Shown: positions 1 to 64,000 of the stretch, piece by piece
Position numbering within the stretch: position 1 is the first letter of the stretch
Layout: the number at the start of each line of letters is the position of its first letter
Assembly: GCA_002691145.1 (NCBI GenBank)
Contig: NZHE01000024.1
Coordinates: 72,094 to 136,093, forward strand
From: Rickettsiales bacterium
Lineage (GTDB): Bacteria > Pseudomonadota > Alphaproteobacteria > Methylaequorales > Methylaequoraceae
Reading direction: 5' to 3'
Length of the DNA stretch: 64,000 nt
Notes under the pieces: model-generated
Database searches by the model: none
Told to the model about the DNA's origin: nothing
What the model saw: only the letters and a program-made list of their open reading frames with translations
Program-made: the position numbers and the translations under genes

Positions 1-2
1 AT

Positions 3-856
3 CTAAGCAAGAGAAAGAAGATTATTAAAATAATTCCTGAGGAGTTAGAAAAATTCCTTAAGGAAAATAAAAAGAAGATTACTCTTTTTATCCATCTAGG
101 AGCGAAGAGTTCAACAACAGAGTCAAATGCAAAAATTATATTAGATAACAATATTAATTTATCTTTATTTATTTGGGAATGGTGCTCTCAAAATGGCAAA
201 CGATTAATTTATGCTTCTTCTGCAGCAACATATGGAGATGGAAAAAATGGTTTTAAGGATTCACAAAAAGAAAGCTATTTATCTAATCTAGAACCACTGA
301 ATTTGTACGGATGGTCAAAACATATTATTGATAAGTTATTATTAAATCAAAAAAAAAGAAACCAACTCAATTAGTTGGTTTGAAGTTTTTTAATGTATAC
401 GGACCACACGAATATCACAAAGGACATATGCAAAGTGTAATTTATAAAATATACAATAGAATAATTAATAACAAAGAAGTTGAATTATTTAAATCTCACA
501 AAAAAGAATACGATAATGGTGAACAAGTTAGAGATTTTATCTATATTAAGGACGTTGTAAGCATAATCTTATGGTTTATTAACAATAAAAATATAAATGG
601 TTTATTTAATGTGGGAAGCGGCAAATCTAGAAGTTTTAATTCATTAGCAAGTTCTGTATTTAAATTCTCTAACAAAGAAAAAAAAATTAACTATATTAAT
701 ACTCCTCTTTTAATTAGAAAAAAATACCAATATTTTACTCAAGCTAATATGAAGAAAATATATAATGCAGGGTATACAAAAAAATTTTTTTCTTTAGAAG
801 AAGGCATTGAGGATTATGTTACTAAAACTTTAATGCAGAAGGATTCATATTTATAG
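3..856 (+). CDS. hldD: ADP-glyceromanno-heptose 6-epimerase, 5'-truncated by window edge and frameshifted
   Basis: HldD converts ADP-D-glycero-D-manno-heptose to the L-glycero form used in LPS inner core. The window starts inside the gene, so the N-terminal Rossmann GxxGxxG is absent. Frame 3 (from base 3) reads through GAKSSTTE, YASSAATYG and NLYGWSKH, giving the SDR catalytic Ser and the YxxxK pair, and then stops at 372-374. The continuation VGLKFFNVYGP, FKSHKKEYDNGEQVRDF and FNVGSG lies in frame 2 and ends at 854-856. The switch falls on the A9 run at 349-357, and one extra A would restore a single frame. The usual Cys of GACSSTTE is Lys here. The stop overlaps the lgt GTG start by one base. 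Family assignment is sure; whether the frameshift is real is open. Confidence 0.88.
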
Positions 857-1617
857 TGTATATCCACAACTTAGAACCAGTTGCTTTTAAAATTTTTAAT
901 GTAAATATTTATTGGTATTCCTTATCATACATTTTTGGTTTTTTTTTTAGTATTGTTCTTTCCAAAATTATTATAAAGAAAAAAAAAATAAATCTGAAAA
1001 TAAGTGTTATTGATGACTTTCTCACTTATGCTGTTTTAGGTGTAATATTGGGAGGAAGATTAGGCTATGTTTTATTTTATAATCTTGAATTTTACTATAC
1101 ATATCCAATAGAAATATTAAAAATATGGACTGGCGGAATGTCTTTTCATGGTGGATTGATTGGAGTTATTGTAGCAACTTTTGTTTTTTCTCAAAAAAAA
1201 AAAATCAACTTCTTAGTTCTCTCGAATATTATTGCAATTTGCGCACCTATAGGAATTTTCTTAGGAAGAATAGCTAACTTTATCAATGGTGAACTGTATG
1301 GTAAGAAAACTGACTTACCTTGGGGAGTGATTTTTGATTCCAATGAGATGATTGCGAGGCATCCGAGTCAACTTTATGAGGCTTTTTTTGAGGGAATTAT
1401 ACTTTTTATAATAATGTTAATATCACTGAAAGATAAATTTTTTGATAAATTTAATTCCTGCGCAATATTTTTAATCTTTTATAGTATTTTTCGTTTTATG
1501 ATTGAGTACATTAGGATTCCCGATCAACAAATTGGTTATTTAACATTAAATTTAACAATGGGACAGCTTTTATCAGTTCCGATGTTATTATTAGGCATTT
1601 ACATTTTAAAAAAATGA
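856..1617 (+). CDS. lgt: Prolipoprotein diacylglyceryl transferase
   Basis: This inner-membrane enzyme transfers diacylglycerol from phosphatidylglycerol to the lipobox Cys of prolipoproteins. The 253 residues are of normal family length, with about seven hydrophobic segments. Family landmarks are GGRLGY (66-71), GGMSFHGG (93-100, containing the essential-type His), the signature GRIANFINGELYG (137-149) and HPSQLYEA (169-176). The GTG start overlaps the hldD stop by one base, and the stop overlaps the midA start (ATGA), so translation is probably coupled. The gene contains an in-frame A12 run (1193-1204) that is intact, a useful contrast to the broken runs elsewhere. Confidence 0.96.
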   Translation: MYIHNLEPVAFKIFNVNIYWYSLSYIFGFFFSIVLSKIIIKKKKINLKISVIDDFLTYAVLGVILGGRLGYVLFYNLEFYYTYPIEILKIWTGGMSFHGGLIGVIVATFVFSQKKKINFLVLSNIIAICAPIGIFLGRIANFINGELYGKKTDLPWGVIFDSNEMIARHPSQLYEAFFEGIILFIIMLISLKDKFFDKFNSCAIFLIFYSIFRFMIEYIRIPDQQIGYLTLNLTMGQLLSVPMLLLGIYILKK

Positions 1618-2684
1618 CGAAAATACCATTTGATTTAAAACTTAAATTAAAAAAGAGAGGCTCTCTCTCACTATCTGAATATATCAATTTTTGTCTTTAT
1701 AATCCAAAAAGAGGGTATTATAGAACTCAAAATTCAGTTGGTAAAGATTTCACGACTTCACCGGAAATAAGCCAATTATTTGGTGAATGTATTGGAATTT
1801 TTTTTTTAAATTCAATTAACAATTTTTTTGAAAAAAATGAAATTTCTTTTTTTGAATTAGGACCTGGACAAGGTTCTTTATCTAAAGATATTATTAGAGT
1901 ATTAAACTACAAAAAACATCTTAAAAAAAAATTTCACTTAATTGAAATCAGCGACAAATTAATCTTAAGACAAAAGAAAAAGCTGAAAGATGAAATAGTA
2001 AAAAATAAAATTTTTTGGAGAAAAAATATAAACCTCTCAAAAATAAACACACCAATTTTTTTCTATTGCAACGAGTTCTTTGATGCTTTACCAATTGATC
2101 AATTTAAAAAAATAAACAACAATTGGCATGAAAAACTAATTTTTATGCGTAAAGATGGCAAACTAAGTTCTTATTATAAAAGGACCTCAAAAAAGATACC
2201 TATGTATTATCATTATTTAAAAAATGATTCAGTAATTGAGATCTCAAAGTCATATGAAAAATATCTTAAGAAAATTTTTCAATATCTTGAAAAATTTGGT
2301 GGAGTATTTGTGATTTTTGACTACGGCCCCTATAACAAGTCATTTATAAATACTTTACAAGGTATTTATAATAAAAATAAGTGTAGTATTTTTGAATATC
2401 CATGTGAATCAGATATTACCCATCATTTAGACTTCAATTTTATTATTGAGCTCTCAAAAGAATTCAGAGTAAAACATATAGGCCCCATTTCTCAGAGAGA
2501 ATTTTTGATTAAAAATGGTATACTGGAGAGATTTAAAATACTTGTGAATTCTAATAATCTAAATAAATATGGCAGTCTTAAAAAAGAACTCGATAGATTG
2601 ATAAACCCAAAAGAAATGGGAGAAATATTCAAATGTCTAATATTCTCAAATAAAAACATAAAAAAAATTTTAAATTATGAATGA
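1614..2684 (+). CDS. midA: MidA/NDUFAF7-family SAM-dependent methyltransferase
   Basis: This is a class I methyltransferase of the COG1565 family. The mitochondrial homologue NDUFAF7 dimethylates an arginine of the complex I 49-kDa subunit, and the bacterial role is inferred by homology. The 356 residues show the N-terminal FTTSPEISQLFGE (46-58), the SAM-binding ELGPGQGSLS (81-90) and the family motif NEFFDALP (153-160). It sits between lgt and pgeF, overlapping both by a few bases, an arrangement familiar in alphaproteobacteria. No odd features were seen. Confidence 0.9.
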   Translation: MTKIPFDLKLKLKKRGSLSLSEYINFCLYNPKRGYYRTQNSVGKDFTTSPEISQLFGECIGIFFLNSINNFFEKNEISFFELGPGQGSLSKDIIRVLNYKKHLKKKFHLIEISDKLILRQKKKLKDEIVKNKIFWRKNINLSKINTPIFFYCNEFFDALPIDQFKKINNNWHEKLIFMRKDGKLSSYYKRTSKKIPMYYHYLKNDSVIEISKSYEKYLKKIFQYLEKFGGVFVIFDYGPYNKSFINTLQGIYNKNKCSIFEYPCESDITHHLDFNFIIELSKEFRVKHIGPISQREFLIKNGILERFKILVNSNNLNKYGSLKKELDRLINPKEMGEIFKCLIFSNKNIKKILNYE

Positions 2685-3450
2685 TATGTATTTAAAGTTT
2701 CAGTCTCACAAAAATGACGATTATTATGAAAATAAAGTCTATGGTTTTTTTACTAAAAATGGAGGAGTAAGCAACGGAGATTTAAAATCACTTAATTGTG
2801 CATTCACAAAATTTGAATTAGATGAAAACGTCATAAAGAATAGAGCAATTGCCTGCAAGAGTTTAACGTTAGATCCAAATAAACTAGTATTACTGAACCA
2901 GGTTCACTCCTCAAAAGTTTTACTCATAGATAAAAAAAATTACAGAAATATTCATACAGCTGACGGAATGATCACTAAGGAGAAAGGAATTGTTTTGGGT
3001 ATTTTAACTGCTGACTGCGCTCCAGTTATAATTTTGGGGAAAAAATTTGTAGGAATTATTCATGTCGGTTGGCGAGGACTTTTAAACAATATCTTAAAAA
3101 ATACTTCTATTCTTTTAAAAAAAAAAGGTGAATCTATTGAGAACTCGATATTTATTGTGGGTCCTCACCTAAGATTGAATTCCTTCGAAGTACAAAATGA
3201 TTTTATTAATCATTTAATGAAATTTGGAGTAAATATCAAAGAGTATATAAAAACAACTAAATTAAAAACTTACTTTGATTTTTCGCAACTTATAAAAAAA
3301 AAAATTCAGTTATTAGGCGTTAAAAAAATTTTAATTTCAAAAGTTGATACATTTCGAAGTTCCGATAATTTTTTTAGCTATAGGTATAGTAAAATATTAG
3401 GTAAGAACTATTGTGGAAGGAACATTAGTATTGTAAGTATAAAAAAATAG
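2677..3450 (+). CDS. pgeF: Laccase-domain purine nucleoside phosphorylase / peptidoglycan editing factor
   Basis: Member of the YfiH/PgeF (COG1496, FAMIN-like) family. Some members act as multifunctional purine nucleoside enzymes and others as peptidoglycan editing factors; which applies here cannot be told from sequence. The metal-site residues are present: QVHS with H77, TADCAP with C114 and HVGWRG with H129. Length (257 aa) is standard. The start overlaps the end of midA by 8 bases. A 55-base gap separates it from prs, so it is probably the last gene of the hldD-lgt-midA-pgeF unit. Confidence 0.9.
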   Translation: MNDMYLKFQSHKNDDYYENKVYGFFTKNGGVSNGDLKSLNCAFTKFELDENVIKNRAIACKSLTLDPNKLVLLNQVHSSKVLLIDKKNYRNIHTADGMITKEKGIVLGILTADCAPVIILGKKFVGIIHVGWRGLLNNILKNTSILLKKKGESIENSIFIVGPHLRLNSFEVQNDFINHLMKFGVNIKEYIKTTKLKTYFDFSQLIKKKIQLLGVKKILISKVDTFRSSDNFFSYRYSKILGKNYCGRNISIVSIKK

Positions 3451-3505
3451 TTTTTTTTTAAACTCGTATAAAGTAAATTATAAATATTATATATAATGAT
3501 TAATA
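3451..3505 (+). promoter_or_regulatory. AT-rich gap before prs, likely promoter region
   Basis: This 55-base gap is the only break between pgeF and prs. It contains TATAAT-like strings (around 3489-3498) close to the prs ATG. In this AT-rich background such matches are weak evidence, so the call rests mainly on position at the head of the prs-rplY-pth-ychF run. Confidence 0.3.
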
Positions 3506-4438
3506 ATGAAAATAGTCTCAGGAAATAGTAATATAAGTCTAGCTGAATCTATAGCTCAGTATTTAAAAGTACCACTTGTTAATGCATCTATAAAAAAATT
3601 TCCTGATAAGGAAATATTCGTTGAGATTAAAGAAAATGTAAGAGGAGAGGAAGTTTTTGTGATACAGTCAACTTCTTTTCCTGCCAACGATCATGTAATG
3701 GAACTCCTAGTTACAATTGATGCTCTCAAGAGAGGATCTGCTAAAAATATATCTGCGATAATGCCTTACTATGGGTATGCAAGACAAGATAGAAAATCTG
3801 GTCCAAGAACACCAATATCTGCTAAATTAGTTGCAAATCTTATTAGCACAGCTGGGGCAGATAGAGCATTAATGGTAGATTTGCATGCTGGACAAATTCA
3901 AGGCTTTTTCGATATTCCAACAGATAATCTTTTTGCAGCTCCTGTATTTATAAAAGATATTAAAAAGAGGTTTAATGGTAATAATATAGTTATCGTTTCA
4001 CCAGATGTTGGGGGAGTCGTTAGGGCTAGAGCAATTGCAAAAAAATTAGATTGTGATTTGGCAATTATTGATAAAAGAAGAGAAAAAGCTGGTATTTCAG
4101 AAGTAATGAATATAATTGGAGATGTAGTTAATAAAAAGTGTATTCTTATAGATGATATATGTGATACCGCCGGTACATTGACAAATGCTGCTGTTGCTTT
4201 AAAAAATGAGGGTGCTGATTCAATTTTTTCTTACATAACTCATGGTGTGTTATCAAAACCTGCAGTTGAGAGAATAAATAATTCTCCAATTGATAAAATG
4301 ATATTAACTGATAGTATTCAAGCAACAGAAGATGTAACTAAATCTTTAAAAATTGAGCAAATATCTATCGCTTCCCTTATTGGTGAGGCAATCAATAGGA
4401 TAAGCGATAATCGTTCAGTTTCAAGTTTATTTGCTTAA
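3506..4438 (+). CDS. prs: Ribose-phosphate pyrophosphokinase
   Basis: PRPP synthase makes 5-phosphoribosyl-1-diphosphate from ribose-5-phosphate and ATP for nucleotide, His and Trp synthesis. The 310 aa match the family length. Visible motifs are [12 protein letters not shown] (93-104, ATP binding loop), [18 protein letters not shown] (125-142, PRPP synthetase signature) and DDICDTAGT (216-224, the ribose-phosphate binding loop). It is followed after 13 bases by rplY, and the prs-rplY-pth-ychF order is common in alphaproteobacteria. Confidence 0.97.
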
Positions 4439-4451
4439 AAGGGGATAATGA

Positions 4452-5135
4452 ATGAGTGAAATTTTGAAAATTGAAGCAAACGAAAGAAAAATATCAGGAA
4501 CTGGTAACTCTCGCTCGGTTAGAAAAAATAACCAAGTTCCTGGTATAATTTATGGTGAAAAAAAAGAACCAATTCTAGTCTCTATTGATACCAAATTATT
4601 AGGCAAGCAAATTCAAAAACCAGGTTTTTTCTCAAACCAAATAGATCTCTCTATCAATGGTACAAGCCACAGGGTTCTTCCAAAAGATCTACAATTGCAT
4701 CCAGTAAAAGAGTCAATAGTTCATGTTGATTTTTTAAGGGTAGGTGCTAATACCAAAGTAACTGTTTCTGTTCCAGTCAGATTTATTAATGAGAATTTAT
4801 GTGGCGGGTTAAAGCAGGGTGGAGTCATCAACATTGTCAGACATGAGATTGAAGTTAAATCAGTAGTCGATAAAATACCAAGCGAGATAGAGGTAAATTT
4901 AGATGGTCTAGAAATCGGCGATAGTATTCACATTAGCTCAGTAAAATTAAATGAGGGTGTAAGTCCTGTCATTTCAGACAGAGATTTTACAATCGCAACA
5001 ATTGCACCACCTACAGTAGCAGTTGTGGAGGAGGAAAAGTCAACTGAAGAAACAGATCAAGATGAAAAATCTGACGAAAAGGATGGAACTAAAAGCGCCG
5101 AGTCAAAAGACAGTTCAAATGAAAATAAAGAATAA
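4452..5135 (+). CDS. rplY: 50S ribosomal protein L25/general stress protein Ctc
   Basis: This 5S rRNA-binding ribosomal protein is of the long TL5/CTC type: an N-terminal L25 fold (about 1-95, with RSVRKNNQVPGIIYG) followed by a C-terminal beta domain (about 96-190). The last 35 residues are an acidic Glu/Asp/Lys/Ser tail of low complexity, common in alphaproteobacterial L25. A purine-rich AAAAGGGGAT lies just upstream of the ATG and is one of the better Shine-Dalgarno matches in the window. Confidence 0.95.
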   Translation: MSEILKIEANERKISGTGNSRSVRKNNQVPGIIYGEKKEPILVSIDTKLLGKQIQKPGFFSNQIDLSINGTSHRVLPKDLQLHPVKESIVHVDFLRVGANTKVTVSVPVRFINENLCGGLKQGGVINIVRHEIEVKSVVDKIPSEIEVNLDGLEIGDSIHISSVKLNEGVSPVISDRDFTIATIAPPTVAVVEEEKSTEETDQDEKSDEKDGTKSAESKDSSNENKE

Positions 5136-5146
5136 TCATCTTAAAT

Positions 5147-5713
5147 ATGAGCTGCTTATTAGTTGGTTTAGGTAATCCTGGAAGCGAGTATAAGTATACT
5201 CGCCATAATATAGGGTTTTTAATAATTGATAAAATCAAGACTACTTATGAATTTCCAGATTACAAAGAAAAATTTGATGGAGTTTTTTCGTGCAATAGTT
5301 TGTTTAATGAAAAATTAATTTTATTTAAACCGATGTTATACATGAACAACTCTGGGATATCTGTTCAAAAAATAAAAAATTATTTTAATATCAACAAAGA
5401 AAATATGTTAATTTTTCATGACGACCTGGATATGGTAACGGGAAAAATTAGGTTGAAATTTAATGGTCGGGATGGAGGACATAATGGAATTAAAGATATA
5501 ATTGAAAAGATTGGATCTAATTTTCGTCGTTTAAAAATGGGAATTGGAAAAAATGAAAAGTTAGAAAATTCTAAAATGTATGTATTAAAAAACTTCAATA
5601 AAAATGAAAAAAATATAATCGATATCAAAATTAATAATGTAGTAGATAATCTAGAACACCTTGTATTTAAAAATTATGATAAATTTAATAACGAAATAAA
5701 AAATGGGATTTAA
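5147..5713 (+). CDS. pth: Peptidyl-tRNA hydrolase
   Basis: Pth releases tRNA from peptidyl-tRNA that drops off ribosomes. The 188 aa carry the full active-site set: GLGNPGSEYKYTRHNIGF with N10 and H20, MNNSG with N68, the HDDLD region with D93, and GGHNGIKDII with N113. It lies 11 bases after rplY and its last 11 bases overlap the start of ychF, a conserved neighbourhood. Confidence 0.97.
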   Translation: MSCLLVGLGNPGSEYKYTRHNIGFLIIDKIKTTYEFPDYKEKFDGVFSCNSLFNEKLILFKPMLYMNNSGISVQKIKNYFNINKENMLIFHDDLDMVTGKIRLKFNGRDGGHNGIKDIIEKIGSNFRRLKMGIGKNEKLENSKMYVLKNFNKNEKNIIDIKINNVVDNLEHLVFKNYDKFNNEIKNGI

Positions 5714-6800
5714 TTGTGGTATCCTTGGTTTGCCAAACGTTGGAAAATCAACATTATTTAATGCTTTAACATCAACTCAGATTGCCGAGTCAAAAAATTA
5801 TCCTTTCTGTACTATAGAGCCTAATATTGGAAAGGTTATGGTTAAAGATAAACGACTAGACAGAATATCTGAAATTTCAAAATCACAAAAAAAAATTTAT
5901 AATCGACTAGAATTTGTCGATATTGCGGGACTAGTCAGGGGTGCCAGTAAAGGTGAAGGTTTAGGTAATAAATTTTTAGGCAATCTTAATAATGTTGATG
6001 CAATTATTCATATTGTTAGATGTTTTGAGGATACAAATATTACTCATGTAAATAGCAGAATCGATCCCATAAACGATATTGAAATAATTGAAACTGAATT
6101 ATTATTGTCGGATTTAAATAAAGTTAATAACGCTTTGGAAAATTTATTAAAGAAAAGTAAAGGCAATTCAGAGGACAAGATAAAGATTGAGATTTTAAAT
6201 GGAGTAAAAGAAAATTTGAGTCAAGGGAAAATACTTCGAGACATAGAGTTTAATGCAGATGAAAAAAAAATAATCAAAGAATTTAGTTTTTTAACACTTA
6301 AACCTTTTATTTACGTATGCAATCTAGATGAAAATTCAATTGAAACAGGGAATAAGTTTTCCAAAACTGTAATTGAATATGCAAAAAACAGAAAAATAGA
6401 TTATCTTAAAGTATCTGCATCAATTGAATCTCAAATTTCTCAGATTGAAAATTATGATGAACGTATAGAATATTTAAACTCCATTAATATAAGAGAAAGC
6501 AGTCTCGATAAACTCATAAAAAAGGGATATAAGCTTCTAGATTTAATAACTTTTTTTACCTCAGGCCCAAAAGAGTCCAGAGCTTGGTCAGTAAAAGAGA
6601 AAAGTAGTGCACCAGAAGCGGCTGCAAAAATTCATACAGATTTTCAAAAGGGATTTATAAGAGCTGAAACAATATCTTATAAAGATTTTATAAAATTCAA
6701 TGGTGAATCAGGAGCAAAAGAAGCAGGAAGAGTTAGGCAAGAAGGAAAAGACTATTTGGTTGAAGATGGCGACATAATTACATTTAGATTTAATGTCTAG
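5703..6800 (+). CDS. ychF: Redox-regulated ATPase YchF (Obg family)
   Basis: YchF/OLA1 is a universally conserved TRAFAC P-loop NTPase that prefers ATP and associates with ribosomes. The 365 aa show G1 GLPNVGKST (9-17), the G3 region DIAGLVRGASKGEGLGNKFL, and a C-terminal TGS-like domain with the conserved ending around AGRVRQEGKDYLVEDGDII. The canonical G4 NKxD is replaced by NLDE, as is typical for YchF. Its 3' end overlaps the convergent aldolase gene by 11 bases. Confidence 0.96.
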   Translation: MGFNCGILGLPNVGKSTLFNALTSTQIAESKNYPFCTIEPNIGKVMVKDKRLDRISEISKSQKKIYNRLEFVDIAGLVRGASKGEGLGNKFLGNLNNVDAIIHIVRCFEDTNITHVNSRIDPINDIEIIETELLLSDLNKVNNALENLLKKSKGNSEDKIKIEILNGVKENLSQGKILRDIEFNADEKKIIKEFSFLTLKPFIYVCNLDENSIETGNKFSKTVIEYAKNRKIDYLKVSASIESQISQIENYDERIEYLNSINIRESSLDKLIKKGYKLLDLITFFTSGPKESRAWSVKEKSSAPEAAAKIHTDFQKGFIRAETISYKDFIKFNGESGAKEAGRVRQEGKDYLVEDGDIITFRFNV

Positions 6801-7428
6801 ATTTATAATCGTCAAACAAATCTATTACTTCGTCCATTTCAGAAGAAGTTAACAATTTATAATTTTTCAAGAGCTTACAAAGATAAAATTGTTTAGATAT
6901 TTTTTCAAGAGATTCCGCTAATTGTATAGCTTCCTCAAAACTTTTTCCTATTGTTATTTGACCATGATTTGATATTAAACAAGCTTTTCTATTTTTTAAA
7001 GCAATTAAAACATTCTTTCCAATTTCATCAGAACCAAATACAGCATACTTTGAACATCTAACATTTTTTCCACCAAATTCTGCAATCATGTAATGAAACG
7101 ACGGAATATTCTCTCTTGAACATGACAATACTGATGCATAGACTGAATGAGTATGAACAATACTATTGACATTATTAAATTTGTTATAAATTTTTAAATG
7201 CATTCCCCACTCGCTTGATGGTTTTACTTTGTTGTTGACATCTCCATTGAGAGAAATATGAGAAACTTGATTAATTTTGATATTTTTTGGGTTTACTCCA
7301 GACGGGGTTATGAGAAATCCATCATTCGTTCTTTGACTTATATTTCCCTCTGAACCAATATTAAGATTCTTATCAATTAAAGTTTGAGTATTCTCAATAA
7401 TTAATTTTTTTAACCTTGTTTTGCTCAT
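6790..7428 (-). CDS. Class II (FucA-like) aldolase, probable 5-methylthioribulose-1-phosphate / 5-deoxyribulose-1-phosphate aldolase
   Basis: A zinc-dependent class II aldolase of 212 aa that aligns nearly co-linearly with E. coli fuculose-phosphate aldolase as I recall it. Metal ligands fall at the FucA positions: E73 (SSEW), H92 and H94 (HTH), H155 (SNHG), plus Y113 in HYMIAEFGG. Because mtnP and mtnA lie immediately upstream in the same operon (4-base overlap with mtnA), the natural substrate is inferred to be the MtnA product, split to DHAP plus methylthioacetaldehyde or acetaldehyde (the DHAP shunt, Ald2 role). The alternative is MtnB dehydratase of the same superfamily; the FucA-type active site makes that less likely. 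Fold assignment is sure, substrate inferred. Confidence 0.82.
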   Translation of the reverse strand: MSKTRLKKLIIENTQTLIDKNLNIGSEGNISQRTNDGFLITPSGVNPKNIKINQVSHISLNGDVNNKVKPSSEWGMHLKIYNKFNNVNSIVHTHSVYASVLSCSRENIPSFHYMIAEFGGKNVRCSKYAVFGSDEIGKNVLIALKNRKACLISNHGQITIGKSFEEAIQLAESLEKISKQFYLCKLLKNYKLLTSSEMDEVIDLFDDYKSRH

Positions 7429-8503
7429 ATTTTTTGCTTCTTCAAAATTTTAACTATTTCTGACCTTTTAGCAATGCATAATCCATGTTCTGTTATCAAA
7501 CTAGTTATCATTTTCGAGGGTGTTACATCAAAAGCGGGATTATAGGTTTTTACTTCTTTTGGAAATATTCTTATATTTTTTACTTCATTATTTTCTAAAG
7601 ATTTTATGTGTGAAATCTCAGTTGAACTTCTTTCTTCAATTTGAATATTGTTTTTATTTGTTTTCATATTTCTATCAATTGTTGAAGATGGTAAAGCTAC
7701 ATAAAAAGGAATTTTGTTGTCAAAAGCTGCAAGAGCTTTTAAGTAAGTACCTATTTTATTACAAACATCGCCATTAATTGTAGTTCTATCACTTCCAACT
7801 ATACAAAGATCTACTAAACCATTTTTCATTAAATGACCCCCGGCATTATCAACAATTACGGTGTTTGGAATTTTTTCATTATATAATTCCCATGATGTTA
7901 ATACTCCTTGATTTCTTGGCCTGGTTTCATCAACCCAAATGTGCATTGGTATTTTTTTTTTTTAGCCATAAAGATTGGAGCTAAAGCAGTTCCCCAGTCG
8001 ATAGCAGCTAACCATCCGGCATTGCAATGCGTTAAAATATTAACTACTTTTTTCTTCTTCTGATAAATTTTTTCTATAATTTTACTACCATGCTTCCCGA
8101 TAGCTTTACATGATGCTAAATCACTTTTCAGAATATTTTTTGCAATTTTTAAAGCCTTTCTTGGTCTCAATTTAAAATCAATTTTAATACATTCATCTTT
8201 TACAATATCAATAGCCCACTTTAAATTAATGGCGGTAGGTCTAGTTGATAAAAGTTCTTTATGTGATCTTTCAATATTAATATCACTCGGATCCTTACTT
8301 AAAGAAATAGCCATTCCAAAAGCTGCTGTAACACCAATTAAAGGAGCGCCTCTAACTCTCATAAAAGAAATTGCTTCACAAAAAGATTTTAATTCTCTTA
8401 ATTCTATAATTTTAAGCTCAAATGGAAGTTTTGTTTGGTCGATAATTTTTACAACATTATTTTCTATCCAAAGTGTCTTATAAGATTTACCATTTACTTT
8501 CAT
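7425..8503 (-). CDS. mtnA: 5-methylthioribose-1-phosphate isomerase, frameshifted
   Basis: MtnA isomerises 5-methylthioribose-1-phosphate to methylthioribulose-1-phosphate. The N-terminal part (8503 to 7898) carries MRVRGAPLIGVTAAFG and THCNAGWLAAIDWGTALAPI, with the catalytic-type Cys. It then loses frame at a coding-strand A12 run (7952-7963). The remainder, HIWVDETRPRNQG, DNAGGHLM and GSDRTTINGDVCNKIGTY with the catalytic-type Asp, continues in the neighbouring frame to 7425. Adding one A joins them as MAKKKKIPMHIWVDETRP and gives a normal full-length enzyme. No other damage is visible, which argues for a sequencing undercall or transcript slippage rather than decay. It lies 3 bases after mtnP and overlaps the aldolase start. 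Confidence 0.9.
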
Positions 8504-8506
8504 TTT

Positions 8507-9358
8507 TTAGTCTAAAATTACTTTATATTTTTCTTTAATATCTTCCTTAATTTTTGAAAGGTTCGTTACTACTGAATTTTTTGTTAAATTTCTAATTTCT
8601 TCAGAACATTTTATCAATTTACATTTCGATATTTGATCAACAACTTTCAAAGCTTTTGAACTATTTTCATTTAATGTAGAAATTATTTGCTCAATTGTAA
8701 CCTTTTCATGATCAGGATGCCAACAATCATAATCAGTCACCATAGCTAACGATGAGTAACATATTCCAGCCTCTCTTGCTAATTTTGCTTCAGGCATATT
8801 CGTCATTCCAATTACATCACAACCCCATGACCTATATAATTCAGACTCGGCTAATGTAGAAAATTGTGGTCCTTCGATACAGATATACGTTCCAAAAGAA
8901 TGAAAATTGATGCCTAACTTTGTTAAAACCTCTACTAACATTTTATTAAGATTCTCAGAAGTTGGGTTTGCAAAAGGTATATGTACAACAATATCTTCTT
9001 CAAAAAATGTTTTACTCCTTAAATATGTTTTATCAATGAATTGGTCAACTATAACAAAATCACCAGGTTTGAAATCATTTCTTAAACTACCGACTGCTGA
9101 CATTGAAATAATGTTTTTGACGCCAATTTTTTTTAAACACTCTATATTCGCCCTATAATTTATTTTAGATGGACTTATATTGTGCACCCTTCCATGTCTA
9201 GGTAAAAAAGCGACTTTCCTATTATTCAAGTCTCCGACACAAATACTATCTGAGGGTTTACCAAAGTTAGATGTTATATCAACCCAATCTTGGTTTTTTA
9301 AATTAGAGATATTATATAAGCCACTGCCTCCAATAAAAGCAATTTCAATATTGTTCAT
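8507..9358 (-). CDS. mtnP: S-methyl-5'-thioadenosine phosphorylase
   Basis: MtnP phosphorolyses methylthioadenosine (often also 5'-deoxyadenosine) to adenine and the sugar-1-phosphate. The 283 aa show the family-2 phosphorylase features: GGSGLY near the N-terminus, PRHGRVHNISPSKINYRANI, and the signature run IEGPQFSTLAESELYRSW with GMTNMPEAKLAREAGICY and the purine-site MVTDYDCW. It starts 17 bases after petC ends, so it may be co-transcribed with the bc1 operon, and it heads the mtnP-mtnA-aldolase set. Confidence 0.94.
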   Translation of the reverse strand: MNNIEIAFIGGSGLYNISNLKNQDWVDITSNFGKPSDSICVGDLNNRKVAFLPRHGRVHNISPSKINYRANIECLKKIGVKNIISMSAVGSLRNDFKPGDFVIVDQFIDKTYLRSKTFFEEDIVVHIPFANPTSENLNKMLVEVLTKLGINFHSFGTYICIEGPQFSTLAESELYRSWGCDVIGMTNMPEAKLAREAGICYSSLAMVTDYDCWHPDHEKVTIEQIISTLNENSSKALKVVDQISKCKLIKCSEEIRNLTKNSVVTNLSKIKEDIKEKYKVILD

Positions 9359-9375
9359 ATAATTACATTAAAGCT

Positions 9376-10137
9376 TTATTCGATATCTTTCCATATCTTT
9401 CTTTTAACAGCAAGTAACATTAATGTAATTAAGATTAAAAATGATAAAACTTTTATTCCTAAACTTTTTCTCTTTTCTAACTCGGGCTCAGCTGCCCAAA
9501 CCAAAAATGAAGTAACATCCCTTATGATTTGATCCTGACTAGCAACAGTTCCGTCAGAATACTCAACACTATCATCATAAATTGGTGTTGGCATAGCAAT
9601 TTGATTTCCTGGATATACCAGATTATAGTACATACCATCACCAATTTCATAATTCTTAGGCGGTTCTTTATACCCATTTAGTAGATTATAAATATAGTTA
9701 GCTCCACCTTTTCTTGCTTTTGTTATTAAAGATAGATCAGGAGGATATGCTCCGTTATTTGATAATCTAGCAACTTGATCATTTTCGTAAGGACCAACAA
9801 ATTTATCACTTGGTTTAGCAAACCTCTCGAACATTTCACCTTCATCATTAGGACCATCAATTATTTCATATTCAGAGGCTATGGATTTTATTTCTTCATC
9901 ATCATAACCAATAGTAGATAAATCTCTGTAAGAAACGTATTTAAGTCCATGGCATCCAGCGCAAACTTCTCTATATACCTGGAGACCTCTTTGAATTGAA
10001 GAATAATCAAATCTTCCAAAAAAGCCATCAAAAGGCCAATTTTCTTTCACAAGCTTATAATCACTGTCTGCACTATTCAAAATTGTTGGAAATAAAAAAA
10101 TAGCAAAAATTAAAAATTTTAGTTTATTAAAATACAT
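9376..10137 (-). CDS. petC: Cytochrome c1 of the bc1 complex
   Basis: The membrane-anchored c-type haem subunit of ubiquinol-cytochrome c reductase. I place the start at 10137 rather than the longest open frame (10239), because from here the protein has a clean signal peptide (YFNKLKFLIFAIFLFPTILNSA) and follows the petB stop by 4 bases. The haem-binding CAGCH is at residues 59-63, the axial-Met region is IAMPTPIYDD, and a C-terminal anchor (VLSFLILITLMLLAV) ends the 253-residue protein. It is the last gene of petABC. Confidence 0.95.
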   Translation of the reverse strand: MYFNKLKFLIFAIFLFPTILNSADSDYKLVKENWPFDGFFGRFDYSSIQRGLQVYREVCAGCHGLKYVSYRDLSTIGYDDEEIKSIASEYEIIDGPNDEGEMFERFAKPSDKFVGPYENDQVARLSNNGAYPPDLSLITKARKGGANYIYNLLNGYKEPPKNYEIGDGMYYNLVYPGNQIAMPTPIYDDSVEYSDGTVASQDQIIRDVTSFLVWAAEPELEKRKSLGIKVLSFLILITLMLLAVKRKIWKDIE

Positions 10138-10141
10138 ATAG

Positions 10142-11398
10142 TTATTTGGCAAAGTTTTCAGTTGAAATACTTTCATTGTCAAATTTGTCAGAAAGAATTG
10201 ATGATGCGATACTAGTCGGGAGCGCCCTAGCATTTTCAAATTTTGACAAAAGCGGCATTATAACTAAGAAAAATAAAAAATAATAAGCAGTGCAAACTCT
10301 TGAAATAAGAACATAAATACCATCTGCTGGCATTGCACCAACCCAACCTAGAATCATACAATTAATGAAAAATAACCAAAAAAACTGTTTGTAATATGGT
10401 CTAAATTGTGCGCTTCTTACTTTGTGAGTATCTAACCAAGGTAAAATAAATAGCACCAAGACAGATGAAAACATAAGTAAGACACCCATTAGTTTGTCTG
10501 GTACAGCTCTTAGGATGGCGTAAAAAGGTAAGAAATACCATTCTGGCACGATGTGAGCGGGAGTAACTAATGGATCTGCTGGTATGTAATTATCGGGATG
10601 ACCTAAAAAATTAGGAGCAAAAAAAACAAGTCCAAAGAAAAGTATTAAAAATACTCCTAATCCATAATAATCTTTTACAGTATAATATGGATGGAAAGGG
10701 ATAGTGTCACCGTCAGATTTAACGTCGATACCAAGTGGATTGTTTGATCCGAATTGGTGAAGAGCTACCAAATGAAGCGCAACGACACCAACAATCATAA
10801 AAGGCATGAGATAGTGCAATACGAAAAATCTTGTAAGTGTAGGATTATCAACTGAAAAACCACCCCATAAAAATGTCACAATATAATCTCCAACAATGGG
10901 AAATGCCGAAAAAAGATTAGTTATAACTGTCGCACCCCAAAAACTCATTTGTCCCCACGGTAAAACGTAACCCATAAAAGCTGTAGCCATCATTAGTAGC
11001 AGAATCAGGACTCCAAGCATCCACAATATTTCTCTTGGAGCTTTGAATGATCCATAATATAAGCCTCTAAAAATATGAATAAATACTACTATGAAAAACA
11101 TAGATGCGCCATTCATGTGAATGTATCTTAACAACCATCCATTGTTTACATCCCTCATTATTCTTTCAACACTGTCAAAAGCTAAATCAGCATCAGCTGT
11201 GTATTGCATAGCCAGTAAAATACCCGTTACAATCATTATGACAAGAGTAATACCTGCTAAAGAACCAAAGTTCCAAAAATAACTAAGATTCCTTGGAGTT
11301 GGATAATCCCTAAGATTATGATTAATGAAAGTGAAAATCGGAAGTCTACTATCAATCCACGATGTTACAGATTTGTCTTTATTGTTATCAGTTTTCAT
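10142..11398 (-). CDS. petB: Cytochrome b of the bc1 complex
   Basis: The eight-helix dihaem subunit that carries both quinone sites. The 418 aa include the haem-ligand His pairs (in [22 protein letters not shown] and [23 protein letters not shown]), the Qo-site PEWY motif and the conserved [22 protein letters not shown]. It is a full-length fused cytochrome b, not a b6/subunit IV split. It lies 2 bases after petA. Confidence 0.97.
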
Positions 11399-11400
11399 TT

Positions 11401-11976
11401 TTACCCTATTTTAATTATATCATCACTTACAAATTCATACGGCGGTACATCAAGATTAAGGGGAGCTGGACCCTTTCTAATTCTTCCAGAGGTATCATAA
11501 TGAGAACCGTGACATGGGCAGAACCATCCACCAAATTCTCCTTTAGCATCTCCAGTTTTTTGGCCTAAAGGCACACAACCTAAATGAGTACAAACTCCTA
11601 AAACAACTAACCACTCATCCTTTATAACTCTAGTATCGTCATCAACTTTATGAATTAAATCGTCAAGGTTAACTGATTTAGCTTGTGCAATTTCATCAGT
11701 CGTCCTATGTTTAATAAATACTGGTTTTCCTCTCCACATCACAGTAAGGCTTTTACCTTTTTCAATTAGCGATAAATCAACTTCAGTAGTTGACAAAGCC
11801 AAAACATCTTTGGCCGGATTCATAGTATCAATTAAAGTCCATCCAGCAGCTAAACCTCCAGCAACCGCTAACCCGGTTGTAGTTAAATAAAGAAAATCTC
11901 TCTTATTACTGTCTACATCACCGGATTTTTCCAAATTACCTATGTATTCTTTCTTTGTTTTTTTATCAATGTCCAT
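11401..11976 (-). CDS. petA: Rieske iron-sulfur subunit of the bc1 complex
   Basis: The 2Fe-2S electron acceptor at the Qo site. The 191 aa have an N-terminal anchor with a degenerate Tat-like lead ([21 protein letters not shown], lacking a twin Arg). The cluster ligands are C129/H131 in CTHLGC and C153/H156 in CPCHGSH, with the disulfide partners C134 and C155. It heads petABC and is divergent from hemF across an 80-base gap. Confidence 0.96.
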
Positions 11977-12056
11977 TATATACTGTTTTTATTAATATAA
12001 TATTGTAAAAATTATAATATCTTAAAATATATATAAAAAAAAAAAACTTTAAAACA
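11977..12056. promoter_or_regulatory. Divergent promoter region petA/hemF
   Basis: These 80 bases between divergent start codons are almost entirely A and T and must hold promoters for both petABC and hemF. Several TATAAT-like strings are present on both strands. No operator could be singled out. Confidence 0.4.
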
Positions 12057-12914
12057 ATGAAAAAATTAAATTTTAAAAAAGAAATTTGCACTAAATGGTA
12101 CAAAGAATTAAGAAATGAAATTTGTGCTTACATACAGGGGATAGAAAATCAATATGGTCAAAATTCATTAAAGTTTTTAAGAAAAAAATGGAAAAGAGAA
12201 CCAAAACTTGGAAAAGATCAAGGAGGCGGTGAAATGAGTATCTTAAGAGGTAAAATATTTGAAAAAGCTGGTGTAAATATTTCGACTGTATATGGTAATT
12301 TATCAAAAGAATTTAAAGGAAAAATCCCTGGAACAGAAAAAGATTCTTTTTTTTGGGCCTCTGGTATTTCACTGGTTATTCACCCAAAGTCTCCAAAAAT
12401 CCCAGCTGTACATATGAATACACGTTTTATTAACACCCAGCTTGAGTGGTTCGGAGGCGGAGCAGACATTACACCTGTTAACAAAGAATCAAAAGAATCA
12501 CAAAAACTTGCAAAAATTTTTCATGAAGAATTTAGAATTGTTTGTGAAAATTACAAACTAGGGTGTTACAAAAAATATAAAAAATGGTGTGATGACTACT
12601 TTTATTTACCACACAGAAACGAACATCGGGGTCTTGGAGGAATCTTTTACGACAATTTGTCTAGTAATAATTGGGATTCTGACTTTAACTTTAATAAAAA
12701 TGTTGGTTTGACTTTCTTATCCACTTACAAAAAAGTAGTTCAGATGACAATAAAAAAAAAATGGAATAATTCTGATCTTGAGCTTCAAGCACATAGGAGA
12801 TCGAGATATGCTGAATTTAATCTACTTTATGATAGAGGCACAAAATTTGGGTTAATGACCAACGGAAATCCAGATGCTATTTTTATGTCTCTACCACCCT
12901 CGGCGTCATGGTAG
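12057..12914 (+). CDS. hemF: Oxygen-dependent coproporphyrinogen III oxidase
   Basis: HemF decarboxylates coproporphyrinogen III to protoporphyrinogen IX using oxygen, so it implies an aerobic haem pathway, in keeping with the bc1 and aa3-type oxidase genes here. The 285 aa contain conserved blocks around GGGEMSILRGKIFEKAGVN, HPKSPKIPAVHMNTRF, WFGGGADITP, HRNEHRGLGGIFYDNL, EFNLLYDRGTKFGL and SLPP near the C-terminus. The last 9 bases overlap the convergent cca gene. Confidence 0.96.
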   Translation: MKKLNFKKEICTKWYKELRNEICAYIQGIENQYGQNSLKFLRKKWKREPKLGKDQGGGEMSILRGKIFEKAGVNISTVYGNLSKEFKGKIPGTEKDSFFWASGISLVIHPKSPKIPAVHMNTRFINTQLEWFGGGADITPVNKESKESQKLAKIFHEEFRIVCENYKLGCYKKYKKWCDDYFYLPHRNEHRGLGGIFYDNLSSNNWDSDFNFNKNVGLTFLSTYKKVVQMTIKKKWNNSDLELQAHRRSRYAEFNLLYDRGTKFGLMTNGNPDAIFMSLPPSASW

Positions 12915-14119
12915 AAGACTCTTTGCCTTTTTGATACATCCTTGTTTATTGGGTTTAAGTCCTTTTTTTACCCACCAATTTTCTACTTCTTTTAATAATT
13001 TTCCAATAATTAGTCCATCAGATATTCCCAAAGACTTAATATCATTTCCTGATATTGGAAATCTTGGTTTTTTCCAGTCATGACAGATATCATAGATTTT
13101 TATCACCAGAGACTCATTTATTTTTTTATCAACATAGTCAAATATTATTTGATCTATCAAACTTTCTTTATTATTTCTATATAATAACTCAACATAATCT
13201 AGGGAATAATCAATATCTAATATTTCAGAGATTCTTTTTATTTCGTTTTTTTTGAAAGAACTATTATTTAATATAAATTTTAGATTATCAGAAGAACGTA
13301 AAAAAAATTTTACTCTTCTTAAATAAGAAATATCACCTAACTTTCTCTCAATTTTAAAAAACTTTATTGCCAATTCAGAAATTTCATTTTCAAAACAGTT
13401 TTGTAAAACTCTTGTATTCATTATTTTTTTGAAATCTTTCTCAAAAGTTTTTAAACATATAAACTTTTTTAATTCTGAAAATCTCCTTTCGAAAGAAACC
13501 GTTTTTAATTTATCACTAAAAAAATTGATAGCTTCCAAACCTTTAGAATCAAAATCTTTTGCGTATAAACAACTAAATCGAAGAAATCTAAGTATTCTAA
13601 GGTTATCTTCAATAATTCTATCTTTTGGATTTCCAATAAAGATTACCCTTTTCTTATTCAAATCATTCATACCTTTTAATGGATCAAAAAATCCTTGCTC
13701 CGATAGATATATAGAATTAATTGTGAAGTCTCTTCTTTTAGCGTCTTCTACCCACTCATCTGTGAACGATACAACAGGCCATCTACCGTCAGAACTTATG
13801 TCTTTTCGCAAAGACGTTATTTCAAATTTTATATTATTGATTATTGCAACAATAGTCCCGTATTGCACAGCTGAATCTAAGTAATTTATTTTCTTTTTTT
13901 TCATACAAAAAATAACTTCTTCAGGATTTAAGTTGGTTGCAAGATCAGGATTGGATGAAATTTTTTTTTTTTTAATAAATAATCTCTTACATTTCCACCA
14001 ATAATACGGAGCTTACCTTTTTTTAGTTCAATAGCGTCTTTAATTTGAAGATATTCCTTATATGGGAATCCAATATCTTTTAATTCTTTAAGATCAAAGT
14101 TCTGATTCTTTTTTATCAC
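12906..14119 (-). CDS. cca: CCA-adding tRNA nucleotidyltransferase / poly(A) polymerase family, frameshifted
   Basis: A class II nucleotidyltransferase. The N-terminal segment (14119 onward) has GGNVRDYLLKKK and then runs out of frame at an A13 tract (13961-13973). One extra A joins it to ISSNPDLATNLNPEEVI and the long remainder, with AVQYGTIVAI, FEITSLRKD, DGRWPVVSFTDEWVEDAKRRDFTINSIYL and the NLRILRFLRFS motif. The catalytic DxD that normally precedes the ATN segment reads N-P-D here, and the usual EHGTV is VQYGTI, so a metal ligand appears lost. The family is clear; activity is doubtful. It overlaps hemF (9 bases, convergent) and the DUF6111 gene upstream. Confidence 0.85.
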
Positions 14120-14357
14120 TAAAAAATCCTGGCTTTATTTCCTTACCATCAAAAACTGGAGAATTATAAAATTGTTCAGAGTTTTCTTCACTGACAATAA
14201 AGAATGTAATAATAAATACTATTATAATAAGGATAAGTGCTAAAAACATTAAATTAATATATTTTCTAATTTTAAAAAATAATTTAATTTCTAAGGATCT
14301 ACATATTAAATATGCTAAAAAAAGAAGTATTAATAATATAAAAAATTTTGTTAACAT
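14094..14357 (-). CDS. DUF6111-type small membrane protein
   Basis: This 87-residue protein has two membrane segments (about 3-20 and 33-55) and a C-terminal tail containing YNSPVFDGKEIKPGFF. That matches the pattern I know from alphaproteobacterial DUF6111 proteins, which sit next to CCA-adding enzyme genes and end in a DG..VPG motif. It overlaps the cca start by 26 bases, so the pair is probably one transcript. The function is unknown. Confidence 0.65.
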   Translation of the reverse strand: MLTKFFILLILLFLAYLICRSLEIKLFFKIRKYINLMFLALILIIIVFIITFFIVSEENSEQFYNSPVFDGKEIKPGFFSDKKESEL

Positions 14358-14396
14358 TCTATATATGTATATATAAGTAGTTTTTTTAATAATTAT

Positions 14397-15362
14397 ATGT
14401 CAAATACAGAAAAAAAAATAAAAGATTCAATTAAAGTTTTTGAACAAATTCGAAAAAATATCTCATCTGTTTTTTATGGACAGAAAACAGTTGTTGATGA
14501 GGTGATGACATCAATTCTGTCATCAGGCAATACTCTACTTATTGGAGTTCCGGGTTTAGGTAAAACTCTTCTATTTCAGACTTTATCAGAAATTCTTAAA
14601 CTAAAGCCCAATAGAATTCAATGTACGCCTGATTTAATGCCCTCTGACATACTAGGTGTTGAAGTTTTGACTTCGAAAAATAATGATGAATTTAAGTTTA
14701 TCAAAGGACCCATATTCTGCCAATTATTAATGATAGATGAAATAAATAGGGCCAGTCCGAAAACTCAATCAGCTTTATTACAAGCTATGCAGGAAGGTTT
14801 TGTATCTGTGGGTGGAAAAAATCTTCTTTTACCTAAACCTTTTATAGTTTTAGCTACTCAAAATCCAATCGAACAAGAGGGAACTTACAATCTTCCTGAG
14901 GCACAACTCGACAGATTTACAATGAATATTCACATCTCGTATCCAGATTATGAAATCGAGAAGGAAATTCTCCTAAAATCAAAATCAGTTTATCCTAAGA
15001 TAAACAATTTTAATTCTGATGATTTATTACGAATAATAAAACTAGTTGATCTCATACCTGTTGGTGAATCTGTTATAAATTTCATACTCAAATTAATCAG
15101 AAATCTTCGTCCGGAGTCCACAAAATTTGATTTCGTCAAAAAATTTATTAAATGGGGACCAGGTCCAAGAGGAGGGATAGCTTTATTAAATTCAACTAAA
15201 TCATATTCATTTATAAAAGGGACCCTTTCTCCATCAATTTCTGATGTTATCATGATGTCAAAGGCATGCCTTCGCCACAGAATTTCTGTAAATTTTGAAG
15301 CAAAAACAGATCAGATTACCTCTGAATATATTATTAAAAGAGTATGTGAAAATCTGGACTAA
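14397..15362 (+). CDS. MoxR-family AAA+ ATPase
   Basis: An AAA+ chaperone-like ATPase of the MoxR clade, which typically acts on or with VWA-domain partners. The 321 aa have Walker A GVPGLGKT (50-57), Walker B LLMIDEIN (110-117), a sensor region TQNPIEQEGTYNLPEAQLDRF and the C-terminal lid. Its stop overlaps the next start (TAATG), so it is translationally coupled to the DUF58 gene. It opens a four-gene cluster (14397-21076). The substrate is not known. Confidence 0.92.
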   Translation: MSNTEKKIKDSIKVFEQIRKNISSVFYGQKTVVDEVMTSILSSGNTLLIGVPGLGKTLLFQTLSEILKLKPNRIQCTPDLMPSDILGVEVLTSKNNDEFKFIKGPIFCQLLMIDEINRASPKTQSALLQAMQEGFVSVGGKNLLLPKPFIVLATQNPIEQEGTYNLPEAQLDRFTMNIHISYPDYEIEKEILLKSKSVYPKINNFNSDDLLRIIKLVDLIPVGESVINFILKLIRNLRPESTKFDFVKKFIKWGPGPRGGIALLNSTKSYSFIKGTLSPSISDVIMMSKACLRHRISVNFEAKTDQITSEYIIKRVCENLD

Positions 15363-16195
15363 TGAAAGATTTAATAAAAAAAGCAAAAATTATTTCATCA
15401 AAACTTCCAGATATTAAGTTCGCCATTTCCCATTCAAATTCATTAAACATAGGTGAAGTTAAGATCATGAAAAAAGGTACTGGTGATGAGTTTTTTGAGT
15501 ATAAAGATTATCTAACCGGAGATCCATTAAAAAATATCGATTGGAAAAAGTCTGCTAAGATACAAAAACTTTTAATTAAAAATAAAGAGCACGAAAGTAG
15601 TAGAAATATTTGGTTTTGGATAGATAACAGCATTTCTATGAAATATGGAAACTTTGAAGGATTCAAAAGCAAATATTACAAATCAATTATTTTGGGTTTA
15701 GTTTTGATCGACCTTTCTTTAAATTCAGGTGAAAAAGTTGGAATTATCGGTTCTGAAATTGGTTTAAAAAAAAATAAAAATGATTTTGTATTGTTAGCCA
15801 CTAGTTTTATTAAAAATAGCTATACTTTAAATGATCCTAGAATAAAAAAAAATGACATAGTAATAATATTTTCAGATTTACTAGAAAAGCCAGAAACATA
15901 TAAAAAAAAAATATCTAATATGTCTCAAAATTTTTGTCATGGAATCATAATACAGATATTACATCCTTATGAACTTAGTTTTCCATTTAAAGGAAGAAAA
16001 CGCTTTTTCGATCCTGTGAGCGGCCTCCATAAACTTTTTAATAAAACAGAAAATGTAAAAGAGGTTTACAAAGCGGAATTTAATAAACACCAAAAAAATC
16101 TTAATGAAGTTTTTAAAAGAATAGGATGGAGATTATTTACTAATATAACTAACTCTAATTATGAAAAAATAATATATCAACTTTATAATAAATAA
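15362..16195 (+). CDS. DUF58 domain protein (MoxR partner)
   Basis: A 277-residue DUF58 protein, the usual neighbour of MoxR ATPases. The core motif GTGDEFFEYKDYLTGDPLKNIDWKKSA (about 39-65) is followed by a VWA-like fold with a MIDAS DxSxS at D88-S92 (DNSIS). It is probably the adaptor or target of the upstream MoxR ATPase. No membrane segment is seen, unlike many DUF58 proteins that carry two N-terminal helices. Confidence 0.88.
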   Translation: MKDLIKKAKIISSKLPDIKFAISHSNSLNIGEVKIMKKGTGDEFFEYKDYLTGDPLKNIDWKKSAKIQKLLIKNKEHESSRNIWFWIDNSISMKYGNFEGFKSKYYKSIILGLVLIDLSLNSGEKVGIIGSEIGLKKNKNDFVLLATSFIKNSYTLNDPRIKKNDIVIIFSDLLEKPETYKKKISNMSQNFCHGIIIQILHPYELSFPFKGRKRFFDPVSGLHKLFNKTENVKEVYKAEFNKHQKNLNEVFKRIGWRLFTNITNSNYEKIIYQLYNK

Positions 16196-16202
16196 AAAAG
16201 TA

Positions 16203-18911
16203 ATGCTTAATATTGGTAATATCGTATTTCAAAACCCTTATTTTTTAATACTTCTACTAACTTTCCCTTTTTTTTGGAAATATTTAAGATCCTCCCCTCT
16301 TCTTCCAAGTTTAGTAAAGTTTCCAGCTATAATTTTAGTTTCTAATCATAAGTCCATTGACAATACTCCTGAAAAGAACTCATTTTTTATTCTTTTATTA
16401 AGAATTTTAATTTTTATAATATTAGTTTTAGTTCTAAGCAAACCAAAATTTGGGAAAATTAATCACTCTAAGTTTGAACAGCTTGTAATAATTGATAACA
16501 GTTGGACCTCTAGTGCAAATTGGAATGATAGAAAAAGTAAGATTAAAGAGTTATTAAAATCTTATAAATTTTCAAATTTTAATTTTACAATCATGTCTAC
16601 AACACAACATTCAAAAAATGATATTTTAAATGTAACCACTAATAATTATGAAGAGGCAAAAGAATTCTTGCATAAACTGAAACCATTTCCATGGGAACCA
16701 AACTACGAGCTTGTTAAGAAAAACTTAAAAAACAAAGAAAAAAATTTTGATTCAGTATTTTGGTTTACAGAAAGTATTATTAACATAGAAAAGAAAAAAT
16801 TATATGAATTTTTGAAGCAAGATAATTTATTTATTGTTTCAAGTTTAAATGAAAATCTTCCACCAATCTTAAAATTAAATACACAATCTAATGAAACTTA
16901 TGAATTTGAAATTACACACTTAGATGAGGGTATTTCAAATGGTTTTATTGATGCATATGATAAAAATAGAAGATTGCTATTTAGGTTTAAATATAATGAA
17001 AAATTTGAAAAGGATGGTGAGTTTTTTAAAACAAATGTAAATCTTGTTTTACCTGTATATCTTAAAAACAAGGTAGACTTTTTTCAAGTAAATTCAATAA
17101 GAACGCCATCTACTGTTGTATATTTAAATAAATGGAAAAAAAATAAACTAGTTGGTTTAAGCACTCTAAATTCCAATAAGAACATTCAAGAATTAGATAA
17201 AGGTAATTATTACGTAAAAAAAGCCTTAGAAAAAAACTATAAAATCGTTGAAGATAATTTGGAGAATCTTTTAGCTCAAAATCTGAAAATCATTTACATC
17301 GATGATTCTTATCTAATAGAAAAAAGTTTAGAAAAAAAGTTATTAACTTGGTTAAAAAATGGAGGAACTCTGATTAAATTAAGTGGCAAAAAATTAATTA
17401 GAGAACTTAATTTGGGTAATGAGAACTTTTTTGACTTTACTTTCTCTCTTTTAAAAGAGAGTTCTAATCTCGGTAAAAACCTAAGTCTAAAAAATTTTTT
17501 AAAAATTCGAGAATTTGATAATAGAAGTCCCTTCTTCGGTCTTGTAATTCCTAATGAGATTAAAATAAAAAAATATATTCAAAGCAATGTAAAAAAGTCT
17601 GAGAACATAGAAACTCTTGCAAATTTGGAAAACGGAGCGTCTTTAATTTCTGCAATGAATTTCGGAAAAGGAAAAATGATTCTTTTTCATGTGCCATGTA
17701 ATCTTGATTGGTCAAACTTATGTTTTTCCTATCTTTTCGTTGATTTAAACGAGAGAATTATTAACTCAATTAAGGGTTTCAAAGAAGAAAATGAAAGAAT
17801 ATTGAAACCGTACTTATCCATAAATGGATTTGGAGAATTAGAAAAACCCTATCCGGAAAGTTTAAATATAATTAAAAATTTAGTTCAAAAACAGGTGAAA
17901 GTAAAATACGATAAACCACCAGGTTTGTATAAAGATTCAAATGGAATTTATGCATTAAATTTAAGTGATAGCCTTGATTATAATTTTAAAAAGTTCGAAT
18001 TTGAAGAAAAAATATTTTCAATAAATACACTTAATCATAAAGGCTCAGACTTACAAAATATTTTAATCTCAATAGTGTTTATATTATTTATATTAGAAAA
18101 TCTTTTTATTATGATAAGTAAACAGGCTATTAATTTTAATATTAAAAAAAATTTTAAATTTTTATTTGTTTTTTTGTTAATTCCAACAAATTTAATTGCA
18201 ACTGAAAAATCAATTTTTAGTCTAGTTTCAAGTAATAAGATAGGATATGTAATAACAAAAAATAAAAATATTAATGAAATTAATGAAAATGGATTAATTT
18301 CTCTATCAAATTTTATAACTCAAAAAACAGCAGCAATAATGGAACTTCCTGAACCTATAGATTTTTATACCGATGAATTATATTATTATCCTTTGATTTA
18401 TTGGAGTATTATTGATGAAAATACTAATCTTGATGAGAATGAAATAAAAAAAATTAATAATTACACAAAAAATGGTGGTTTATTAATTATAGACTGCAAG
18501 ACACAATTAAATAATATCTTACCCGATGATTGCTTAAAAATATTTAGAAATATATTCCCTCTTAATTTTTTTTCAAAGTTTAAAGTGCTCAATAACTCTC
18601 ACGCTATTTCAAAAAGCTTTTATCTGCTAAATTCTTTTCCGGGGAGGAGAAATAATAAAGTATTTGTTACTTCAAATGAGTCCCAAAAGAGTGACAAAGG
18701 GGCTTCCATAGTTCTTAGTAATAATCATTGGACTGATTCATGGGCCTTGAATAAGGATAAGGACTTTCTATTCCCTCTTCTTGATAATATTGAAAATCAA
18801 AGAACACTATCATTTAGATTTGGTTTAAATCTTCTCATTCATAGCCTGACTGGAAACTATAAGACCGACCAAGTACACGTACCAGAAATTTTAAAAAGAA
18901 TAGAAGATTAA
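16203..18911 (+). CDS. BatA-type N-terminal membrane protein with C-terminal DUF4159
   Basis: A 902-residue protein combining a BatA-like N-terminus (two helices, about 12-27 and 62-80, with the NPYFLILLLTFP and SKPKFG landmarks), a long extracytoplasmic or cytoplasmic middle, two further helices (about 621-642 and 654-672) and a C-terminal DUF4159 region (about 675-902, with GYVITKN, ELPEPIDFYTDELYYYPLIYWSI and GGLLIIDCKTQ). DUF4159 resembles a class I glutamine-amidotransferase fold without obvious catalytic residues. The gene is coupled to its downstream neighbour by a TAATG overlap. The function is unknown; the context indicates a MoxR-controlled envelope complex. Confidence 0.82.
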   Translation: MLNIGNIVFQNPYFLILLLTFPFFWKYLRSSPLLPSLVKFPAIILVSNHKSIDNTPEKNSFFILLLRILIFIILVLVLSKPKFGKINHSKFEQLVIIDNSWTSSANWNDRKSKIKELLKSYKFSNFNFTIMSTTQHSKNDILNVTTNNYEEAKEFLHKLKPFPWEPNYELVKKNLKNKEKNFDSVFWFTESIINIEKKKLYEFLKQDNLFIVSSLNENLPPILKLNTQSNETYEFEITHLDEGISNGFIDAYDKNRRLLFRFKYNEKFEKDGEFFKTNVNLVLPVYLKNKVDFFQVNSIRTPSTVVYLNKWKKNKLVGLSTLNSNKNIQELDKGNYYVKKALEKNYKIVEDNLENLLAQNLKIIYIDDSYLIEKSLEKKLLTWLKNGGTLIKLSGKKLIRELNLGNENFFDFTFSLLKESSNLGKNLSLKNFLKIREFDNRSPFFGLVIPNEIKIKKYIQSNVKKSENIETLANLENGASLISAMNFGKGKMILFHVPCNLDWSNLCFSYLFVDLNERIINSIKGFKEENERILKPYLSINGFGELEKPYPESLNIIKNLVQKQVKVKYDKPPGLYKDSNGIYALNLSDSLDYNFKKFEFEEKIFSINTLNHKGSDLQNILISIVFILFILENLFIMISKQAINFNIKKNFKFLFVFLLIPTNLIATEKSIFSLVSSNKIGYVITKNKNINEINENGLISLSNFITQKTAAIMELPEPIDFYTDELYYYPLIYWSIIDENTNLDENEIKKINNYTKNGGLLIIDCKTQLNNILPDDCLKIFRNIFPLNFFSKFKVLNNSHAISKSFYLLNSFPGRRNNKVFVTSNESQKSDKGASIVLSNNHWTDSWALNKDKDFLFPLLDNIENQRTLSFRFGLNLLIHSLTGNYKTDQVHVPEILKRIED

Positions 18912-21076
18912 TGACAGAAAATATTTTTTCGAATATATATTTTGAACCTATAATACCAATATACCTAATAATCATTCTTATACTTGTATTTATTTTTTCT
19001 ACTATTCATGCGATAGTAAAAAAAATTGATGGTTCATTTTTAAGATTTTTTCTCTTAACTTTATTATTAGTTTTGGTGATTCAACCTATTATAAAGATTG
19101 AAAACAGAGAGCTAGAAAAGGACATAATTACAATTCTAATAGACAAAACTGCTAGTCAAAAAATAACTAATAGAATTAAAGATGTAGACGAAGTTTATAA
19201 CAAACTATTATCAAAAATTGGCAAACTAGAAGGTATTGACATTTTAAAAATATCTGTTGATGATCAATCCATTAGAACAAGTTTTGGTAGTATAAAAGAA
19301 ATCAATTCAGAGCAAAGTGAAGAAGAAAAAATAATTAGAAATGTAGAAGATTTAAATTCTTCAAAACTAATAAGTATTTTAAAAAATCATATAAACAAGT
19401 ATCCATCGAAAAAGATTTCTACAATCTTCATGATAACAGATGGACAAATTCATGATCTTACAGTTCACTCAGCCTTGGAGAAAATAGAAATTCCTATTTA
19501 TTATATATTGGCTGGTGATAAGAAATTAAATGATATCAAACTTACATTAGTATCAAAACCAAATTTTAACTATTTAGATGAAAGAACAAAAATAAAGTTT
19601 AAGGTAGAGGATTTTTTGCATAATCAAGATTTAGTCGAGCTAACTGTGCAAAATAGCTTTATGCCAGAAATTAAAAAAAAAATTCAGGTTGGTATTGTAA
19701 ATGATATTGAGTTTGATTTGCCAAAGATAGGTCAAAATTTTTTTAAGTTATCTGTAGAAAAAAAAGAAAATGAAATTTCAATACTAAACAACTCTGAAAT
19801 TATAAAAATCGACGGTATAAGAAAAAAATTAAGAGTTTTGCTCATTTCTGGAAATCCTTATATGGGAACGCGTGTTTGGAGAAATTTCTTAAAATCAGAC
19901 CCGTCTGTTGAACTAATACATATGACAGTTTTAAGACCGCCAGAGAAAAATGATAATACACCATTTAATGAATTATCTCTCATCCCTTTCCCTATAAAAG
20001 AGTTATTTGAAAATAAATTAAGTAAATTTGAATTAATTATTTTTGATAATTTTAAGGGAAGAAATGTATTATCTCCTTTGTATCTGCAGAATTTAAAAAG
20101 ATTTGTAAATAATGGTGGAGCGCTTTTAGAAATTGCTGGACCAGCCTATAATTCAAAATATAGCTTATTTAGAACCGAAATTGGAAGTATTCTTCCTGGA
20201 GTACCTTCTGGTAAAGTAATAAGAAAGGAATTTAAGCCAAAATTAACTGAAATTGGGAAAAAACATCCTATAACACAAAATATATTTGATGATTACAGCA
20301 ACTATGGTTCATGGTTTGAAATGAATAAAATTGAAAATTTAGATAGCAACTCCATAACACTTCTTAATGGAGTTGCAGATTTTCCGCTTTTAACTGTAAA
20401 AAGACAAATGAAAGGAAGAGTAGCGCAAATTTATAGTCATCAAATTTGGCTATGGTCTAAAGCTTTTGAAAAAGACAAAGGTGGTCCTTACAACAAACTA
20501 ATAAAAAATTTAGCTCATTGGTTGATGAAAGAACCATTACTGGAAGAAAATAAATTACTTTTAAGCGCAAAGAATAACAAAATATCAATTGAAAAAAGAT
20601 TCATTACAGTGCCAAATAAAGATGAAATTTTTGTCACCATAAAAGAGCCAAACAATTCAAAAAAAGAATTGAGGCTTAAAAAGATTTCAAACTTAAAATA
20701 CCTAGCAGAATATAATTATGTTGAAGCTGGAGAATATTTAATTAATGATGGTAACATAGAAAAATCAATAAAAACACAAGAGTTTGAGAATCTTGAACTC
20801 AAAAATCTTAATGTTACTGCAGAAATTATAAATAAAAACAATATATCTAAAAATTTCTCAAAGGTGATTTTATCAGAGGAACTTCAATATTTTAAAGTCA
20901 AAGAAGAAAATCTTATTGAAGAAAAAAGTAAAGACAGTAGAAATATTTATATAAAAAGGAACGATAATTTCATCACAAAGAGCTATAATAATCATCAGGT
21001 TTTCAATACTTCATTTTTAGTTTTTATTATATTTTTTACGATTATTTTATGTTGGAAGAGGGAGAAAAAAAAGTAA
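18911..21076 (+). CDS. Large membrane protein of the MoxR/DUF58/DUF4159 cluster
   Basis: A 721-residue protein with two N-terminal helices (about 15-34 and 43-60), a VWA-like stretch beginning TILIDKTAS and TIFMITDGQ (about 75-180), a beta-rich middle, a glutamine-amidotransferase-like segment (LRVLLISGNPYMGTRVWRNFL and RFVNNGGALLEIAGP, about 310-410) and a C-terminal anchor (about 697-714). This layout recurs beside DUF4159 genes in alphaproteobacteria. It was not matched to a named family with certainty. It ends at a strong hairpin, so it is the last gene of the cluster. Confidence 0.7.
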   Translation: MTENIFSNIYFEPIIPIYLIIILILVFIFSTIHAIVKKIDGSFLRFFLLTLLLVLVIQPIIKIENRELEKDIITILIDKTASQKITNRIKDVDEVYNKLLSKIGKLEGIDILKISVDDQSIRTSFGSIKEINSEQSEEEKIIRNVEDLNSSKLISILKNHINKYPSKKISTIFMITDGQIHDLTVHSALEKIEIPIYYILAGDKKLNDIKLTLVSKPNFNYLDERTKIKFKVEDFLHNQDLVELTVQNSFMPEIKKKIQVGIVNDIEFDLPKIGQNFFKLSVEKKENEISILNNSEIIKIDGIRKKLRVLLISGNPYMGTRVWRNFLKSDPSVELIHMTVLRPPEKNDNTPFNELSLIPFPIKELFENKLSKFELIIFDNFKGRNVLSPLYLQNLKRFVNNGGALLEIAGPAYNSKYSLFRTEIGSILPGVPSGKVIRKEFKPKLTEIGKKHPITQNIFDDYSNYGSWFEMNKIENLDSNSITLLNGVADFPLLTVKRQMKGRVAQIYSHQIWLWSKAFEKDKGGPYNKLIKNLAHWLMKEPLLEENKLLLSAKNNKISIEKRFITVPNKDEIFVTIKEPNNSKKELRLKKISNLKYLAEYNYVEAGEYLINDGNIEKSIKTQEFENLELKNLNVTAEIINKNNISKNFSKVILSEELQYFKVKEENLIEEKSKDSRNIYIKRNDNFITKSYNNHQVFNTSFLVFIIFFTIILCWKREKKK

Positions 21077-21110
21077 AACCTGGCTTATTAAAATAAGCCA
21101 GGTTTATTAT
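21076..21110. terminator. Bidirectional hairpin terminator
   Basis: A perfect 14-bp inverted repeat (21076-21089 with 21092-21105, core CCTGGCTTATT/AATAAGCCAGG) with a 2-base central gap lies between the convergent 721-aa gene and amtB. T-rich sequence follows on (+) and A/T-rich sequence on (-), so it can terminate both ways. It is the only clear intrinsic terminator seen between convergent genes in the window. Confidence 0.85.
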
Positions 21111-21133
21111 TCCAAAATTCGAAAGGATATTTT

Positions 21134-22483
21134 CTATTTTTTGGATTCTGTAAAGTCAGGATGTGAAATTGAACCTAATTCACTCATATCCAAACCATAC
21201 TGTTCATCTTCCTTAGATGCTCTAATACCGAGCACAGCTTTAATTGCGAACCAGACAATAGCGGTCACAATGACTGTGAAAGCAGCATAAGATATCACAC
21301 CTAAAAACTGAGTTCCGAAAGAGGTATCAGGGTTTGTAACAGGAACAACTAAAGTTCCAAAAATTCCAGCAAACAAGTGAGCCGGAATAGCACCTACAAC
21401 GTCGTCAATTTTTAAAGAATCTAAAAGTTTCATACCATACATACAGATTACACCTCCGATTGCACCTATGATTATTGCTTCACCCATTGATGGTGTAAGT
21501 GGTTCTGCTGTGATTGCAACTAAACCTGCAATCGCACCATTCAGAGTACCTGCTATGTTTGTATGACTGTTGGTCAACTTACTAACAATCATGCAAGCAA
21601 CAACACCACCAGCAGCTGCAAGGTTGGTGTTTACAAAAATATCTGCTATCGCCGTTGCATCAGCGCCAGATCCTAAAGCCAATTGAGAACCGCCATTGAA
21701 TCCAAACCAACCTAGCCAAAGAATAAACACACCCAATGTAGTCAAGGGTATAGAACAACCCGCTAAAGTATTAGCAGAGCCGTCGCTATTGTATTTTCCA
21801 TCTCTTGGTCCAAGTAACAATGCCCCTGTTAGAGCAGCCCATCCACCAACTGAATGAACAAGAGTTGAGCCTGCAAAATCTGAAAAACCTGCTTCAGATA
21901 GCCATCCTCCACCCCATTGCCAAGAACCAGCAATTGGATAAATTATGCCAGTAAGTATGGCAACAAATAGGAAAAATGGCCATATTAATATTCTTTCAGC
22001 CAATGCTCCAGAAACAATGGAGGCAGCGGTTGCAACAAAAACCATCTGAAAATACCAATCAGAGGCTGAAGCATAGCCAGTTTCTAAGTCCGGAGATGAA
22101 TCACGTGCAAACATTGAGAATGAACCAATGTAGCCTCCATCAACTCCACTATACATTAAATTGTATCCAACTAAAAAATACATAATACCTGCGATTGAAA
22201 AAAGTCCTATATTTTTCAAGCAGATAACGGCTGTATTTTTGCTTCTAACTTGACCTGCTTCAAGCATGCAAAAGCCCGCGGCCATAAACATTACAAGAAA
22301 ACCACAAACCAAAAACAAAAAAGTGTTAAATATGTAAGCTACTTCTGAGCTTACTGCAGGCATTGCTGATTCCTCGGCGACCTCCTGCGCATTTAAATCA
22401 AATGAAAATGCTAAACCTAAAAGCAAGCAATATAATAAAATTGATTTAAATCGAAATAAATTGTTTAATACGTTAAATTTCAT
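21134..22483 (-). CDS. amtB: Ammonium transporter
   Basis: An Amt/MEP/Rh channel of 449 aa. It has a cleaved signal peptide (about 1-32), 11 predicted helices and the landmarks FMAAGFCMLEAGQVRSKN, DFAGSTLVHSVGGWAALTGALLLGPRDGKY (pore His region) and GAIGGVICMYG. No glnK/PII gene is adjacent. The ATG follows an AAGGAAA ribosome site and a sigma-54-like -24/-12 element (22519-22536), which fits nitrogen control. It converges on the hairpin terminator at 21076-21110. Confidence 0.95.
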   Translation of the reverse strand: MKFNVLNNLFRFKSILLYCLLLGLAFSFDLNAQEVAEESAMPAVSSEVAYIFNTFLFLVCGFLVMFMAAGFCMLEAGQVRSKNTAVICLKNIGLFSIAGIMYFLVGYNLMYSGVDGGYIGSFSMFARDSSPDLETGYASASDWYFQMVFVATAASIVSGALAERILIWPFFLFVAILTGIIYPIAGSWQWGGGWLSEAGFSDFAGSTLVHSVGGWAALTGALLLGPRDGKYNSDGSANTLAGCSIPLTTLGVFILWLGWFGFNGGSQLALGSGADATAIADIFVNTNLAAAGGVVACMIVSKLTNSHTNIAGTLNGAIAGLVAITAEPLTPSMGEAIIIGAIGGVICMYGMKLLDSLKIDDVVGAIPAHLFAGIFGTLVVPVTNPDTSFGTQFLGVISYAAFTVIVTAIVWFAIKAVLGIRASKEDEQYGLDMSELGSISHPDFTESKK

Positions 22484-22489
22484 AAAAAT

Positions 22490-22497
22490 TTCCTTCC
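22490..22497 (-). promoter_or_regulatory. Shine-Dalgarno of amtB
   Basis: On the minus strand GGAAGGAA precedes the amtB ATG by about 6 bases. It fixes the 22483 start. Many genes in this window have no comparable site. Confidence 0.6.
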
Positions 22498-22518
22498 AAT
22501 TTGGTTGAGCTTTTATTC

Positions 22519-22536
22519 ATGCAGGAAATATGCCAA
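22519..22536 (-). promoter_or_regulatory. Candidate sigma-54 (-24/-12) promoter of amtB
   Basis: Minus-strand TTGGCATATTTCCTGCAT matches the consensus YTGGCAC-N5-TTGCW: GG and GC are exactly 10 bases apart, the -24 half is TTGGCA and the -12 half CTGCA. Transcription would begin near 22509, leaving a leader of about 25 bases before the amtB ATG. This is seen directly, and use by RpoN is inferred. No NtrC site was recognised upstream. Confidence 0.42.
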
Positions 22537-22671
22537 TATAAATTTTATCTTGCAAACAACTGATTTATAATGTATTTTTTTTTCAAAAATTTAATATACT
22601 AAGAAGTATTGAACAAATTTTAAGCAGTTAAATAAATTTTTTTAATTTTTGCCTAATAAGTAATCAGTAAC
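22537..22671. other. Divergent intergenic region amtB / 22672 gene
   Basis: This is the rest of the 188-base gap, the largest in the window. It is AT-rich and includes a T9 run near 22575 and several TATAAT-like strings. It should hold the promoter of the (+) gene and any activator sites for amtB. No RNA structure or repeat was recognised. Confidence 0.35.
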
Positions 22672-23414
22672 ATGCAAGAAAGATATCTTGGAGATATACA
22701 CGATTTTCATAAATTTTTATTTTTAAAATTTATAAAGTATACCTCCTCTTTAAATCTGGGTTTAAATTTTTATAATGTTAACCCAAAAATCCTTGGGAAA
22801 AATGAAGTATCCAAGAATGATGGTGAAAAAAGAAAATACTTGAATAATGATAGATATAGAAAATTAGATCAGTTAATGATTAAAGAATTCACAGAATTAG
22901 TTTCAAAAAAAAATAGAAAATTCAAAAGTTTTATAAAATATTCTCATTTAAAAAAATATATTAATTTTTATCATGATGAAATAAGACTCAATGATAGAAA
23001 GATTTGGTTTAAAAACTCTATCATTAAGTTAAAAAACTGCGATATAATTTTTCTTGACCCAGACAATGGATTGATACCTAAAAGTGTAAAAAAAAATCAA
23101 TGCAATCATTGAAATATGTTTTATTTGATGAATTGTCAGAAATCTTAGCTACAAATAAAGTAGTAATTTTTTCTCAATCACAATCTTATTCAAAGTATCA
23201 TAAAACATTTTTAAAAGAAAAAATTAACGAAATATCCGATAATATTAATATTTCTGTTAATTTTCCTATCATTAGAAACAGAACGTCACCAAATTCTTTT
23301 TTCTTTACAATTTCAAAAGACATATATTTTGATGAAATTAACAGCTTATTAAAAAAATATGCTAATTTTCACGGAAACATAGAATTAATTGATCCTCTTT
23401 TTATTACTGAATAA
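22672..23414 (+). CDS. Uncharacterised conserved protein (DPDNGL / KYVxxDE family), frameshifted
   Basis: Two frames make one protein of about 247 aa: QERYLGDIHDFHKF at the N-terminus, an NDGEKRKYL block and CDIIFLDPDNGLIPKSV in frame 1, then after the A9 run at 23088-23096 the continuation SLKYVLFDELSEIL, VVIFSQSQSYSK and SPNSFFFTIS in frame 3 to 23414. One extra A restores it. I recognise the pattern (RYVGDxxDFxK, NDG, FLDPDNGL, KYVxxDE) from uncharacterised bacterial proteins but know no function. It is a lone (+) gene between amtB and a (-) operon whose end it overlaps by 30 bases, so it has no operon partner. Confidence 0.6.
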
Positions 23415-24356
23415 TTTATACCATGTTATCAAAGCAGGAACTCCAACCAAAATTTCTCTTATTCTTCGACCAATCGCAGCAGAAAATGAAACAGGGCTAG
23501 CCAATCCAAGAAAATTTCCAACTACAACAAAACTTATTTCTTGGACTCCTAAACCTGCAGGTATAAAAAATACAATCGCTCTAATAATACCAGTAACAGA
23601 TTCAATTATTATCACATCAATAAAATCTACACTTACACCAATTATCAGAAAAAAAACATATATCTCAAATGCTCCGCCTATCCAGCCAAGTGTTCTATAA
23701 AAAAGGGCAAGAAACACAATTTTTAATCTAAAGCTTAATCTAAACAATTCAAAATCAAATTTTATTAAATTATTTATAATCTCTTTATTTAATTTAAGTA
23801 TTCTTGGAAACTTTCTTAAAAAAAATTTCATAAATCTTTTTCTGATTGATATACAAAAACCAACTGTAGCAAATATTAAAATTAAAATTGAAAAAGTTAA
23901 ATATCGCACCTTTTCTTGAAAAACATTAAGATTTTCAGCATGATAAAATAAGAATAAAAAACTCAATAACGCCATGATTAATAAAGAGAAAGCAGCCAAG
24001 GCTAAATCTCCTATTACGGTTGATGATGCCTCCGAGGTTGTCATACCTTTTTTTATACTCAGATATATTCTAACAAATTCTCCTGTTATGGCGCCGGTTG
24101 GTGTAATCTTTCCAGCTGTTTGTGAAATCCAAGTAATTAAAAAACACCACAATAAACCTAAATAATTTTTTCTCATAAGAATCTTCCAAGCAAGAGTATC
24201 CAAAAATAATGTTGGAATATGAGCCAAAACTAATAACAGTAATTTTTCTTTGTGTGCAACAATATAGTTAATTGATTCTGGTCCAGCGAAAAAGTTATAG
24301 ATCCAAAAAATTGATATTCCTCCTAATAAGATAATAAAAAAATTTTTGATTCTCAT
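23385..24356 (-). CDS. Flippase-like membrane protein (lysylphosphatidylglycerol synthase TM domain / UPF0104 family)
   Basis: A 323-residue protein with about eight hydrophobic helices and the family landmarks KITPTGAITGEFVRIYL (LPG-synthase TM domain, near 83-99) and FFIPAGLGVQEISFV near 255-270. Members include AglD-like and TIGR00374 proteins linked to lipid or polyprenyl-sugar translocation; the exact activity is unknown. It lies 5 bases after the PIG-L gene and closes the uup-GT4-PIG-L operon, so I infer it moves or modifies the lipid made there. It lacks the C-terminal aminoacyl-transfer domain of MprF. Confidence 0.82.
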   Translation of the reverse strand: MRIKNFFIILLGGISIFWIYNFFAGPESINYIVAHKEKLLLLVLAHIPTLFLDTLAWKILMRKNYLGLLWCFLITWISQTAGKITPTGAITGEFVRIYLSIKKGMTTSEASSTVIGDLALAAFSLLIMALLSFLFLFYHAENLNVFQEKVRYLTFSILILIFATVGFCISIRKRFMKFFLRKFPRILKLNKEIINNLIKFDFELFRLSFRLKIVFLALFYRTLGWIGGAFEIYVFFLIIGVSVDFIDVIIIESVTGIIRAIVFFIPAGLGVQEISFVVVGNFLGLASPVSFSAAIGRRIREILVGVPALITWYKLFSNKKRIN

Positions 24357-24361
24357 ATGTT

Positions 24362-25119
24362 TTAAATTAATTTGTTAAATTTTATTATCTTACCACGGAT
24401 CTCTGAAAAACTAGTTGCATCAACTCTTGGATGCCAGTTAAAAAATGAAAATCTTTTATAAAACATAGTTCCAGAATGAGCTGGCAACAAATAATTATAA
24501 TTACTAATTGGACGAAAACACTCTTTTTCAATCGTCAAGTAAGATAAATTTTTTTGCTCAGAAACATAAATGTTAAGTAGCATTTTTTTTAATTTTTTGT
24601 CTTTCTCACTCAGATTATAAATGATTTCATTACCATTAATTTTAAAAAAAGTATTTGATGAAATTTTCTGATTAAAATAATTATATTCTGAGTACTCAAG
24701 TACTTTTACGTAATTTTTAAATTTTGAAGCTAGAAAATTTGCAAGGTCATGGTCCTGATGTCCTCCTTCGTAAGCAGGCGTAAAAACAATCTTAATTTTA
24801 TATTTTTTGATAATATTTTTTATAGAATTAAACGTTTTAAGCAAGTTATCTTTAACCATCCTAGAATTAATTTGTTGAACTTTGTATTTTTTAACTTTAA
24901 AAAACTTCATTGATTCTTTTAATTCTTTAATTCTCTTATTTAATAAAAACTTGTAATTTTTTTTTCCCAAAACCATCTTGAGTTTTTACTAATTACACCA
25001 TTTGTGAGAAAGAAAATATAAACAAAATTACCTTCTCGAATCAGCTCTCTTATTTTTGTTGATAAACCAACAACTTCATCATCCGGATGGGCGGCTAAAA
25101 TTAGTACATTTTTGGTCAT
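24362..25119 (-). CDS. PIG-L/LmbE family N-acetylsugar deacetylase, frameshifted
   Basis: A zinc-dependent deacetylase of the PIG-L/MshB type. The start at 25119 overlaps the glycosyltransferase stop by one base. The N-terminal frame gives VLILAAHPDDEVVGLS with the HPDD metal motif, then goes out of frame at an A9 run (24957-24965). After one added A it continues as WEKKNYKFLL with the second metal motif EGGHQDHDLAN and SYLTIEKECFRPI. The total would be about 252 aa, normal for the family. Apart from this single lesion the gene is intact. Its position between a GT4 enzyme and a flippase-like protein suggests a glycolipid-linked GlcNAc substrate (inference). Confidence 0.82.
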
Positions 25120-26363
25120 TATCTACTCAATTTTTTTTTCCAGTGTATGTAGATATCATTAAAAAAAACCTCACTCCAATTTTTGATGTATAAATTAGAT
25201 AAATTTTTTTTTATTTCTTTTATATCCTGTCCCTTGTTAAACAAATATTCTATTTTTTTTGTCCATTTTTCTGCAGTAAACTCGTCTATAATAATCCCAT
25301 CCCAACCATTTTTGTTAATTCTTTTTCCCCCTCCATTGGGACTTACTAAACATACGGCTCCACATGCTTTTGCTTCCAAAACAACGTTTGGACCAATTTC
25401 ATACTGTGATGGAAATACAAATAAATCACAAACTGTATATAAGTTAGCAATCTCATTTTGAGGTAAGTACCCAAGTACGTGTAATTTTTCAGGAGCAATA
25501 ATCTTACAGTGGTCACCGTGAATATCTTCACCAGCCATTATTGTTGACACACTAAAACCTTTCGACACAAGCTTATTATGAACCTCTGCAAGCAAAATGG
25601 CTCCTTTTAGCTTATGAACTCTTCCCGAGAAAAAGAGAATTCTATCTTTTTTAGGAATACAATATTTTTCTTTAATTTTTGATGTGCTTATTTTTTTTCT
25701 ATAAAAAATACTTTTTACTACTCCTCTATTTAATTTTGTAATATTAGAATTTTTTGTACAATTAATCAGTTTACTCGGGCTATATATTTGATCAGCAACC
25801 ATGGCATGATTTACCTTTTCTATGTACCTGTATAATTTCTTCAACATTCTTTTCTCAAAAAGATTTGGAATCATCACTTTTTTTATCAAGAAATTATTTA
25901 GGCCCAAAAATTTAAACAAAAAATTATTCAAAATATTAGTTATATAGTATTTTGTGTAAGGAGGCGTATCTGTATGAATTGATGTTGTTATAGGTATTTT
26001 CCAGAGTCTAGAGGCAAGCAATGCTGTACTTGCCATCGAAAAAAACTGATCAGTTGTATGAATTAAATCATATTTTTTTAATTCAAATAAAAGAAATGGA
26101 TTTATAGGAAAAAGATCAGTTTGATCGGCATCAATACCAAGAAATCTTAAATTTTTTGAAGAAAAAATTGGCTTTTTAATCATATAAAAAAGATGACTTG
26201 ATAATTTTCTTTTTTGACTTGATTTGCCAAGAAAAAAAATAGTCAGTTCAAAATCTATTTTTTCTTTTAAAATAATTTCTGATATTCTTTGCCAATATTT
26301 TACGTGGCCACCTGCCCTATTAGATAACTCTAAATCTACTAATACTGCAATTTTTTTTTTCAT
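25119..26363 (-). CDS. GT4-family glycosyltransferase
   Basis: A GT-B fold glycosyltransferase of 414 aa. The N-terminal half has the acceptor-side landmark GGHVKYW near 18-24 and DLIHTTDQFF. The C-terminal half has the donor-site run ILFFSGRVHKLKGAILL, VLGYLPQNEIANLY and the E-x7-E motif in FPSQYEIGPNVVLEAKACG. GT4 covers PIG-A, MshA, BshA and many phospholipid glycosyltransferases; the donor and acceptor are not readable from sequence. It starts 4 bases after uup and is coupled to the downstream deacetylase, an order reminiscent of PIG-A/PIG-L. Confidence 0.88.
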   Translation of the reverse strand: MKKKIAVLVDLELSNRAGGHVKYWQRISEIILKEKIDFELTIFFLGKSSQKRKLSSHLFYMIKKPIFSSKNLRFLGIDADQTDLFPINPFLLFELKKYDLIHTTDQFFSMASTALLASRLWKIPITTSIHTDTPPYTKYYITNILNNFLFKFLGLNNFLIKKVMIPNLFEKRMLKKLYRYIEKVNHAMVADQIYSPSKLINCTKNSNITKLNRGVVKSIFYRKKISTSKIKEKYCIPKKDRILFFSGRVHKLKGAILLAEVHNKLVSKGFSVSTIMAGEDIHGDHCKIIAPEKLHVLGYLPQNEIANLYTVCDLFVFPSQYEIGPNVVLEAKACGAVCLVSPNGGGKRINKNGWDGIIIDEFTAEKWTKKIEYLFNKGQDIKEIKKNLSNLYIKNWSEVFFNDIYIHWKKKLSR

Positions 26364-26367
26364 AATC

Positions 26368-28185
26368 TTACTCAGTATCTTTAATGTTTTCTTCCTCTAA
26401 ATTTCTCCATTCCTGTTCTAGTAGATTTAGTTCATATTGAAAATTTTTTAGTTTTTCACTAGTTGAAATAAATGTTTGCTTGTCCTCAATATATAAAGTT
26501 GAGTTTTCAAGTATTTCTGTGCATCTAAGAATATTTTCCTCTAATTTTTCAATTTTTTTTAAAATCTTTTTAATTTCCTTTTCGGTGTTATTAGTTTTTT
26601 TTGAAGGAATACTCTTTGTTATTTTTGGGTCTAGATTTGTTAATTTCTCTTTTTCAGAGTAAAACTTTTCTAATACATCAGAACAACTCTGATTTGATAT
26701 TTCAATTATTCCATTACCATGGAAAAAAAAAATTTTTTTACAACACTTGTCTAAAAAATCTCTATCATGTGATGCTATCAAAATTGTCCCTTTGTAATTT
26801 TCTAAAAATTTAATAAGCATATCTAGCGTTTCTAAATCAAGGTCATTTGTGGGTTCGTCTAAAATTAATAAATTTTTAGGTGAAGCCAAAACTTTAGCTA
26901 ATAAAATTCTATTCTTTTGTCCTCCTGAAAGGGAATTGATCTTATCATTTACTTCATTAGGTTTAAATAAAAAGTTTTTTAAATAACCACAAATATGGAT
27001 TTTTTTGCCATTTATCTCTATGTAACCCCCGCCGTTAGGTATTAAATTTTCTTTTATTGTTTTCTCTTGAATAATTTGTTCACTATTTTGATCAAAATAA
27101 GAATAACTTATGGAACTTCTAAATTTAACACTTCCTGTATCGGGAGAAATTTTTTTTAGTATAATATTTAAAAAAGTAGATTTGCCAACCCCATTTTTTC
27201 CAATAATTCCAATTCTTTCTCCTCTAACAAATTTATAATTAAAGTTTTCTATCATTTTAAAGTTCTTTTGACCTACATTATACGATTTCGATATATTAAA
27301 GAGTTGAACGACAACATTTGGTCCTAATTCTTCACCATCTGTAATATTAAATTTAACGTTTGAAATTGCTTTTAAAAAATCTGATTGTTCTTTTTTAAAA
27401 TCTTTCTCTAGGGATTTAACGTTTTTTAATCTTCTTTCATTTCTTTTTCTTCTAGCTTTAATTCCCTTTGATAACCAATCCAATTCTTGCTTCAAAAAAT
27501 TTCTTTTATTTTTTAGCTCTCTTGATTCTTGTTCAATAAGAGATTGAGACCAATCTTCAAAATTCGAAAAACCTTTTGGTGAAACCTTTATTTTCCCCCT
27601 ATCCATCCAAAAGACTTTATTTGTAACATTTTTTAAAAATTTTCTGTCATGGCTTACAACTAAAAATGAACCCTTAAATTCATTATTCAGAAAGTTTTCA
27701 AGCCATCTAATGGATTCAATATCTAAATGATTCGTTGGTTCGTCTAGTAATAAGAAATTTCCATCATCAACTAAAATCTTGAGTAGTCCTATTTTTCTAA
27801 TGAGCCCCCCAGAAAGCTCTGAAATCAGATTATTGTGATTGATTTTTAATTTTTTACAATAATTTTCGATTCTAAACGTATTAAATTCATAATCATTCTC
27901 TTTAAAATAATTTTTCAAGTAATCACTTACCGTAGACTTAGAAATTATGTTATTCTTTTGTTTTAAATAACTAATTTTTAAATTTGGATTGAACCATATT
28001 TCACCACTTTCTGGTTCTTTCTCTTTATTTAAAATTCTCATTAAAGTAGTCTTACCAACTCCATTTTTTCCTATCAAAGCAATTTTTTCTTGATTATGTA
28101 TCGAAAATGAGATTTCTTTAAGAATTGGAGACTTGGTGTATTTAAAAGAACAATCTTTTAGAGTTAGAAAGGTTTCGAATCTCAT
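26368..28185 (-). CDS. uup: ABC-F ATPase, Uup-like
   Basis: A soluble duplicated ABC ATPase of 605 aa without membrane domains. Walker A GKNGVGKT/S occurs in both halves, with signature LSGGLIRKIGLL then LLDEPTNHLDIES in the first, and LSGGQKNRILLAKVLA with LILDEPTNDLDLET in the second. A charged linker (ARRKRNERRLKNVKSL) and a coiled-coil C-terminal extension (about 535-605) are the Uup features. Uup-type proteins act on ribosomes or branched DNA; its link to the glycolipid genes downstream is probably only transcriptional. Confidence 0.92.
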   Translation of the reverse strand: MRFETFLTLKDCSFKYTKSPILKEISFSIHNQEKIALIGKNGVGKTTLMRILNKEKEPESGEIWFNPNLKISYLKQKNNIISKSTVSDYLKNYFKENDYEFNTFRIENYCKKLKINHNNLISELSGGLIRKIGLLKILVDDGNFLLLDEPTNHLDIESIRWLENFLNNEFKGSFLVVSHDRKFLKNVTNKVFWMDRGKIKVSPKGFSNFEDWSQSLIEQESRELKNKRNFLKQELDWLSKGIKARRKRNERRLKNVKSLEKDFKKEQSDFLKAISNVKFNITDGEELGPNVVVQLFNISKSYNVGQKNFKMIENFNYKFVRGERIGIIGKNGVGKSTFLNIILKKISPDTGSVKFRSSISYSYFDQNSEQIIQEKTIKENLIPNGGGYIEINGKKIHICGYLKNFLFKPNEVNDKINSLSGGQKNRILLAKVLASPKNLLILDEPTNDLDLETLDMLIKFLENYKGTILIASHDRDFLDKCCKKIFFFHGNGIIEISNQSCSDVLEKFYSEKEKLTNLDPKITKSIPSKKTNNTEKEIKKILKKIEKLEENILRCTEILENSTLYIEDKQTFISTSEKLKNFQYELNLLEQEWRNLEEENIKDTE

Positions 28186-28265
28186 ACTATTATATTAGTT
28201 ATATAGGTATATTAAAAATAAATTATGAATTTGAATACCTAATTTATTTATTTAAATAAAATTTT

Positions 28266-28340
28266 TGGCTGGGGTGGCAGGATTCGAACCTGCGAATGCC
28301 GATACCAAAAACCGGTGCCTTACCGCTTGGCCACACCCCA
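28266..28340 (-). tRNA. tRNA-Gln (UUG)
   Basis: A 75-base cloverleaf on the minus strand: acceptor TGGGGTG paired with CACCCCA, discriminator G, and CCA encoded in the genome (28266-28268). The anticodon stem CCGGT/ATCGG holds loop TTTTGGT with anticodon TTG, and the T arm has GGTTCGAATCC. It stands alone between uup and ispE. The encoded CCA matters because the cca gene in this window looks damaged. Confidence 0.97.
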
Positions 28341-28386
28341 AAAATCAATTATTACTTAAACATAATAGTTTTTTTAAGTAAACAGG

Positions 28387-29256
28387 TTAAATCTGATTTA
28401 ATAAATTTCCTGAACTAATCCACCAAAATCTATTTATATTAGAAAAAATTTTTTCTGCTTCCTTCAATTTTTGACAATTTTCAAAGAGTCCAAAACACGA
28501 AGCTCCAGAGCCAGACATTCTTGAAAAAAAACTGTCCGTTTTATTTTTAAAAATTTTTAATATCTCATAAATTTCTGGGTGAAGTTTAATTGCTATTTTT
28601 TCAAGATCATTCGAGGAATTTTTAAGTAAACCTAAGAAAGCATCATTGGTGAAGTTTTCAGGCATGACAGTTTTTGAATTATTAAAAATTTTTACATTTT
28701 CAAAAATCTCTTTTGTAGATACTTGTTTTAAAGGGTTTACGATAAGTATTGGATATTCTGGTATATTAGAAATTGGTCTAATAATATTTCCTATGCCTTG
28801 AATAATTGCACTTCTGTTGTTAAAACAAAATGGAACATCAGAACCTAATTCTAATAAAAATTCGTCTAAAATTTTTTTTTCAATTTTAAAATTAAATCTT
28901 TTGATTAAAAATTTTAGTACTGTTGCAGCATTAGAAGAACCACCCCCTAAACCAGAACTAATTGGAAGATTTTTAACTAATTTAATTTTTACCTTGAATC
29001 TTTTTTTTGTTAAGTCTTCAAGTTTTTCAATGGCTTTTTTTACTAAATTATTATCTTTTTCATTTAAAAATCCTTTAAATGGTCCATCAATTTCAAAAAA
29101 AAATTCTCTACATTCTTTTATTTCTAAATAATCACCTATGTTGCAGAAACACATAAGACTATTCAAATTATGATAGCTATCGTTTCTTTTTGAAAGAACT
29201 TCTAAAAAAAGATTAATTTTTGCTGGAGAAAAAAATAAGTTCTTATTTTCTTTCAT
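28387..29256 (-). CDS. ispE: 4-diphosphocytidyl-2-C-methyl-D-erythritol kinase
   Basis: A GHMP kinase of the MEP isoprenoid pathway. The 289 aa include the N-terminal SPAKINLFLEV, the ATP loop LPISSGLGGGSSNAAT (about 90-105), LGSDVPFC and the C-terminal MSGSGASCFGLF. It directly follows the TPR gene with no gap, a pairing common in alphaproteobacteria. It implies isoprenoid supply for UbiA, CtaB and polyprenyl carriers. Confidence 0.95.
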   Translation of the reverse strand: MKENKNLFFSPAKINLFLEVLSKRNDSYHNLNSLMCFCNIGDYLEIKECREFFFEIDGPFKGFLNEKDNNLVKKAIEKLEDLTKKRFKVKIKLVKNLPISSGLGGGSSNAATVLKFLIKRFNFKIEKKILDEFLLELGSDVPFCFNNRSAIIQGIGNIIRPISNIPEYPILIVNPLKQVSTKEIFENVKIFNNSKTVMPENFTNDAFLGLLKNSSNDLEKIAIKLHPEIYEILKIFKNKTDSFFSRMSGSGASCFGLFENCQKLKEAEKIFSNINRFWWISSGNLLNQI

Positions 29257-30903
29257 TTAAATACCGAATTTTATTTTTTTTAAAACCTTGTTTTTATGTT
29301 CAAAATTAGGATCAAATATCAATACTTTCTTCCATTGAGAAACGGCTTCATCAAATCTCCCTGATTTCCAGTACACATCACCGAGGTGGTTATTTAAGGT
29401 AGGATCTGAGGGCATTATTCTGAGAGCATGTTCAAGTACGTCAATAGAATTCTTATAATCACCTAAATGGAAGTATGCCCAACCTAACGAATCAAGAATA
29501 TATGCGTCATTTGGTTCAATTTCAACAGCAAGTGATAATAAATCAAACGCTTCATTTATTCTAACACCTCTTTCTAACCAACTGTAAGCTAAATAATTTA
29601 AAACGTATGCTGCTTCAGGATTAAGTTCTAATGCTCTTACAAAGTCTTTCTCTGCTAAATTCCATTTTTTCATCCTCTCGTAAGAGATCCCTCGAGAATA
29701 AAAAATATTCCAGTGTTTAGGCTTCACATCAGAAATATCATCAATTATGGTATTATAGAATTTTATAGCGTCTTTGAACAGTGATTGACTCCTTAAAGTA
29801 TGCGCATAATAAAGTAAGAATTCCTTTTCTTCTGGATACTTTAAAATTAGGCTTTTAAGTAAATCATTTAACTTATCTGTTTTTTCAAGATAGCTTAAAA
29901 TCTTCAATTCAAGCTTATCAAACTTCACATCATAGATATTATCCTTTATTATTGAATTAATAATTTCAAGACTTCTTTCTTGATGACCAATCTTGTCATA
30001 TAAGTTTGCGGACAATAGTTTAAGTGCATAAAAATCCGGCCTTATTTTTAGGCCAATATTTGAAAAATAAATTGCAAACTTATATAATTTTTGATCAAAA
30101 AACCAACCCGAAATATTAAAATAAACCTCTGCAAGTGCTTCATCTGACTTAGATATTTTATTTAAGTCAAAAGTATCTAATTTGAACTTTTTTAAATTTA
30201 ATTTTATACCCTCATCATTTATATTCTTTATTAAGTTCTCCAGCAAGATAGTATTGTTATTCTCTAAATACTTAATCATTAGTAATTCAGAAAATCTTGA
30301 GGTATCTGAAAACTTATCTTTAATTAATCCAAAAAATTCGTTGCTCTTTTTCTTATCCCCTAAAATATTGTACATTATTCCTGTATGAAGACATTCTAGT
30401 GGAGAACAAGTTTCTAGACCATTTTTATTCATATGATTTTTAAAATCAGGTTCCGCTGAAAAAGATATCCAATTTTCTATTAAATTTAAGAATACAGAAT
30501 CTACTTCAGATTTTGTAATCGAGGCTAAATGTTTTTTGGCACTCTCAAAATCTTTTTTAATAAAGAAATCTGAAGAAAGGATAATATTAGAAAAAAAGTT
30601 ACTAGGATCCAATTTCAATAACTTTTTAGAAAATTCCAGAGACATTTCCCAATTATTTATAAGTAATGAATAATACAATGCTTTTTGTATTAGTTCTTTC
30701 CCTTCGATAGAACTTTTAATTTTTTTAAGAGACTTATATCCTTGATCTAGGTTCTTATTTTTTTCAAAAAAAATCCAAGATAAATAGTTGCCAGATATTG
30801 TTGATTCGTTATTTTTTGCACCTAGAGGACTAAAAGTTAAGAGACTTATCATTAAAAAAATGCTTAATTTTTTACATGTTTGTATAATTTGGTCCTCCCG
30901 CAC
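29257..30903 (-). CDS. TPR-repeat protein, exported
   Basis: A 548-residue tetratricopeptide protein. The N-terminus has a hydrophobic signal-like segment (KKLSIFLMISLLTFSPLGA). At least six TPR units are visible from about residue 260, the clearest in the last 170 residues (NLAEKDFVRALELNPEAAYVLNYLAYS, NSIDVLEHALRIMPSDPTLNNHLGDVYWKSGRFDEA). The longest frame starts at 30903, inside etfD; an ATG at 30852 after the etfD stop is also possible but would lose the basic n-region. The role is unknown, and its place next to ispE is conserved in the group. Confidence 0.75.
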   Translation of the reverse strand: MREDQIIQTCKKLSIFLMISLLTFSPLGAKNNESTISGNYLSWIFFEKNKNLDQGYKSLKKIKSSIEGKELIQKALYYSLLINNWEMSLEFSKKLLKLDPSNFFSNIILSSDFFIKKDFESAKKHLASITKSEVDSVFLNLIENWISFSAEPDFKNHMNKNGLETCSPLECLHTGIMYNILGDKKKSNEFFGLIKDKFSDTSRFSELLMIKYLENNNTILLENLIKNINDEGIKLNLKKFKLDTFDLNKISKSDEALAEVYFNISGWFFDQKLYKFAIYFSNIGLKIRPDFYALKLLSANLYDKIGHQERSLEIINSIIKDNIYDVKFDKLELKILSYLEKTDKLNDLLKSLILKYPEEKEFLLYYAHTLRSQSLFKDAIKFYNTIIDDISDVKPKHWNIFYSRGISYERMKKWNLAEKDFVRALELNPEAAYVLNYLAYSWLERGVRINEAFDLLSLAVEIEPNDAYILDSLGWAYFHLGDYKNSIDVLEHALRIMPSDPTLNNHLGDVYWKSGRFDEAVSQWKKVLIFDPNFEHKNKVLKKIKFGI

Positions 30904-32512
30904 CTTCTGGAACTACCCATCTTATATTTTGGCTGGGATCCTTAATGTCGCAAGTTTTACAATGAATGCAATTTTGAGCATTAATTTGTAGTCTAGAAAT
31001 ATTATTTTCTTGTACGATTTCATAAACTCCAGCAGGACAATATCTTTGTTCTGGTGAGTCATAATGTTTCAAATTGTAATCGATTGGTATTTTTGGGTTG
31101 ATCAATTTTAAATGACATGGTTGATTTTCCTCGTGGTAAGTGGACGTAAAAGCAACGTTGGTTAATTTATCAAAAGTGAGCACACCGTCAGGCTTTGGGT
31201 AATCAATTTTTTTGGCTTTTGTTTTTTCGATTAATCCCTCATGATCCTTTAAATGATGTTTAAATGTCCACGGAGCTTTACCTCTAAAAATAATTTGATC
31301 AATACCAGTTAAAGTCATGCCAATCTTCAACCCCCACTTAAATGCTGGTCTAACATTTCTGGCTTTTTTTAATTCTACACCTACCCAAGAATTAGATAAA
31401 TTATTTGAATAATTCTCTAGTTCATCATATTGTCTATTCTGACTTAAGGCCTCAAAAGCTGCTTCAGCAGCAATCATTCCAGATTTCATTGCAGTGTGCG
31501 AACCTTTAATTTTAGGTGTGTTGAGGGTGCCTGCATCGCACCCTAAGAGCACACCCCCGGGAAATGAAACTTTCGGAAGTGACTGCCAACCACCCTCATT
31601 TAATGCTCTAGCTCCATATGATATTCTTTTTCCACCTTCAAATATCTTTCTAATTATCTTATGTGTTTTAAATCTTTGAAATTCGTCATATGGCGACAAG
31701 TAAGGATTTCTATAGTCTAATCCAATTACAAATCCAACGGAAACAAGATTTCTGTCCAAATGATATAAAAATGATCCTCCATACACATCTTGCTCGAGAG
31801 GCCATCCAACAGAATGAATAACCTCACCTGGATTTGAATTTTCATCTTTAACTTCCCAAAGTTCTTTAAGTCCAATTCCATAGGTCTGATGTTGACTATT
31901 TTTATCTAAACCAAACTTTCTGATTAATTCTTTTCCTAGATGTCCTCTACATCCTTCTCCAAAAAAAGTGTACTTTGCTCTAATATCAATGCCTCTTTGA
32001 AAGTTCGGACCTTCTTTACCATCTTTTTCAACTCCATGATCGCCAGTAGCAATACCGCAAACATTATTGTGTTTATTAAATAAAACATCTGAAGCGGCAA
32101 ATCCTGGGTAAACTTCTACGCCAAGTTCTTCTGCTTTAACTTTTAGCCAAGCACAAAAATTTCCTAAAGAAATTATGTAGTTTTCAGAATTGTGCATTAC
32201 GCTTGGTAGTAAAAAATTTGGAAATTTAAAGGAGCTATTTTCACCTAAATATAGAAATTTCTCACTAGTGACTTTCGTTTTTACAGGAGATTTTAAATCT
32301 TTCCAGTTTGGAAACAACTCATCTAAAGCTCTGGGTTCAAGAACCGCACCAGAAAGTATGTGAGAACCAACTTCTGAGCCCTTTTCAACTACGCATACGG
32401 AATAATTTTTATTATTTTTAATACAAAGCTGTTTAAAGCGTATAGCAGCTGATAGACCGGACGGCCCTGCACCTACAATCACAACATCGTATTCCATTAT
32501 ATCTCTTGTCAT
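30872..32512 (-). CDS. etfD: Electron transfer flavoprotein-ubiquinone oxidoreductase
   Basis: ETF-QO passes electrons from fatty-acid and amino-acid dehydrogenases via ETF to ubiquinone at the membrane. The 546 aa have an N-terminal FAD motif (VVIVGAGPSGLSAAIR), the conserved GCDAGTLNTPKIKGSHTAMKSG and a C-terminal 4Fe-4S set in RYCPAGVYEI followed by INAQNCIHCKTCDIKDP. It is full length. No etfAB genes are in the window. Its end overlaps the longest TPR frame. Confidence 0.96.
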   Translation of the reverse strand: MTRDIMEYDVVIVGAGPSGLSAAIRFKQLCIKNNKNYSVCVVEKGSEVGSHILSGAVLEPRALDELFPNWKDLKSPVKTKVTSEKFLYLGENSSFKFPNFLLPSVMHNSENYIISLGNFCAWLKVKAEELGVEVYPGFAASDVLFNKHNNVCGIATGDHGVEKDGKEGPNFQRGIDIRAKYTFFGEGCRGHLGKELIRKFGLDKNSQHQTYGIGLKELWEVKDENSNPGEVIHSVGWPLEQDVYGGSFLYHLDRNLVSVGFVIGLDYRNPYLSPYDEFQRFKTHKIIRKIFEGGKRISYGARALNEGGWQSLPKVSFPGGVLLGCDAGTLNTPKIKGSHTAMKSGMIAAEAAFEALSQNRQYDELENYSNNLSNSWVGVELKKARNVRPAFKWGLKIGMTLTGIDQIIFRGKAPWTFKHHLKDHEGLIEKTKAKKIDYPKPDGVLTFDKLTNVAFTSTYHEENQPCHLKLINPKIPIDYNLKHYDSPEQRYCPAGVYEIVQENNISRLQINAQNCIHCKTCDIKDPSQNIRWVVPEGAGGPNYTNM

Positions 32513-32553
32513 AAAACCTTTTCCAAATTTATTGCATTACTTTTAACCACAAA

Positions 32554-32571
32554 ATATATATATATATATAT
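32554..32571. repeat. (AT)9 dinucleotide repeat in etfD/UDG divergent promoter region
   Basis: Nine AT units end 3 bases before the ATG of the (+) gene, in a 62-base gap between divergent starts. It takes the place where a Shine-Dalgarno would be. Such tracts can vary in length, but nothing here shows that it does. Confidence 0.8.
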
Positions 32572-32574
32572 GAG

Positions 32575-33285
32575 ATGAATATTAAAAACACAAAGTCTTT
32601 TATGCAATTTTATAATGAATTAGGACTAAATGAGGTATTTTCAAAAAAAACATCTGGTAAACTAAAAATTAATACAAATTTTAAAAAAGGCAAAATATTA
32701 TCAACTTCAAAGAATAAAGAAAAACTTTTAAAAAATCTTGAAGCTGAGATATTAAATTTAGATATTGGATTGAAAGATACAGCTACAAATTTAGTGTTTG
32801 GCTCGGGCAATGTTAATGCAGATGTAATGGTCCTTGGGGATGCTCCAGATTCAGAAGATGATAGAGAAGGACAACCTTTTCAGGGTGAAATTGGAAATCT
32901 ACTCGAAAAAATTTTAGGATCAATCGGTCTTACAAATAAAAATACCTATTTATCAAATTTAGTATTTTGGAGACCTCCTGGAAATAGAATTGCAAACCAG
33001 GATGAAGTTAATTTATGTTTGCCATACACCGAAAAACATATTAAAATTATCAATCCTAAATATCTAATTCTTCTTGGAGGAATTACTTCTAAGTCAATAC
33101 TAAAAACAGAAAAAAATATAACCCAATTAAGAGGTAGTTACTATGCATCTAAATTTTTTGAAAAAGTTCAAATCTTCCCAATATTTCATCCTAAATTTTT
33201 AATTCAAAACTCATTAGAAAAAAAAAAAACTTGGTTTGATTTACTTTACATATCTAAAATTATAAATAATAAAGGAAATGAATAA
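32575..33285 (+). CDS. Uracil-DNA glycosylase family 4-like protein without the iron-sulfur cysteines
   Basis: A 236-residue UDG-superfamily protein: ATNLVFGSGN (about 68-77), motif VMVLGDAPDSEDDREGQPFQGEIGNLL (about 84-110), the family-4 NLVFWRPPGNR and the C-terminal HPKFLIQN. It departs from family 4 in two ways. The whole protein has a single Cys (in NLCLPY), so the 4Fe-4S cluster cannot form, and the catalytic-loop GEAPG reads GDAPD. The N-terminal 65 residues are Lys-rich and unmatched. It may be a repaired-function variant or a DNA-binding derivative; the superfamily is sure, the activity is not. It overlaps moaB by 8 bases. Confidence 0.78.
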   Translation: MNIKNTKSFMQFYNELGLNEVFSKKTSGKLKINTNFKKGKILSTSKNKEKLLKNLEAEILNLDIGLKDTATNLVFGSGNVNADVMVLGDAPDSEDDREGQPFQGEIGNLLEKILGSIGLTNKNTYLSNLVFWRPPGNRIANQDEVNLCLPYTEKHIKIINPKYLILLGGITSKSILKTEKNITQLRGSYYASKFFEKVQIFPIFHPKFLIQNSLEKKKTWFDLLYISKIINNKGNE

Positions 33286-33808
33286 GTTAGATAATAATAA
33301 AAAATTTATACCTCTTAATATTTCAATAGCAGTCGTATCAGATTCAAGAAATGAAAAAACTGACAAATCTGGAATAATACTAGAAAAAAAAATAATTAAT
33401 TCTGGTCATAAGATTCATTCTAAAATTTTCATAAAAGATGATGAAAAAAAAATTATTGAATATCTTGATCAATCTGTAAAAGATAAAAAAATTGATGTAA
33501 TAATAACAACAGGTGGAACTGGATTAACTGGTCGAGACTCAACACCTGAAGCTGTAAAAAAAATTATTTCAAAGGAAATAGAGGGTTTTGGTGAGTTATT
33601 TAGAATGTTAAGTTATAAAAAAATAGGAACTTCCTCGCTCCAATCCAGAGCATTAGCCGGAATTAAGAGCAGAAAGTTTATTTTTGCTATACCAGGCTCT
33701 CCATCAGCCTGTAATGATGCATGGGACTATATTTTGAAGTTTCAATTAGACAGTAGATTCAAACCTTGTAATTTAGTGGAGTTACTTGATAGACTTCAAG
33801 AAAAATAA
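33278..33808 (+). CDS. moaB: Molybdenum cofactor biosynthesis protein B
   Basis: A MoaB/MogA-type molybdopterin adenylyltransferase fold, 176 aa. The motif TTGGTGLTGRDSTPEAV (about 86-102) and IPGSPSACNDAWDYI near 145 are diagnostic. The role is in molybdopterin handling; no other moa/moe genes are in the window. It sits between the UDG-like gene and rnhB with overlapping ends on both sides. Confidence 0.92.
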   Translation: MNKLDNNKKFIPLNISIAVVSDSRNEKTDKSGIILEKKIINSGHKIHSKIFIKDDEKKIIEYLDQSVKDKKIDVIITTGGTGLTGRDSTPEAVKKIISKEIEGFGELFRMLSYKKIGTSSLQSRALAGIKSRKFIFAIPGSPSACNDAWDYILKFQLDSRFKPCNLVELLDRLQEK

Positions 33809-34416
33809 TGAACGAATTAATAGATGAGATATCAAAGTTTACAATCGGAATTGATGAGGTTGGAAGGGGTTGTTTATCAGGCCCAGTTGTAGCATGTTCT
33901 ATTCTTTTAAAGAAAACAATTTTAACCGATCCTAGGCATTTGCAAATTGTCGATTCTAAAACTTTATCAATTATTAAAAGAGAAAAATTGGCTCACTTTA
34001 TAAAACAACACTCAGTATTTAATTTTGGATTATCTAGTGTTTCAGAAATAGAAAAAAATAATATTCTAATCGCTACAAAAATTGCAATGCTTCGATCTTT
34101 TAATAATTTTTATAAATTCGACAGCCCAGTAAAAATCGATGGACCTAAATTTTTTGAATTAACAAAAAAAACAGAATTTATAATTAATGGCGATAAAAAA
34201 TCTAGGGTCATTGCAGCTGCTTCAATAGTTGCCAAGTCTTTTAGAGATCAATTGATGAATAGACTATCAAAAAAATTTCCACAATATAATTGGAAAAATA
34301 ATAAAGGATATGGCACGAAAGAGCATATAAAGATGATTGAAAAATTTGGCGTAACTAAATATCACAGAAAAACGTTTGAACCCATTAAAAGTATGCAATT
34401 AAATAACACAAGGTAA
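33808..34416 (+). CDS. rnhB: Ribonuclease HII
   Basis: RNase HII cleaves RNA-DNA hybrids and misincorporated ribonucleotides. The 202 aa contain the first catalytic DE in GIDEVGRGCLSGPVVA (about 14-29), DSKTLSIIKRE and AAASIVAKSFRDQLM. The ATG overlaps the moaB stop by one base. Its 3' end overlaps the convergent histidine kinase gene by 18 bases. Confidence 0.96.
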   Translation: MNELIDEISKFTIGIDEVGRGCLSGPVVACSILLKKTILTDPRHLQIVDSKTLSIIKREKLAHFIKQHSVFNFGLSSVSEIEKNNILIATKIAMLRSFNNFYKFDSPVKIDGPKFFELTKKTEFIINGDKKSRVIAAASIVAKSFRDQLMNRLSKKFPQYNWKNNKGYGTKEHIKMIEKFGVTKYHRKTFEPIKSMQLNNTR

Positions 34417-35766
34417 TTCAATATTTACTGATAAACCTTTGAATTTTGATTCAGACATCCAAACTTTACCTGAGTAAATGTCTACAGTATCTTTAACAAT
34501 GTTTAATCCCAAACCTGTTCCGGGAGTTTGTTCATCTAGTCTAAATCCACGAGCAAAAACTTTTTTTCTTTCAATTTCAGATAATCCAGGTCCATTGTCA
34601 GAAATTATGAACTTAATTTTATTTTCAGAACTCTTGGAAATGTTTACATTGACTAAATTCTTTGTCCACTTACAAGCATTCTCTAATACATTTCCTAAAA
34701 TCTCATTTAAATCGTCAGAATCCCCTAAAAACATAAGTTTTTTTCCTTCAAATTTATAATTTATTGTTATTTGCGGATTAATTTTTTGAAAAACTTTTAT
34801 TATCTTTTTGGTAGTTACTTCTACATCTATTTTTTTACTTACTATTTTAGTTTTTGAAGAGGTTCGTGCTTTATTCAAATATTTATCTACATATGTTTTT
34901 ATCATTTCGACTTGCGGTACCATTATTTTCTCTCCCACACCTTTTTTATTTTTATCAAGTTGATTGCTTATGACTGCTAAAGGTGTTTTTAAAGCATGCG
35001 CTAAATTACCAACATGAGTTTTTGCTCTCTCTACAATCTTTTCATTATGTTCAAGTAAAATATTTATTTCTCTTGCTAATGGAGATACTTCAATTGGATA
35101 GTTTTCTTCCAGCTTTGTTGCATCACCGTTTCTTATTTTAAATAAAGAATTTTTTATTTTTTTTAACGGAAGCAAACCGTATTTTACTTGTAAAAAAACC
35201 GACAAAAGAAGACCTAAACCTAAAACAACTAATGATGAAATCAAGATATTATTGTATAAGGAAATATTTTTTTCAAATTCTTGAGTGTCACCACTTACCA
35301 TAAAAGTTAACGGCTCATCAAATCCTGGAAACGAAATTTCTCTTTGTAATATAATTAACTTTTGTGATTGAACAAACTCTTTCACATTTTTATTGTTTTT
35401 ATTTGTATTTATAAATTGAGCTCTGCCTCCAATTAGTCTTTTATCAAGTGTTAAAACCTGATCCCACATAGATCTTGATCTCACAAGAGTTTTTGAGCCC
35501 TCATTAATTTGCCAATACCATCCAGAGTATGGTTGAAAAAATCTTGGATCACCCAGTGAATTTACGACTGTTATGCTGTTTGTAGAATCAATTTTACTGG
35601 AACCAATTAAAGATTCCATGAATAAATTTAATTTATCATTGAATGACTTTTCAGTCGATTCTCTGAAAATATCAGATAATAAAAGCCCCCCACTGAATAA
35701 AGTTAAAAGGATCCACACTGAAGCGCTTAAAAATAATCTCAAAGCTAAAGAATTTATAAGATTCAT
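34399..35766 (-). CDS. Sensor histidine kinase
   Basis: A membrane histidine kinase of 455 aa: helices at about 9-30 and 173-194, an extracytoplasmic sensor of about 140 residues (with WYWQINEGSKTLVRSRSMWD), a HAMP-like linker, the H-box NLAHALKTP with H257, an N-box region and the ATP-lid blocks DNGPGLSEIERKKVFARGF and GTGLGLNIV. The HALKTP type and the sensor style are those of PhoQ/FeuQ-like kinases beside PepSY genes. It lies 2 bases after its response regulator. The signal is unknown. Confidence 0.9.
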   Translation of the reverse strand: MNLINSLALRLFLSASVWILLTLFSGGLLLSDIFRESTEKSFNDKLNLFMESLIGSSKIDSTNSITVVNSLGDPRFFQPYSGWYWQINEGSKTLVRSRSMWDQVLTLDKRLIGGRAQFINTNKNNKNVKEFVQSQKLIILQREISFPGFDEPLTFMVSGDTQEFEKNISLYNNILISSLVVLGLGLLLSVFLQVKYGLLPLKKIKNSLFKIRNGDATKLEENYPIEVSPLAREINILLEHNEKIVERAKTHVGNLAHALKTPLAVISNQLDKNKKGVGEKIMVPQVEMIKTYVDKYLNKARTSSKTKIVSKKIDVEVTTKKIIKVFQKINPQITINYKFEGKKLMFLGDSDDLNEILGNVLENACKWTKNLVNVNISKSSENKIKFIISDNGPGLSEIERKKVFARGFRLDEQTPGTGLGLNIVKDTVDIYSGKVWMSESKFKGLSVNIELPCVI

Positions 35767-35768
35767 TG

Positions 35769-36431
35769 TTAATCTTCCAAAGATAATCTGTAACCATAAC
35801 CTCTTTCTGTTTTTATCAAATTAGCACCTAGTTTTTTTCTTAGTCTTCCAATAAAAACTTCTATAGTATTTGAGTCTCTATCAAAGTCTTGATCGTATAT
35901 ATGTTCGGTTAACTCGGTTCTAGTTATAATCTTATCCTGATGATGAAGAAAATACTCAATGATTTTATATTCATGAGAAGTTAGTTTTAACTTAGTACCG
36001 TTGATAAAAACTTTATTTGATTTGGTATCAATTTTAAGCGGTCCACACTCAATATCTGATGATGCGTGACCGGCCGATCTTCTAATAAGGGCTCTCAATC
36101 TAGCTAACAACTCTTCCATCTGAAATGGTTTTGTAACGTAATCATCTGCACCAGAATCAAATCCTGAAACTTTTTCACTCCATCTATCTCTCGCTGTTAA
36201 TATTAATACAGGAAATTTTTTTTTATCCTTTCTCCATTTTTCTAGTACTGTAAGACCATCAATTTTTGGTAATCCAAGATCTAAAATTACTGTATCATAG
36301 GGTTCCGTATCTCCAAGAAAATGACCCTCCTCACCGTCACTTGCTGTATCTACAGTATAACCATTATCCTCTAAGGATTGTTTTATCTGTTTTAATAAAT
36401 TAGGATCATCTTCTACTAATAAAACTCTCAT
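35769..36431 (-). CDS. OmpR-family response regulator
   Basis: A 220-residue regulator with an N-terminal receiver (acidic pocket E7-D9, phospho-acceptor D51 in VILDLGLPKIDG, Lys in TKPF near 103) and a C-terminal winged helix with LTSHEYKIIEYFLHH and VEVFIGRLRKKLGANLIKTERGYGYRL-type ending. It is co-transcribed with the upstream PepSY gene (1-base overlap) and the downstream kinase. Targets are not visible in the sequence. Confidence 0.94.
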   Translation of the reverse strand: MRVLLVEDDPNLLKQIKQSLEDNGYTVDTASDGEEGHFLGDTEPYDTVILDLGLPKIDGLTVLEKWRKDKKKFPVLILTARDRWSEKVSGFDSGADDYVTKPFQMEELLARLRALIRRSAGHASSDIECGPLKIDTKSNKVFINGTKLKLTSHEYKIIEYFLHHQDKIITRTELTEHIYDQDFDRDSNTIEVFIGRLRKKLGANLIKTERGYGYRLSLED

Positions 36432-36748
36432 TATTTTGCCCCTCCTTCGATTAAAAGAACCGTCGAGGTTCCTGCATCTACTCTTAAATTAATGACTTTG
36501 TTGTTCTCGTCTATCATTCTAATATCATATACCCATCCAAAAAGTCCTTTTTCGCTATCTTTTAAATTAATCGCTAAAATCCTTCCATCAAATTTTTCTT
36601 GAATTGATTCCAATATTTGAGCTAAAGGTAATATTTCTCCACTTTTTACCGCCTCAATTGCTTTTTCGTGATCATTATAGTTTGCCAAACTATAAGTTGA
36701 TAATTCAAAAAATGTTATAATCAAGCATAAAAAAAATCTAGATTTCAA
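36431..36748 (-). CDS. PepSY-domain exported small protein
   Basis: A 105-residue protein with a signal peptide (RFFLCLIITFFELSTYSLA) and one PepSY domain (about 45-105, with ILPLAQILESIQEKF and WVYDIRMIDENNKVINLRVDAGT). Small periplasmic PepSY proteins encoded beside two-component systems can modulate the kinase, so I infer a sensory or inhibitory role for the kinase two genes downstream. Overlaps with mutY (4 bases) and the regulator (1 base) suggest one transcript. Confidence 0.82.
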   Translation of the reverse strand: MKSRFFLCLIITFFELSTYSLANYNDHEKAIEAVKSGEILPLAQILESIQEKFDGRILAINLKDSEKGLFGWVYDIRMIDENNKVINLRVDAGTSTVLLIEGGAK

Positions 36749-37824
36749 TTAATAACCTCGCTTGTAATCTTTGACATTAATTTTGAAAAAGGAAAATCAA
36801 TGAATTTATCTTTTTCAACCCAAAGTCCAGAATTAGTAACTATCTTATCTTTTGTAGATTCTATCTTAACAATAAAAAGTTTTAAATCAAAACCAGAAAA
36901 ATTATGTTTAATAGTACCTAACTCTAGGTAAGAATTTACTAAAAAATTAGATTTTATCCATGAATTAATTGTTTTTTTTTTTAATAAATTAATGTCACTT
37001 GTTTTATTAATTGAGAAAAAATCTGAAGTTGGAAATCCAAACATACCTTGTAAAAGTTTTTCTTCTGATTTAACAATAAGATATTTTTTTTTAAATTTTA
37101 TTAAAAATACTATTCCGAATTTTTTATTTCTAATTTTTTTTGGTTTTTCAACGTGTTCTCTTTTATTAATGTTGAAATCACATAAACAGTTCACTGGACA
37201 AACACTACATTTAGGTTTTTTTGTAATACAAATAGTTGCACCTAAATCCATTAAACTTTGACAGTATTCTGAACGATTGTTTTGAGGAGTTAAACTTTGT
37301 GCATAAAATAAAATTTTTTTAAGGTAGTTCTTTTCCTTTTCGTCAAGATTAAATGCTCTTGACAGGATTCTTTTAATATTTCCATCAATAACTGCCCTAT
37401 TACCATTTTTAAGAATTGCTGAAATAGATGCAGCTGTATAATCTCCAATTCCTGGAAGCTTTATTAGATTATCAAATGCTAGATAAATTTTTTTTTTTTT
37501 TAATATTTCAAGAGTTCTATAAATATTATGAGCTCTTTGATAGTATCCTAGTCCCTTCCAAGCTAATAAAATATCATTAAGTGTGGCGGATTTAAAACTT
37601 TTAAAATTTGGCCATTTTTTTTTAAATTTTACAAAATATGGTATAACAGTATTAACTTTAGTTTGTTGCAACATGACCTCGCTAATCCAAATAGAATAGA
37701 AATTTTGGTTTTTTTTTTTTCTCCACGGTAAATTTCTCTTATTAATTGCGTACCAATTCAATAAATGGTTTACCCATGTCTTTTTTTTTTTTAAGATGAT
37801 ATTATTTGTTAAACTTTTAAGCAT
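36745..37824 (-). CDS. mutY: A/G-specific adenine glycosylase
   Basis: MutY removes adenine opposite 8-oxoguanine. The 359 aa show the catalytic Glu E49 in WISEVMLQQT, the HhH LPGIGDYTAASISAI with AVIDGNIKRILSRAF (catalytic Asp) and the 4Fe-4S loop C-x6-C-x2-C-x5-C (in CITKKPKCSVCPVNCLC). A C-terminal NUDIX-like 8-oxoG domain follows. Poly-T runs of 14 (37488-37501) and 12 (37781-37792) lie inside the frame and are intact. The start codon is only 8 bases from the divergent DciA-like start. Confidence 0.96.
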   Translation of the reverse strand: MLKSLTNNIILKKKKTWVNHLLNWYAINKRNLPWRKKKNQNFYSIWISEVMLQQTKVNTVIPYFVKFKKKWPNFKSFKSATLNDILLAWKGLGYYQRAHNIYRTLEILKKKKIYLAFDNLIKLPGIGDYTAASISAILKNGNRAVIDGNIKRILSRAFNLDEKEKNYLKKILFYAQSLTPQNNRSEYCQSLMDLGATICITKKPKCSVCPVNCLCDFNINKREHVEKPKKIRNKKFGIVFLIKFKKKYLIVKSEEKLLQGMFGFPTSDFFSINKTSDINLLKKKTINSWIKSNFLVNSYLELGTIKHNFSGFDLKLFIVKIESTKDKIVTNSGLWVEKDKFIDFPFSKLMSKITSEVIN

Positions 37825-37832
37825 TTTTAAAT

Positions 37833-38162
37833 ATGAGTAAAAAAAATCTTTCTAATCCAAATTCTATAGCATCTATAATCCCAACTATACTAAAACCAAT
37901 TAAAAAAAAATTTTCTACTAAATTTTTGGAACTTAGTTGCAATTGGGAAAATATATTTGAAAAAGATTTTACCAGAAAATGTTCGCCTTTAAAATGTTAT
38001 AAACTTAACGATAAAAATATTTTAGAAATAACGGTTGTTAGTATTTATGCACTCGAATATTCATTTCGTCTAGAGGAGATTAAAAAAAAAATTAATTGCT
38101 TTTTTAAAGCTGACTACATAGATAGTATAAAAATAAAGAAAATTTATGTAAATAATATATAA
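37833..38162 (+). CDS. DUF721/DciA-like protein
   Basis: A 109-residue protein with the DUF721 layout: SIASIIPTILKPIKKKF, a central WENIFEKDFTRKCSPLKC and a beta region ILEITVVSIYALEYSFRLEEIKKKIN. DciA loads or operates replicative helicase in bacteria lacking DnaC; many DUF721 proteins in alphaproteobacteria sit next to mutY as here. Helicase-loader function is inferred from family. It is followed after 1 base by the dsbA-like gene. Confidence 0.75.
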   Translation: MSKKNLSNPNSIASIIPTILKPIKKKFSTKFLELSCNWENIFEKDFTRKCSPLKCYKLNDKNILEITVVSIYALEYSFRLEEIKKKINCFFKADYIDSIKIKKIYVNNI

Positions 38163-38163
38163 A

Positions 38164-38778
38164 ATGATACCTTTTAAAAATAAAATAGTTTGCTTTTTAT
38201 CAGTACTTGTTTTTTTACTACTACCAACTTTATCGAAATCTCAAATCGTAGATACACTAGAAGCACTTGAAGAAAAAGCCCTAGGAAATAAAGATGCTAA
38301 AATTAAAATGATAGAATTTGCATCATTAACTTGCGGACACTGTGCAAAATTTCATAATGAAGTTATGCCTCAGATTAAAGAAAAATATATAAAAAATGGG
38401 GATGTTCTTTTTGTTTATAATGATTTTCCGTTAGACAAATTTGCTCTCAAGGCCTCAATTATTGCTAGATGTTCAGGAAACAAAAATTATTTTAATTTCT
38501 TAGATGTATTTTATAAAAAACAGAAGGATTGGACTCGTACGAAAGATCCATTTAAATCACTTCTTAAGATTGCTAAGTTTGGAGGTCTTAAAGACGATGA
38601 TATAAAAGTATGTGTTGGAAATAAATCAATTGAAGACGGAATTCTGAAAAATAGACTGAGATATACTAAAGAATATGAAATAAAAGCTACTCCTACTATT
38701 TATTTTAACAACAAGAAGTACGAGGGAGTTTTGAGTATTGAAGCTATTGAGAAAAAAATAGAATCTCTTTTAAAATAA
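38164..38778 (+). CDS. DsbA-family thiol:disulfide oxidoreductase
   Basis: An exported thioredoxin-fold protein of 204 aa: a signal peptide (about 1-26), the active site CGHC at 57-60 in SLTCGHCAKFH, and the cis-Pro loop KATPTIYFNN near 180. It belongs to the DsbA/BdbD-like group usual between mutY/DUF721 and smc in alphaproteobacteria. The substrate is not known; the ScsB/DsbD-like protein at 46426 could be a reducing partner. Confidence 0.9.
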   Translation: MIPFKNKIVCFLSVLVFLLLPTLSKSQIVDTLEALEEKALGNKDAKIKMIEFASLTCGHCAKFHNEVMPQIKEKYIKNGDVLFVYNDFPLDKFALKASIIARCSGNKNYFNFLDVFYKKQKDWTRTKDPFKSLLKIAKFGGLKDDDIKVCVGNKSIEDGILKNRLRYTKEYEIKATPTIYFNNKKYEGVLSIEAIEKKIESLLK

Positions 38779-38791
38779 TAAATTAAAAAAA

Positions 38792-41700
38792 TTGATTAAA
38801 GTAAACAAGTTAAAAATTTCAGGATTTAAATCTTTCGCATTTCCATCTGAAATTGAAATCCATGACGGTGTCACAGGCGTAATAGGTCCTAATGGATGTG
38901 GAAAATCAAATATTTTTGAAGCTATAAGATGGGTAATGGGTGAAACATCATCCAAAAGCCTTCGTTCAGGATCAATGGACGAGGTTATATTTAGTGGAAC
39001 AGAAAAGGTTCCCGCAAAAAATTTTGCAGAAGTAAATATTTATTTAGAGAAATTAGAACAAGATAATAATTCTAATAGAGAGCAAATTATTATTTCAAGA
39101 ATATTAGAGAGAGGGGTTGGTTCTTTTTATAAAATAAATAATAAAGATGTTAGGGCGAAAGACGTTTTAGTTTTATTCTCAGACACAGGAAGTGGACCTC
39201 GCTCGAGTTCAATAATCGGACAGGGCAATATAGACCAAATCATTAATTTCAAACCAATTGAAAGAAAGATAATTCTAGAGGAAGCAGCCGGCACATCAGG
39301 ATTACAGTCAAGAAGACACGAATCAGAACTAAAATTATCTGCTACCGAAGTTAATTTAGATAGATTATCTGATACTATTTTGTCACTGGAGAATCAAGAA
39401 AAATCATTAAATAGACAAGCTCGACAGGCTGATAGATATCAAGAAATTACTGATAAAATTAAAAATAATGAATCCAAACTTTTATTTCAAGAATGGAATC
39501 AATTCGAGTCTGAGCACGACACTTTAATAAAAAAATCAGAGGATCTGAAAAAAAGCTTAGCCTTATCAAATGACAAGTTAAAAACTTTCGAAAGGAAAAA
39601 AAAATCTATCGAATCAAGTTATAATATCTCAAGTGAGAAATTACTAAAACTTGAAAGAGAAGCGCAATTAAAATCATCTGAAAAAAATATTTTAATTAAT
39701 AAAAAAGATTTACTTTCTAACAAAAAGCAAGATATTTTGTACGCCCTGGAAATTATAGAAAAAGACAGTTCAAACGAAAAAAATAAGATTGTAGAGTTTG
39801 AAAGAAAGATTAAGAATATAAAAAATGAAGTTAATAATTTTAACATAGAAAAGTTAAAGACATTATTTAAAAATCATCAAACTGAGGAGTTCAAACTTCA
39901 GGAAAAATTAAAAGTTTTTGAATCAAGTCTTGCCAATGAAATGCAACTTGTATTGGGTGAAGAATTTAAGCAAGATACCATAAAAGAATCTAAAGATTTT
40001 TTAGAAAAGAAAAAAAATCAATTATCATTACAAGCAGACGAATTAAGTGCGAAAATTTTGCAATTGAAACAAAATCTTAAAAATGACAAAACTAATGAAT
40101 ATAAGAAAAAAATTGCAGTTCAGAGAACAAATATTCAAGAAAGACAAAATGAAAGTAATAAACTAAACAATCAGAAAGAAAAAGAAATCGAAAAATTAAA
40201 AAAACATCAGCTTAAAATAGAAAACACGAAGAATAAAATAACAGAGATTAAAACTGAAATAAATACTTTAACTAATCTAATTAAAAAATTTGATATTAAC
40301 GAGAATTCAATTTTCAATCTTCTCAAAATAAAAAAAGGTTATGAAAATGCGGTATATTCAGTATTAGAGAATGAGTTAAGTGCTGATATTAACCAATATA
40401 AAAAAAGATGGACTAAAAAAGAGATTGCTAGTTTAGTAGAGGACGACAAAGACTCTTTAAAAAATTATGTACTTGCCCCCGTTGAATTAGAGGCAATTTT
40501 ATCTCAATTTATATTATTGAAAAATGATAATCTTGATTTTGATGATAAAAAAATAAAAGTTGGTCAAGTGTTTGTTACGAAAAAAGGCAGTTTTAAAAGA
40601 TGGGATGGATATATAAAAAATAAAAATAATGAAGAAAAAAACTGGTACGATTACAAAGATACAATTAAAAGTTTAAATTTTGATTTAGAAAAATACAATA
40701 AAGTTCTAATAGAGCTAAATATAGATAAAGAAAAGTGTGAAGAAATAATTAATTCAAATGAGGAGAATACAAATAATTTAATATTAAGCATACAGAATTT
40801 GAAAAATGATATGGATGAAACAACTAATGCTCAACGAACTTATCAAGAGGAAAGAGCCTCACAATTAAATAGTTTTGATAAGTTAAATGAAAACTATAAG
40901 TTTTTGAACGAAGAAATTCTATCAATAAATACAGAGTTAAAAAAAATAAGCCAAAACAAAGAGAAATCTATTTCTAACGGAAATGGAAATAAAAAAAATA
41001 ATAGTCTTAGCATAAAATTATCAATTAAAGAGATTCAATCAAAATTAAGTGCAAAAAGAAGAATATTATCTGAACTGAACGAAAAAATTTTAGGTATGGA
41101 AATAAATTTAAAGTATTTAAAGAATGACCTAAAACAGACTGAAAGTTTTAAAGTTCAAGCCGAAGAACAACTTTTGAATTTGAAAGAAAGATTTAAAAAA
41201 TATAGTTATGAAAAAGAAGATCTTTCAAATTCTCCCATCGAGTTAGATAATAAGATTTTAGATCTTAATGAAAAACTGAAAGATATTGATATAAAGTTCA
41301 AAGTGAAAGATTTAGAAGTTGTAAATCTAAAAAAAGAATTAAACCAAATTAATGAAAACATAAAAGAAATTGATTTTTCAAGGGCTGATAAAAAGACTGA
41401 CCTAATAAGAAATGAGGAGAATCAAGTCCATTTAAATGAGAAAAAAAATGACTTACGGGGTATAATATTTCAAAGGCTAAAATGTAATCCAGAGGAGATA
41501 ACACATAAGTTTGGAATACAAAATAATAATGGTGAATTAATTGAAGATTTAAAAGAAAGCCTAAATAGATTGAATCTTCAAAGAGAACAGATGGGGCCTG
41601 TGAATTTACGTGCAAATATTGAAAAAAAAGAAATAACTAAAAAAATAGAGGAATATGAATTAGAGAAAAATGATTTGTATCAAGCAATTCAAAAACTAAG

Positions 41701-42214
41701 ACAAGGAATTAGTCAAATTAATAGTGAAGGTAAAAAAAAACTATTAAGTGCATTCGAGGATGTTAATAAAAATTTCGCTTATTTATTTGAAAAATTATTT
41801 GAGGGTGGTAATGCACGTCTTGAGTTATTAGCTTCTGATGATCCTCTTCAGACTGGTGTAGAAATATTTGCTAGACCTCCTGGAAAAAAGCTAACAAGTA
41901 TTAACCTCTTATCTGGTGGTGAGAAAACTCTAACTGCCATAGCTCTAATATTTTCAATTTTTTTAATAAATCCCTCTCCAATCTGTATTCTTGACGAGGT
42001 TGATGCTGCACTTGACGATTCTAACGTAGAAAAATTTTGTCAACTGATGAATGAAATTAAAAATAATACTAGAACAAAATTCTTAATAATTTCACATCAT
42101 AAAACAACTATGTCTATGGTAGACAGAGTTTATGGTGTTACAATGAGTCAAAAAGGAATATCTGATATTGTGTCAGTTGATTTTAGTGACAGTACAAGCT
42201 TAAATTCAATATAA
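38792..42214 (+). CDS. smc: Chromosome segregation protein SMC
   Basis: The condensin ATPase of 1140 aa. The N-terminal Walker A is GPNGCGKSN (about 32-40), followed by the Q-loop-proximal SSIIGQGNIDQI, a long coiled coil (about 165-480), a reduced hinge (about 505-600), a second coiled coil (to about 980) and the C-terminal LSGGEKTLTAIALIF plus Walker B ICILDEVDAALDD. The start is TTG, supported by the immediate IKVNKLKISGFKSF that begins SMC proteins. No scpA/scpB are nearby. Confidence 0.96.
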   Translation: MIKVNKLKISGFKSFAFPSEIEIHDGVTGVIGPNGCGKSNIFEAIRWVMGETSSKSLRSGSMDEVIFSGTEKVPAKNFAEVNIYLEKLEQDNNSNREQIIISRILERGVGSFYKINNKDVRAKDVLVLFSDTGSGPRSSSIIGQGNIDQIINFKPIERKIILEEAAGTSGLQSRRHESELKLSATEVNLDRLSDTILSLENQEKSLNRQARQADRYQEITDKIKNNESKLLFQEWNQFESEHDTLIKKSEDLKKSLALSNDKLKTFERKKKSIESSYNISSEKLLKLEREAQLKSSEKNILINKKDLLSNKKQDILYALEIIEKDSSNEKNKIVEFERKIKNIKNEVNNFNIEKLKTLFKNHQTEEFKLQEKLKVFESSLANEMQLVLGEEFKQDTIKESKDFLEKKKNQLSLQADELSAKILQLKQNLKNDKTNEYKKKIAVQRTNIQERQNESNKLNNQKEKEIEKLKKHQLKIENTKNKITEIKTEINTLTNLIKKFDINENSIFNLLKIKKGYENAVYSVLENELSADINQYKKRWTKKEIASLVEDDKDSLKNYVLAPVELEAILSQFILLKNDNLDFDDKKIKVGQVFVTKKGSFKRWDGYIKNKNNEEKNWYDYKDTIKSLNFDLEKYNKVLIELNIDKEKCEEIINSNEENTNNLILSIQNLKNDMDETTNAQRTYQEERASQLNSFDKLNENYKFLNEEILSINTELKKISQNKEKSISNGNGNKKNNSLSIKLSIKEIQSKLSAKRRILSELNEKILGMEINLKYLKNDLKQTESFKVQAEEQLLNLKERFKKYSYEKEDLSNSPIELDNKILDLNEKLKDIDIKFKVKDLEVVNLKKELNQINENIKEIDFSRADKKTDLIRNEENQVHLNEKKNDLRGIIFQRLKCNPEEITHKFGIQNNNGELIEDLKESLNRLNLQREQMGPVNLRANIEKKEITKKIEEYELEKNDLYQAIQKLRQGISQINSEGKKKLLSAFEDVNKNFAYLFEKLFEGGNARLELLASDDPLQTGVEIFARPPGKKLTSINLLSGGEKTLTAIALIFSIFLINPSPICILDEVDAALDDSNVEKFCQLMNEIKNNTRTKFLIISHHKTTMSMVDRVYGVTMSQKGISDIVSVDFSDSTSLNSI

Positions 42215-42219
42215 TTTAG

Positions 42220-42489
42220 ATGGCAGAAAGAAATAATATCGAACAGAAAATAAAGAGTTTTAAGCAGAAAAACAAGACTAAAAATAATGAAGTAAAAAAA
42301 AACAGTTTTGGTTTTGCATATAAAATTTCCGTTGATTTGATAGCGTCAGTTGTTGTTGGATGTTTGATAGGATTAGGACTAGATTCTATATTTAACTCTA
42401 AACCAGTCTTTTTTTTAATTTTTTTATTTTTAGGTATTGCGGCGGGTTTCTGGAATATGTATCGTACAATTTTAAATTTAGATAAATAA
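42220..42489 (+). CDS. atpI: ATP synthase protein I (AtpI-like)
   Basis: An 89-residue protein with two helices (about 40-58 and 63-82) containing VVVGCLIGLGLDSIFNSKP and a Lys/Asn-rich N-terminus. It matches the small AtpI/AtpQ protein that precedes atpB and helps assembly of the c ring. It lies 5 bases after smc and 17 before atpB. Confidence 0.85.
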   Translation: MAERNNIEQKIKSFKQKNKTKNNEVKKNSFGFAYKISVDLIASVVVGCLIGLGLDSIFNSKPVFFLIFLFLGIAAGFWNMYRTILNLDK

Positions 42490-42506
42490 CATTTGTTAAC
42501 ATAAAA

Positions 42507-43247
42507 ATGGCTAGTCCCTTAGAACAATTTGAGATTAAAACAATTATACCAATTGAATTATCTGGTTATGATATCTCATTTACAAATTCATCTCTTGCCA
42601 TGTTAGGATCAATTTTTATAGTTACTTTTGTATTATTTTTAGGATTAAGAAAAACAACTCTTATACCTGGAAAACTTCAATCGTTTATTGAGCTAAGTTA
42701 CGAGTTTATAGCTAATATGATTTCAGATAATATTGGTAAAGAAGGTATAAAGTATTTTCCTTTTATATTTACTCTTTTCTTTTTTATTTTATTAGGTAAT
42801 TTAGTTGGAATGTTGCCATTTAGTTTTACATGGACAAGTCATATTATTGTAACTTTTGCAATTTCATTTTTCATTTTTTTAGCAGCTACTTTTATAGCGA
42901 TTTTCAAACATGGAATCATAAATTTTCTTGCTTTCTTTGCTCCCTCTGGAGTTCCAAAAGTAATGTTATTACTTTTAGTTCCAATTGAAATAATCTCATA
43001 TCTTTCAAGACCTGTAAGCTTATCAGTACGATTATTTGCAAATATGATGGCTGGTCATACCTTATTAAAAGTAATTGGCGGCTTTGTTTTTGTTTTAGGG
43101 ATTAATACATTTTTGGTCGGTGCTTTAATTCCAGTAACCTTTTTAATTGCATTAACTGGTTTAGAGATAGTGATAGCTTTTTTGCAGGCTTATGTATTTG
43201 CAATTTTAACTTGTTTATATATAAATGATGCAATACATTTACATTAA
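42507..43247 (+). CDS. atpB: ATP synthase F0 subunit a
   Basis: The stator half-channel of the proton path. The 246 aa have six or so helices and the essential Arg R175 in SRPVSLSVRLFANMMAGH. The C-terminal EIVIAFLQAYVFAILTCLYINDAIH is typical. F0 genes are separate from F1 here, the usual alphaproteobacterial arrangement. Confidence 0.97.
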   Translation: MASPLEQFEIKTIIPIELSGYDISFTNSSLAMLGSIFIVTFVLFLGLRKTTLIPGKLQSFIELSYEFIANMISDNIGKEGIKYFPFIFTLFFFILLGNLVGMLPFSFTWTSHIIVTFAISFFIFLAATFIAIFKHGIINFLAFFAPSGVPKVMLLLLVPIEIISYLSRPVSLSVRLFANMMAGHTLLKVIGGFVFVLGINTFLVGALIPVTFLIALTGLEIVIAFLQAYVFAILTCLYINDAIHLH

Positions 43248-43261
43248 ATTTAATTTTTAAT

Positions 43262-43268
43262 AGGAGAT
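43262..43268 (+). promoter_or_regulatory. Strong Shine-Dalgarno of atpE
   Basis: AGGAGAT lies 3 bases before the atpE ATG, the best ribosome site seen in the window. This fits the need for about ten c subunits per complex from a shared transcript. Confidence 0.7.
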
Positions 43269-43271
43269 ATT

Positions 43272-43499
43272 ATGGATATTGAAGCTGCAAAATTGTTAGG
43301 TGCTGGAATCGCCGTTCTTGGTGTTATTGGCTCAGGAATAGGTATTGGTAATATTTTTGCAGCATTTATTAATGCTGTAGGAAGAAACCCAGGTGCTAGA
43401 GAGCATGTATTTACAATGACTATGCTTGGTTTTGCTCTTGTGGAAGCCCTTGCTTTATTTGCCCTTATCATTGCATTGTTACTCCTATTTGTCTTTTAA
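43272..43499 (+). CDS. atpE: ATP synthase F0 subunit c
   Basis: The c-ring subunit, a 75-residue helical hairpin: Gly-rich first helix (GAGIAVLGVIGSGIGIGNIFA), polar loop RNP (38-40) and the ion-carrying E58 in GFALVEALALF. Residues around the Glu look like the proton type, without the Na+-site Gln and Ser/Thr. The preceding ribosome site is unusually strong. Confidence 0.97.
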   Translation: MDIEAAKLLGAGIAVLGVIGSGIGIGNIFAAFINAVGRNPGAREHVFTMTMLGFALVEALALFALIIALLLLFVF

Positions 43500-43502
43500 G
43501 AA

Positions 43503-44066
43503 ATGTGCTTAAACAAAAAATATATTTTAATTTTTTTATATTTTTTTCCCTTATTTTTAAAAGCTGAAGAATCAAAAGGAGGAATGCCTCAACTTGATCC
43601 TTCATCATATGTTTCTCAAGTTTTTTGGTTAGTTATTTTTTTTACTATTCTATATTTACTAGTTAGTTTTATTTTCTTTCCAAAAATAATTGATATTAGA
43701 GAATATCGAGAGAAAGTCATAAATGATTATATAAAATCAGCAGAAAATTTAAATACTGAAGCTAACGAACTTGAAAAAGAGATTAAAGATGAAATAGCAG
43801 CTTGTGAGAATGAAGTTAACAAAATTATAAAGAAATCTATGGATAGTAGTAAATCCTTTTTTGATGCAGAAATAAAAGTTGTAAATGGCGAAATTGAAAA
43901 AAAAATTGAAAGAGCAACAGAAGAATTAAAAGAAAGAAAAAATGAAATAGAAAATTCTCTATATTTGCATTCCTCAGAATTATCAAATTTAATGTATAAG
44001 AAAATTCTTACTACAGAAAATGCTATAAGTCCTGATGAATTTAAAAAAATATTAAATACAAGCTAG
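43503..44066 (+). CDS. atpG: ATP synthase F0 subunit b'
   Basis: The b'-type peripheral stalk subunit of alphaproteobacteria, 187 aa. A signal-like lead (YILIFLYFFPLFLKAEE) is followed by the membrane helix SQVFWLVIFFTILYLLVSF and a long charged coil. The GGMPQLDPSSYVSQVFWL run is the b' hallmark. It lies 3 bases after atpE and 11 before atpF. Confidence 0.88.
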   Translation: MCLNKKYILIFLYFFPLFLKAEESKGGMPQLDPSSYVSQVFWLVIFFTILYLLVSFIFFPKIIDIREYREKVINDYIKSAENLNTEANELEKEIKDEIAACENEVNKIIKKSMDSSKSFFDAEIKVVNGEIEKKIERATEELKERKNEIENSLYLHSSELSNLMYKKILTTENAISPDEFKKILNTS

Positions 44067-44077
44067 GATAATATATT

Positions 44078-44569
44078 ATGGAATTTTTAAACGATGCAAC
44101 TATTTGGGTTGCTACCTCATTTATACTGTTTATTCTTCTTGTAATAAAACCAATTTTACGTTCTTCAAATCAGATGTTGTCTCAAAAATCAAAGCTAATC
44201 GAAGACCAAATAAATGATGCGAAAGCAATTAGGGATGAGTCGAAAAAAGTATTAGAAAACTTTAAAAAGGAAAAGCTTATTACCGATAAGAAGATTATAG
44301 AGATGATTGAAAACGCAAAAAAAGAAGCCTTAGATATACAAAATAAAATGAAAAAAAGTCTTTCTGATACCATTAAAAATAAAGAAAAAACTTGCGAAGA
44401 AAGAATAAATCAAGTTAAACAAAAAATAGAAAAAGAAATCTCAAAAAAAATCCTCATCACTGCTAGCAAAGTAACTAAAGAAAGGATCTTAAAAGATCTT
44501 TCTGAACAAAAAGATGAAGAATTAATAAAAAAATCAATTAAAAATGTAGACTTTAAAATTAATGAATAA
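44078..44569 (+). CDS. atpF: ATP synthase F0 subunit b
   Basis: The second peripheral stalk subunit, 163 aa: an N-terminal helix (TIWVATSFILFILLVIKPI) and a charged coiled coil to the C-terminus. It pairs with b' as a heterodimer. It is the last F0 gene; the stop abuts the thrB start directly. Confidence 0.9.
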   Translation: MEFLNDATIWVATSFILFILLVIKPILRSSNQMLSQKSKLIEDQINDAKAIRDESKKVLENFKKEKLITDKKIIEMIENAKKEALDIQNKMKKSLSDTIKNKEKTCEERINQVKQKIEKEISKKILITASKVTKERILKDLSEQKDEELIKKSIKNVDFKINE

Positions 44570-45511
44570 ATGGCCGTTCATACCGTTTTATCTGAAAAAG
44601 AAATTAATGAAATTATACGTTCTTACGAAATTGGTTTTTTAAGTAGGTATGAAGGCATTGTTCAGGGTATCGAAAATACAAACTATTTTATTGAAACCTC
44701 TGTTAATAAATTCATACTAACAATTTATGAAAAAAGAGTAAATATCCATGATTTACCATTTTATTTTGATTTATTAGAACACAGTAAGTTCAAAAAAATT
44801 AATTGTCCGATTCCTATAAGAAATAGAAATAATAAAAGGTTGCAGAAATTCGATGAAAAATATTTCTCGCTATTTTCTTTTATTAATGGAGAATGTTTAA
44901 ATAGATGGGGTCCTAACGTCTGTTTTCACGTGGGTAAAATACTAGGGAAGTTTCACCAAAAAAATAAGTCATTTTTAAAAAAAAAGTTGAATGATTTTGG
45001 CCTAACAAGTTGGACTTCTTTATTCAAGAAATGTAAGAATCAAATGGATTCTATTGTACCGGAATCGTCTGAATTTATTACTAGAGAGATTGAATATATT
45101 ACTAGCAATTGGCCATCAAATCTTCCAGAAGGAATCGTGCATGCAGATTTATTTCCAGATAATATTCTATTTATTAATGAAAAAATATCGGGAATTCTTG
45201 ATTTCTATTTTTCGTGTGTAGACTTTTATATATATGATTTAGCGATTTTAATAAATGCTTGGAGTTTTCAAAATGAAAAATTTGAAATTGAGAATTTTAA
45301 AAGTTTGATCAAAGGGTATCAGTCTGAAAGAGTTATAAACAAAGATGAGAAAAATGCTTTAAATATTTGTCTGAGAGGGGCATCAATAAGATTTTTACTA
45401 ACTCGAGCCAATGATTTTATATATAATAAACCCAAAATCGAAAATAAAGATCCAATGAGTTATTTTAAAATCCTACAATTTCATCATACAAATTATTTAA
45501 AAATAGATTGA
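44570..45511 (+). CDS. thrB: Homoserine kinase type II (APH fold)
   Basis: Phosphorylates homoserine in threonine synthesis; the product is used by ThrC (48993-50375). The 313 aa are of the APH/choline-kinase fold: GIENTNYFIET near the N-terminus and the catalytic HADLFPDNILF (about 191-201) with ILDFYFSC following (metal Asp). It abuts atpF and precedes rnhA by 1 base, as in many alphaproteobacteria. Confidence 0.93.
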   Translation: MAVHTVLSEKEINEIIRSYEIGFLSRYEGIVQGIENTNYFIETSVNKFILTIYEKRVNIHDLPFYFDLLEHSKFKKINCPIPIRNRNNKRLQKFDEKYFSLFSFINGECLNRWGPNVCFHVGKILGKFHQKNKSFLKKKLNDFGLTSWTSLFKKCKNQMDSIVPESSEFITREIEYITSNWPSNLPEGIVHADLFPDNILFINEKISGILDFYFSCVDFYIYDLAILINAWSFQNEKFEIENFKSLIKGYQSERVINKDEKNALNICLRGASIRFLLTRANDFIYNKPKIENKDPMSYFKILQFHHTNYLKID

Positions 45512-45512
45512 T

Positions 45513-45959
45513 ATGAATAAAGATTTAATTACTGTCTATACAGATGGTGCATGTTCCGGTAATCCTGGACCAGGTGGATGGGCTTATATAGTTTTTCAGA
45601 AGATAATCGTAAGAAAAGATTCAGGCGGCGAGGTAAAAACTACAAATAATAGAATGGAAATGACTGCTATTATAAATGCTTTAAAAATTTTTCGAAAGAA
45701 TTCCCATATAATCATAAATACTGATAGTAAATATGTTATTAATGGGATTACAAAATGGATTATAAATTGGAAAAAAAATAATTGGGTTGGAAGTAATAAA
45801 AAAAAAGTAAAAAACTGTGACTTATGGAAAGAACTCGATTATCTTAAAGATAGACATGAAATTAAATGGCAATGGATTAAAGGACATAGCGGTGAATATA
45901 TGAACGAGATGGTTGATAAAATGGCTAGAAAGGAGTCTGAAAAATTACAAAATTTTTAA
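45513..45959 (+). CDS. rnhA: Ribonuclease HI
   Basis: Degrades RNA in RNA-DNA hybrids. The 148 aa carry the DEDD set: D11 in VYTDGACSGNPGPGGWAY, Glu in NNRMEMTA, Asp in NTDSKYV and the C-terminal Asp in MVDKMARKE, plus the basic protrusion with KWIINWKKNNW. With rnhB at 33808, both RNase H types are in one window. Its 3' end overlaps the peroxiredoxin gene by 15 bases. Confidence 0.97.
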   Translation: MNKDLITVYTDGACSGNPGPGGWAYIVFQKIIVRKDSGGEVKTTNNRMEMTAIINALKIFRKNSHIIINTDSKYVINGITKWIINWKKNNWVGSNKKKVKNCDLWKELDYLKDRHEIKWQWIKGHSGEYMNEMVDKMARKESEKLQNF

Positions 45960-46421
45960 TACTTCGTCAGCTTTGCTTTTTTCTAGTTCTCCTCCATTAT
46001 CATCGAAAATTTTCTCTACAATATTATTTCTAATTAACATTGCAAAACGTGATAATCTAACTCCAAGTCCAATTTGTGTTAAATCCATTTTAAAATCTAT
46101 TATTTTTGCAAGCTCAGCAAAGGGATCTGAAAGAAAGACAATATCCGTTTCATTATATTTTTTGCCCCATTCGTTCATAACAAAAGGATCATTTACGGAG
46201 ACAAAAAAAATTTTATCTATATTCTTCTTGAAAATCTTATCTTTACTCTTAATGTAACCAGGCAGATGATTTTCACTACAGGTTGGGGTAAAAGCGCCAG
46301 GAACAGCTACAAGAAGGCAGTTTTTATTTGCGAATAAATCTGAAGCTGAGACTTTTTTAGGACCTGAATCAAACATGTACAAATCTACATTTGGAAAGGT
46401 TTCGTTTATTTTAAGTTTCAT
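45945..46421 (-). CDS. Peroxiredoxin (Prx5 type)
   Basis: A thiol peroxidase of 158 aa in the Prx5/AhpE-like group, with the peroxidatic C48 in PGAFTPTCSENHLPGY, SVNDPFVMNEWGKKY and the active-site Arg region LGVRLSRFAMLI. No glutaredoxin domain is fused. The thrB-rnhA-peroxiredoxin order is typical of alphaproteobacteria. Four bases separate it from the upstream ScsB/DsbD-like gene. Confidence 0.94.
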   Translation of the reverse strand: MKLKINETFPNVDLYMFDSGPKKVSASDLFANKNCLLVAVPGAFTPTCSENHLPGYIKSKDKIFKKNIDKIFFVSVNDPFVMNEWGKKYNETDIVFLSDPFAELAKIIDFKMDLTQIGLGVRLSRFAMLIRNNIVEKIFDDNGGELEKSKADEVLKIL

Positions 46422-46425
46422 AATT

Positions 46426-48381
46426 CTATTTTACCAAATTTAAATTTGTTTTTACAGTTTCTTTTGTCAAAATTTCAGATAAAACTATTCCGTCTAGATT
46501 CTTTGGGCCATAAATAATATTAAAAGGTATTCCGTATTTATTATATCTTTTGAGAAAATTCAGTATATTATCATCTCTTCTAGTCCAATCTGCTTGCATA
46601 AGCTTAACGTTATTTTTATTGAAAAAAACTTTTATTTCGTCGGTATCGAGGGTTGTAAGTTTATTAAATTTACAAGTTATGCACCAATCAGCAGTTATAT
46701 CTAAGAAAATAATCTCTTTATTGTTAATATATGTATTTAATCTGTTTTCATTAAATTTTTCCCATTGTAAACCTTCTGAAGGTTTCCTCCAAAAAGAATA
46801 GGTTAATAAAAAAGAAACAATTAAAATTAAATATAAAAAAAGGTTCTTGGATTTAATTTTAGATATAAAAACTAAAAGAGATATAAAGATCAATCCACCT
46901 AATATTATAAAATCGACATATACTATACTTGATATTTTGAGTAACCAAAATGACATAAGCAACACCATAATTCCAAGAATCGCTCTCAAGTTAATCATCC
47001 ATCCTCCAGGTTTCGGAAAAATATTTATTACTTTAGGTGATAGAATTATTAAAAAATATGGTGAGGCAAAACCAGAAGCTAACGCTACAAATATTATTAT
47101 AGTAGAGATATTTTCTTGTGAAAAAGCAAAACTTATTGCTGTACCTAAGAATGGAGCACTGCAAGGAGTTGCCAAGATAGTAGCTAGTAATCCAGAAAAA
47201 AAGGCGCTGAGATACTCATTTTTACTAGTGATAGAGAATTTTTGATTTAAAGAACTAGGCAGATTTATTTCATAAAAGCCCATTAAATTTAATGAGAATA
47301 CAAATAAGATAATTGAGAAGAATAATAAAAACTCTTTACTTTGAAATTGCATGCCCCAACTGACTTCTCTTCCTAATTCTTTAAAAAAAATTATTGTAAC
47401 AGCTAAGACGATAAAGGAACAAAAAATTCCAAATATTGTACTTAGTGAAAGTCTAATCATTTTAAACTGGTTTTCATTACTTAAATTAATGAAAGAATAT
47501 ATTTTCAACGAAAGTATGGGAAGCACACACGGCATAAAATTTAATATTAATCCACCAATAAAAGCTAGAAACAAAATAGAAGCCAATTTAATCTCACTAT
47601 TAACTTTTAAGTCGATTATTTTTTCTTCAGAAAAATTCTTACCCGAAATTAAAACAAATAGATTATCTGGCGATTTAAATTCTTTTGAATCAATTTCTAA
47701 TTCAAATACTATTTGTCGATTATTAATTGATTTTTTTTTTTTAAGGAAATCAAAATTTGCGTGTAAAAATAAATCAACTTCAGAAGAAATATTTTTCTTA
47801 TTTTCCAACTCTATAATAAATTTATTTCCTCTATTTTTTACCTCTTTCAACTGGAAAAAAATATTTTCTTTAGAGGGAAGCCTCTTTATAGAATCACTAA
47901 GTTTGTTAAGTTTAGAATTGATATTTGTATTTAAAGAAATCTCTTTAGTTTTTATTACGGGAATACAAATTTCCTTGCAAACTAAATATTCTAATTGAAT
48001 ATCAAAATTCATCGAATTTTGATATTCAAATGTTTCCACTTTAATGGGAAAAATTATTTCTTTTTCATATCCAATAGTTTCGATGCCTAAATCAAAAAAT
48101 CTTTGTGGAGTTGGAAAAAGAATCTCTAAATTTTTTATTCTATTGTCGTCAAAATTTATTGTTAAAGGTGCCCCGGAATCCCCCGGATTTTTCCAATAGG
48201 TTTTCCAACCTTCATCTAGTTTAATAGATATACCAAAAAAAAAAGAATTATCAGATTTTAAGGTATTTTCTTTATCTAAAATTTCTAAAGAACTATGCTC
48301 AGATAATGAGCGTATTTGAGCTTTTAATTCTGAGAAATAGGTTAAAATAAAAAATATTAGAATAATAATCCTTGTCATCAA
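46426..48381 (-). CDS. ScsB/DsbD-like thiol:disulfide interchange protein
   Basis: A 651-residue transmembrane electron carrier: signal peptide (about 1-21), an N-terminal DsbC/DsbD-alpha-like periplasmic domain (WKTYWKNPGDSGAPL and the Cys pair in YLVCKEICIPV), a membrane core (about 268-525, with FMPCVLPILSLKIYSF and ATPCSAPFLGTAISFAF Cys motifs) and a C-terminal thioredoxin domain with WCITC in DITADWCITCKFN. It moves reducing power from cytoplasmic thioredoxin to periplasmic partners. The partner is not adjacent; the DsbA-like protein at 38164 is a candidate. Confidence 0.9.
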   Translation of the reverse strand: MMTRIIILIFFILTYFSELKAQIRSLSEHSSLEILDKENTLKSDNSFFFGISIKLDEGWKTYWKNPGDSGAPLTINFDDNRIKNLEILFPTPQRFFDLGIETIGYEKEIIFPIKVETFEYQNSMNFDIQLEYLVCKEICIPVIKTKEISLNTNINSKLNKLSDSIKRLPSKENIFFQLKEVKNRGNKFIIELENKKNISSEVDLFLHANFDFLKKKKSINNRQIVFELEIDSKEFKSPDNLFVLISGKNFSEEKIIDLKVNSEIKLASILFLAFIGGLILNFMPCVLPILSLKIYSFINLSNENQFKMIRLSLSTIFGIFCSFIVLAVTIIFFKELGREVSWGMQFQSKEFLLFFSIILFVFSLNLMGFYEINLPSSLNQKFSITSKNEYLSAFFSGLLATILATPCSAPFLGTAISFAFSQENISTIIIFVALASGFASPYFLIILSPKVINIFPKPGGWMINLRAILGIMVLLMSFWLLKISSIVYVDFIILGGLIFISLLVFISKIKSKNLFLYLILIVSFLLTYSFWRKPSEGLQWEKFNENRLNTYINNKEIIFLDITADWCITCKFNKLTTLDTDEIKVFFNKNNVKLMQADWTRRDDNILNFLKRYNKYGIPFNIIYGPKNLDGIVLSEILTKETVKTNLNLVK

Positions 48382-48428
48382 AATATCTTCTAATTGAAAT
48401 TAAAAAAAAATACTGTCATAATTTATAT

Positions 48429-48992
48429 ATGAAAAATAAAAATTATTTAACAGGTAATATAATTTGTGCAATTCCACAATTAAAGGATATTTTTTTCTCG
48501 AAAAGTATTATTTATATAACTCATCACAACAAAAATGGTGCAGTTGGTATCGTCCTAAACTATAAACTTATGAAGATTAAAAGCTCAGATATTATTAAAA
48601 AGTTAAATTTAGATATAAAAAATACCAGCAACAACTTTTCAATCCATATTGGAGGGCCAATGAATCAGGAAAATGGGTTTATACTTCATTCTCAGGAATA
48701 TTTTGAACCCAATACCATTAAAATTACTAAAGATATAAACCTAACTTGCACAAGAAAAATTTTTGAAGATATTGCCATGAACAAAGGACCTAAAAAGTAT
48801 TTTATTTCACTTGGATATGCAGGATGGGGGCCAGGTCAATTAGAGGACGAGCTTATCAAAAATAGTTGGATACACATTACAGAAAAGTTAGATTTAATTT
48901 TCGATATTGATGCTAGAGATAAATGGGATAAGGCCATTAAATTATCAGGAATTGACTTTTCAAAGTTTATACCAAACTCAGGAACTGCATAA
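48429..48992 (+). CDS. algH: YqgE/AlgH family protein
   Basis: A conserved protein of unknown biochemical function, 187 aa from this start. I prefer 48429 over the upstream in-frame ATG (48372) because the family begins with YLTGNIICAIPQL and because the longer version would overlap the divergent dsbD-like start. Landmarks are SIIYITHHNKNGAVGIVLN, HIGGPMNQENGFILHS and FISLGYAGWGPGQLEDEL. The stop is adjacent to the thrC stop. Confidence 0.9.
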   Translation: MKNKNYLTGNIICAIPQLKDIFFSKSIIYITHHNKNGAVGIVLNYKLMKIKSSDIIKKLNLDIKNTSNNFSIHIGGPMNQENGFILHSQEYFEPNTIKITKDINLTCTRKIFEDIAMNKGPKKYFISLGYAGWGPGQLEDELIKNSWIHITEKLDLIFDIDARDKWDKAIKLSGIDFSKFIPNSGTA

Positions 48993-50375
48993 CTAGTTAT
49001 TACTCTGAATATAATTTTTAAGCTTTTCAACATCATTATCTAAAATGTCAAATTTCTCTTCATAGCTTTTCAAGTTATTTAATTTATCAGGTAACTTCAT
49101 TTTTTTTTCTAAAGATTTATTAATTGTATTTAAGAATTTTCCATAATGAGCTGTAGCAAGATATACATTTTTTATATTCTCTTTATTCAAAAAACGTTTT
49201 CCTATCGAAATACCGACTGCTGTATGAGGGTCAACTACTATTTTATATTTTAAAAACATTTTTTTTATGCAATCTGTTGTTTTGTTGTCATCTAACCTAC
49301 CTACCTGGAATCTTTTTTTCATTTTGCTAATGATAGATTTGCTTAATTGAAAATCTCCTTTTGACTTTAATCTCAAAAAAAGTTGGTTGACTTCAACTTT
49401 ATCAATGTAATGATATAATAATCTTTCAAAGTTACTTGAAACTTGTATATCCATACTTGGGCTTAGTGTCTCAAAGGTTTTTAACTTCTTCATTTGACCA
49501 GTCTCAAAAAATCTAGTGAGAACATCGTTTTTATTTGAGGCAATAATAATCTTATTTATTGGAAGTCCCATTTTCATGGCTATAAATGCAGCATACGCAT
49601 TACCAAAATTACCAGTTGGAACTGAAAAGTTAATCATTTCATTATCATCGCAACAATTAAAATATGCCCAAAAATAGTAAACAATCTGACCCATTATCCT
49701 TACCCAATTAATTGAATTAACAGCAGCAAGATTAAATTTCTTTTCTTTTTCATTAATTTCAAACAAACTTTTAACGAGATTTTGACAATCATCGAAGTCA
49801 CCTTTAATTGCAAGATTGAACACGTTACTTTTGTTAAAAGTAGTCATCTGCATTCTTTGAATGGGACTAACTTTATTATATGGAAAGAGGATAAACATCT
49901 TTATTAAATTAGATTTAGAACAACCATGAATTGCTGCTGAACCAGTATCTCCAGATGTTGCTCCGACAATTGTAAGCTTTATCTTTTTCTTTTTAAGAAT
50001 AAAGTTGTATATATTTCCTAATAATTGAAGTGCATAGTCTTTAAAAGCAAGAGTTGGACCATGAAAAAGGTTTAGAATATATTCTTTATTATTTAACTTT
50101 TTGATCGAAATAATCTCATTATCTGAAAATTCATTGTATGTTATCTCACATATTTTGGTATAATCCTCCTTTGATATATTAGACTTCACAAAAATCCATG
50201 TAATTTGATGCACAAGCTCTGAGTAGGATAAACCTCTCATATTATTAAGTTTTGATTTTGAGATTTGAGAAATTTCATCCGGGACAAACAAACCCCCGTC
50301 AGAAGCTAAACCACTTAAAACAACTTTTTCAAATTCTACAGAATTTTCACTACCTCTTGTTGAAGAATATAACAT
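48993..50375 (-). CDS. thrC: Threonine synthase
   Basis: A PLP enzyme forming threonine from phosphohomoserine. The 460 aa have TRGSENSVEFEKVVLSGLASDGGLFVP at the N-terminus, the PLP Lys K112 in HGPTLAFKDYALQLLG, the phosphate loop GATSGDTGSAAIHG and PTGNFGNAYAA. It is the long, fungal-like form. It closes the cox-surf1 operon, 17 bases after surf1, the usual alphaproteobacterial order. Confidence 0.97.
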   Translation of the reverse strand: MLYSSTRGSENSVEFEKVVLSGLASDGGLFVPDEISQISKSKLNNMRGLSYSELVHQITWIFVKSNISKEDYTKICEITYNEFSDNEIISIKKLNNKEYILNLFHGPTLAFKDYALQLLGNIYNFILKKKKIKLTIVGATSGDTGSAAIHGCSKSNLIKMFILFPYNKVSPIQRMQMTTFNKSNVFNLAIKGDFDDCQNLVKSLFEINEKEKKFNLAAVNSINWVRIMGQIVYYFWAYFNCCDDNEMINFSVPTGNFGNAYAAFIAMKMGLPINKIIIASNKNDVLTRFFETGQMKKLKTFETLSPSMDIQVSSNFERLLYHYIDKVEVNQLFLRLKSKGDFQLSKSIISKMKKRFQVGRLDDNKTTDCIKKMFLKYKIVVDPHTAVGISIGKRFLNKENIKNVYLATAHYGKFLNTINKSLEKKMKLPDKLNNLKSYEEKFDILDNDVEKLKNYIQSNN

Positions 50376-50392
50376 TTAATACTTTTAAATTT

Positions 50393-51109
50393 CTATTTTA
50401 TTTTTTTTAAAGAAGCAGCCATGAAAACACCGATAAGACCTAAAGCAATCAAGAACCAGGTTATAGCATATTGCAAATGGTTATTTCTTATGTAAATTCT
50501 TGTTTGTCCTCCTAGAGGAGATCCTCCTGGACCATTATTTACTGCTTCTAAATAAAAAGATTTTTCTAAATTTAAGCCAGTAAATTCTGACATTTGGACT
50601 GGGTCAATAAAAAACCAAAAATTATTTTCTAATTCATTATCCGGCTGATACTTACCTTTCCTACCTGGAGTTCTAATTACTGCCTCTATATCATGAAAAC
50701 CCTCAACTAAATTCTCTAATCTTTTTTCTTTCAATTTTTTTCTTAACGGGATCCAACCACGATCAAATACTACGTAGGAATTTTCTGATAATTCTAAAGG
50801 AACAATGATATGATAACCATTATTTCCATTTTTGCTAAGAGCCGCCATATACATTTCTAATTCATTGAAAAAAGAACCATTTAAACTTACTTTCGTAAAT
50901 TCCTGTTGTTCAGGGTGTTCTATTGAATCCAAAGATACAATTTTTTTTTCAAATCTTTCTATTCTTATTTTGATTAATTCTTCTTTCCAAGCTAATCTTT
51001 TAATTTGCCACACGCACAAGCTTAAAAGTATTGATAAAGCTACTAGAAAGGAAAATAAAGGAATTATTTTAGTTTCAAAAACATAGTTTTTATTTAATCT
51101 GATTTTCAT
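50393..51109 (-). CDS. SURF1 family cytochrome oxidase assembly protein
   Basis: Surf1 helps haem a insertion into CoxA. The 238 aa have two helices (about 15-33 and 212-232), the N-terminal CVWQIKRLAWKEELI, VFDRGWIP and the C-terminal HLQYAITWFLIAL. It sits 16 bases after coxC. No anomalies were seen. Confidence 0.93.
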   Translation of the reverse strand: MKIRLNKNYVFETKIIPLFSFLVALSILLSLCVWQIKRLAWKEELIKIRIERFEKKIVSLDSIEHPEQQEFTKVSLNGSFFNELEMYMAALSKNGNNGYHIIVPLELSENSYVVFDRGWIPLRKKLKEKRLENLVEGFHDIEAVIRTPGRKGKYQPDNELENNFWFFIDPVQMSEFTGLNLEKSFYLEAVNNGPGGSPLGGQTRIYIRNNHLQYAITWFLIALGLIGVFMAASLKKIK

Positions 51110-51125
51110 TTCTTAAATTTAGGAG

Positions 51126-51947
51126 CTAAATCGAGGCCCACCAGTAAACAAATGCAAATAGAAAAAGCCAGACTACATCTACAAAATGCCAATACCAGGC
51201 GGCAAATTCAAAACCCAAATGTTTTTCTGGTTTAAAATGGCCTTTTAAACCCCTAAAAAAGCAAACTAGTAAAAAAATTGAACCTATGAGGACATGCGCA
51301 CCGTGAAAACCAGTAGCCATATAAAATGTTGATGGATAGATTCCTTCGTCAATTGAGAATTCAGCAACCATGTATTCATAAGCTTGAAAACCTGTAAAAA
51401 TTATTCCTAGTAATATTGTCAAAAATAGAAATATCAAAAATTTTTTTCTATCATTGTCTTTTAACGCATGATGAGCAACAGTAACAGTCGCTCCCGAAGC
51501 AAGGAGAATTAATGTATTAAGAAGAGGAACTCCAAAAGGATTAATCAAATTAATATCTTCCGGAGGAAACACTCCTCCAATTGAATCTATTCTTCCGATT
51601 AACTCAGGGCTGTCAGAACCTGGATAGAAAGCCACATCAAAGAAAGCCCAAAACCATGCAGCGAAGAACATAATTTCTGAAGCTATGAAGAGCAACATTC
51701 CATATCTCAAACCAATCTGAACAATTTTATTATGAAAAACACCTTTTTGAGACTCGTTTACAACATCTTTCCACCACAATAAACTAGATATAACAACAGC
51801 TAAGGATCCTACATAAAAGAGGGTTTGCTTTTCATAATGCATAAACAATATTGCGCCAACGGCCATTAATAATGTTGCCATAGAGACAACTAGTGGCCAC
51901 GGGCTTGGGTCTACAAGATGATAGGGATGTTTTTGATTTTCACTCAT
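51126..51947 (-). CDS. coxC: Cytochrome c oxidase subunit III
   Basis: The third core subunit, 273 aa with seven helices. Landmarks are HPYHLVDPSPWPLVVS, SEIMFFAAWFWAFFDVAFYPG, GATVTVAHHALK, TGFHGAHVLIG and the C-terminal WHFVDVVWLFLFAFVYWW. The start overlaps the ctaG stop by one base. Confidence 0.97.
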   Translation of the reverse strand: MSENQKHPYHLVDPSPWPLVVSMATLLMAVGAILFMHYEKQTLFYVGSLAVVISSLLWWKDVVNESQKGVFHNKIVQIGLRYGMLLFIASEIMFFAAWFWAFFDVAFYPGSDSPELIGRIDSIGGVFPPEDINLINPFGVPLLNTLILLASGATVTVAHHALKDNDRKKFLIFLFLTILLGIIFTGFQAYEYMVAEFSIDEGIYPSTFYMATGFHGAHVLIGSIFLLVCFFRGLKGHFKPEKHLGFEFAAWYWHFVDVVWLFLFAFVYWWASI

Positions 51948-52498
51948 TATTTCCTCGCAATAGAACTGTTCTTTTCAAACATTGTATAAGATAACGTTAA
52001 TTGTTGAACATTTTTTACAAAATTATCATTTAATATATCAGGATTTATAAAAAAAGAAACAGGCATTTCAACTTCTTGACCTGGTTCAAAAACTTGTTCT
52101 TCAAAACAAAAACATTCTACCTTATTAAAATATTGAGCGGCGCCTAAAGGTGTTACATTGAAAGATGCCATCCCGGTTATAGATTCTTTGGAACTGTTCC
52201 TTGCTTTGTAAAATATTAATTTACTTTCACCAGGATTAACTTTTACTTTTTTTAAAACAGGTTCGAAAATTAATGGTGAATTTTTTTCCACAGATGAATC
52301 AAATCTGACTTCATAAGTGCTCGAATTGATTTCATGTGTATTTTTTTCTACAATCTTAGGTGTTCCACCATACCCAGTAACTGCGCAAAAGATCTTGTAC
52401 AAAGGAACCGAAGCGTAGCTTACAGCAATCATAAAAAAAACAAAAGTTGTCAGATAAACTGCATACCTTTTTAAGTTTTTATTTGTATCAATTTTCAT
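51947..52498 (-). CDS. ctaG: Cytochrome c oxidase assembly protein CtaG/Cox11
   Basis: Cox11 delivers copper to CuB of subunit I. The 183 aa have one N-terminal helix (about 13-33) and a periplasmic beta domain with the copper motif CFCF in KVECFCFEEQVFEPGQEVEMPV. YASVPLYKIFCAVTGYGGTP is the family signature. It lies 4 bases after the small cox-operon gene and overlaps coxC. Confidence 0.95.
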   Translation of the reverse strand: MKIDTNKNLKRYAVYLTTFVFFMIAVSYASVPLYKIFCAVTGYGGTPKIVEKNTHEINSSTYEVRFDSSVEKNSPLIFEPVLKKVKVNPGESKLIFYKARNSSKESITGMASFNVTPLGAAQYFNKVECFCFEEQVFEPGQEVEMPVSFFINPDILNDNFVKNVQQLTLSYTMFEKNSSIARK

Positions 52499-52502
52499 AG
52501 TC

Positions 52503-52594
52503 TCATATTTTAATTATAGTAACAACATAAAATATTGTAGCCAAACTAAATAATAAAAGAGCTATGGCTATGTTTTTTTTTTTTTATTATCCAT
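52503..52594 (-). CDS. 30-residue single-helix protein of the cox operon, frameshifted
   Basis: Between ctaB and ctaG lies an ATG (52594) reading MDNKKKK and then, after one added A in the A13 run (52573-52585), NIAIALLLFSLATIFYVVTIIKI to a TGA at 52503-52505. As written the frame ends at TAG just past the run. The core ALLLFSLATIFYVVTIIK matches the small single-span protein that alphaproteobacteria carry at exactly this place between ctaB and ctaG. Length, position and the clean stop after repair support a real gene. A role in oxidase assembly or stability is inferred from context only. Confidence 0.68.
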
Positions 52595-52598
52595 TATC

Positions 52599-53519
52599 TT
52601 ACAAGGCAAAATTCTTATCAAATAAGACGGAGAGAAATAAAATATATAAATAAATAATTGAATATTTGAACAGAAATGAGGCTTTCTTGTCTGAATTTTT
52701 GGGATTAGAGTTCATAAGGTCAATTGCTCCATAAACAAAAATTAAATTCAAAAAACAAGAAACAATGAAATAAATATTTGTAGTTAAATTCATTATGTAT
52801 GGAAGAGATGATATAAAAAAAAGAATAAAACTGTAAATTAAAATTTGAATCTTAGTATTTTTCTTTCCATATTTTACAGGTAACATAGGTATATTTACTT
52901 TTGAATACTCTGTATCTTTAAATAACGCTAGTGACCAGAAGTGTGGTGGTGTCCAAAAAAAAATTATTAAAAATAAAATTACAGGAAACAAGGATATATC
53001 ATTAGTTACACAAGCCCAACCTATAACAGGAGGAAAAGCACCAGCTGCGCCGCCAATAACAATGTTATGATGCGTAGATCTCTTTAACCACATTGTATAA
53101 ATCACAATGTAAAAGAAAATTGAAAAACCTAGTAAAAATGCTGCAAAATAACTAACTGCCAGACCTAATAATATTAATCCTGTCACACCTAATAGTATTC
53201 CAAAACCAAGTACATTTGAACTATCAATCTTACCTAATGGTATAGCTCTATTTTTAGTTCTTTCCATTTTTGAGTCAATATCTCGGTCATACCACATATT
53301 TATTGCTGCGCAACAGCCCGCGCCAAGAGAGATACAGATAATCGAAACAAAAGACAAAAACGGATGTAATGTTCCTGGTGCCAGAGACAGTCCAATGACG
53401 CTAGTAAAAATAGCCAAGGACATAACTCTAGGTTTTAACAGCGAGAAATAATCTGATATTGTACTATCCTCAGAATCAATGACCTTATTTAACTCATGCT
53501 TTGTAGAAGAAACGCCCAT
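52599..53519 (-). CDS. ctaB: Protohaem IX farnesyltransferase (haem O synthase)
   Basis: A UbiA-superfamily prenyltransferase that makes haem O, the precursor of haem A for CoxA. The 306 aa have about nine helices and the two Asp motifs NMWYDRDIDSKMERTKNRAIP and DTEYSKVNIPMLPVKYG. No ctaA (haem A synthase) is in the window. It lies 12 bases after coxA. Confidence 0.96.
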   Translation of the reverse strand: MGVSSTKHELNKVIDSEDSTISDYFSLLKPRVMSLAIFTSVIGLSLAPGTLHPFLSFVSIICISLGAGCCAAINMWYDRDIDSKMERTKNRAIPLGKIDSSNVLGFGILLGVTGLILLGLAVSYFAAFLLGFSIFFYIVIYTMWLKRSTHHNIVIGGAAGAFPPVIGWACVTNDISLFPVILFLIIFFWTPPHFWSLALFKDTEYSKVNIPMLPVKYGKKNTKIQILIYSFILFFISSLPYIMNLTTNIYFIVSCFLNLIFVYGAIDLMNSNPKNSDKKASFLFKYSIIYLYILFLSVLFDKNFAL

Positions 53520-53531
53520 AAATAATTTAAT

Positions 53532-55118
<1,587 letters not shown>

Positions 55119-55946
55119 TTATTTAAGTACAAAATTATTATCTGGAATATCGCTAGCGAATTCTTTTTTTGCATCTACTAACCAACTAGCAAATTCATCT
55201 TCAGTTACTGCTTTAATTGTTATAGGCATAAATCCATGTCCTGGACCGCATAGTTCTGAACATTGTCCATAATACATACCAGGTTCTTTTACATTAAAAT
55301 AAGTCTCATTGAGTCTGCCAGGAATGGCATCAGTTTTAACTCCTAGTGAAGGCACAGCCCATGAGTGAATAACACCAGACGGATCACTAGTTATGAGAAC
55401 TTTAATATTCTTGTTAGTCGGAACTACAACAACGTTATCGGTTTGAAGAAGTCTGGGTTGACCCTCTTTTAATTCGTCTTCAGACAGCATGATTGAATCA
55501 AAGGCCAAATCATCATGGTCTGGATATTCATAAGCCCAAAACCATGTGTAACCAGTAGCCTTGATAGTCATATCAATATTTGAAAAATCGTTTTGTTTAT
55601 ACAAAAGTCTGAAAGATGGAATTGCAATAACCACTAATATTAGAACTGGTATTAAAGTCCATGCAACTTCAAGGGCAGAGTTATGAGTGACTTTACTAGG
55701 CTTTTTGTTTCTTTTGGCGCTAAATTTGTAACAAACATATGCCAATAAAAGAAAAACAAAAACGGTTATTGCGGTAATAATCCAAAAAACTAAAGTATGA
55801 AAATCTACTAATTCTTCCATCAAAGGGGATGCAGGAGCTTGAAAACCAGTTTGCCATTCTGTTGGTTGCCCTTTAGCTAATAACAAGCTTGGAAAAAATA
55901 AAATGGTAGTAAAAAATTTAATTGTAAAGTTCATAATAGCCATCAC
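55119..55946 (-). CDS. coxB: Cytochrome c oxidase subunit II
   Basis: The CuA subunit, 275 aa: a signal peptide (about 1-24), two helices (about 47-68 and 90-112) and a cupredoxin domain with the CuA set in IHSWAVPSLGVKTDAIPG and YYGQCSELCGPGHGFMPI. The gene opens with ATG ATG GCT ATT ATG; the fifth codon ATG (55934) is an equally plausible start. It heads the cox operon. Confidence 0.97.
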   Translation of the reverse strand: MMAIMNFTIKFFTTILFFPSLLLAKGQPTEWQTGFQAPASPLMEELVDFHTLVFWIITAITVFVFLLLAYVCYKFSAKRNKKPSKVTHNSALEVAWTLIPVLILVVIAIPSFRLLYKQNDFSNIDMTIKATGYTWFWAYEYPDHDDLAFDSIMLSEDELKEGQPRLLQTDNVVVVPTNKNIKVLITSDPSGVIHSWAVPSLGVKTDAIPGRLNETYFNVKEPGMYYGQCSELCGPGHGFMPITIKAVTEDEFASWLVDAKKEFASDIPDNNFVLK

Positions 55947-56057
55947 TTATCATATAGTAGTCAATTTAAAAAAAACAATTGTTTCATTTATAATATTTTG
56001 TATTAATAATAGAATTTTGCAATAATTAAAAGAGATTTTTTAAAATTAGGAATAAAT
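55947..56057. promoter_or_regulatory. Divergent promoter region coxB/tldD
   Basis: These 111 AT-rich bases separate the coxB and tldD starts and should drive the cox operon leftward. On the minus strand TTGTTT and TATGAT (55949-55954) are 18 bases apart, a fair -35/-10 match that would favour the internal coxB start at 55934. AATTAGGAATAAAT precedes tldD. No operator was identified. Confidence 0.35.
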
Positions 56058-57458
56058 ATGAGTAAAATATTTAAAGAATTGGAAAATATAAAAACCTTAA
56101 AAAAAGTTGATGAATTATTTAATAATTATGATGACGGCGATTTATTCCTTGAAAAAACATATACTGAAAATTTTGTGTATGATGATAACAAAGTTAAAAA
56201 CGCAAGTTTTAATGAGGATAAGGGTTTTGGTTTAAGAGTCATAAAAGAGGACTCTATAGGTTTTGCACATTGCTCTGACTTGAATGAAGTTACTTTAAAA
56301 AATGCAATAGAAATGGTGAGTAAAATTGATAAAAGTAAAAGTTTTAATCAAATAGTACCTAACAAATATCACAGATCACTTTATTCAGATAAAAATCCTT
56401 TGTCATTGTATGAGTTTAAAGCAAAAATACAATTTTTAGAAAAAATTAATGGTTATGCAAGAGCAAAAGATAGTGCAATAAGTCAAGTTTCTATCTCACT
56501 AGCTGGTAATTATCAAGAGGTAGAAATACTCAAGAATCTTGGCAACATTTTTTCCGATTTACGGCCGCTTGTTCGTCTTAATGTAAGTATAACAGTCAGA
56601 AAAAATAACATCACTGAAACTGGTTCATTCGGATTAGGTGGCAGATATATGTACGACACTTTATTCAATGAAAATGTATGGAAGGACGCAGTAGACTCTG
56701 CGTACAATCAAGCTTTGATAAGACTTGAAGCAATTGAAACACCAGCAGGAGAGCAAAACGTAATTCTTGGGCCTGGTTGGCCTGGTATATTGCTTCATGA
56801 AGCAATTGGACACGGCTTAGAAGGAGATTTTAATCGAAAAAAGACTTCAGTGTTTCACAATCTAGTGGGACAAAGTGTTGCTTCGGAACAAATTACTATC
56901 GTAGATGATGGCACAATTCCCGATAGAAGGGGTTCATTAACGATTGATGATGAGGGCACCCCAACCCAAAATACAGTACTTATTGAAAACGGTATCTTAA
57001 AAAACTTTATGCAAGATAGACTAAATGCAAAACTTATGAATAAAAAACCGACAGGAAATGGAAGAAGGGAGGATTATTCTTGTATACCTATGCCAAGAAT
57101 GACTAACACTTACATGATCAATGGAAAATATGAACATGAAGAACTCATTAAAAGTACAAAAAATGGTGTGTATGCTACCCAGTTCAGCGGAGGTCAAGTT
57201 GATATTACCTCTGGAAAGTTTGTTTTTAGTGCTTCTGAAGCTTTTAAAATCGTAGATGGAAAAATTGATAGACCTCTTAAGGGTGCGACTTTAATAGGTA
57301 ATGGTCCAGAAGTTTTAAAAAAAGTTTCCATGGTAGCTAACAACATGAAACTTGACAATGGAATTGGAACCTGTGGAAAAGAAGGGCAATCAGTTCCGGT
57401 TGGAGTTGGACAACCTAGCCTTAAGGTAGATAATCTTACTGTTGGAGGAACAGTTTAG
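56058..57458 (+). CDS. tldD: Metalloprotease TldD
   Basis: The catalytic subunit of the TldD/TldE (PmbA) peptidase, which in E. coli processes microcin B17 and degrades unfolded peptides. The 466 aa have the zinc motif HEAIGHGLEGD (HExxxH, about 249-259) and the C-terminal GGQVDITSGKFVFSASEAFKI with GPEVLKKVSMVANN. Its partner pmbA is at 60984, separated by five other genes. No gyrase-inhibitor peptide gene was seen. Confidence 0.95.
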   Translation: MSKIFKELENIKTLKKVDELFNNYDDGDLFLEKTYTENFVYDDNKVKNASFNEDKGFGLRVIKEDSIGFAHCSDLNEVTLKNAIEMVSKIDKSKSFNQIVPNKYHRSLYSDKNPLSLYEFKAKIQFLEKINGYARAKDSAISQVSISLAGNYQEVEILKNLGNIFSDLRPLVRLNVSITVRKNNITETGSFGLGGRYMYDTLFNENVWKDAVDSAYNQALIRLEAIETPAGEQNVILGPGWPGILLHEAIGHGLEGDFNRKKTSVFHNLVGQSVASEQITIVDDGTIPDRRGSLTIDDEGTPTQNTVLIENGILKNFMQDRLNAKLMNKKPTGNGRREDYSCIPMPRMTNTYMINGKYEHEELIKSTKNGVYATQFSGGQVDITSGKFVFSASEAFKIVDGKIDRPLKGATLIGNGPEVLKKVSMVANNMKLDNGIGTCGKEGQSVPVGVGQPSLKVDNLTVGGTV

Positions 57459-57460
57459 TT

Positions 57461-57751
57461 CTATTTTTTATGAACTTTATCATATATATCTCTCTCGTAC
57501 TTAATAAAACCATTTATCATTGTCTTCCAGATTTTAACAATAAGACCTTCTGGTAGATTTTTTTTTTGAGACTCAGAGTCAAGTTCATTCAGAATTTCTT
57601 GAATCCTTTTTTTATCTACTATTTGATTTTTCTTTTTTAGTCTTACTGCTTCCTCAACTAACAATTTTCTTTTGTAAATTAATTCTAGTAATTTGGAATC
57701 AATTTTGTCAATCGAATTTCTTACCTGGTTTATCGTTTTAAAATTTTTCAT
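57461..57751 (-). CDS. Chorismate mutase (AroQ type)
   Basis: A single-domain 96-residue AroQ mutase converting chorismate to prephenate. Helix 1 has VRNSIDKIDSKLLELIYKRKLLV, followed by a short loop and the helix with VDKKRIQEILNELDSES; the C-terminal helix is rich in Lys. Family by pattern; catalytic Arg and Gln positions look normal. It faces tldD with 2 bases between stops and is 24 bases after gshA. Confidence 0.85.
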   Translation of the reverse strand: MKNFKTINQVRNSIDKIDSKLLELIYKRKLLVEEAVRLKKKNQIVDKKRIQEILNELDSESQKKNLPEGLIVKIWKTMINGFIKYERDIYDKVHKK

Positions 57752-57775
57752 CTATTAAAGTAAATATCATTTTTC

Positions 57776-59113
57776 TTAACCAAATGAATTAAATTTATAA
57801 ATATTATCAATTTTTTTATTCCATTTGTTTAAAAAAAGATGTTTCCATACCTCGGCTGGTGATTGTCCGTTCTTTAAAATTTGAAAAAGAGGGTTTAAAA
57901 AAATTGATTCATTTTCCCCGTTGTCATTTAAAATATTTCTTTTAATCAATCCTTTTTTGGAGAGGATTAGCATTTTTTTTAAAAAAGACTTTATATCCTC
58001 TCCATCTGGAGTCATCGAGTTGAGAGCATTTAATGATACAGTTGAATAGAATTCTTTTCTTTGAATATTTGTCCATTTTTTGACCATCTCGTAAACTTCA
58101 TCAAGAATATCTCGATCATATAAAATTCCCGTCCAAAATGCTGGAAGGGCACATACGCTTGACCAAGGGCCACCATCCGCTCCCCTCACTTCAAGAATTT
58201 TCTTTAATCTTACTTCAGGAAATACAGTTGTGGCATGATCAATCCAATCATCAATTGTCAAGCTTTCTCCATCATTAGAATTATGTAACTCTAGAATTTT
58301 TCTAAACGATTTTCCAGTATAATCGATGTAATCATTGTTTCTTTTTAAAAAATACATGGGTACATCTAATAAGTAATCAACATACATTTCAAAAGAAAAT
58401 CCATCATCAAAAACGAAGGGTAAAATTCCGCATCTATTCTTATCTGTTTTGGTCCAAATCCAGGAACGATAGCTTAGATGTGAAGAGAGTTTTCCCTCTA
58501 AAAAAGGGGAATTTGCATACAACGCTATCACTGCTGGCTGAATAGCAAGACATACCCTATATTTTTTTATCATATCTATTTCTGATTCATAGTCAAAATT
58601 CACTTGAATAGTGCATGTTCTGAACATCATATCAAGACCGTGTTCACCAGTTTTTTTCATATAATTTTTCATTATTTCGTAACGCTTTTTTGGGATTGTT
58701 GGGAAATGTTCTAGCGCCCACTTTGGATTAAAACCCATTCCCATGTAATTTACTCCAAACATTTTGGAAACAGAGTTTAACTCAAATTGGTGAGTATTTA
58801 CCTCTGAACATGTATCAAAAATATTACTCAATGGAGCTCCAGATAATTCAATTTGACCTCCTGGTTCAAGTGAAATAGAGCTTCCAGACTTTTTCATTCC
58901 GATGACAAAATCATTTTCATAAATATTCTTCCATCCAAATTTTTTATTTAGTTCTAGAAAAATATTTTTGATGACATCGTATTTAATTGGTTTTAAATCA
59001 TCAACCAAGTAGCCAAATTTTTCATGTTCAGTTCCGATTTTCCAATTTTTTTTTTCTTTGCAACCACTTTTAAAGTAATTTATTAGATCTTCTTTGATAA
59101 TTTTTTTATTCAT
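57776..59113 (-). CDS. gshA: Glutamate-cysteine ligase, plant type
   Basis: First step of glutathione synthesis. The 445 aa are of the plant/alphaproteobacterial GCS2-type: IGTEHEKFGYL near 23-33, SLEPGGQIELSGAPL, YMGMGFNPKW, TCTIQVNFDY and SYRSWIWTKTDKNRCGILPF. It overlaps rsmE by 8 bases. It shows that glutathione is the low-molecular-weight thiol here, which matters for reading the GT4/PIG-L pair. Confidence 0.94.
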   Translation of the reverse strand: MNKKIIKEDLINYFKSGCKEKKNWKIGTEHEKFGYLVDDLKPIKYDVIKNIFLELNKKFGWKNIYENDFVIGMKKSGSSISLEPGGQIELSGAPLSNIFDTCSEVNTHQFELNSVSKMFGVNYMGMGFNPKWALEHFPTIPKKRYEIMKNYMKKTGEHGLDMMFRTCTIQVNFDYESEIDMIKKYRVCLAIQPAVIALYANSPFLEGKLSSHLSYRSWIWTKTDKNRCGILPFVFDDGFSFEMYVDYLLDVPMYFLKRNNDYIDYTGKSFRKILELHNSNDGESLTIDDWIDHATTVFPEVRLKKILEVRGADGGPWSSVCALPAFWTGILYDRDILDEVYEMVKKWTNIQRKEFYSTVSLNALNSMTPDGEDIKSFLKKMLILSKKGLIKRNILNDNGENESIFLNPLFQILKNGQSPAEVWKHLFLNKWNKKIDNIYKFNSFG

Positions 59114-59831
59114 TTAAATTCTCCATGAATATCTTACAACAAGCCACACTAAAGATTGAAGCAGTATCCATTTTAAAAACGCTTGATCCTAGTGAAACAG
59201 GATATAAATTTTTTAATTCATTTAAATAAAAACGATCTTTTTCTGACCATCCACCTACTGGTCCAATCAGAACGGCTAGTTTTTTTAATGTATTTTTTGA
59301 CAAAAAGTCGAGAATATTAGGTGATTTCAAATTTTCATCACAAAGGATGACCAATCTATCGTCAGTCAAGTTTTTAACAAATATTTCTAAATTAACATTA
59401 AATTCGATTCGTGGGAGATTAATCTGATTGGACTGCTCAGTTGCCTCTATTACTACTCTCCTCATCTTATCAACATTCATTTTTATTTTTTCCGAAAATT
59501 CTGTGTTAATCGGAACAATCTTAGAAACACCAATTTCCGTTACTTTTTCAACCAGAAATTTTACTTTTTTTGATTTTGTCATTCCAAAACAAAGCCAAAT
59601 ATCTTGTTGATTAATTGGTTTTCTTTTTAAAAACTTTACTTTTACAGAAATTGACTTTTTAATTTTTATAATAAATGCATCCCATTCTCCACAACTTTCG
59701 TTAAAAATATTTATTTGATCTCCAACATTTTTCCTCATAACATTAACTAAATAATGGTAGTTTTCTTTAGAAAGATTAATGACTTTATCCTTAAAAATAT
59801 CCTCTGGAGTAAAAATACGTATCTGTGCCAT
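59106..59831 (-). CDS. rsmE: 16S rRNA m3U1498 methyltransferase
   Basis: A SPOUT-class methyltransferase of 241 aa with an N-terminal PUA-like part (HYLVNVMRKNVGDQINIF) and the trefoil-knot segments VLIGPVGGWSEKDRFYL and SLGSSVFKMDTASI. The last motif differs from the common LGxxILRxETA, but the overall pattern is clear. It is divergent from ubiA with 32 bases between starts. Confidence 0.93.
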   Translation of the reverse strand: MAQIRIFTPEDIFKDKVINLSKENYHYLVNVMRKNVGDQINIFNESCGEWDAFIIKIKKSISVKVKFLKRKPINQQDIWLCFGMTKSKKVKFLVEKVTEIGVSKIVPINTEFSEKIKMNVDKMRRVVIEATEQSNQINLPRIEFNVNLEIFVKNLTDDRLVILCDENLKSPNILDFLSKNTLKKLAVLIGPVGGWSEKDRFYLNELKNLYPVSLGSSVFKMDTASIFSVACCKIFMENLNE

Positions 59832-59863
59832 CTACTTACAGTGTAATAAAATTTTAACTTATC

Positions 59864-60742
59864 ATGTTTAATCAAATAATCATTAAGATTCAGAACTTTT
59901 TAATTTTGGGTAGATATAACAAACCATATGGCTCTCTCCTATTGATGTGGCCATGCTTCTGGGGTGTAATTTATGGTCAAAAGTTTAGTTTGGAAAGTTT
60001 TAAGATTCTAATCTTATTATTACTTGGCTCATTTGTAATGAGGGGTGCAGGTTGCACTATTAATGATATATTAGACGTAAATTTTGATAAGAAGGTTAAA
60101 AGAACAAAAAGTCGCCCGTTAGCTAGTAATTTAATCAAAGTCAATGAAGCTATTTATTTTTTATTATTTCAATTACTACTTGGATTTTTGATTGTACTAA
60201 ATTTTAAAATAAAAATCATCTTTTTAGGTTTTGCAATAATACCTCTTGTTTTTTGTTATCCACTATTTAAAAGAGTTACTTTTTTTCCTCAGATTATTTT
60301 AGGAGTCATTTTTAATTGGGGTATACTCATAGGTTTTTTAAGCTTTTCAGAAAGTTTGGAAATAGGTCTAATATTTCTATACTTAGGGGGAGTTTTTTTA
60401 ACAGTTGGATACGATACAATTTACGCTTTTCAGGATTTAGATGATGACAGAAAAATAGGGGTTAAATCGTTAGCAATAAAAGTAAGTCAAAAGCCAAAAT
60501 TGTTTTTAAGTCTAATATATAGTTTGAGTTATATTCTATTTTTAATTTCATTTATTTTTATTAAAGCAGATTTTTTTTTAAATTTTATACTATCAATCCC
60601 TATAATGGTTCATTTTTTCTTTCAAATAAAAAGATTTGATGTCAATAATCCTGACTTACTTAATAAAATATTTATATCTAATACTCATTTAGGTGGATTA
60701 ATTTTTTTAATTTTGATAGGTGTAAAATATGTTAGTCATTAG
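59864..60742 (+). CDS. ubiA: 4-hydroxybenzoate polyprenyltransferase
   Basis: Joins 4-hydroxybenzoate to a polyprenyl chain in ubiquinone synthesis. The 292 aa have about eight helices and the two Asp-rich motifs GCTINDILDVNFDKKVKRTKSRPLAS and DTIYAFQDLDDDRKIGVKSLA. It starts RYNKPYGSLLLMWPCFWGV as in the family. Its end overlaps the DUF4170 gene by 11 bases. Confidence 0.95.
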   Translation: MFNQIIIKIQNFLILGRYNKPYGSLLLMWPCFWGVIYGQKFSLESFKILILLLLGSFVMRGAGCTINDILDVNFDKKVKRTKSRPLASNLIKVNEAIYFLLFQLLLGFLIVLNFKIKIIFLGFAIIPLVFCYPLFKRVTFFPQIILGVIFNWGILIGFLSFSESLEIGLIFLYLGGVFLTVGYDTIYAFQDLDDDRKIGVKSLAIKVSQKPKLFLSLIYSLSYILFLISFIFIKADFFLNFILSIPIMVHFFFQIKRFDVNNPDLLNKIFISNTHLGGLIFLILIGVKYVSH

Positions 60743-60917
60743 AAATAATAGTATATCGGACATAACAATCATCTACGTGCTTCCAAGAATTTTCATACCA
60801 CTTATTTTTAGCTTTTTCATAACTATCATAAGGTCCATATTTTTCTAACTCAAAATCTTTTTTAATTTCAAAAAATTTTGTGTTCTCATATTTCCCTCCA
60901 ACAACCCAGTATTTCAT
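60732..60917 (-). CDS. DUF4170 small protein
   Basis: A 61-residue protein reading YWVVGGKYENTKFFEI, YGPYDSYEKAKNKWYENSW and HVDDCYVRYTI, the DUF4170 pattern known from alphaproteobacteria, often beside ubiA and cysQ/inositol monophosphatase genes. The function is unknown. It is divergent from pmbA across 66 bases. Confidence 0.82.
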   Translation of the reverse strand: MKYWVVGGKYENTKFFEIKKDFELEKYGPYDSYEKAKNKWYENSWKHVDDCYVRYTIISND

Positions 60918-60983
60918 AACTCATTAAAATAAAATTAAATAATTAATATTGTAAATATATCATTAAAATTATAAAGAGATAAT

Positions 60984-62324
60984 ATGAATAAAAATTTAAT
61001 CATAGATATAATTGAAAAACTTAAAAAAAAAGGCTGTGATCAGTCTGATGTTTTTTTAAAACAGAATGTTACAAAAAGTTCCTCAGTAAGATTGAGAATG
61101 CTTGAAAAAAATGAATCATCTCAAAACACTCAGATTGGAATTCGAGCAGTAAAGGGAAAAAAACAATCAATAATTTCGTCTAGTAACATAGATCCTAAAA
61201 ATATTGATGTGTTAGTTCAAAAAGTAGTAGATATGGTAGCTGTAGTGCCAGACAATAATTACTGTGGATTAGCTGAAGATAATCTTATCAAAAAATTTGA
61301 TGAAAATCTTTTAAAAAGTTTAGACTTGTTCGATACTTTTGAGCCCTCTATTGATGAACTTAAAGCTAAAGCTATATTACTCGAAGATAGTGCCTTAAAG
61401 AATAAGCAGATTATTAATTCTGAAGGTGCAGAAGTTTCATGGACAAAATCAAAATATTTGCTTGCTGGCTCAAATAATATGTTTCAAGAATACACTAAAA
61501 CATTTAGCAGTTTTATTTTAGCTGTTCTTGCGGGAAATAATTCAGGAATGGAAAGAGAATATGATTTTAAAAGCAAGGTTTATTTTGAAGACCTTGGAAA
61601 TTTTGAAAAAATAGGCGAGGAAACAGCTAGAAAAGCAGTTAGTAAATTAAATTCAAAAAAAATTAAAACATGTAAGGCTGATGTTATATATGATGCCAGG
61701 ATATCTTCTTCATTATTAAGACATTTAGCTGCTGCTGCTAATGCAGTTTCAGTTGCTCGAGGTACTAGTTTTCTCAAAGATAAACTAGGAAAAAAACTGT
61801 TTAATAAAGAAATAAATATTATTGATGACCCAAGACTAGCAAGAATGTTAAATACAAAAATTATTGATTGTGAAGGAATTGAGACAAAAACAATGAAATT
61901 AATTAAAAATGGAGAGTTGCAATTTTATTTTAATTCTCTTGAATCTGCAAGACAACTTAATCAAAAAGCAACCGGTCATGGAACAAGAGGAGTTACCAGT
62001 TTACCCTATCCATCAGTTTCAAACCTTTTCTTAGAAAATGGAAAAGTTTCAAGAGAAGATCTCATAGGGAGTTTAAAAAAAGGTCTATTAGTTACCGAAT
62101 TAATGGGTACTTCAATTAATCCTTCTAATGGAGATTATAGCAGAGGAGCGTCAGGATTTTGGATTGAAAATGGAGAAATTTCACACCCTGTCTCTGAAAT
62201 TACAATAGCTGGAAATCTTTTTGATATTTTTAATTGTTTGATTCCAGCAAACGACTTAAGATTCAATTACTCAATTAATAGTCCATCATGCTTAGTTCAA
62301 AACATGACTATAGCTGGAATTTAG
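60984..62324 (+). CDS. pmbA: PmbA/TldE, partner of TldD
   Basis: A 446-residue TldE homologue without the zinc HExxxH, as expected for the non-catalytic subunit. Landmarks are VARGTSFLKDKLGKKLF, GHGTRGVTSLPYPSVSN, ELMGTSINPSNGDYSRGASGFWIENGEI and AGNLFDIF. It forms a heterodimer with TldD (56058). A GAGATA ribosome site lies close to the ATG. It leads into the phosphatase gene after 3 bases. Confidence 0.94.
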   Translation: MNKNLIIDIIEKLKKKGCDQSDVFLKQNVTKSSSVRLRMLEKNESSQNTQIGIRAVKGKKQSIISSSNIDPKNIDVLVQKVVDMVAVVPDNNYCGLAEDNLIKKFDENLLKSLDLFDTFEPSIDELKAKAILLEDSALKNKQIINSEGAEVSWTKSKYLLAGSNNMFQEYTKTFSSFILAVLAGNNSGMEREYDFKSKVYFEDLGNFEKIGEETARKAVSKLNSKKIKTCKADVIYDARISSSLLRHLAAAANAVSVARGTSFLKDKLGKKLFNKEINIIDDPRLARMLNTKIIDCEGIETKTMKLIKNGELQFYFNSLESARQLNQKATGHGTRGVTSLPYPSVSNLFLENGKVSREDLIGSLKKGLLVTELMGTSINPSNGDYSRGASGFWIENGEISHPVSEITIAGNLFDIFNCLIPANDLRFNYSINSPSCLVQNMTIAGI

Positions 62325-62327
62325 TTA

Positions 62328-63125
62328 ATGATATCTGATGTTTCACACTTAGGACCGGATTTAAAAAAAGAAATCTTAAATGCTATTATACAAGCAGGAC
62401 AAATTGCGAAAGATTATGGCAAAAAAGAAATTAAGGTTTGGCAGAAATCAGAATCTCAGCCTGTTACTAATGCAGATATAGAGATAAATGAGTTCTTAAA
62501 AAAATTTTTTGAAAAAATTTCTCCCGATTTTGGTTGGTTATCAGAGGAATCCCAGGACGATTCATCAAGAAAGAATAAAAGTTATTTTTGGTGTGTTGAC
62601 CCAATCGACGGAACAAGGTCTTTTATTAATAAAAAACCCGAATACACTATTTCTGTAGCCCTCATTAAAAAAAATATCCCAATTATTGGAATTATATATA
62701 ACCCACTTACTAAGGAGTTATTTTTTGCAGAGAAGAATAAAGGGGCTGTTTGTAATGACAAAAAGATAACAGTAAATAATGAGAAAAATATTAAAAATTG
62801 TAAAATTGCAATAAGCTCATCTGAGGAAAGAACTATAAAAAATTTTAGTTTTTTTAAAAATCTAAACTCTATAAAAATGGGTTCCATTGCTTACAAGGTT
62901 GCTCTTGCTGCGAAGGGTGAAATTGACATTGCTTTAAGTTTTACAAAAAAAAATGATTGGGATTTGGCAGCCGCATTTGTTTTACTCAGTGAAGCAGGAG
63001 GAACCATGACAAATTTGGATGGTAAAAATATTAAATTTAATTCAGACAGTTTAAAAATCACAAATGTTTTAGCTTGCAACAAAATGCTTCATAAAAGGAT
63101 TATAAATGAAACTGAAATGAGTTGA
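62328..63125 (+). CDS. Inositol monophosphatase-family phosphatase (probable 3'(2'),5'-bisphosphate nucleotidase)
   Basis: A metal-dependent sugar/nucleotide phosphatase of 265 aa. The family motifs are WLSEESQDD (metal Glu), the WCVDPIDGTRSF core and NDWDLAAAFVLLSEAGG. In alphaproteobacteria this pmbA/DUF4170 neighbour is usually annotated CysQ (3'-phosphoadenosine 5'-phosphate removal). The IMPase alternative cannot be excluded. The stop overlaps the next ATG by one base. Confidence 0.85.
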   Translation: MISDVSHLGPDLKKEILNAIIQAGQIAKDYGKKEIKVWQKSESQPVTNADIEINEFLKKFFEKISPDFGWLSEESQDDSSRKNKSYFWCVDPIDGTRSFINKKPEYTISVALIKKNIPIIGIIYNPLTKELFFAEKNKGAVCNDKKITVNNEKNIKNCKIAISSSEERTIKNFSFFKNLNSIKMGSIAYKVALAAKGEIDIALSFTKKNDWDLAAAFVLLSEAGGTMTNLDGKNIKFNSDSLKITNVLACNKMLHKRIINETEMS

Positions 63126-64000
63126 TGAAGAAAAATACAACTGAAAGATTGCTCAAAAGATTAATAAAGAATTATGTTGCTAAACATAAAATTAAATTAA
63201 TAATTGCATTAGGGTGTATGATAATTGTGTCAGCATCAACTGCAATACATGCTTGGATGATGCAACCTGTATTAGACGACATTTTTTTAAATAAGGATTC
63301 GAAAATGTTAATTTTACTGCCCTTGCTGATTTTATTTATAGCTGTAACAAAAGGAATGGCATCCTACTTTCAATCAATATATATGAATTTTATAGGATTT
63401 CGTATTGTTGCTGATATCCAATCTGAAATGTTTTCATCAATAATTAAATGTGACTTATCGTATTTTAATGATTTAAATACTGGAACACTAGTTTCTAGAT
63501 TCTTAGCTGATGTAGGTTCTTTAACAAGAGGAGTTCATACGGTAATTACAAATATTATTAAAGATTTTTTGACAATCTTTTTTCTTGTAGGTGTTATGTT
63601 TTATCATGATTGGAAGTTGGCTATTTTGGCATTCGTCGTGTTTCCAATTTCGATATTACCAATTGTGAAAATAGGAAAAAAAATAAGAAAAATTTCCACA
63701 CAAACTCAAGTAGGTTTTGGAGAACTTACCTCAAAACTAAGTCAAACTTTTTCAGGTATTAAAACGGTAAAGTCATTTAATGCACAAGCTTTTGAGAAAA
63801 ATAGAGTTGATGATTCAATAGAAAATATATTTAAACTTACTTTTAAATCAAATAAGATTAGCTCAATTGCTAGACCTTTAATGGAAACACTGGGTGGTTT
63901 AGCAATTGCATTTGTAATTTGGATTGGCGGAAGTCAAGTAATAGAAGGAACAACAACACCCGGGACTTTTTTTTCTTTTATTACTGCACTTTTAATGGCC
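63125..64000 (+). CDS. MsbA-like ABC exporter, 3'-truncated by window edge
   Basis: The first 292 residues of an ABC transporter with fused membrane and ATPase domains, open to the end of the window. About five helices are visible with the MsbA-type landmarks MMQPVLDDIFLNKD, YFNDLNTGTLVSRFLADV and GIKTVKSFNAQAFEKNRV. The ATPase domain lies outside. By context (lipid A flippase in the ubiA-cysQ region of alphaproteobacteria) it is probably msbA, but other lipid or multidrug exporters share these features. Confidence 0.82.
   Translation, partial: MKKNTTERLLKRLIKNYVAKHKIKLIIALGCMIIVSASTAIHAWMMQPVLDDIFLNKDSKMLILLPLLILFIAVTKGMASYFQSIYMNFIGFRIVADIQSEMFSSIIKCDLSYFNDLNTGTLVSRFLADVGSLTRGVHTVITNIIKDFLTIFFLVGVMFYHDWKLAILAFVVFPISILPIVKIGKKIRKISTQTQVGFGELTSKLSQTFSGIKTVKSFNAQAFEKNRVDDSIENIFKLTFKSNKISSIARPLMETLGGLAIAFVIWIGGSQVIEGTTTPGTFFSFITALLMA

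Follow-up and report, generated by a model that had tools for sequence, protein, structure and literature searches.

Frame breaks at long coding A runs occur in this genome more often than expected by chance. In the window, the whole 64-kb stretch of DNA that was analyzed, six genes are each broken at a run of 9 to 13 A on the coding strand. We consider it fairly probable (roughly 0.6) that these six broken frames represent run-length errors of the assembly, or run-length variation collapsed by it, and that the living cells, likely those of a marine bacterium, would carry working genes. The comparison covered assembled sequences, in which an erroneous consensus would look the same as a minority allele that truly exists.

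Broken genes in the window

The initial annotation had described six A/T runs as the sites of frame breaks in otherwise intact genes. The lengths and places of these runs were confirmed, all six frame breaks are present, and each gene carries one lesion, with its pieces otherwise open. Genes hldD, mtnA, cca, and PIG-L match known protein families, with each piece of hldD and mtnA searched separately. The 22672 gene gave no match in Pfam and NCBIfam. A homology scan covering 62.2–62.5 kb of the 64 kb identified exactly five frameshifts, located in hldD, mtnA, cca, the 22672 gene, and the PIG-L gene, each at its named run. All five belong to one class, in which the downstream frame is one base short or two bases long. 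Each is backed by five to seven reference genomes, except that of cca, which is backed by one or two only. The small cox gene was missed by the scan because it is too short. The interval between ctaB and cox11 contains a small frame of 29–40 codons in all 10 loci inspected. A comparison of CtaD with viral contigs returned two relatives at 61%, which was uninformative, and high-GC contigs showed short tRNA-gene matches or none to a phage collection.

Table 1. Broken genes and the A runs at their frame breaks (positions in the window).
Feature	Position	Strand	Details
hldD (ADP-glyceromanno-heptose 6-epimerase), two frames	3..856	+	Pieces 3–374 and 380–856; TIGR02197 positions 48–155 and 164–313
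A9, hldD frame break	349..357	+	Homology scan, 5 reference genomes concordant
mtnA, two frames	7425..8503	-	N-terminal piece 7898–8503, C-terminal piece 7425–7946; NF004326 positions 5–191 and 192–354; full frame in relatives
Coding-strand A12, mtnA frame break	7952..7963	-	Relatives fit one base more
cca (tRNA nucleotidyltransferase), two frames	12906..14119	-	Pieces ~13961–14119 and 12906–13973; longer piece matches NF009814; P0001 near-identical, full-length
Coding-strand A13, cca frame break	13961..13973	-	Implied +2 bases relative to near-identical intact protein
22672 gene, function unknown, two frames	22672..23414	+	Pieces 22672–23112 and 23100–23414; intact near-identical protein P0168, 247 aa
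A9, 22672-gene frame break	23088..23096	+	Homology scan
PIG-L family deacetylase gene, two frames	24362..25119	-	Pieces 24957–25119 and 24362–24976; PF02585; full frames in relatives
Coding-strand A9, PIG-L frame break	24957..24965	-	Homology scan
Small cox gene, ~30 codons, ctaB/cox11 interval, broken near start	52503..52594	-	Similar small frame in 10/10 loci inspected
Coding-strand A13, small cox gene frame break	52573..52585	-	14 A in relatives G008 and G022

The initial annotation held that exactly one extra A was needed at all six runs and proposed a comparison with sister genomes. Relatives fit one base more than the window has at four of the six runs, those of the 22672 gene, mtnA, PIG-L, and the small cox gene. 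At cca, a near-identical full-length protein implies two bases fewer than the window has, and hldD fits either −1 or +2. For cca, the intact protein P0001 (403 aa) agrees with the window at 51/52 residues upstream and 353/359 residues downstream of the break, and four of the six downstream differences sit at the junction. Because P0001 has three lysines where the window run covers four codons, the cca run appears to be two bases too long rather than one too short. The hldD run lies in a loop of 27–31 residues across relatives (21/24 loci anchored), and because loop length varies among relatives the two changes are not distinguishable there. Anchors matched at 9/27 loci for mtnA, all nine with identical spacing, at 3/27 for PIG-L, and at 1/27 for both cca and the 22672 gene. 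Relatives do not conserve the run at the sites checked, which were nine mtnA loci and the 22672 gene.

Orthologues of the broken window genes are intact in nearly all of the 23–26 relatives available per gene, and hldD is a single open frame in 23 orthologous loci. Beyond the window, 39 further stretches of the same genome (702 kb) were scanned. The statement that no +1 lesion exists is correct within the window but fails genome-wide, as 8/10 frameshifts in these stretches are of the +1/−2 class. Nine of the ten have just one reference protein behind them, and one, in YidD (L316), lies at the edge of the conserved domain. With the small cox gene included, the two classes stand at 8 vs 8 in the whole sample. 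The broken genes also include pheT, which is the only copy in the genome and is broken at an A13 run.

Run length, relatives, and ambiguous bases

All counts are confined to runs in homology-covered sequence. Of the coding A/T runs of at least 9 in this genome, 15/264 (~6%) are out of frame, compared with 0/950 runs of 7–8. The rate climbs with length, from 7/215 at 9–10 to 8/49 at 11 or more. Long coding A runs (≥9) are common throughout this alphaproteobacterial family and, in the stretches examined, nearly always in frame, and runs as long as the broken ones stand in frame in relatives. Among seven relatives with comparable runs, only 2/678 runs of at least 9 are out of frame (p = 3e-7 against this genome). 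At length 9 alone the contrast is 5/150 here vs 0/403 in the seven relatives.

The seven-relative scan recorded five frameshift events, of which the two at runs of at least 9 were counted. The event L337 in G014 was dropped because it is not at a run, despite the support of six genomes, and L285 and L288 were dropped as they lie at a gene edge adjoining a tRNA and share one query. An earlier, looser scan had given 11 clusters in relatives, including matches to one window antisense ORF and an N-rich stretch of G022; a stricter scan with non-overlapping ORFs and tighter scores cut these clusters. In a 22-genome scan, runs of identical context within a genome were removed to avoid double counting, and the count omits two G002 events, found at runs of 7 and 8 and each resting on a single window query.

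Breaks in relatives were further compared with the presence of ambiguous (N) bases, which we infer to be a mark of assembly type. Apart from this genome, five relatives had N bases in the sequence examined, and 3/147 of their runs are out of frame, vs 1/902 in the 24 N-free relatives (p = 0.01). This contrast points the way expected if the rate depends on the assembly; lineage and assembly are inseparable for this genome in that comparison, and N status in the 22-genome scan was judged from just 7–23 kb per genome. Three of the four breaks in relatives are in assemblies with N bases, like the present assembly, and in each of the six N-bearing genomes most N bases stand alone. No association between breaks and local N bases was found within this genome: the window is N-free, and 11/15 scanned events lie in N-free stretches. 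The break in G004 likewise has no N within 1 kb. The break in G022 affects the orthologue of window positions 5703–6800, where the window copy is intact. The N-free relative G005 has a frame break of the other class at an A15 run; it falls in the variable loop of the 22672 gene that also contains the window break.

The initial annotation had also offered two readings, undercalling of some runs by the consensus or restoration of frames by RNA polymerase slippage on poly-A. Of these, misstated run lengths are the better supported, and slippage gained no positive evidence. One-sided shortening was rejected, as both frame classes are present, the cca run appears two bases longer than expected, and host-like stretches have a spectrum of run lengths like that of N-free relatives, with no global shortening against the five compared.

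Explanations for the frame breaks

Consensus error is supported by the confinement of lesions in this genome to long homopolymers and by the rise of their rate with run length. It is further favored by the contrast with relatives, the higher rate in N-bearing assemblies, the presence of both frame classes, the breaks in single-copy pheT and in cca, the near-identical intact copies, the intact mutS and mutL, and the poor conservation of the runs at the sites checked. Against it stand the truncated PIG-L protein described below, the missing local link to N bases, the breaks in G005 and G004, and the single reference protein behind most events outside the window. At long A/T runs, the consensus step would settle on an incorrect or minority length, and lengths would be misstated in both directions rather than shortened only.

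The main rival, to which we give a clearly smaller though appreciable chance, is that the lesions are real. Replication slippage at long A runs would produce short-lived out-of-frame alleles, with the load carried by cells or the population. Slippage predicts both the run-length dependence and the occurrence of both classes, and a few such breaks are found in relatives, one of them without N in the loci examined. Intact and truncated forms of PIG-L are also both present among public proteins (P0121 and P0167 intact, P0122 truncated). The truncated 182-aa protein is identical to the downstream piece in the window and occurs on five contigs, each of at most 2,103 bases; it could reflect an allele that truly exists, or other assemblies could suffer from the same noise. 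Real lesions of this kind are harder to reconcile with the breaks in single-copy pheT and cca. Moreover, the N-free relatives, five of which were compared and have a similar run spectrum, show only their single break, so normal mutation-selection balance in the family would yield far fewer breaks. The mutS and mutL genes are full-length open frames (897 and 587 aa), which also counts against real lesions, and a mutator lineage or loss of mismatch repair as the cause was ruled out on this ground.

It is improbable that RNA polymerase slippage on A runs mends the frames in some transcripts, so that broken genes are tolerated, as has been proposed for Buchnera and Blochmannia. Such rescue would suit runs of at least 9 A in genes that are otherwise open, essential ones among them, and the proportion of 15/264 resembles that in Blochmannia vafer, for which the available part of the report gives eight frameshifted genes vs 153 coding poly-A tracts (PMC3017870). 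Every one of the 16 broken runs reads A on its coding strand, but so do most in-frame coding runs of at least 9 (221 A and 28 T, 221/249), and the chance of 15/15 A is ~0.17. The bias was therefore rejected as a transcriptional signal and is uninformative. The breaks are not common to relatives, with the truncated PIG-L on five contigs as one contrary hint. Relatives keep equally long runs in frame, the checked runs lack conservation, and intact copies 96–99% identical to the window genes were found for 3/3 genes tested (cca, PIG-L, and the 22672 gene). The broader proposition that a free-living marine alphaproteobacterium tolerates about 1/20 of its long coding runs out of frame, pheT and cca included, through RNA polymerase slippage would be, if anything, slightly more doubtful.

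Pseudogenes are a very improbable explanation of the frames broken in the assembled sequence, given single lesions in otherwise open window genes, intact orthologues in nearly all relatives, and the presence of pheT and cca among the broken genes. Least probable of all is production of full proteins by −1 ribosomal frameshifting on A runs, which could correct all six window lesions but not the 8/10 lesions of opposite class elsewhere in the genome, and for which the sites checked lack a conserved run.

Consequences and comparison with known systems

If the breaks are read at face value, LPS heptose synthesis, methionine salvage, tRNA end repair, and phenylalanine charging would falsely seem lost, while the genome very likely has them. 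Scattered single ambiguous bases may serve as a warning sign to distrust an assembly at A/T runs of at least 9. If the run lengths are real, the genome would offer a rare case for slippage rescue outside endosymbionts.

Tamas et al. reportedly described, in 2008, frameshifts in poly(A) tracts of insect endosymbionts that are rescued by transcriptional slippage. As far as the available part of the Blochmannia vafer report goes, that system and the present genome share AT-richness, A runs of at least 9, about 1/20 of coding tracts out of frame, and essential genes among those affected (PMC3017870). Unlike the endosymbiont slippage described there, the breaks here are unshared with relatives, and intact near-identical copies exist (PMC3017870). 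In the available part of the GeneTack survey, isolated singleton frameshifts validated by BLASTp were expected by the authors to be sequencing errors (PMC3711429). The frame breaks described here are similarly isolated and unshared, but they are many in one genome and lie at long A runs only, unlike those singletons as presented there (PMC3711429). Gene-fragmenting homopolymer indels in draft assemblies, arising from long-read errors, are the subject of Kastor (PMC12007338) and Homopolish (PMC8011154), in the parts of these papers available. The present assembly differs from the cases covered there in having no global run shortening and in showing both frame classes. It resembles them in that otherwise intact, conserved genes appear broken at long homopolymers and are revealed by relatives.

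Broken frames in the window

The initial annotation had named six coding poly-A runs, and their positions and lengths were confirmed in the sequence (see table). A homology scan of the window with proteins of seven relatives from the same family, covering 62.2–62.5 kb, identified exactly five frameshifts, all at named runs; that in cca was supported by two references in the first scan and by one in the second. Searched separately, the two pieces of hldD align to successive parts of a single family model, and so do the two pieces of mtnA to theirs; for cca and PIG-L, the longer piece matches the corresponding model. Pieces of the 22672 gene have no match in Pfam or NCBIfam. This gene, to which family models assign no function, has many relatives among public proteins. 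Comparison with sister genomes, one of the checks proposed initially, showed most orthologues of the scanned window genes in frame, with a break at the 22672 gene in the relative G005.

Coordinates of the runs and other located features (window positions unless a contig, C, or stretch, L, is given; other G-numbers are relatives)
Feature	Location	Run	Frame in relatives	Run length or state
Window in this genome (G000)	C18:72094-136093
hldD	349-357	A9	full-length, 23/23 orthologous loci; one locus cut by contig end	loop length at run varies among relatives
mtnA	7952-7963	A12	full-length, 26/26 matches, except one near contig end (G012)	one base short by spacing at 9/9 loci matching both anchors
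cca	13961-13973	A13	full-length, 26/26 matches	two bases too long
22672 gene (22672-23414)	23088-23096	A9	full-length, 24/26 matches; G005 broken, G012 partial match in longer frame	fits one base short
PIG-L	24957-24965	A9	full-length, 26/26 matches	fits one base short
cox small gene	52573-52585	A13	29-40-codon frame between ctaB and cox11, 10/10 loci inspected (by eye only)	fits one base short; 14 A in G008 and G022 vs 13 A here
tRNA-Gln	28266-28340
pheT	C8:109857-112266			single occurrence in G000, two pieces in different frames
Frameshift in G014	L337:5141-5176			not at a long run

A frame break fixes run length only modulo three. The proposal that every run is one base too short holds for mtnA and agrees with the relatives for the cox small gene, PIG-L and the 22672 gene. 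In cca, the near-identical public protein P0001 and the 69% identical relative P0002 both have three lysines ahead of isoleucine; the cca run is therefore two bases too long, and the proposal fails for at least one of the six.

The window belongs to a 2.03-Mb genome of 29 contigs (96.9% complete, 3.6% contaminated). Where family members have a matching CtaD, its identity to that of the window is 92–94%; for the single cell AG-908-F15 (record title: uncultured Alphaproteobacteria bacterium) it is 93%. Names of the nearest named records and Tara-sourced proteins suggest that the family is marine. The label 'Rickettsiales bacterium' comes from NCBI, and none of the results points to the genus Rickettsia or to a pathogen. 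The tRNA-Gln is the sole tRNA found in the window, and the DNA directly after it reads as its own CCA end.

Frame breaks across the genome

The scan was repeated on 39 further stretches of G000 (702 kb, 291 kb homology-covered) and on stretches of the seven relatives (865 kb covered). The window and the 39 stretches together contain 15 frameshifts, every one at an A/T run of at least 9. Out-of-frame coding runs number 15/264 at this length versus 0/950 at lengths 7–8 (p = 8e-11), and the rate climbs from 7/215 at 9–10 to 8/49 at 11 or longer. The seven relatives have 2/678 coding runs of at least 9 out of frame (p = 3e-7 against G000) and three further frameshifts that are not at long runs. 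The frame breaks are present in the assembled sequence, at a rate that greatly exceeds chance. The G014 frameshift, supported by six genomes, is perhaps a true pseudogene or gene fission. Across the eight family genomes, in-frame coding runs of at least 12 are A rather than T in 53 versus 2 cases in relatives and 25 versus 0 in G000, with an A:T ratio below 3 to 1 at length 7; lysine repeats may be better tolerated than phenylalanine repeats.

The ten events outside the window were detected with glucose-6-phosphate isomerase, PheT, acetolactate synthase, GlnD, ABC transporter ATPase, Maf, FabG-like, enoyl-CoA-hydratase-like domain, Xaa-Pro-peptidase-like and extended YidD proteins as references. 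The gene broken under the acetolactate synthase reference is a distant relative (27–32% identity). Cells are not expected to survive the loss of pheT, which makes a genuine null that goes uncorrected very unlikely for this gene.

In the window, 5/5 breaks (6/6 with the cox gene) leave the downstream frame one base short or two long, while 8/10 outside it are of the opposite (+1/−2) class, 8 versus 8 in total. The initial statement that no +1 lesion occurs thus holds in the window but fails genome-wide. Chance is the sole explanation offered for the skew between the window and the rest (p = 0.007, tested post hoc).

Eighteen contigs (C1, C2, C3, C5, C6, C10-C14, C16, C19, C21-C24, C28 and C29; e.g. 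stretches L119, L120, L123, L124, L128 and L320) resemble phage contigs, about half a megabase in all, that were placed in the same bin as the host. Their sampled parts have a GC content of 0.315–0.437, almost no A/T runs of at least 9 and 0–21% coverage by family proteins. Among nine large ORFs from such contigs (one from C26, 49% family-covered), five clearly match phage families (helicase, ribonucleotide reductase, radical SAM, ATP-dependent protease and one without known function), one matches weakly and three have no match. Three stretches of phage-like contigs carry tRNA clusters. Phage-like contigs also form near-identical pairs, L119/L319, L123/L321, L124/L327, L129/L326 and L131/L320 (98.4–99.9%, differing by substitutions with few gaps), as though a single bin combined two strains or two assemblies.

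Probable assembly cause and alternative explanations

We consider the breaks to be a property of the assembly rather than of the organism, with a probability of roughly 0.6, because similar runs in relatives are in frame, the breaks are commoner in the sampled assemblies bearing N bases, and near-identical full-length proteins exist. The seven relatives have a spectrum of long coding A runs similar to that of G000, yet keep them in frame. Ambiguous N bases, mostly single and taken as a mark of assembly type, occur in the examined stretches of G000, G022 and G004 and in none of those of G014, G008, G006, G009 and G003. All 17 breaks fall in the N-bearing three, versus 0/586 runs in the N-free five. 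Among 22 further relatives, 1/55 runs are broken in three N-bearing genomes and 1/316 in 19 N-free ones; excluding G000, N-bearing relatives total 3/147 versus 1/902 in N-free ones (p = 0.01). Of the three breaks in N-bearing relatives, two have an N no more than 100 bases away, and the one in G004 is over 1 kb from any N.

Full-length proteins 96–99% identical to the window were found for all three genes tested. P0001 (cca) lies on a 24,596-base contig and P0168 (22672 gene; 140/141 and 107/108 residues) on a 6,297-base contig, neither length occurring among the 29 contigs of G000; these two and P0122, a truncated PIG-L product, have a blank source field, as do the proteins the window encodes, and may not be independent of G000's own reads. 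The intact PIG-L counterparts are P0121 (96%) and P0167. The 1,367-base contig of P0167 joins a topoisomerase-like gene to PIG-L at a short shared motif and looks like an assembly chimera. After the join, P0167 is identical to the window before and after the run, differing only at the junction of the run itself and close to its end; at the run it is in frame.

Against an assembly cause, P0122 occurs on five short contigs, and breaks within G000 show no clustering near N bases (4/15 in stretches with N). In G005 (L253), N-free in the loci examined, the 22672-gene orthologue is broken at an A15 run in the variable loop that is also hit in the window; breaks of this sort may therefore be genuine in a few cases. 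G000 is also the sole genome of its genus in the sample, and for it assembly and lineage effects are inseparable. These points leave slippage alleles or polymorphism in the cells as a possibility, albeit an unlikely one.

Rescue of the RNA by transcriptional slippage, raised initially beside consensus undercalling, is still more doubtful. Such rescue was suggested earlier for Blochmannia and Buchnera. Blochmannia vafer has frameshifts of this kind in eight genes, and its coding regions contain 153 long poly-A tracts (PMC3017870). In G000, the sites checked yielded no conserved run, relatives lack shared breaks, and the coding-strand A bias equals background. In a later study of E. coli and Buchnera transcriptomes, insertions at A/T runs rose with length, and no frame-restoring case was detected (PMC5574713). 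Ribosomal −1 frameshifting fits the window, where all breaks are of the matching class, but not the genome, given the opposite class of most outside breaks. Judged by mutS and mutL, loss of mismatch repair is excluded as a cause.

Similarly, in a GeneTack survey, frame breaks that are isolated and validated by BLASTp are expected to be sequencing errors (PMC3711429).
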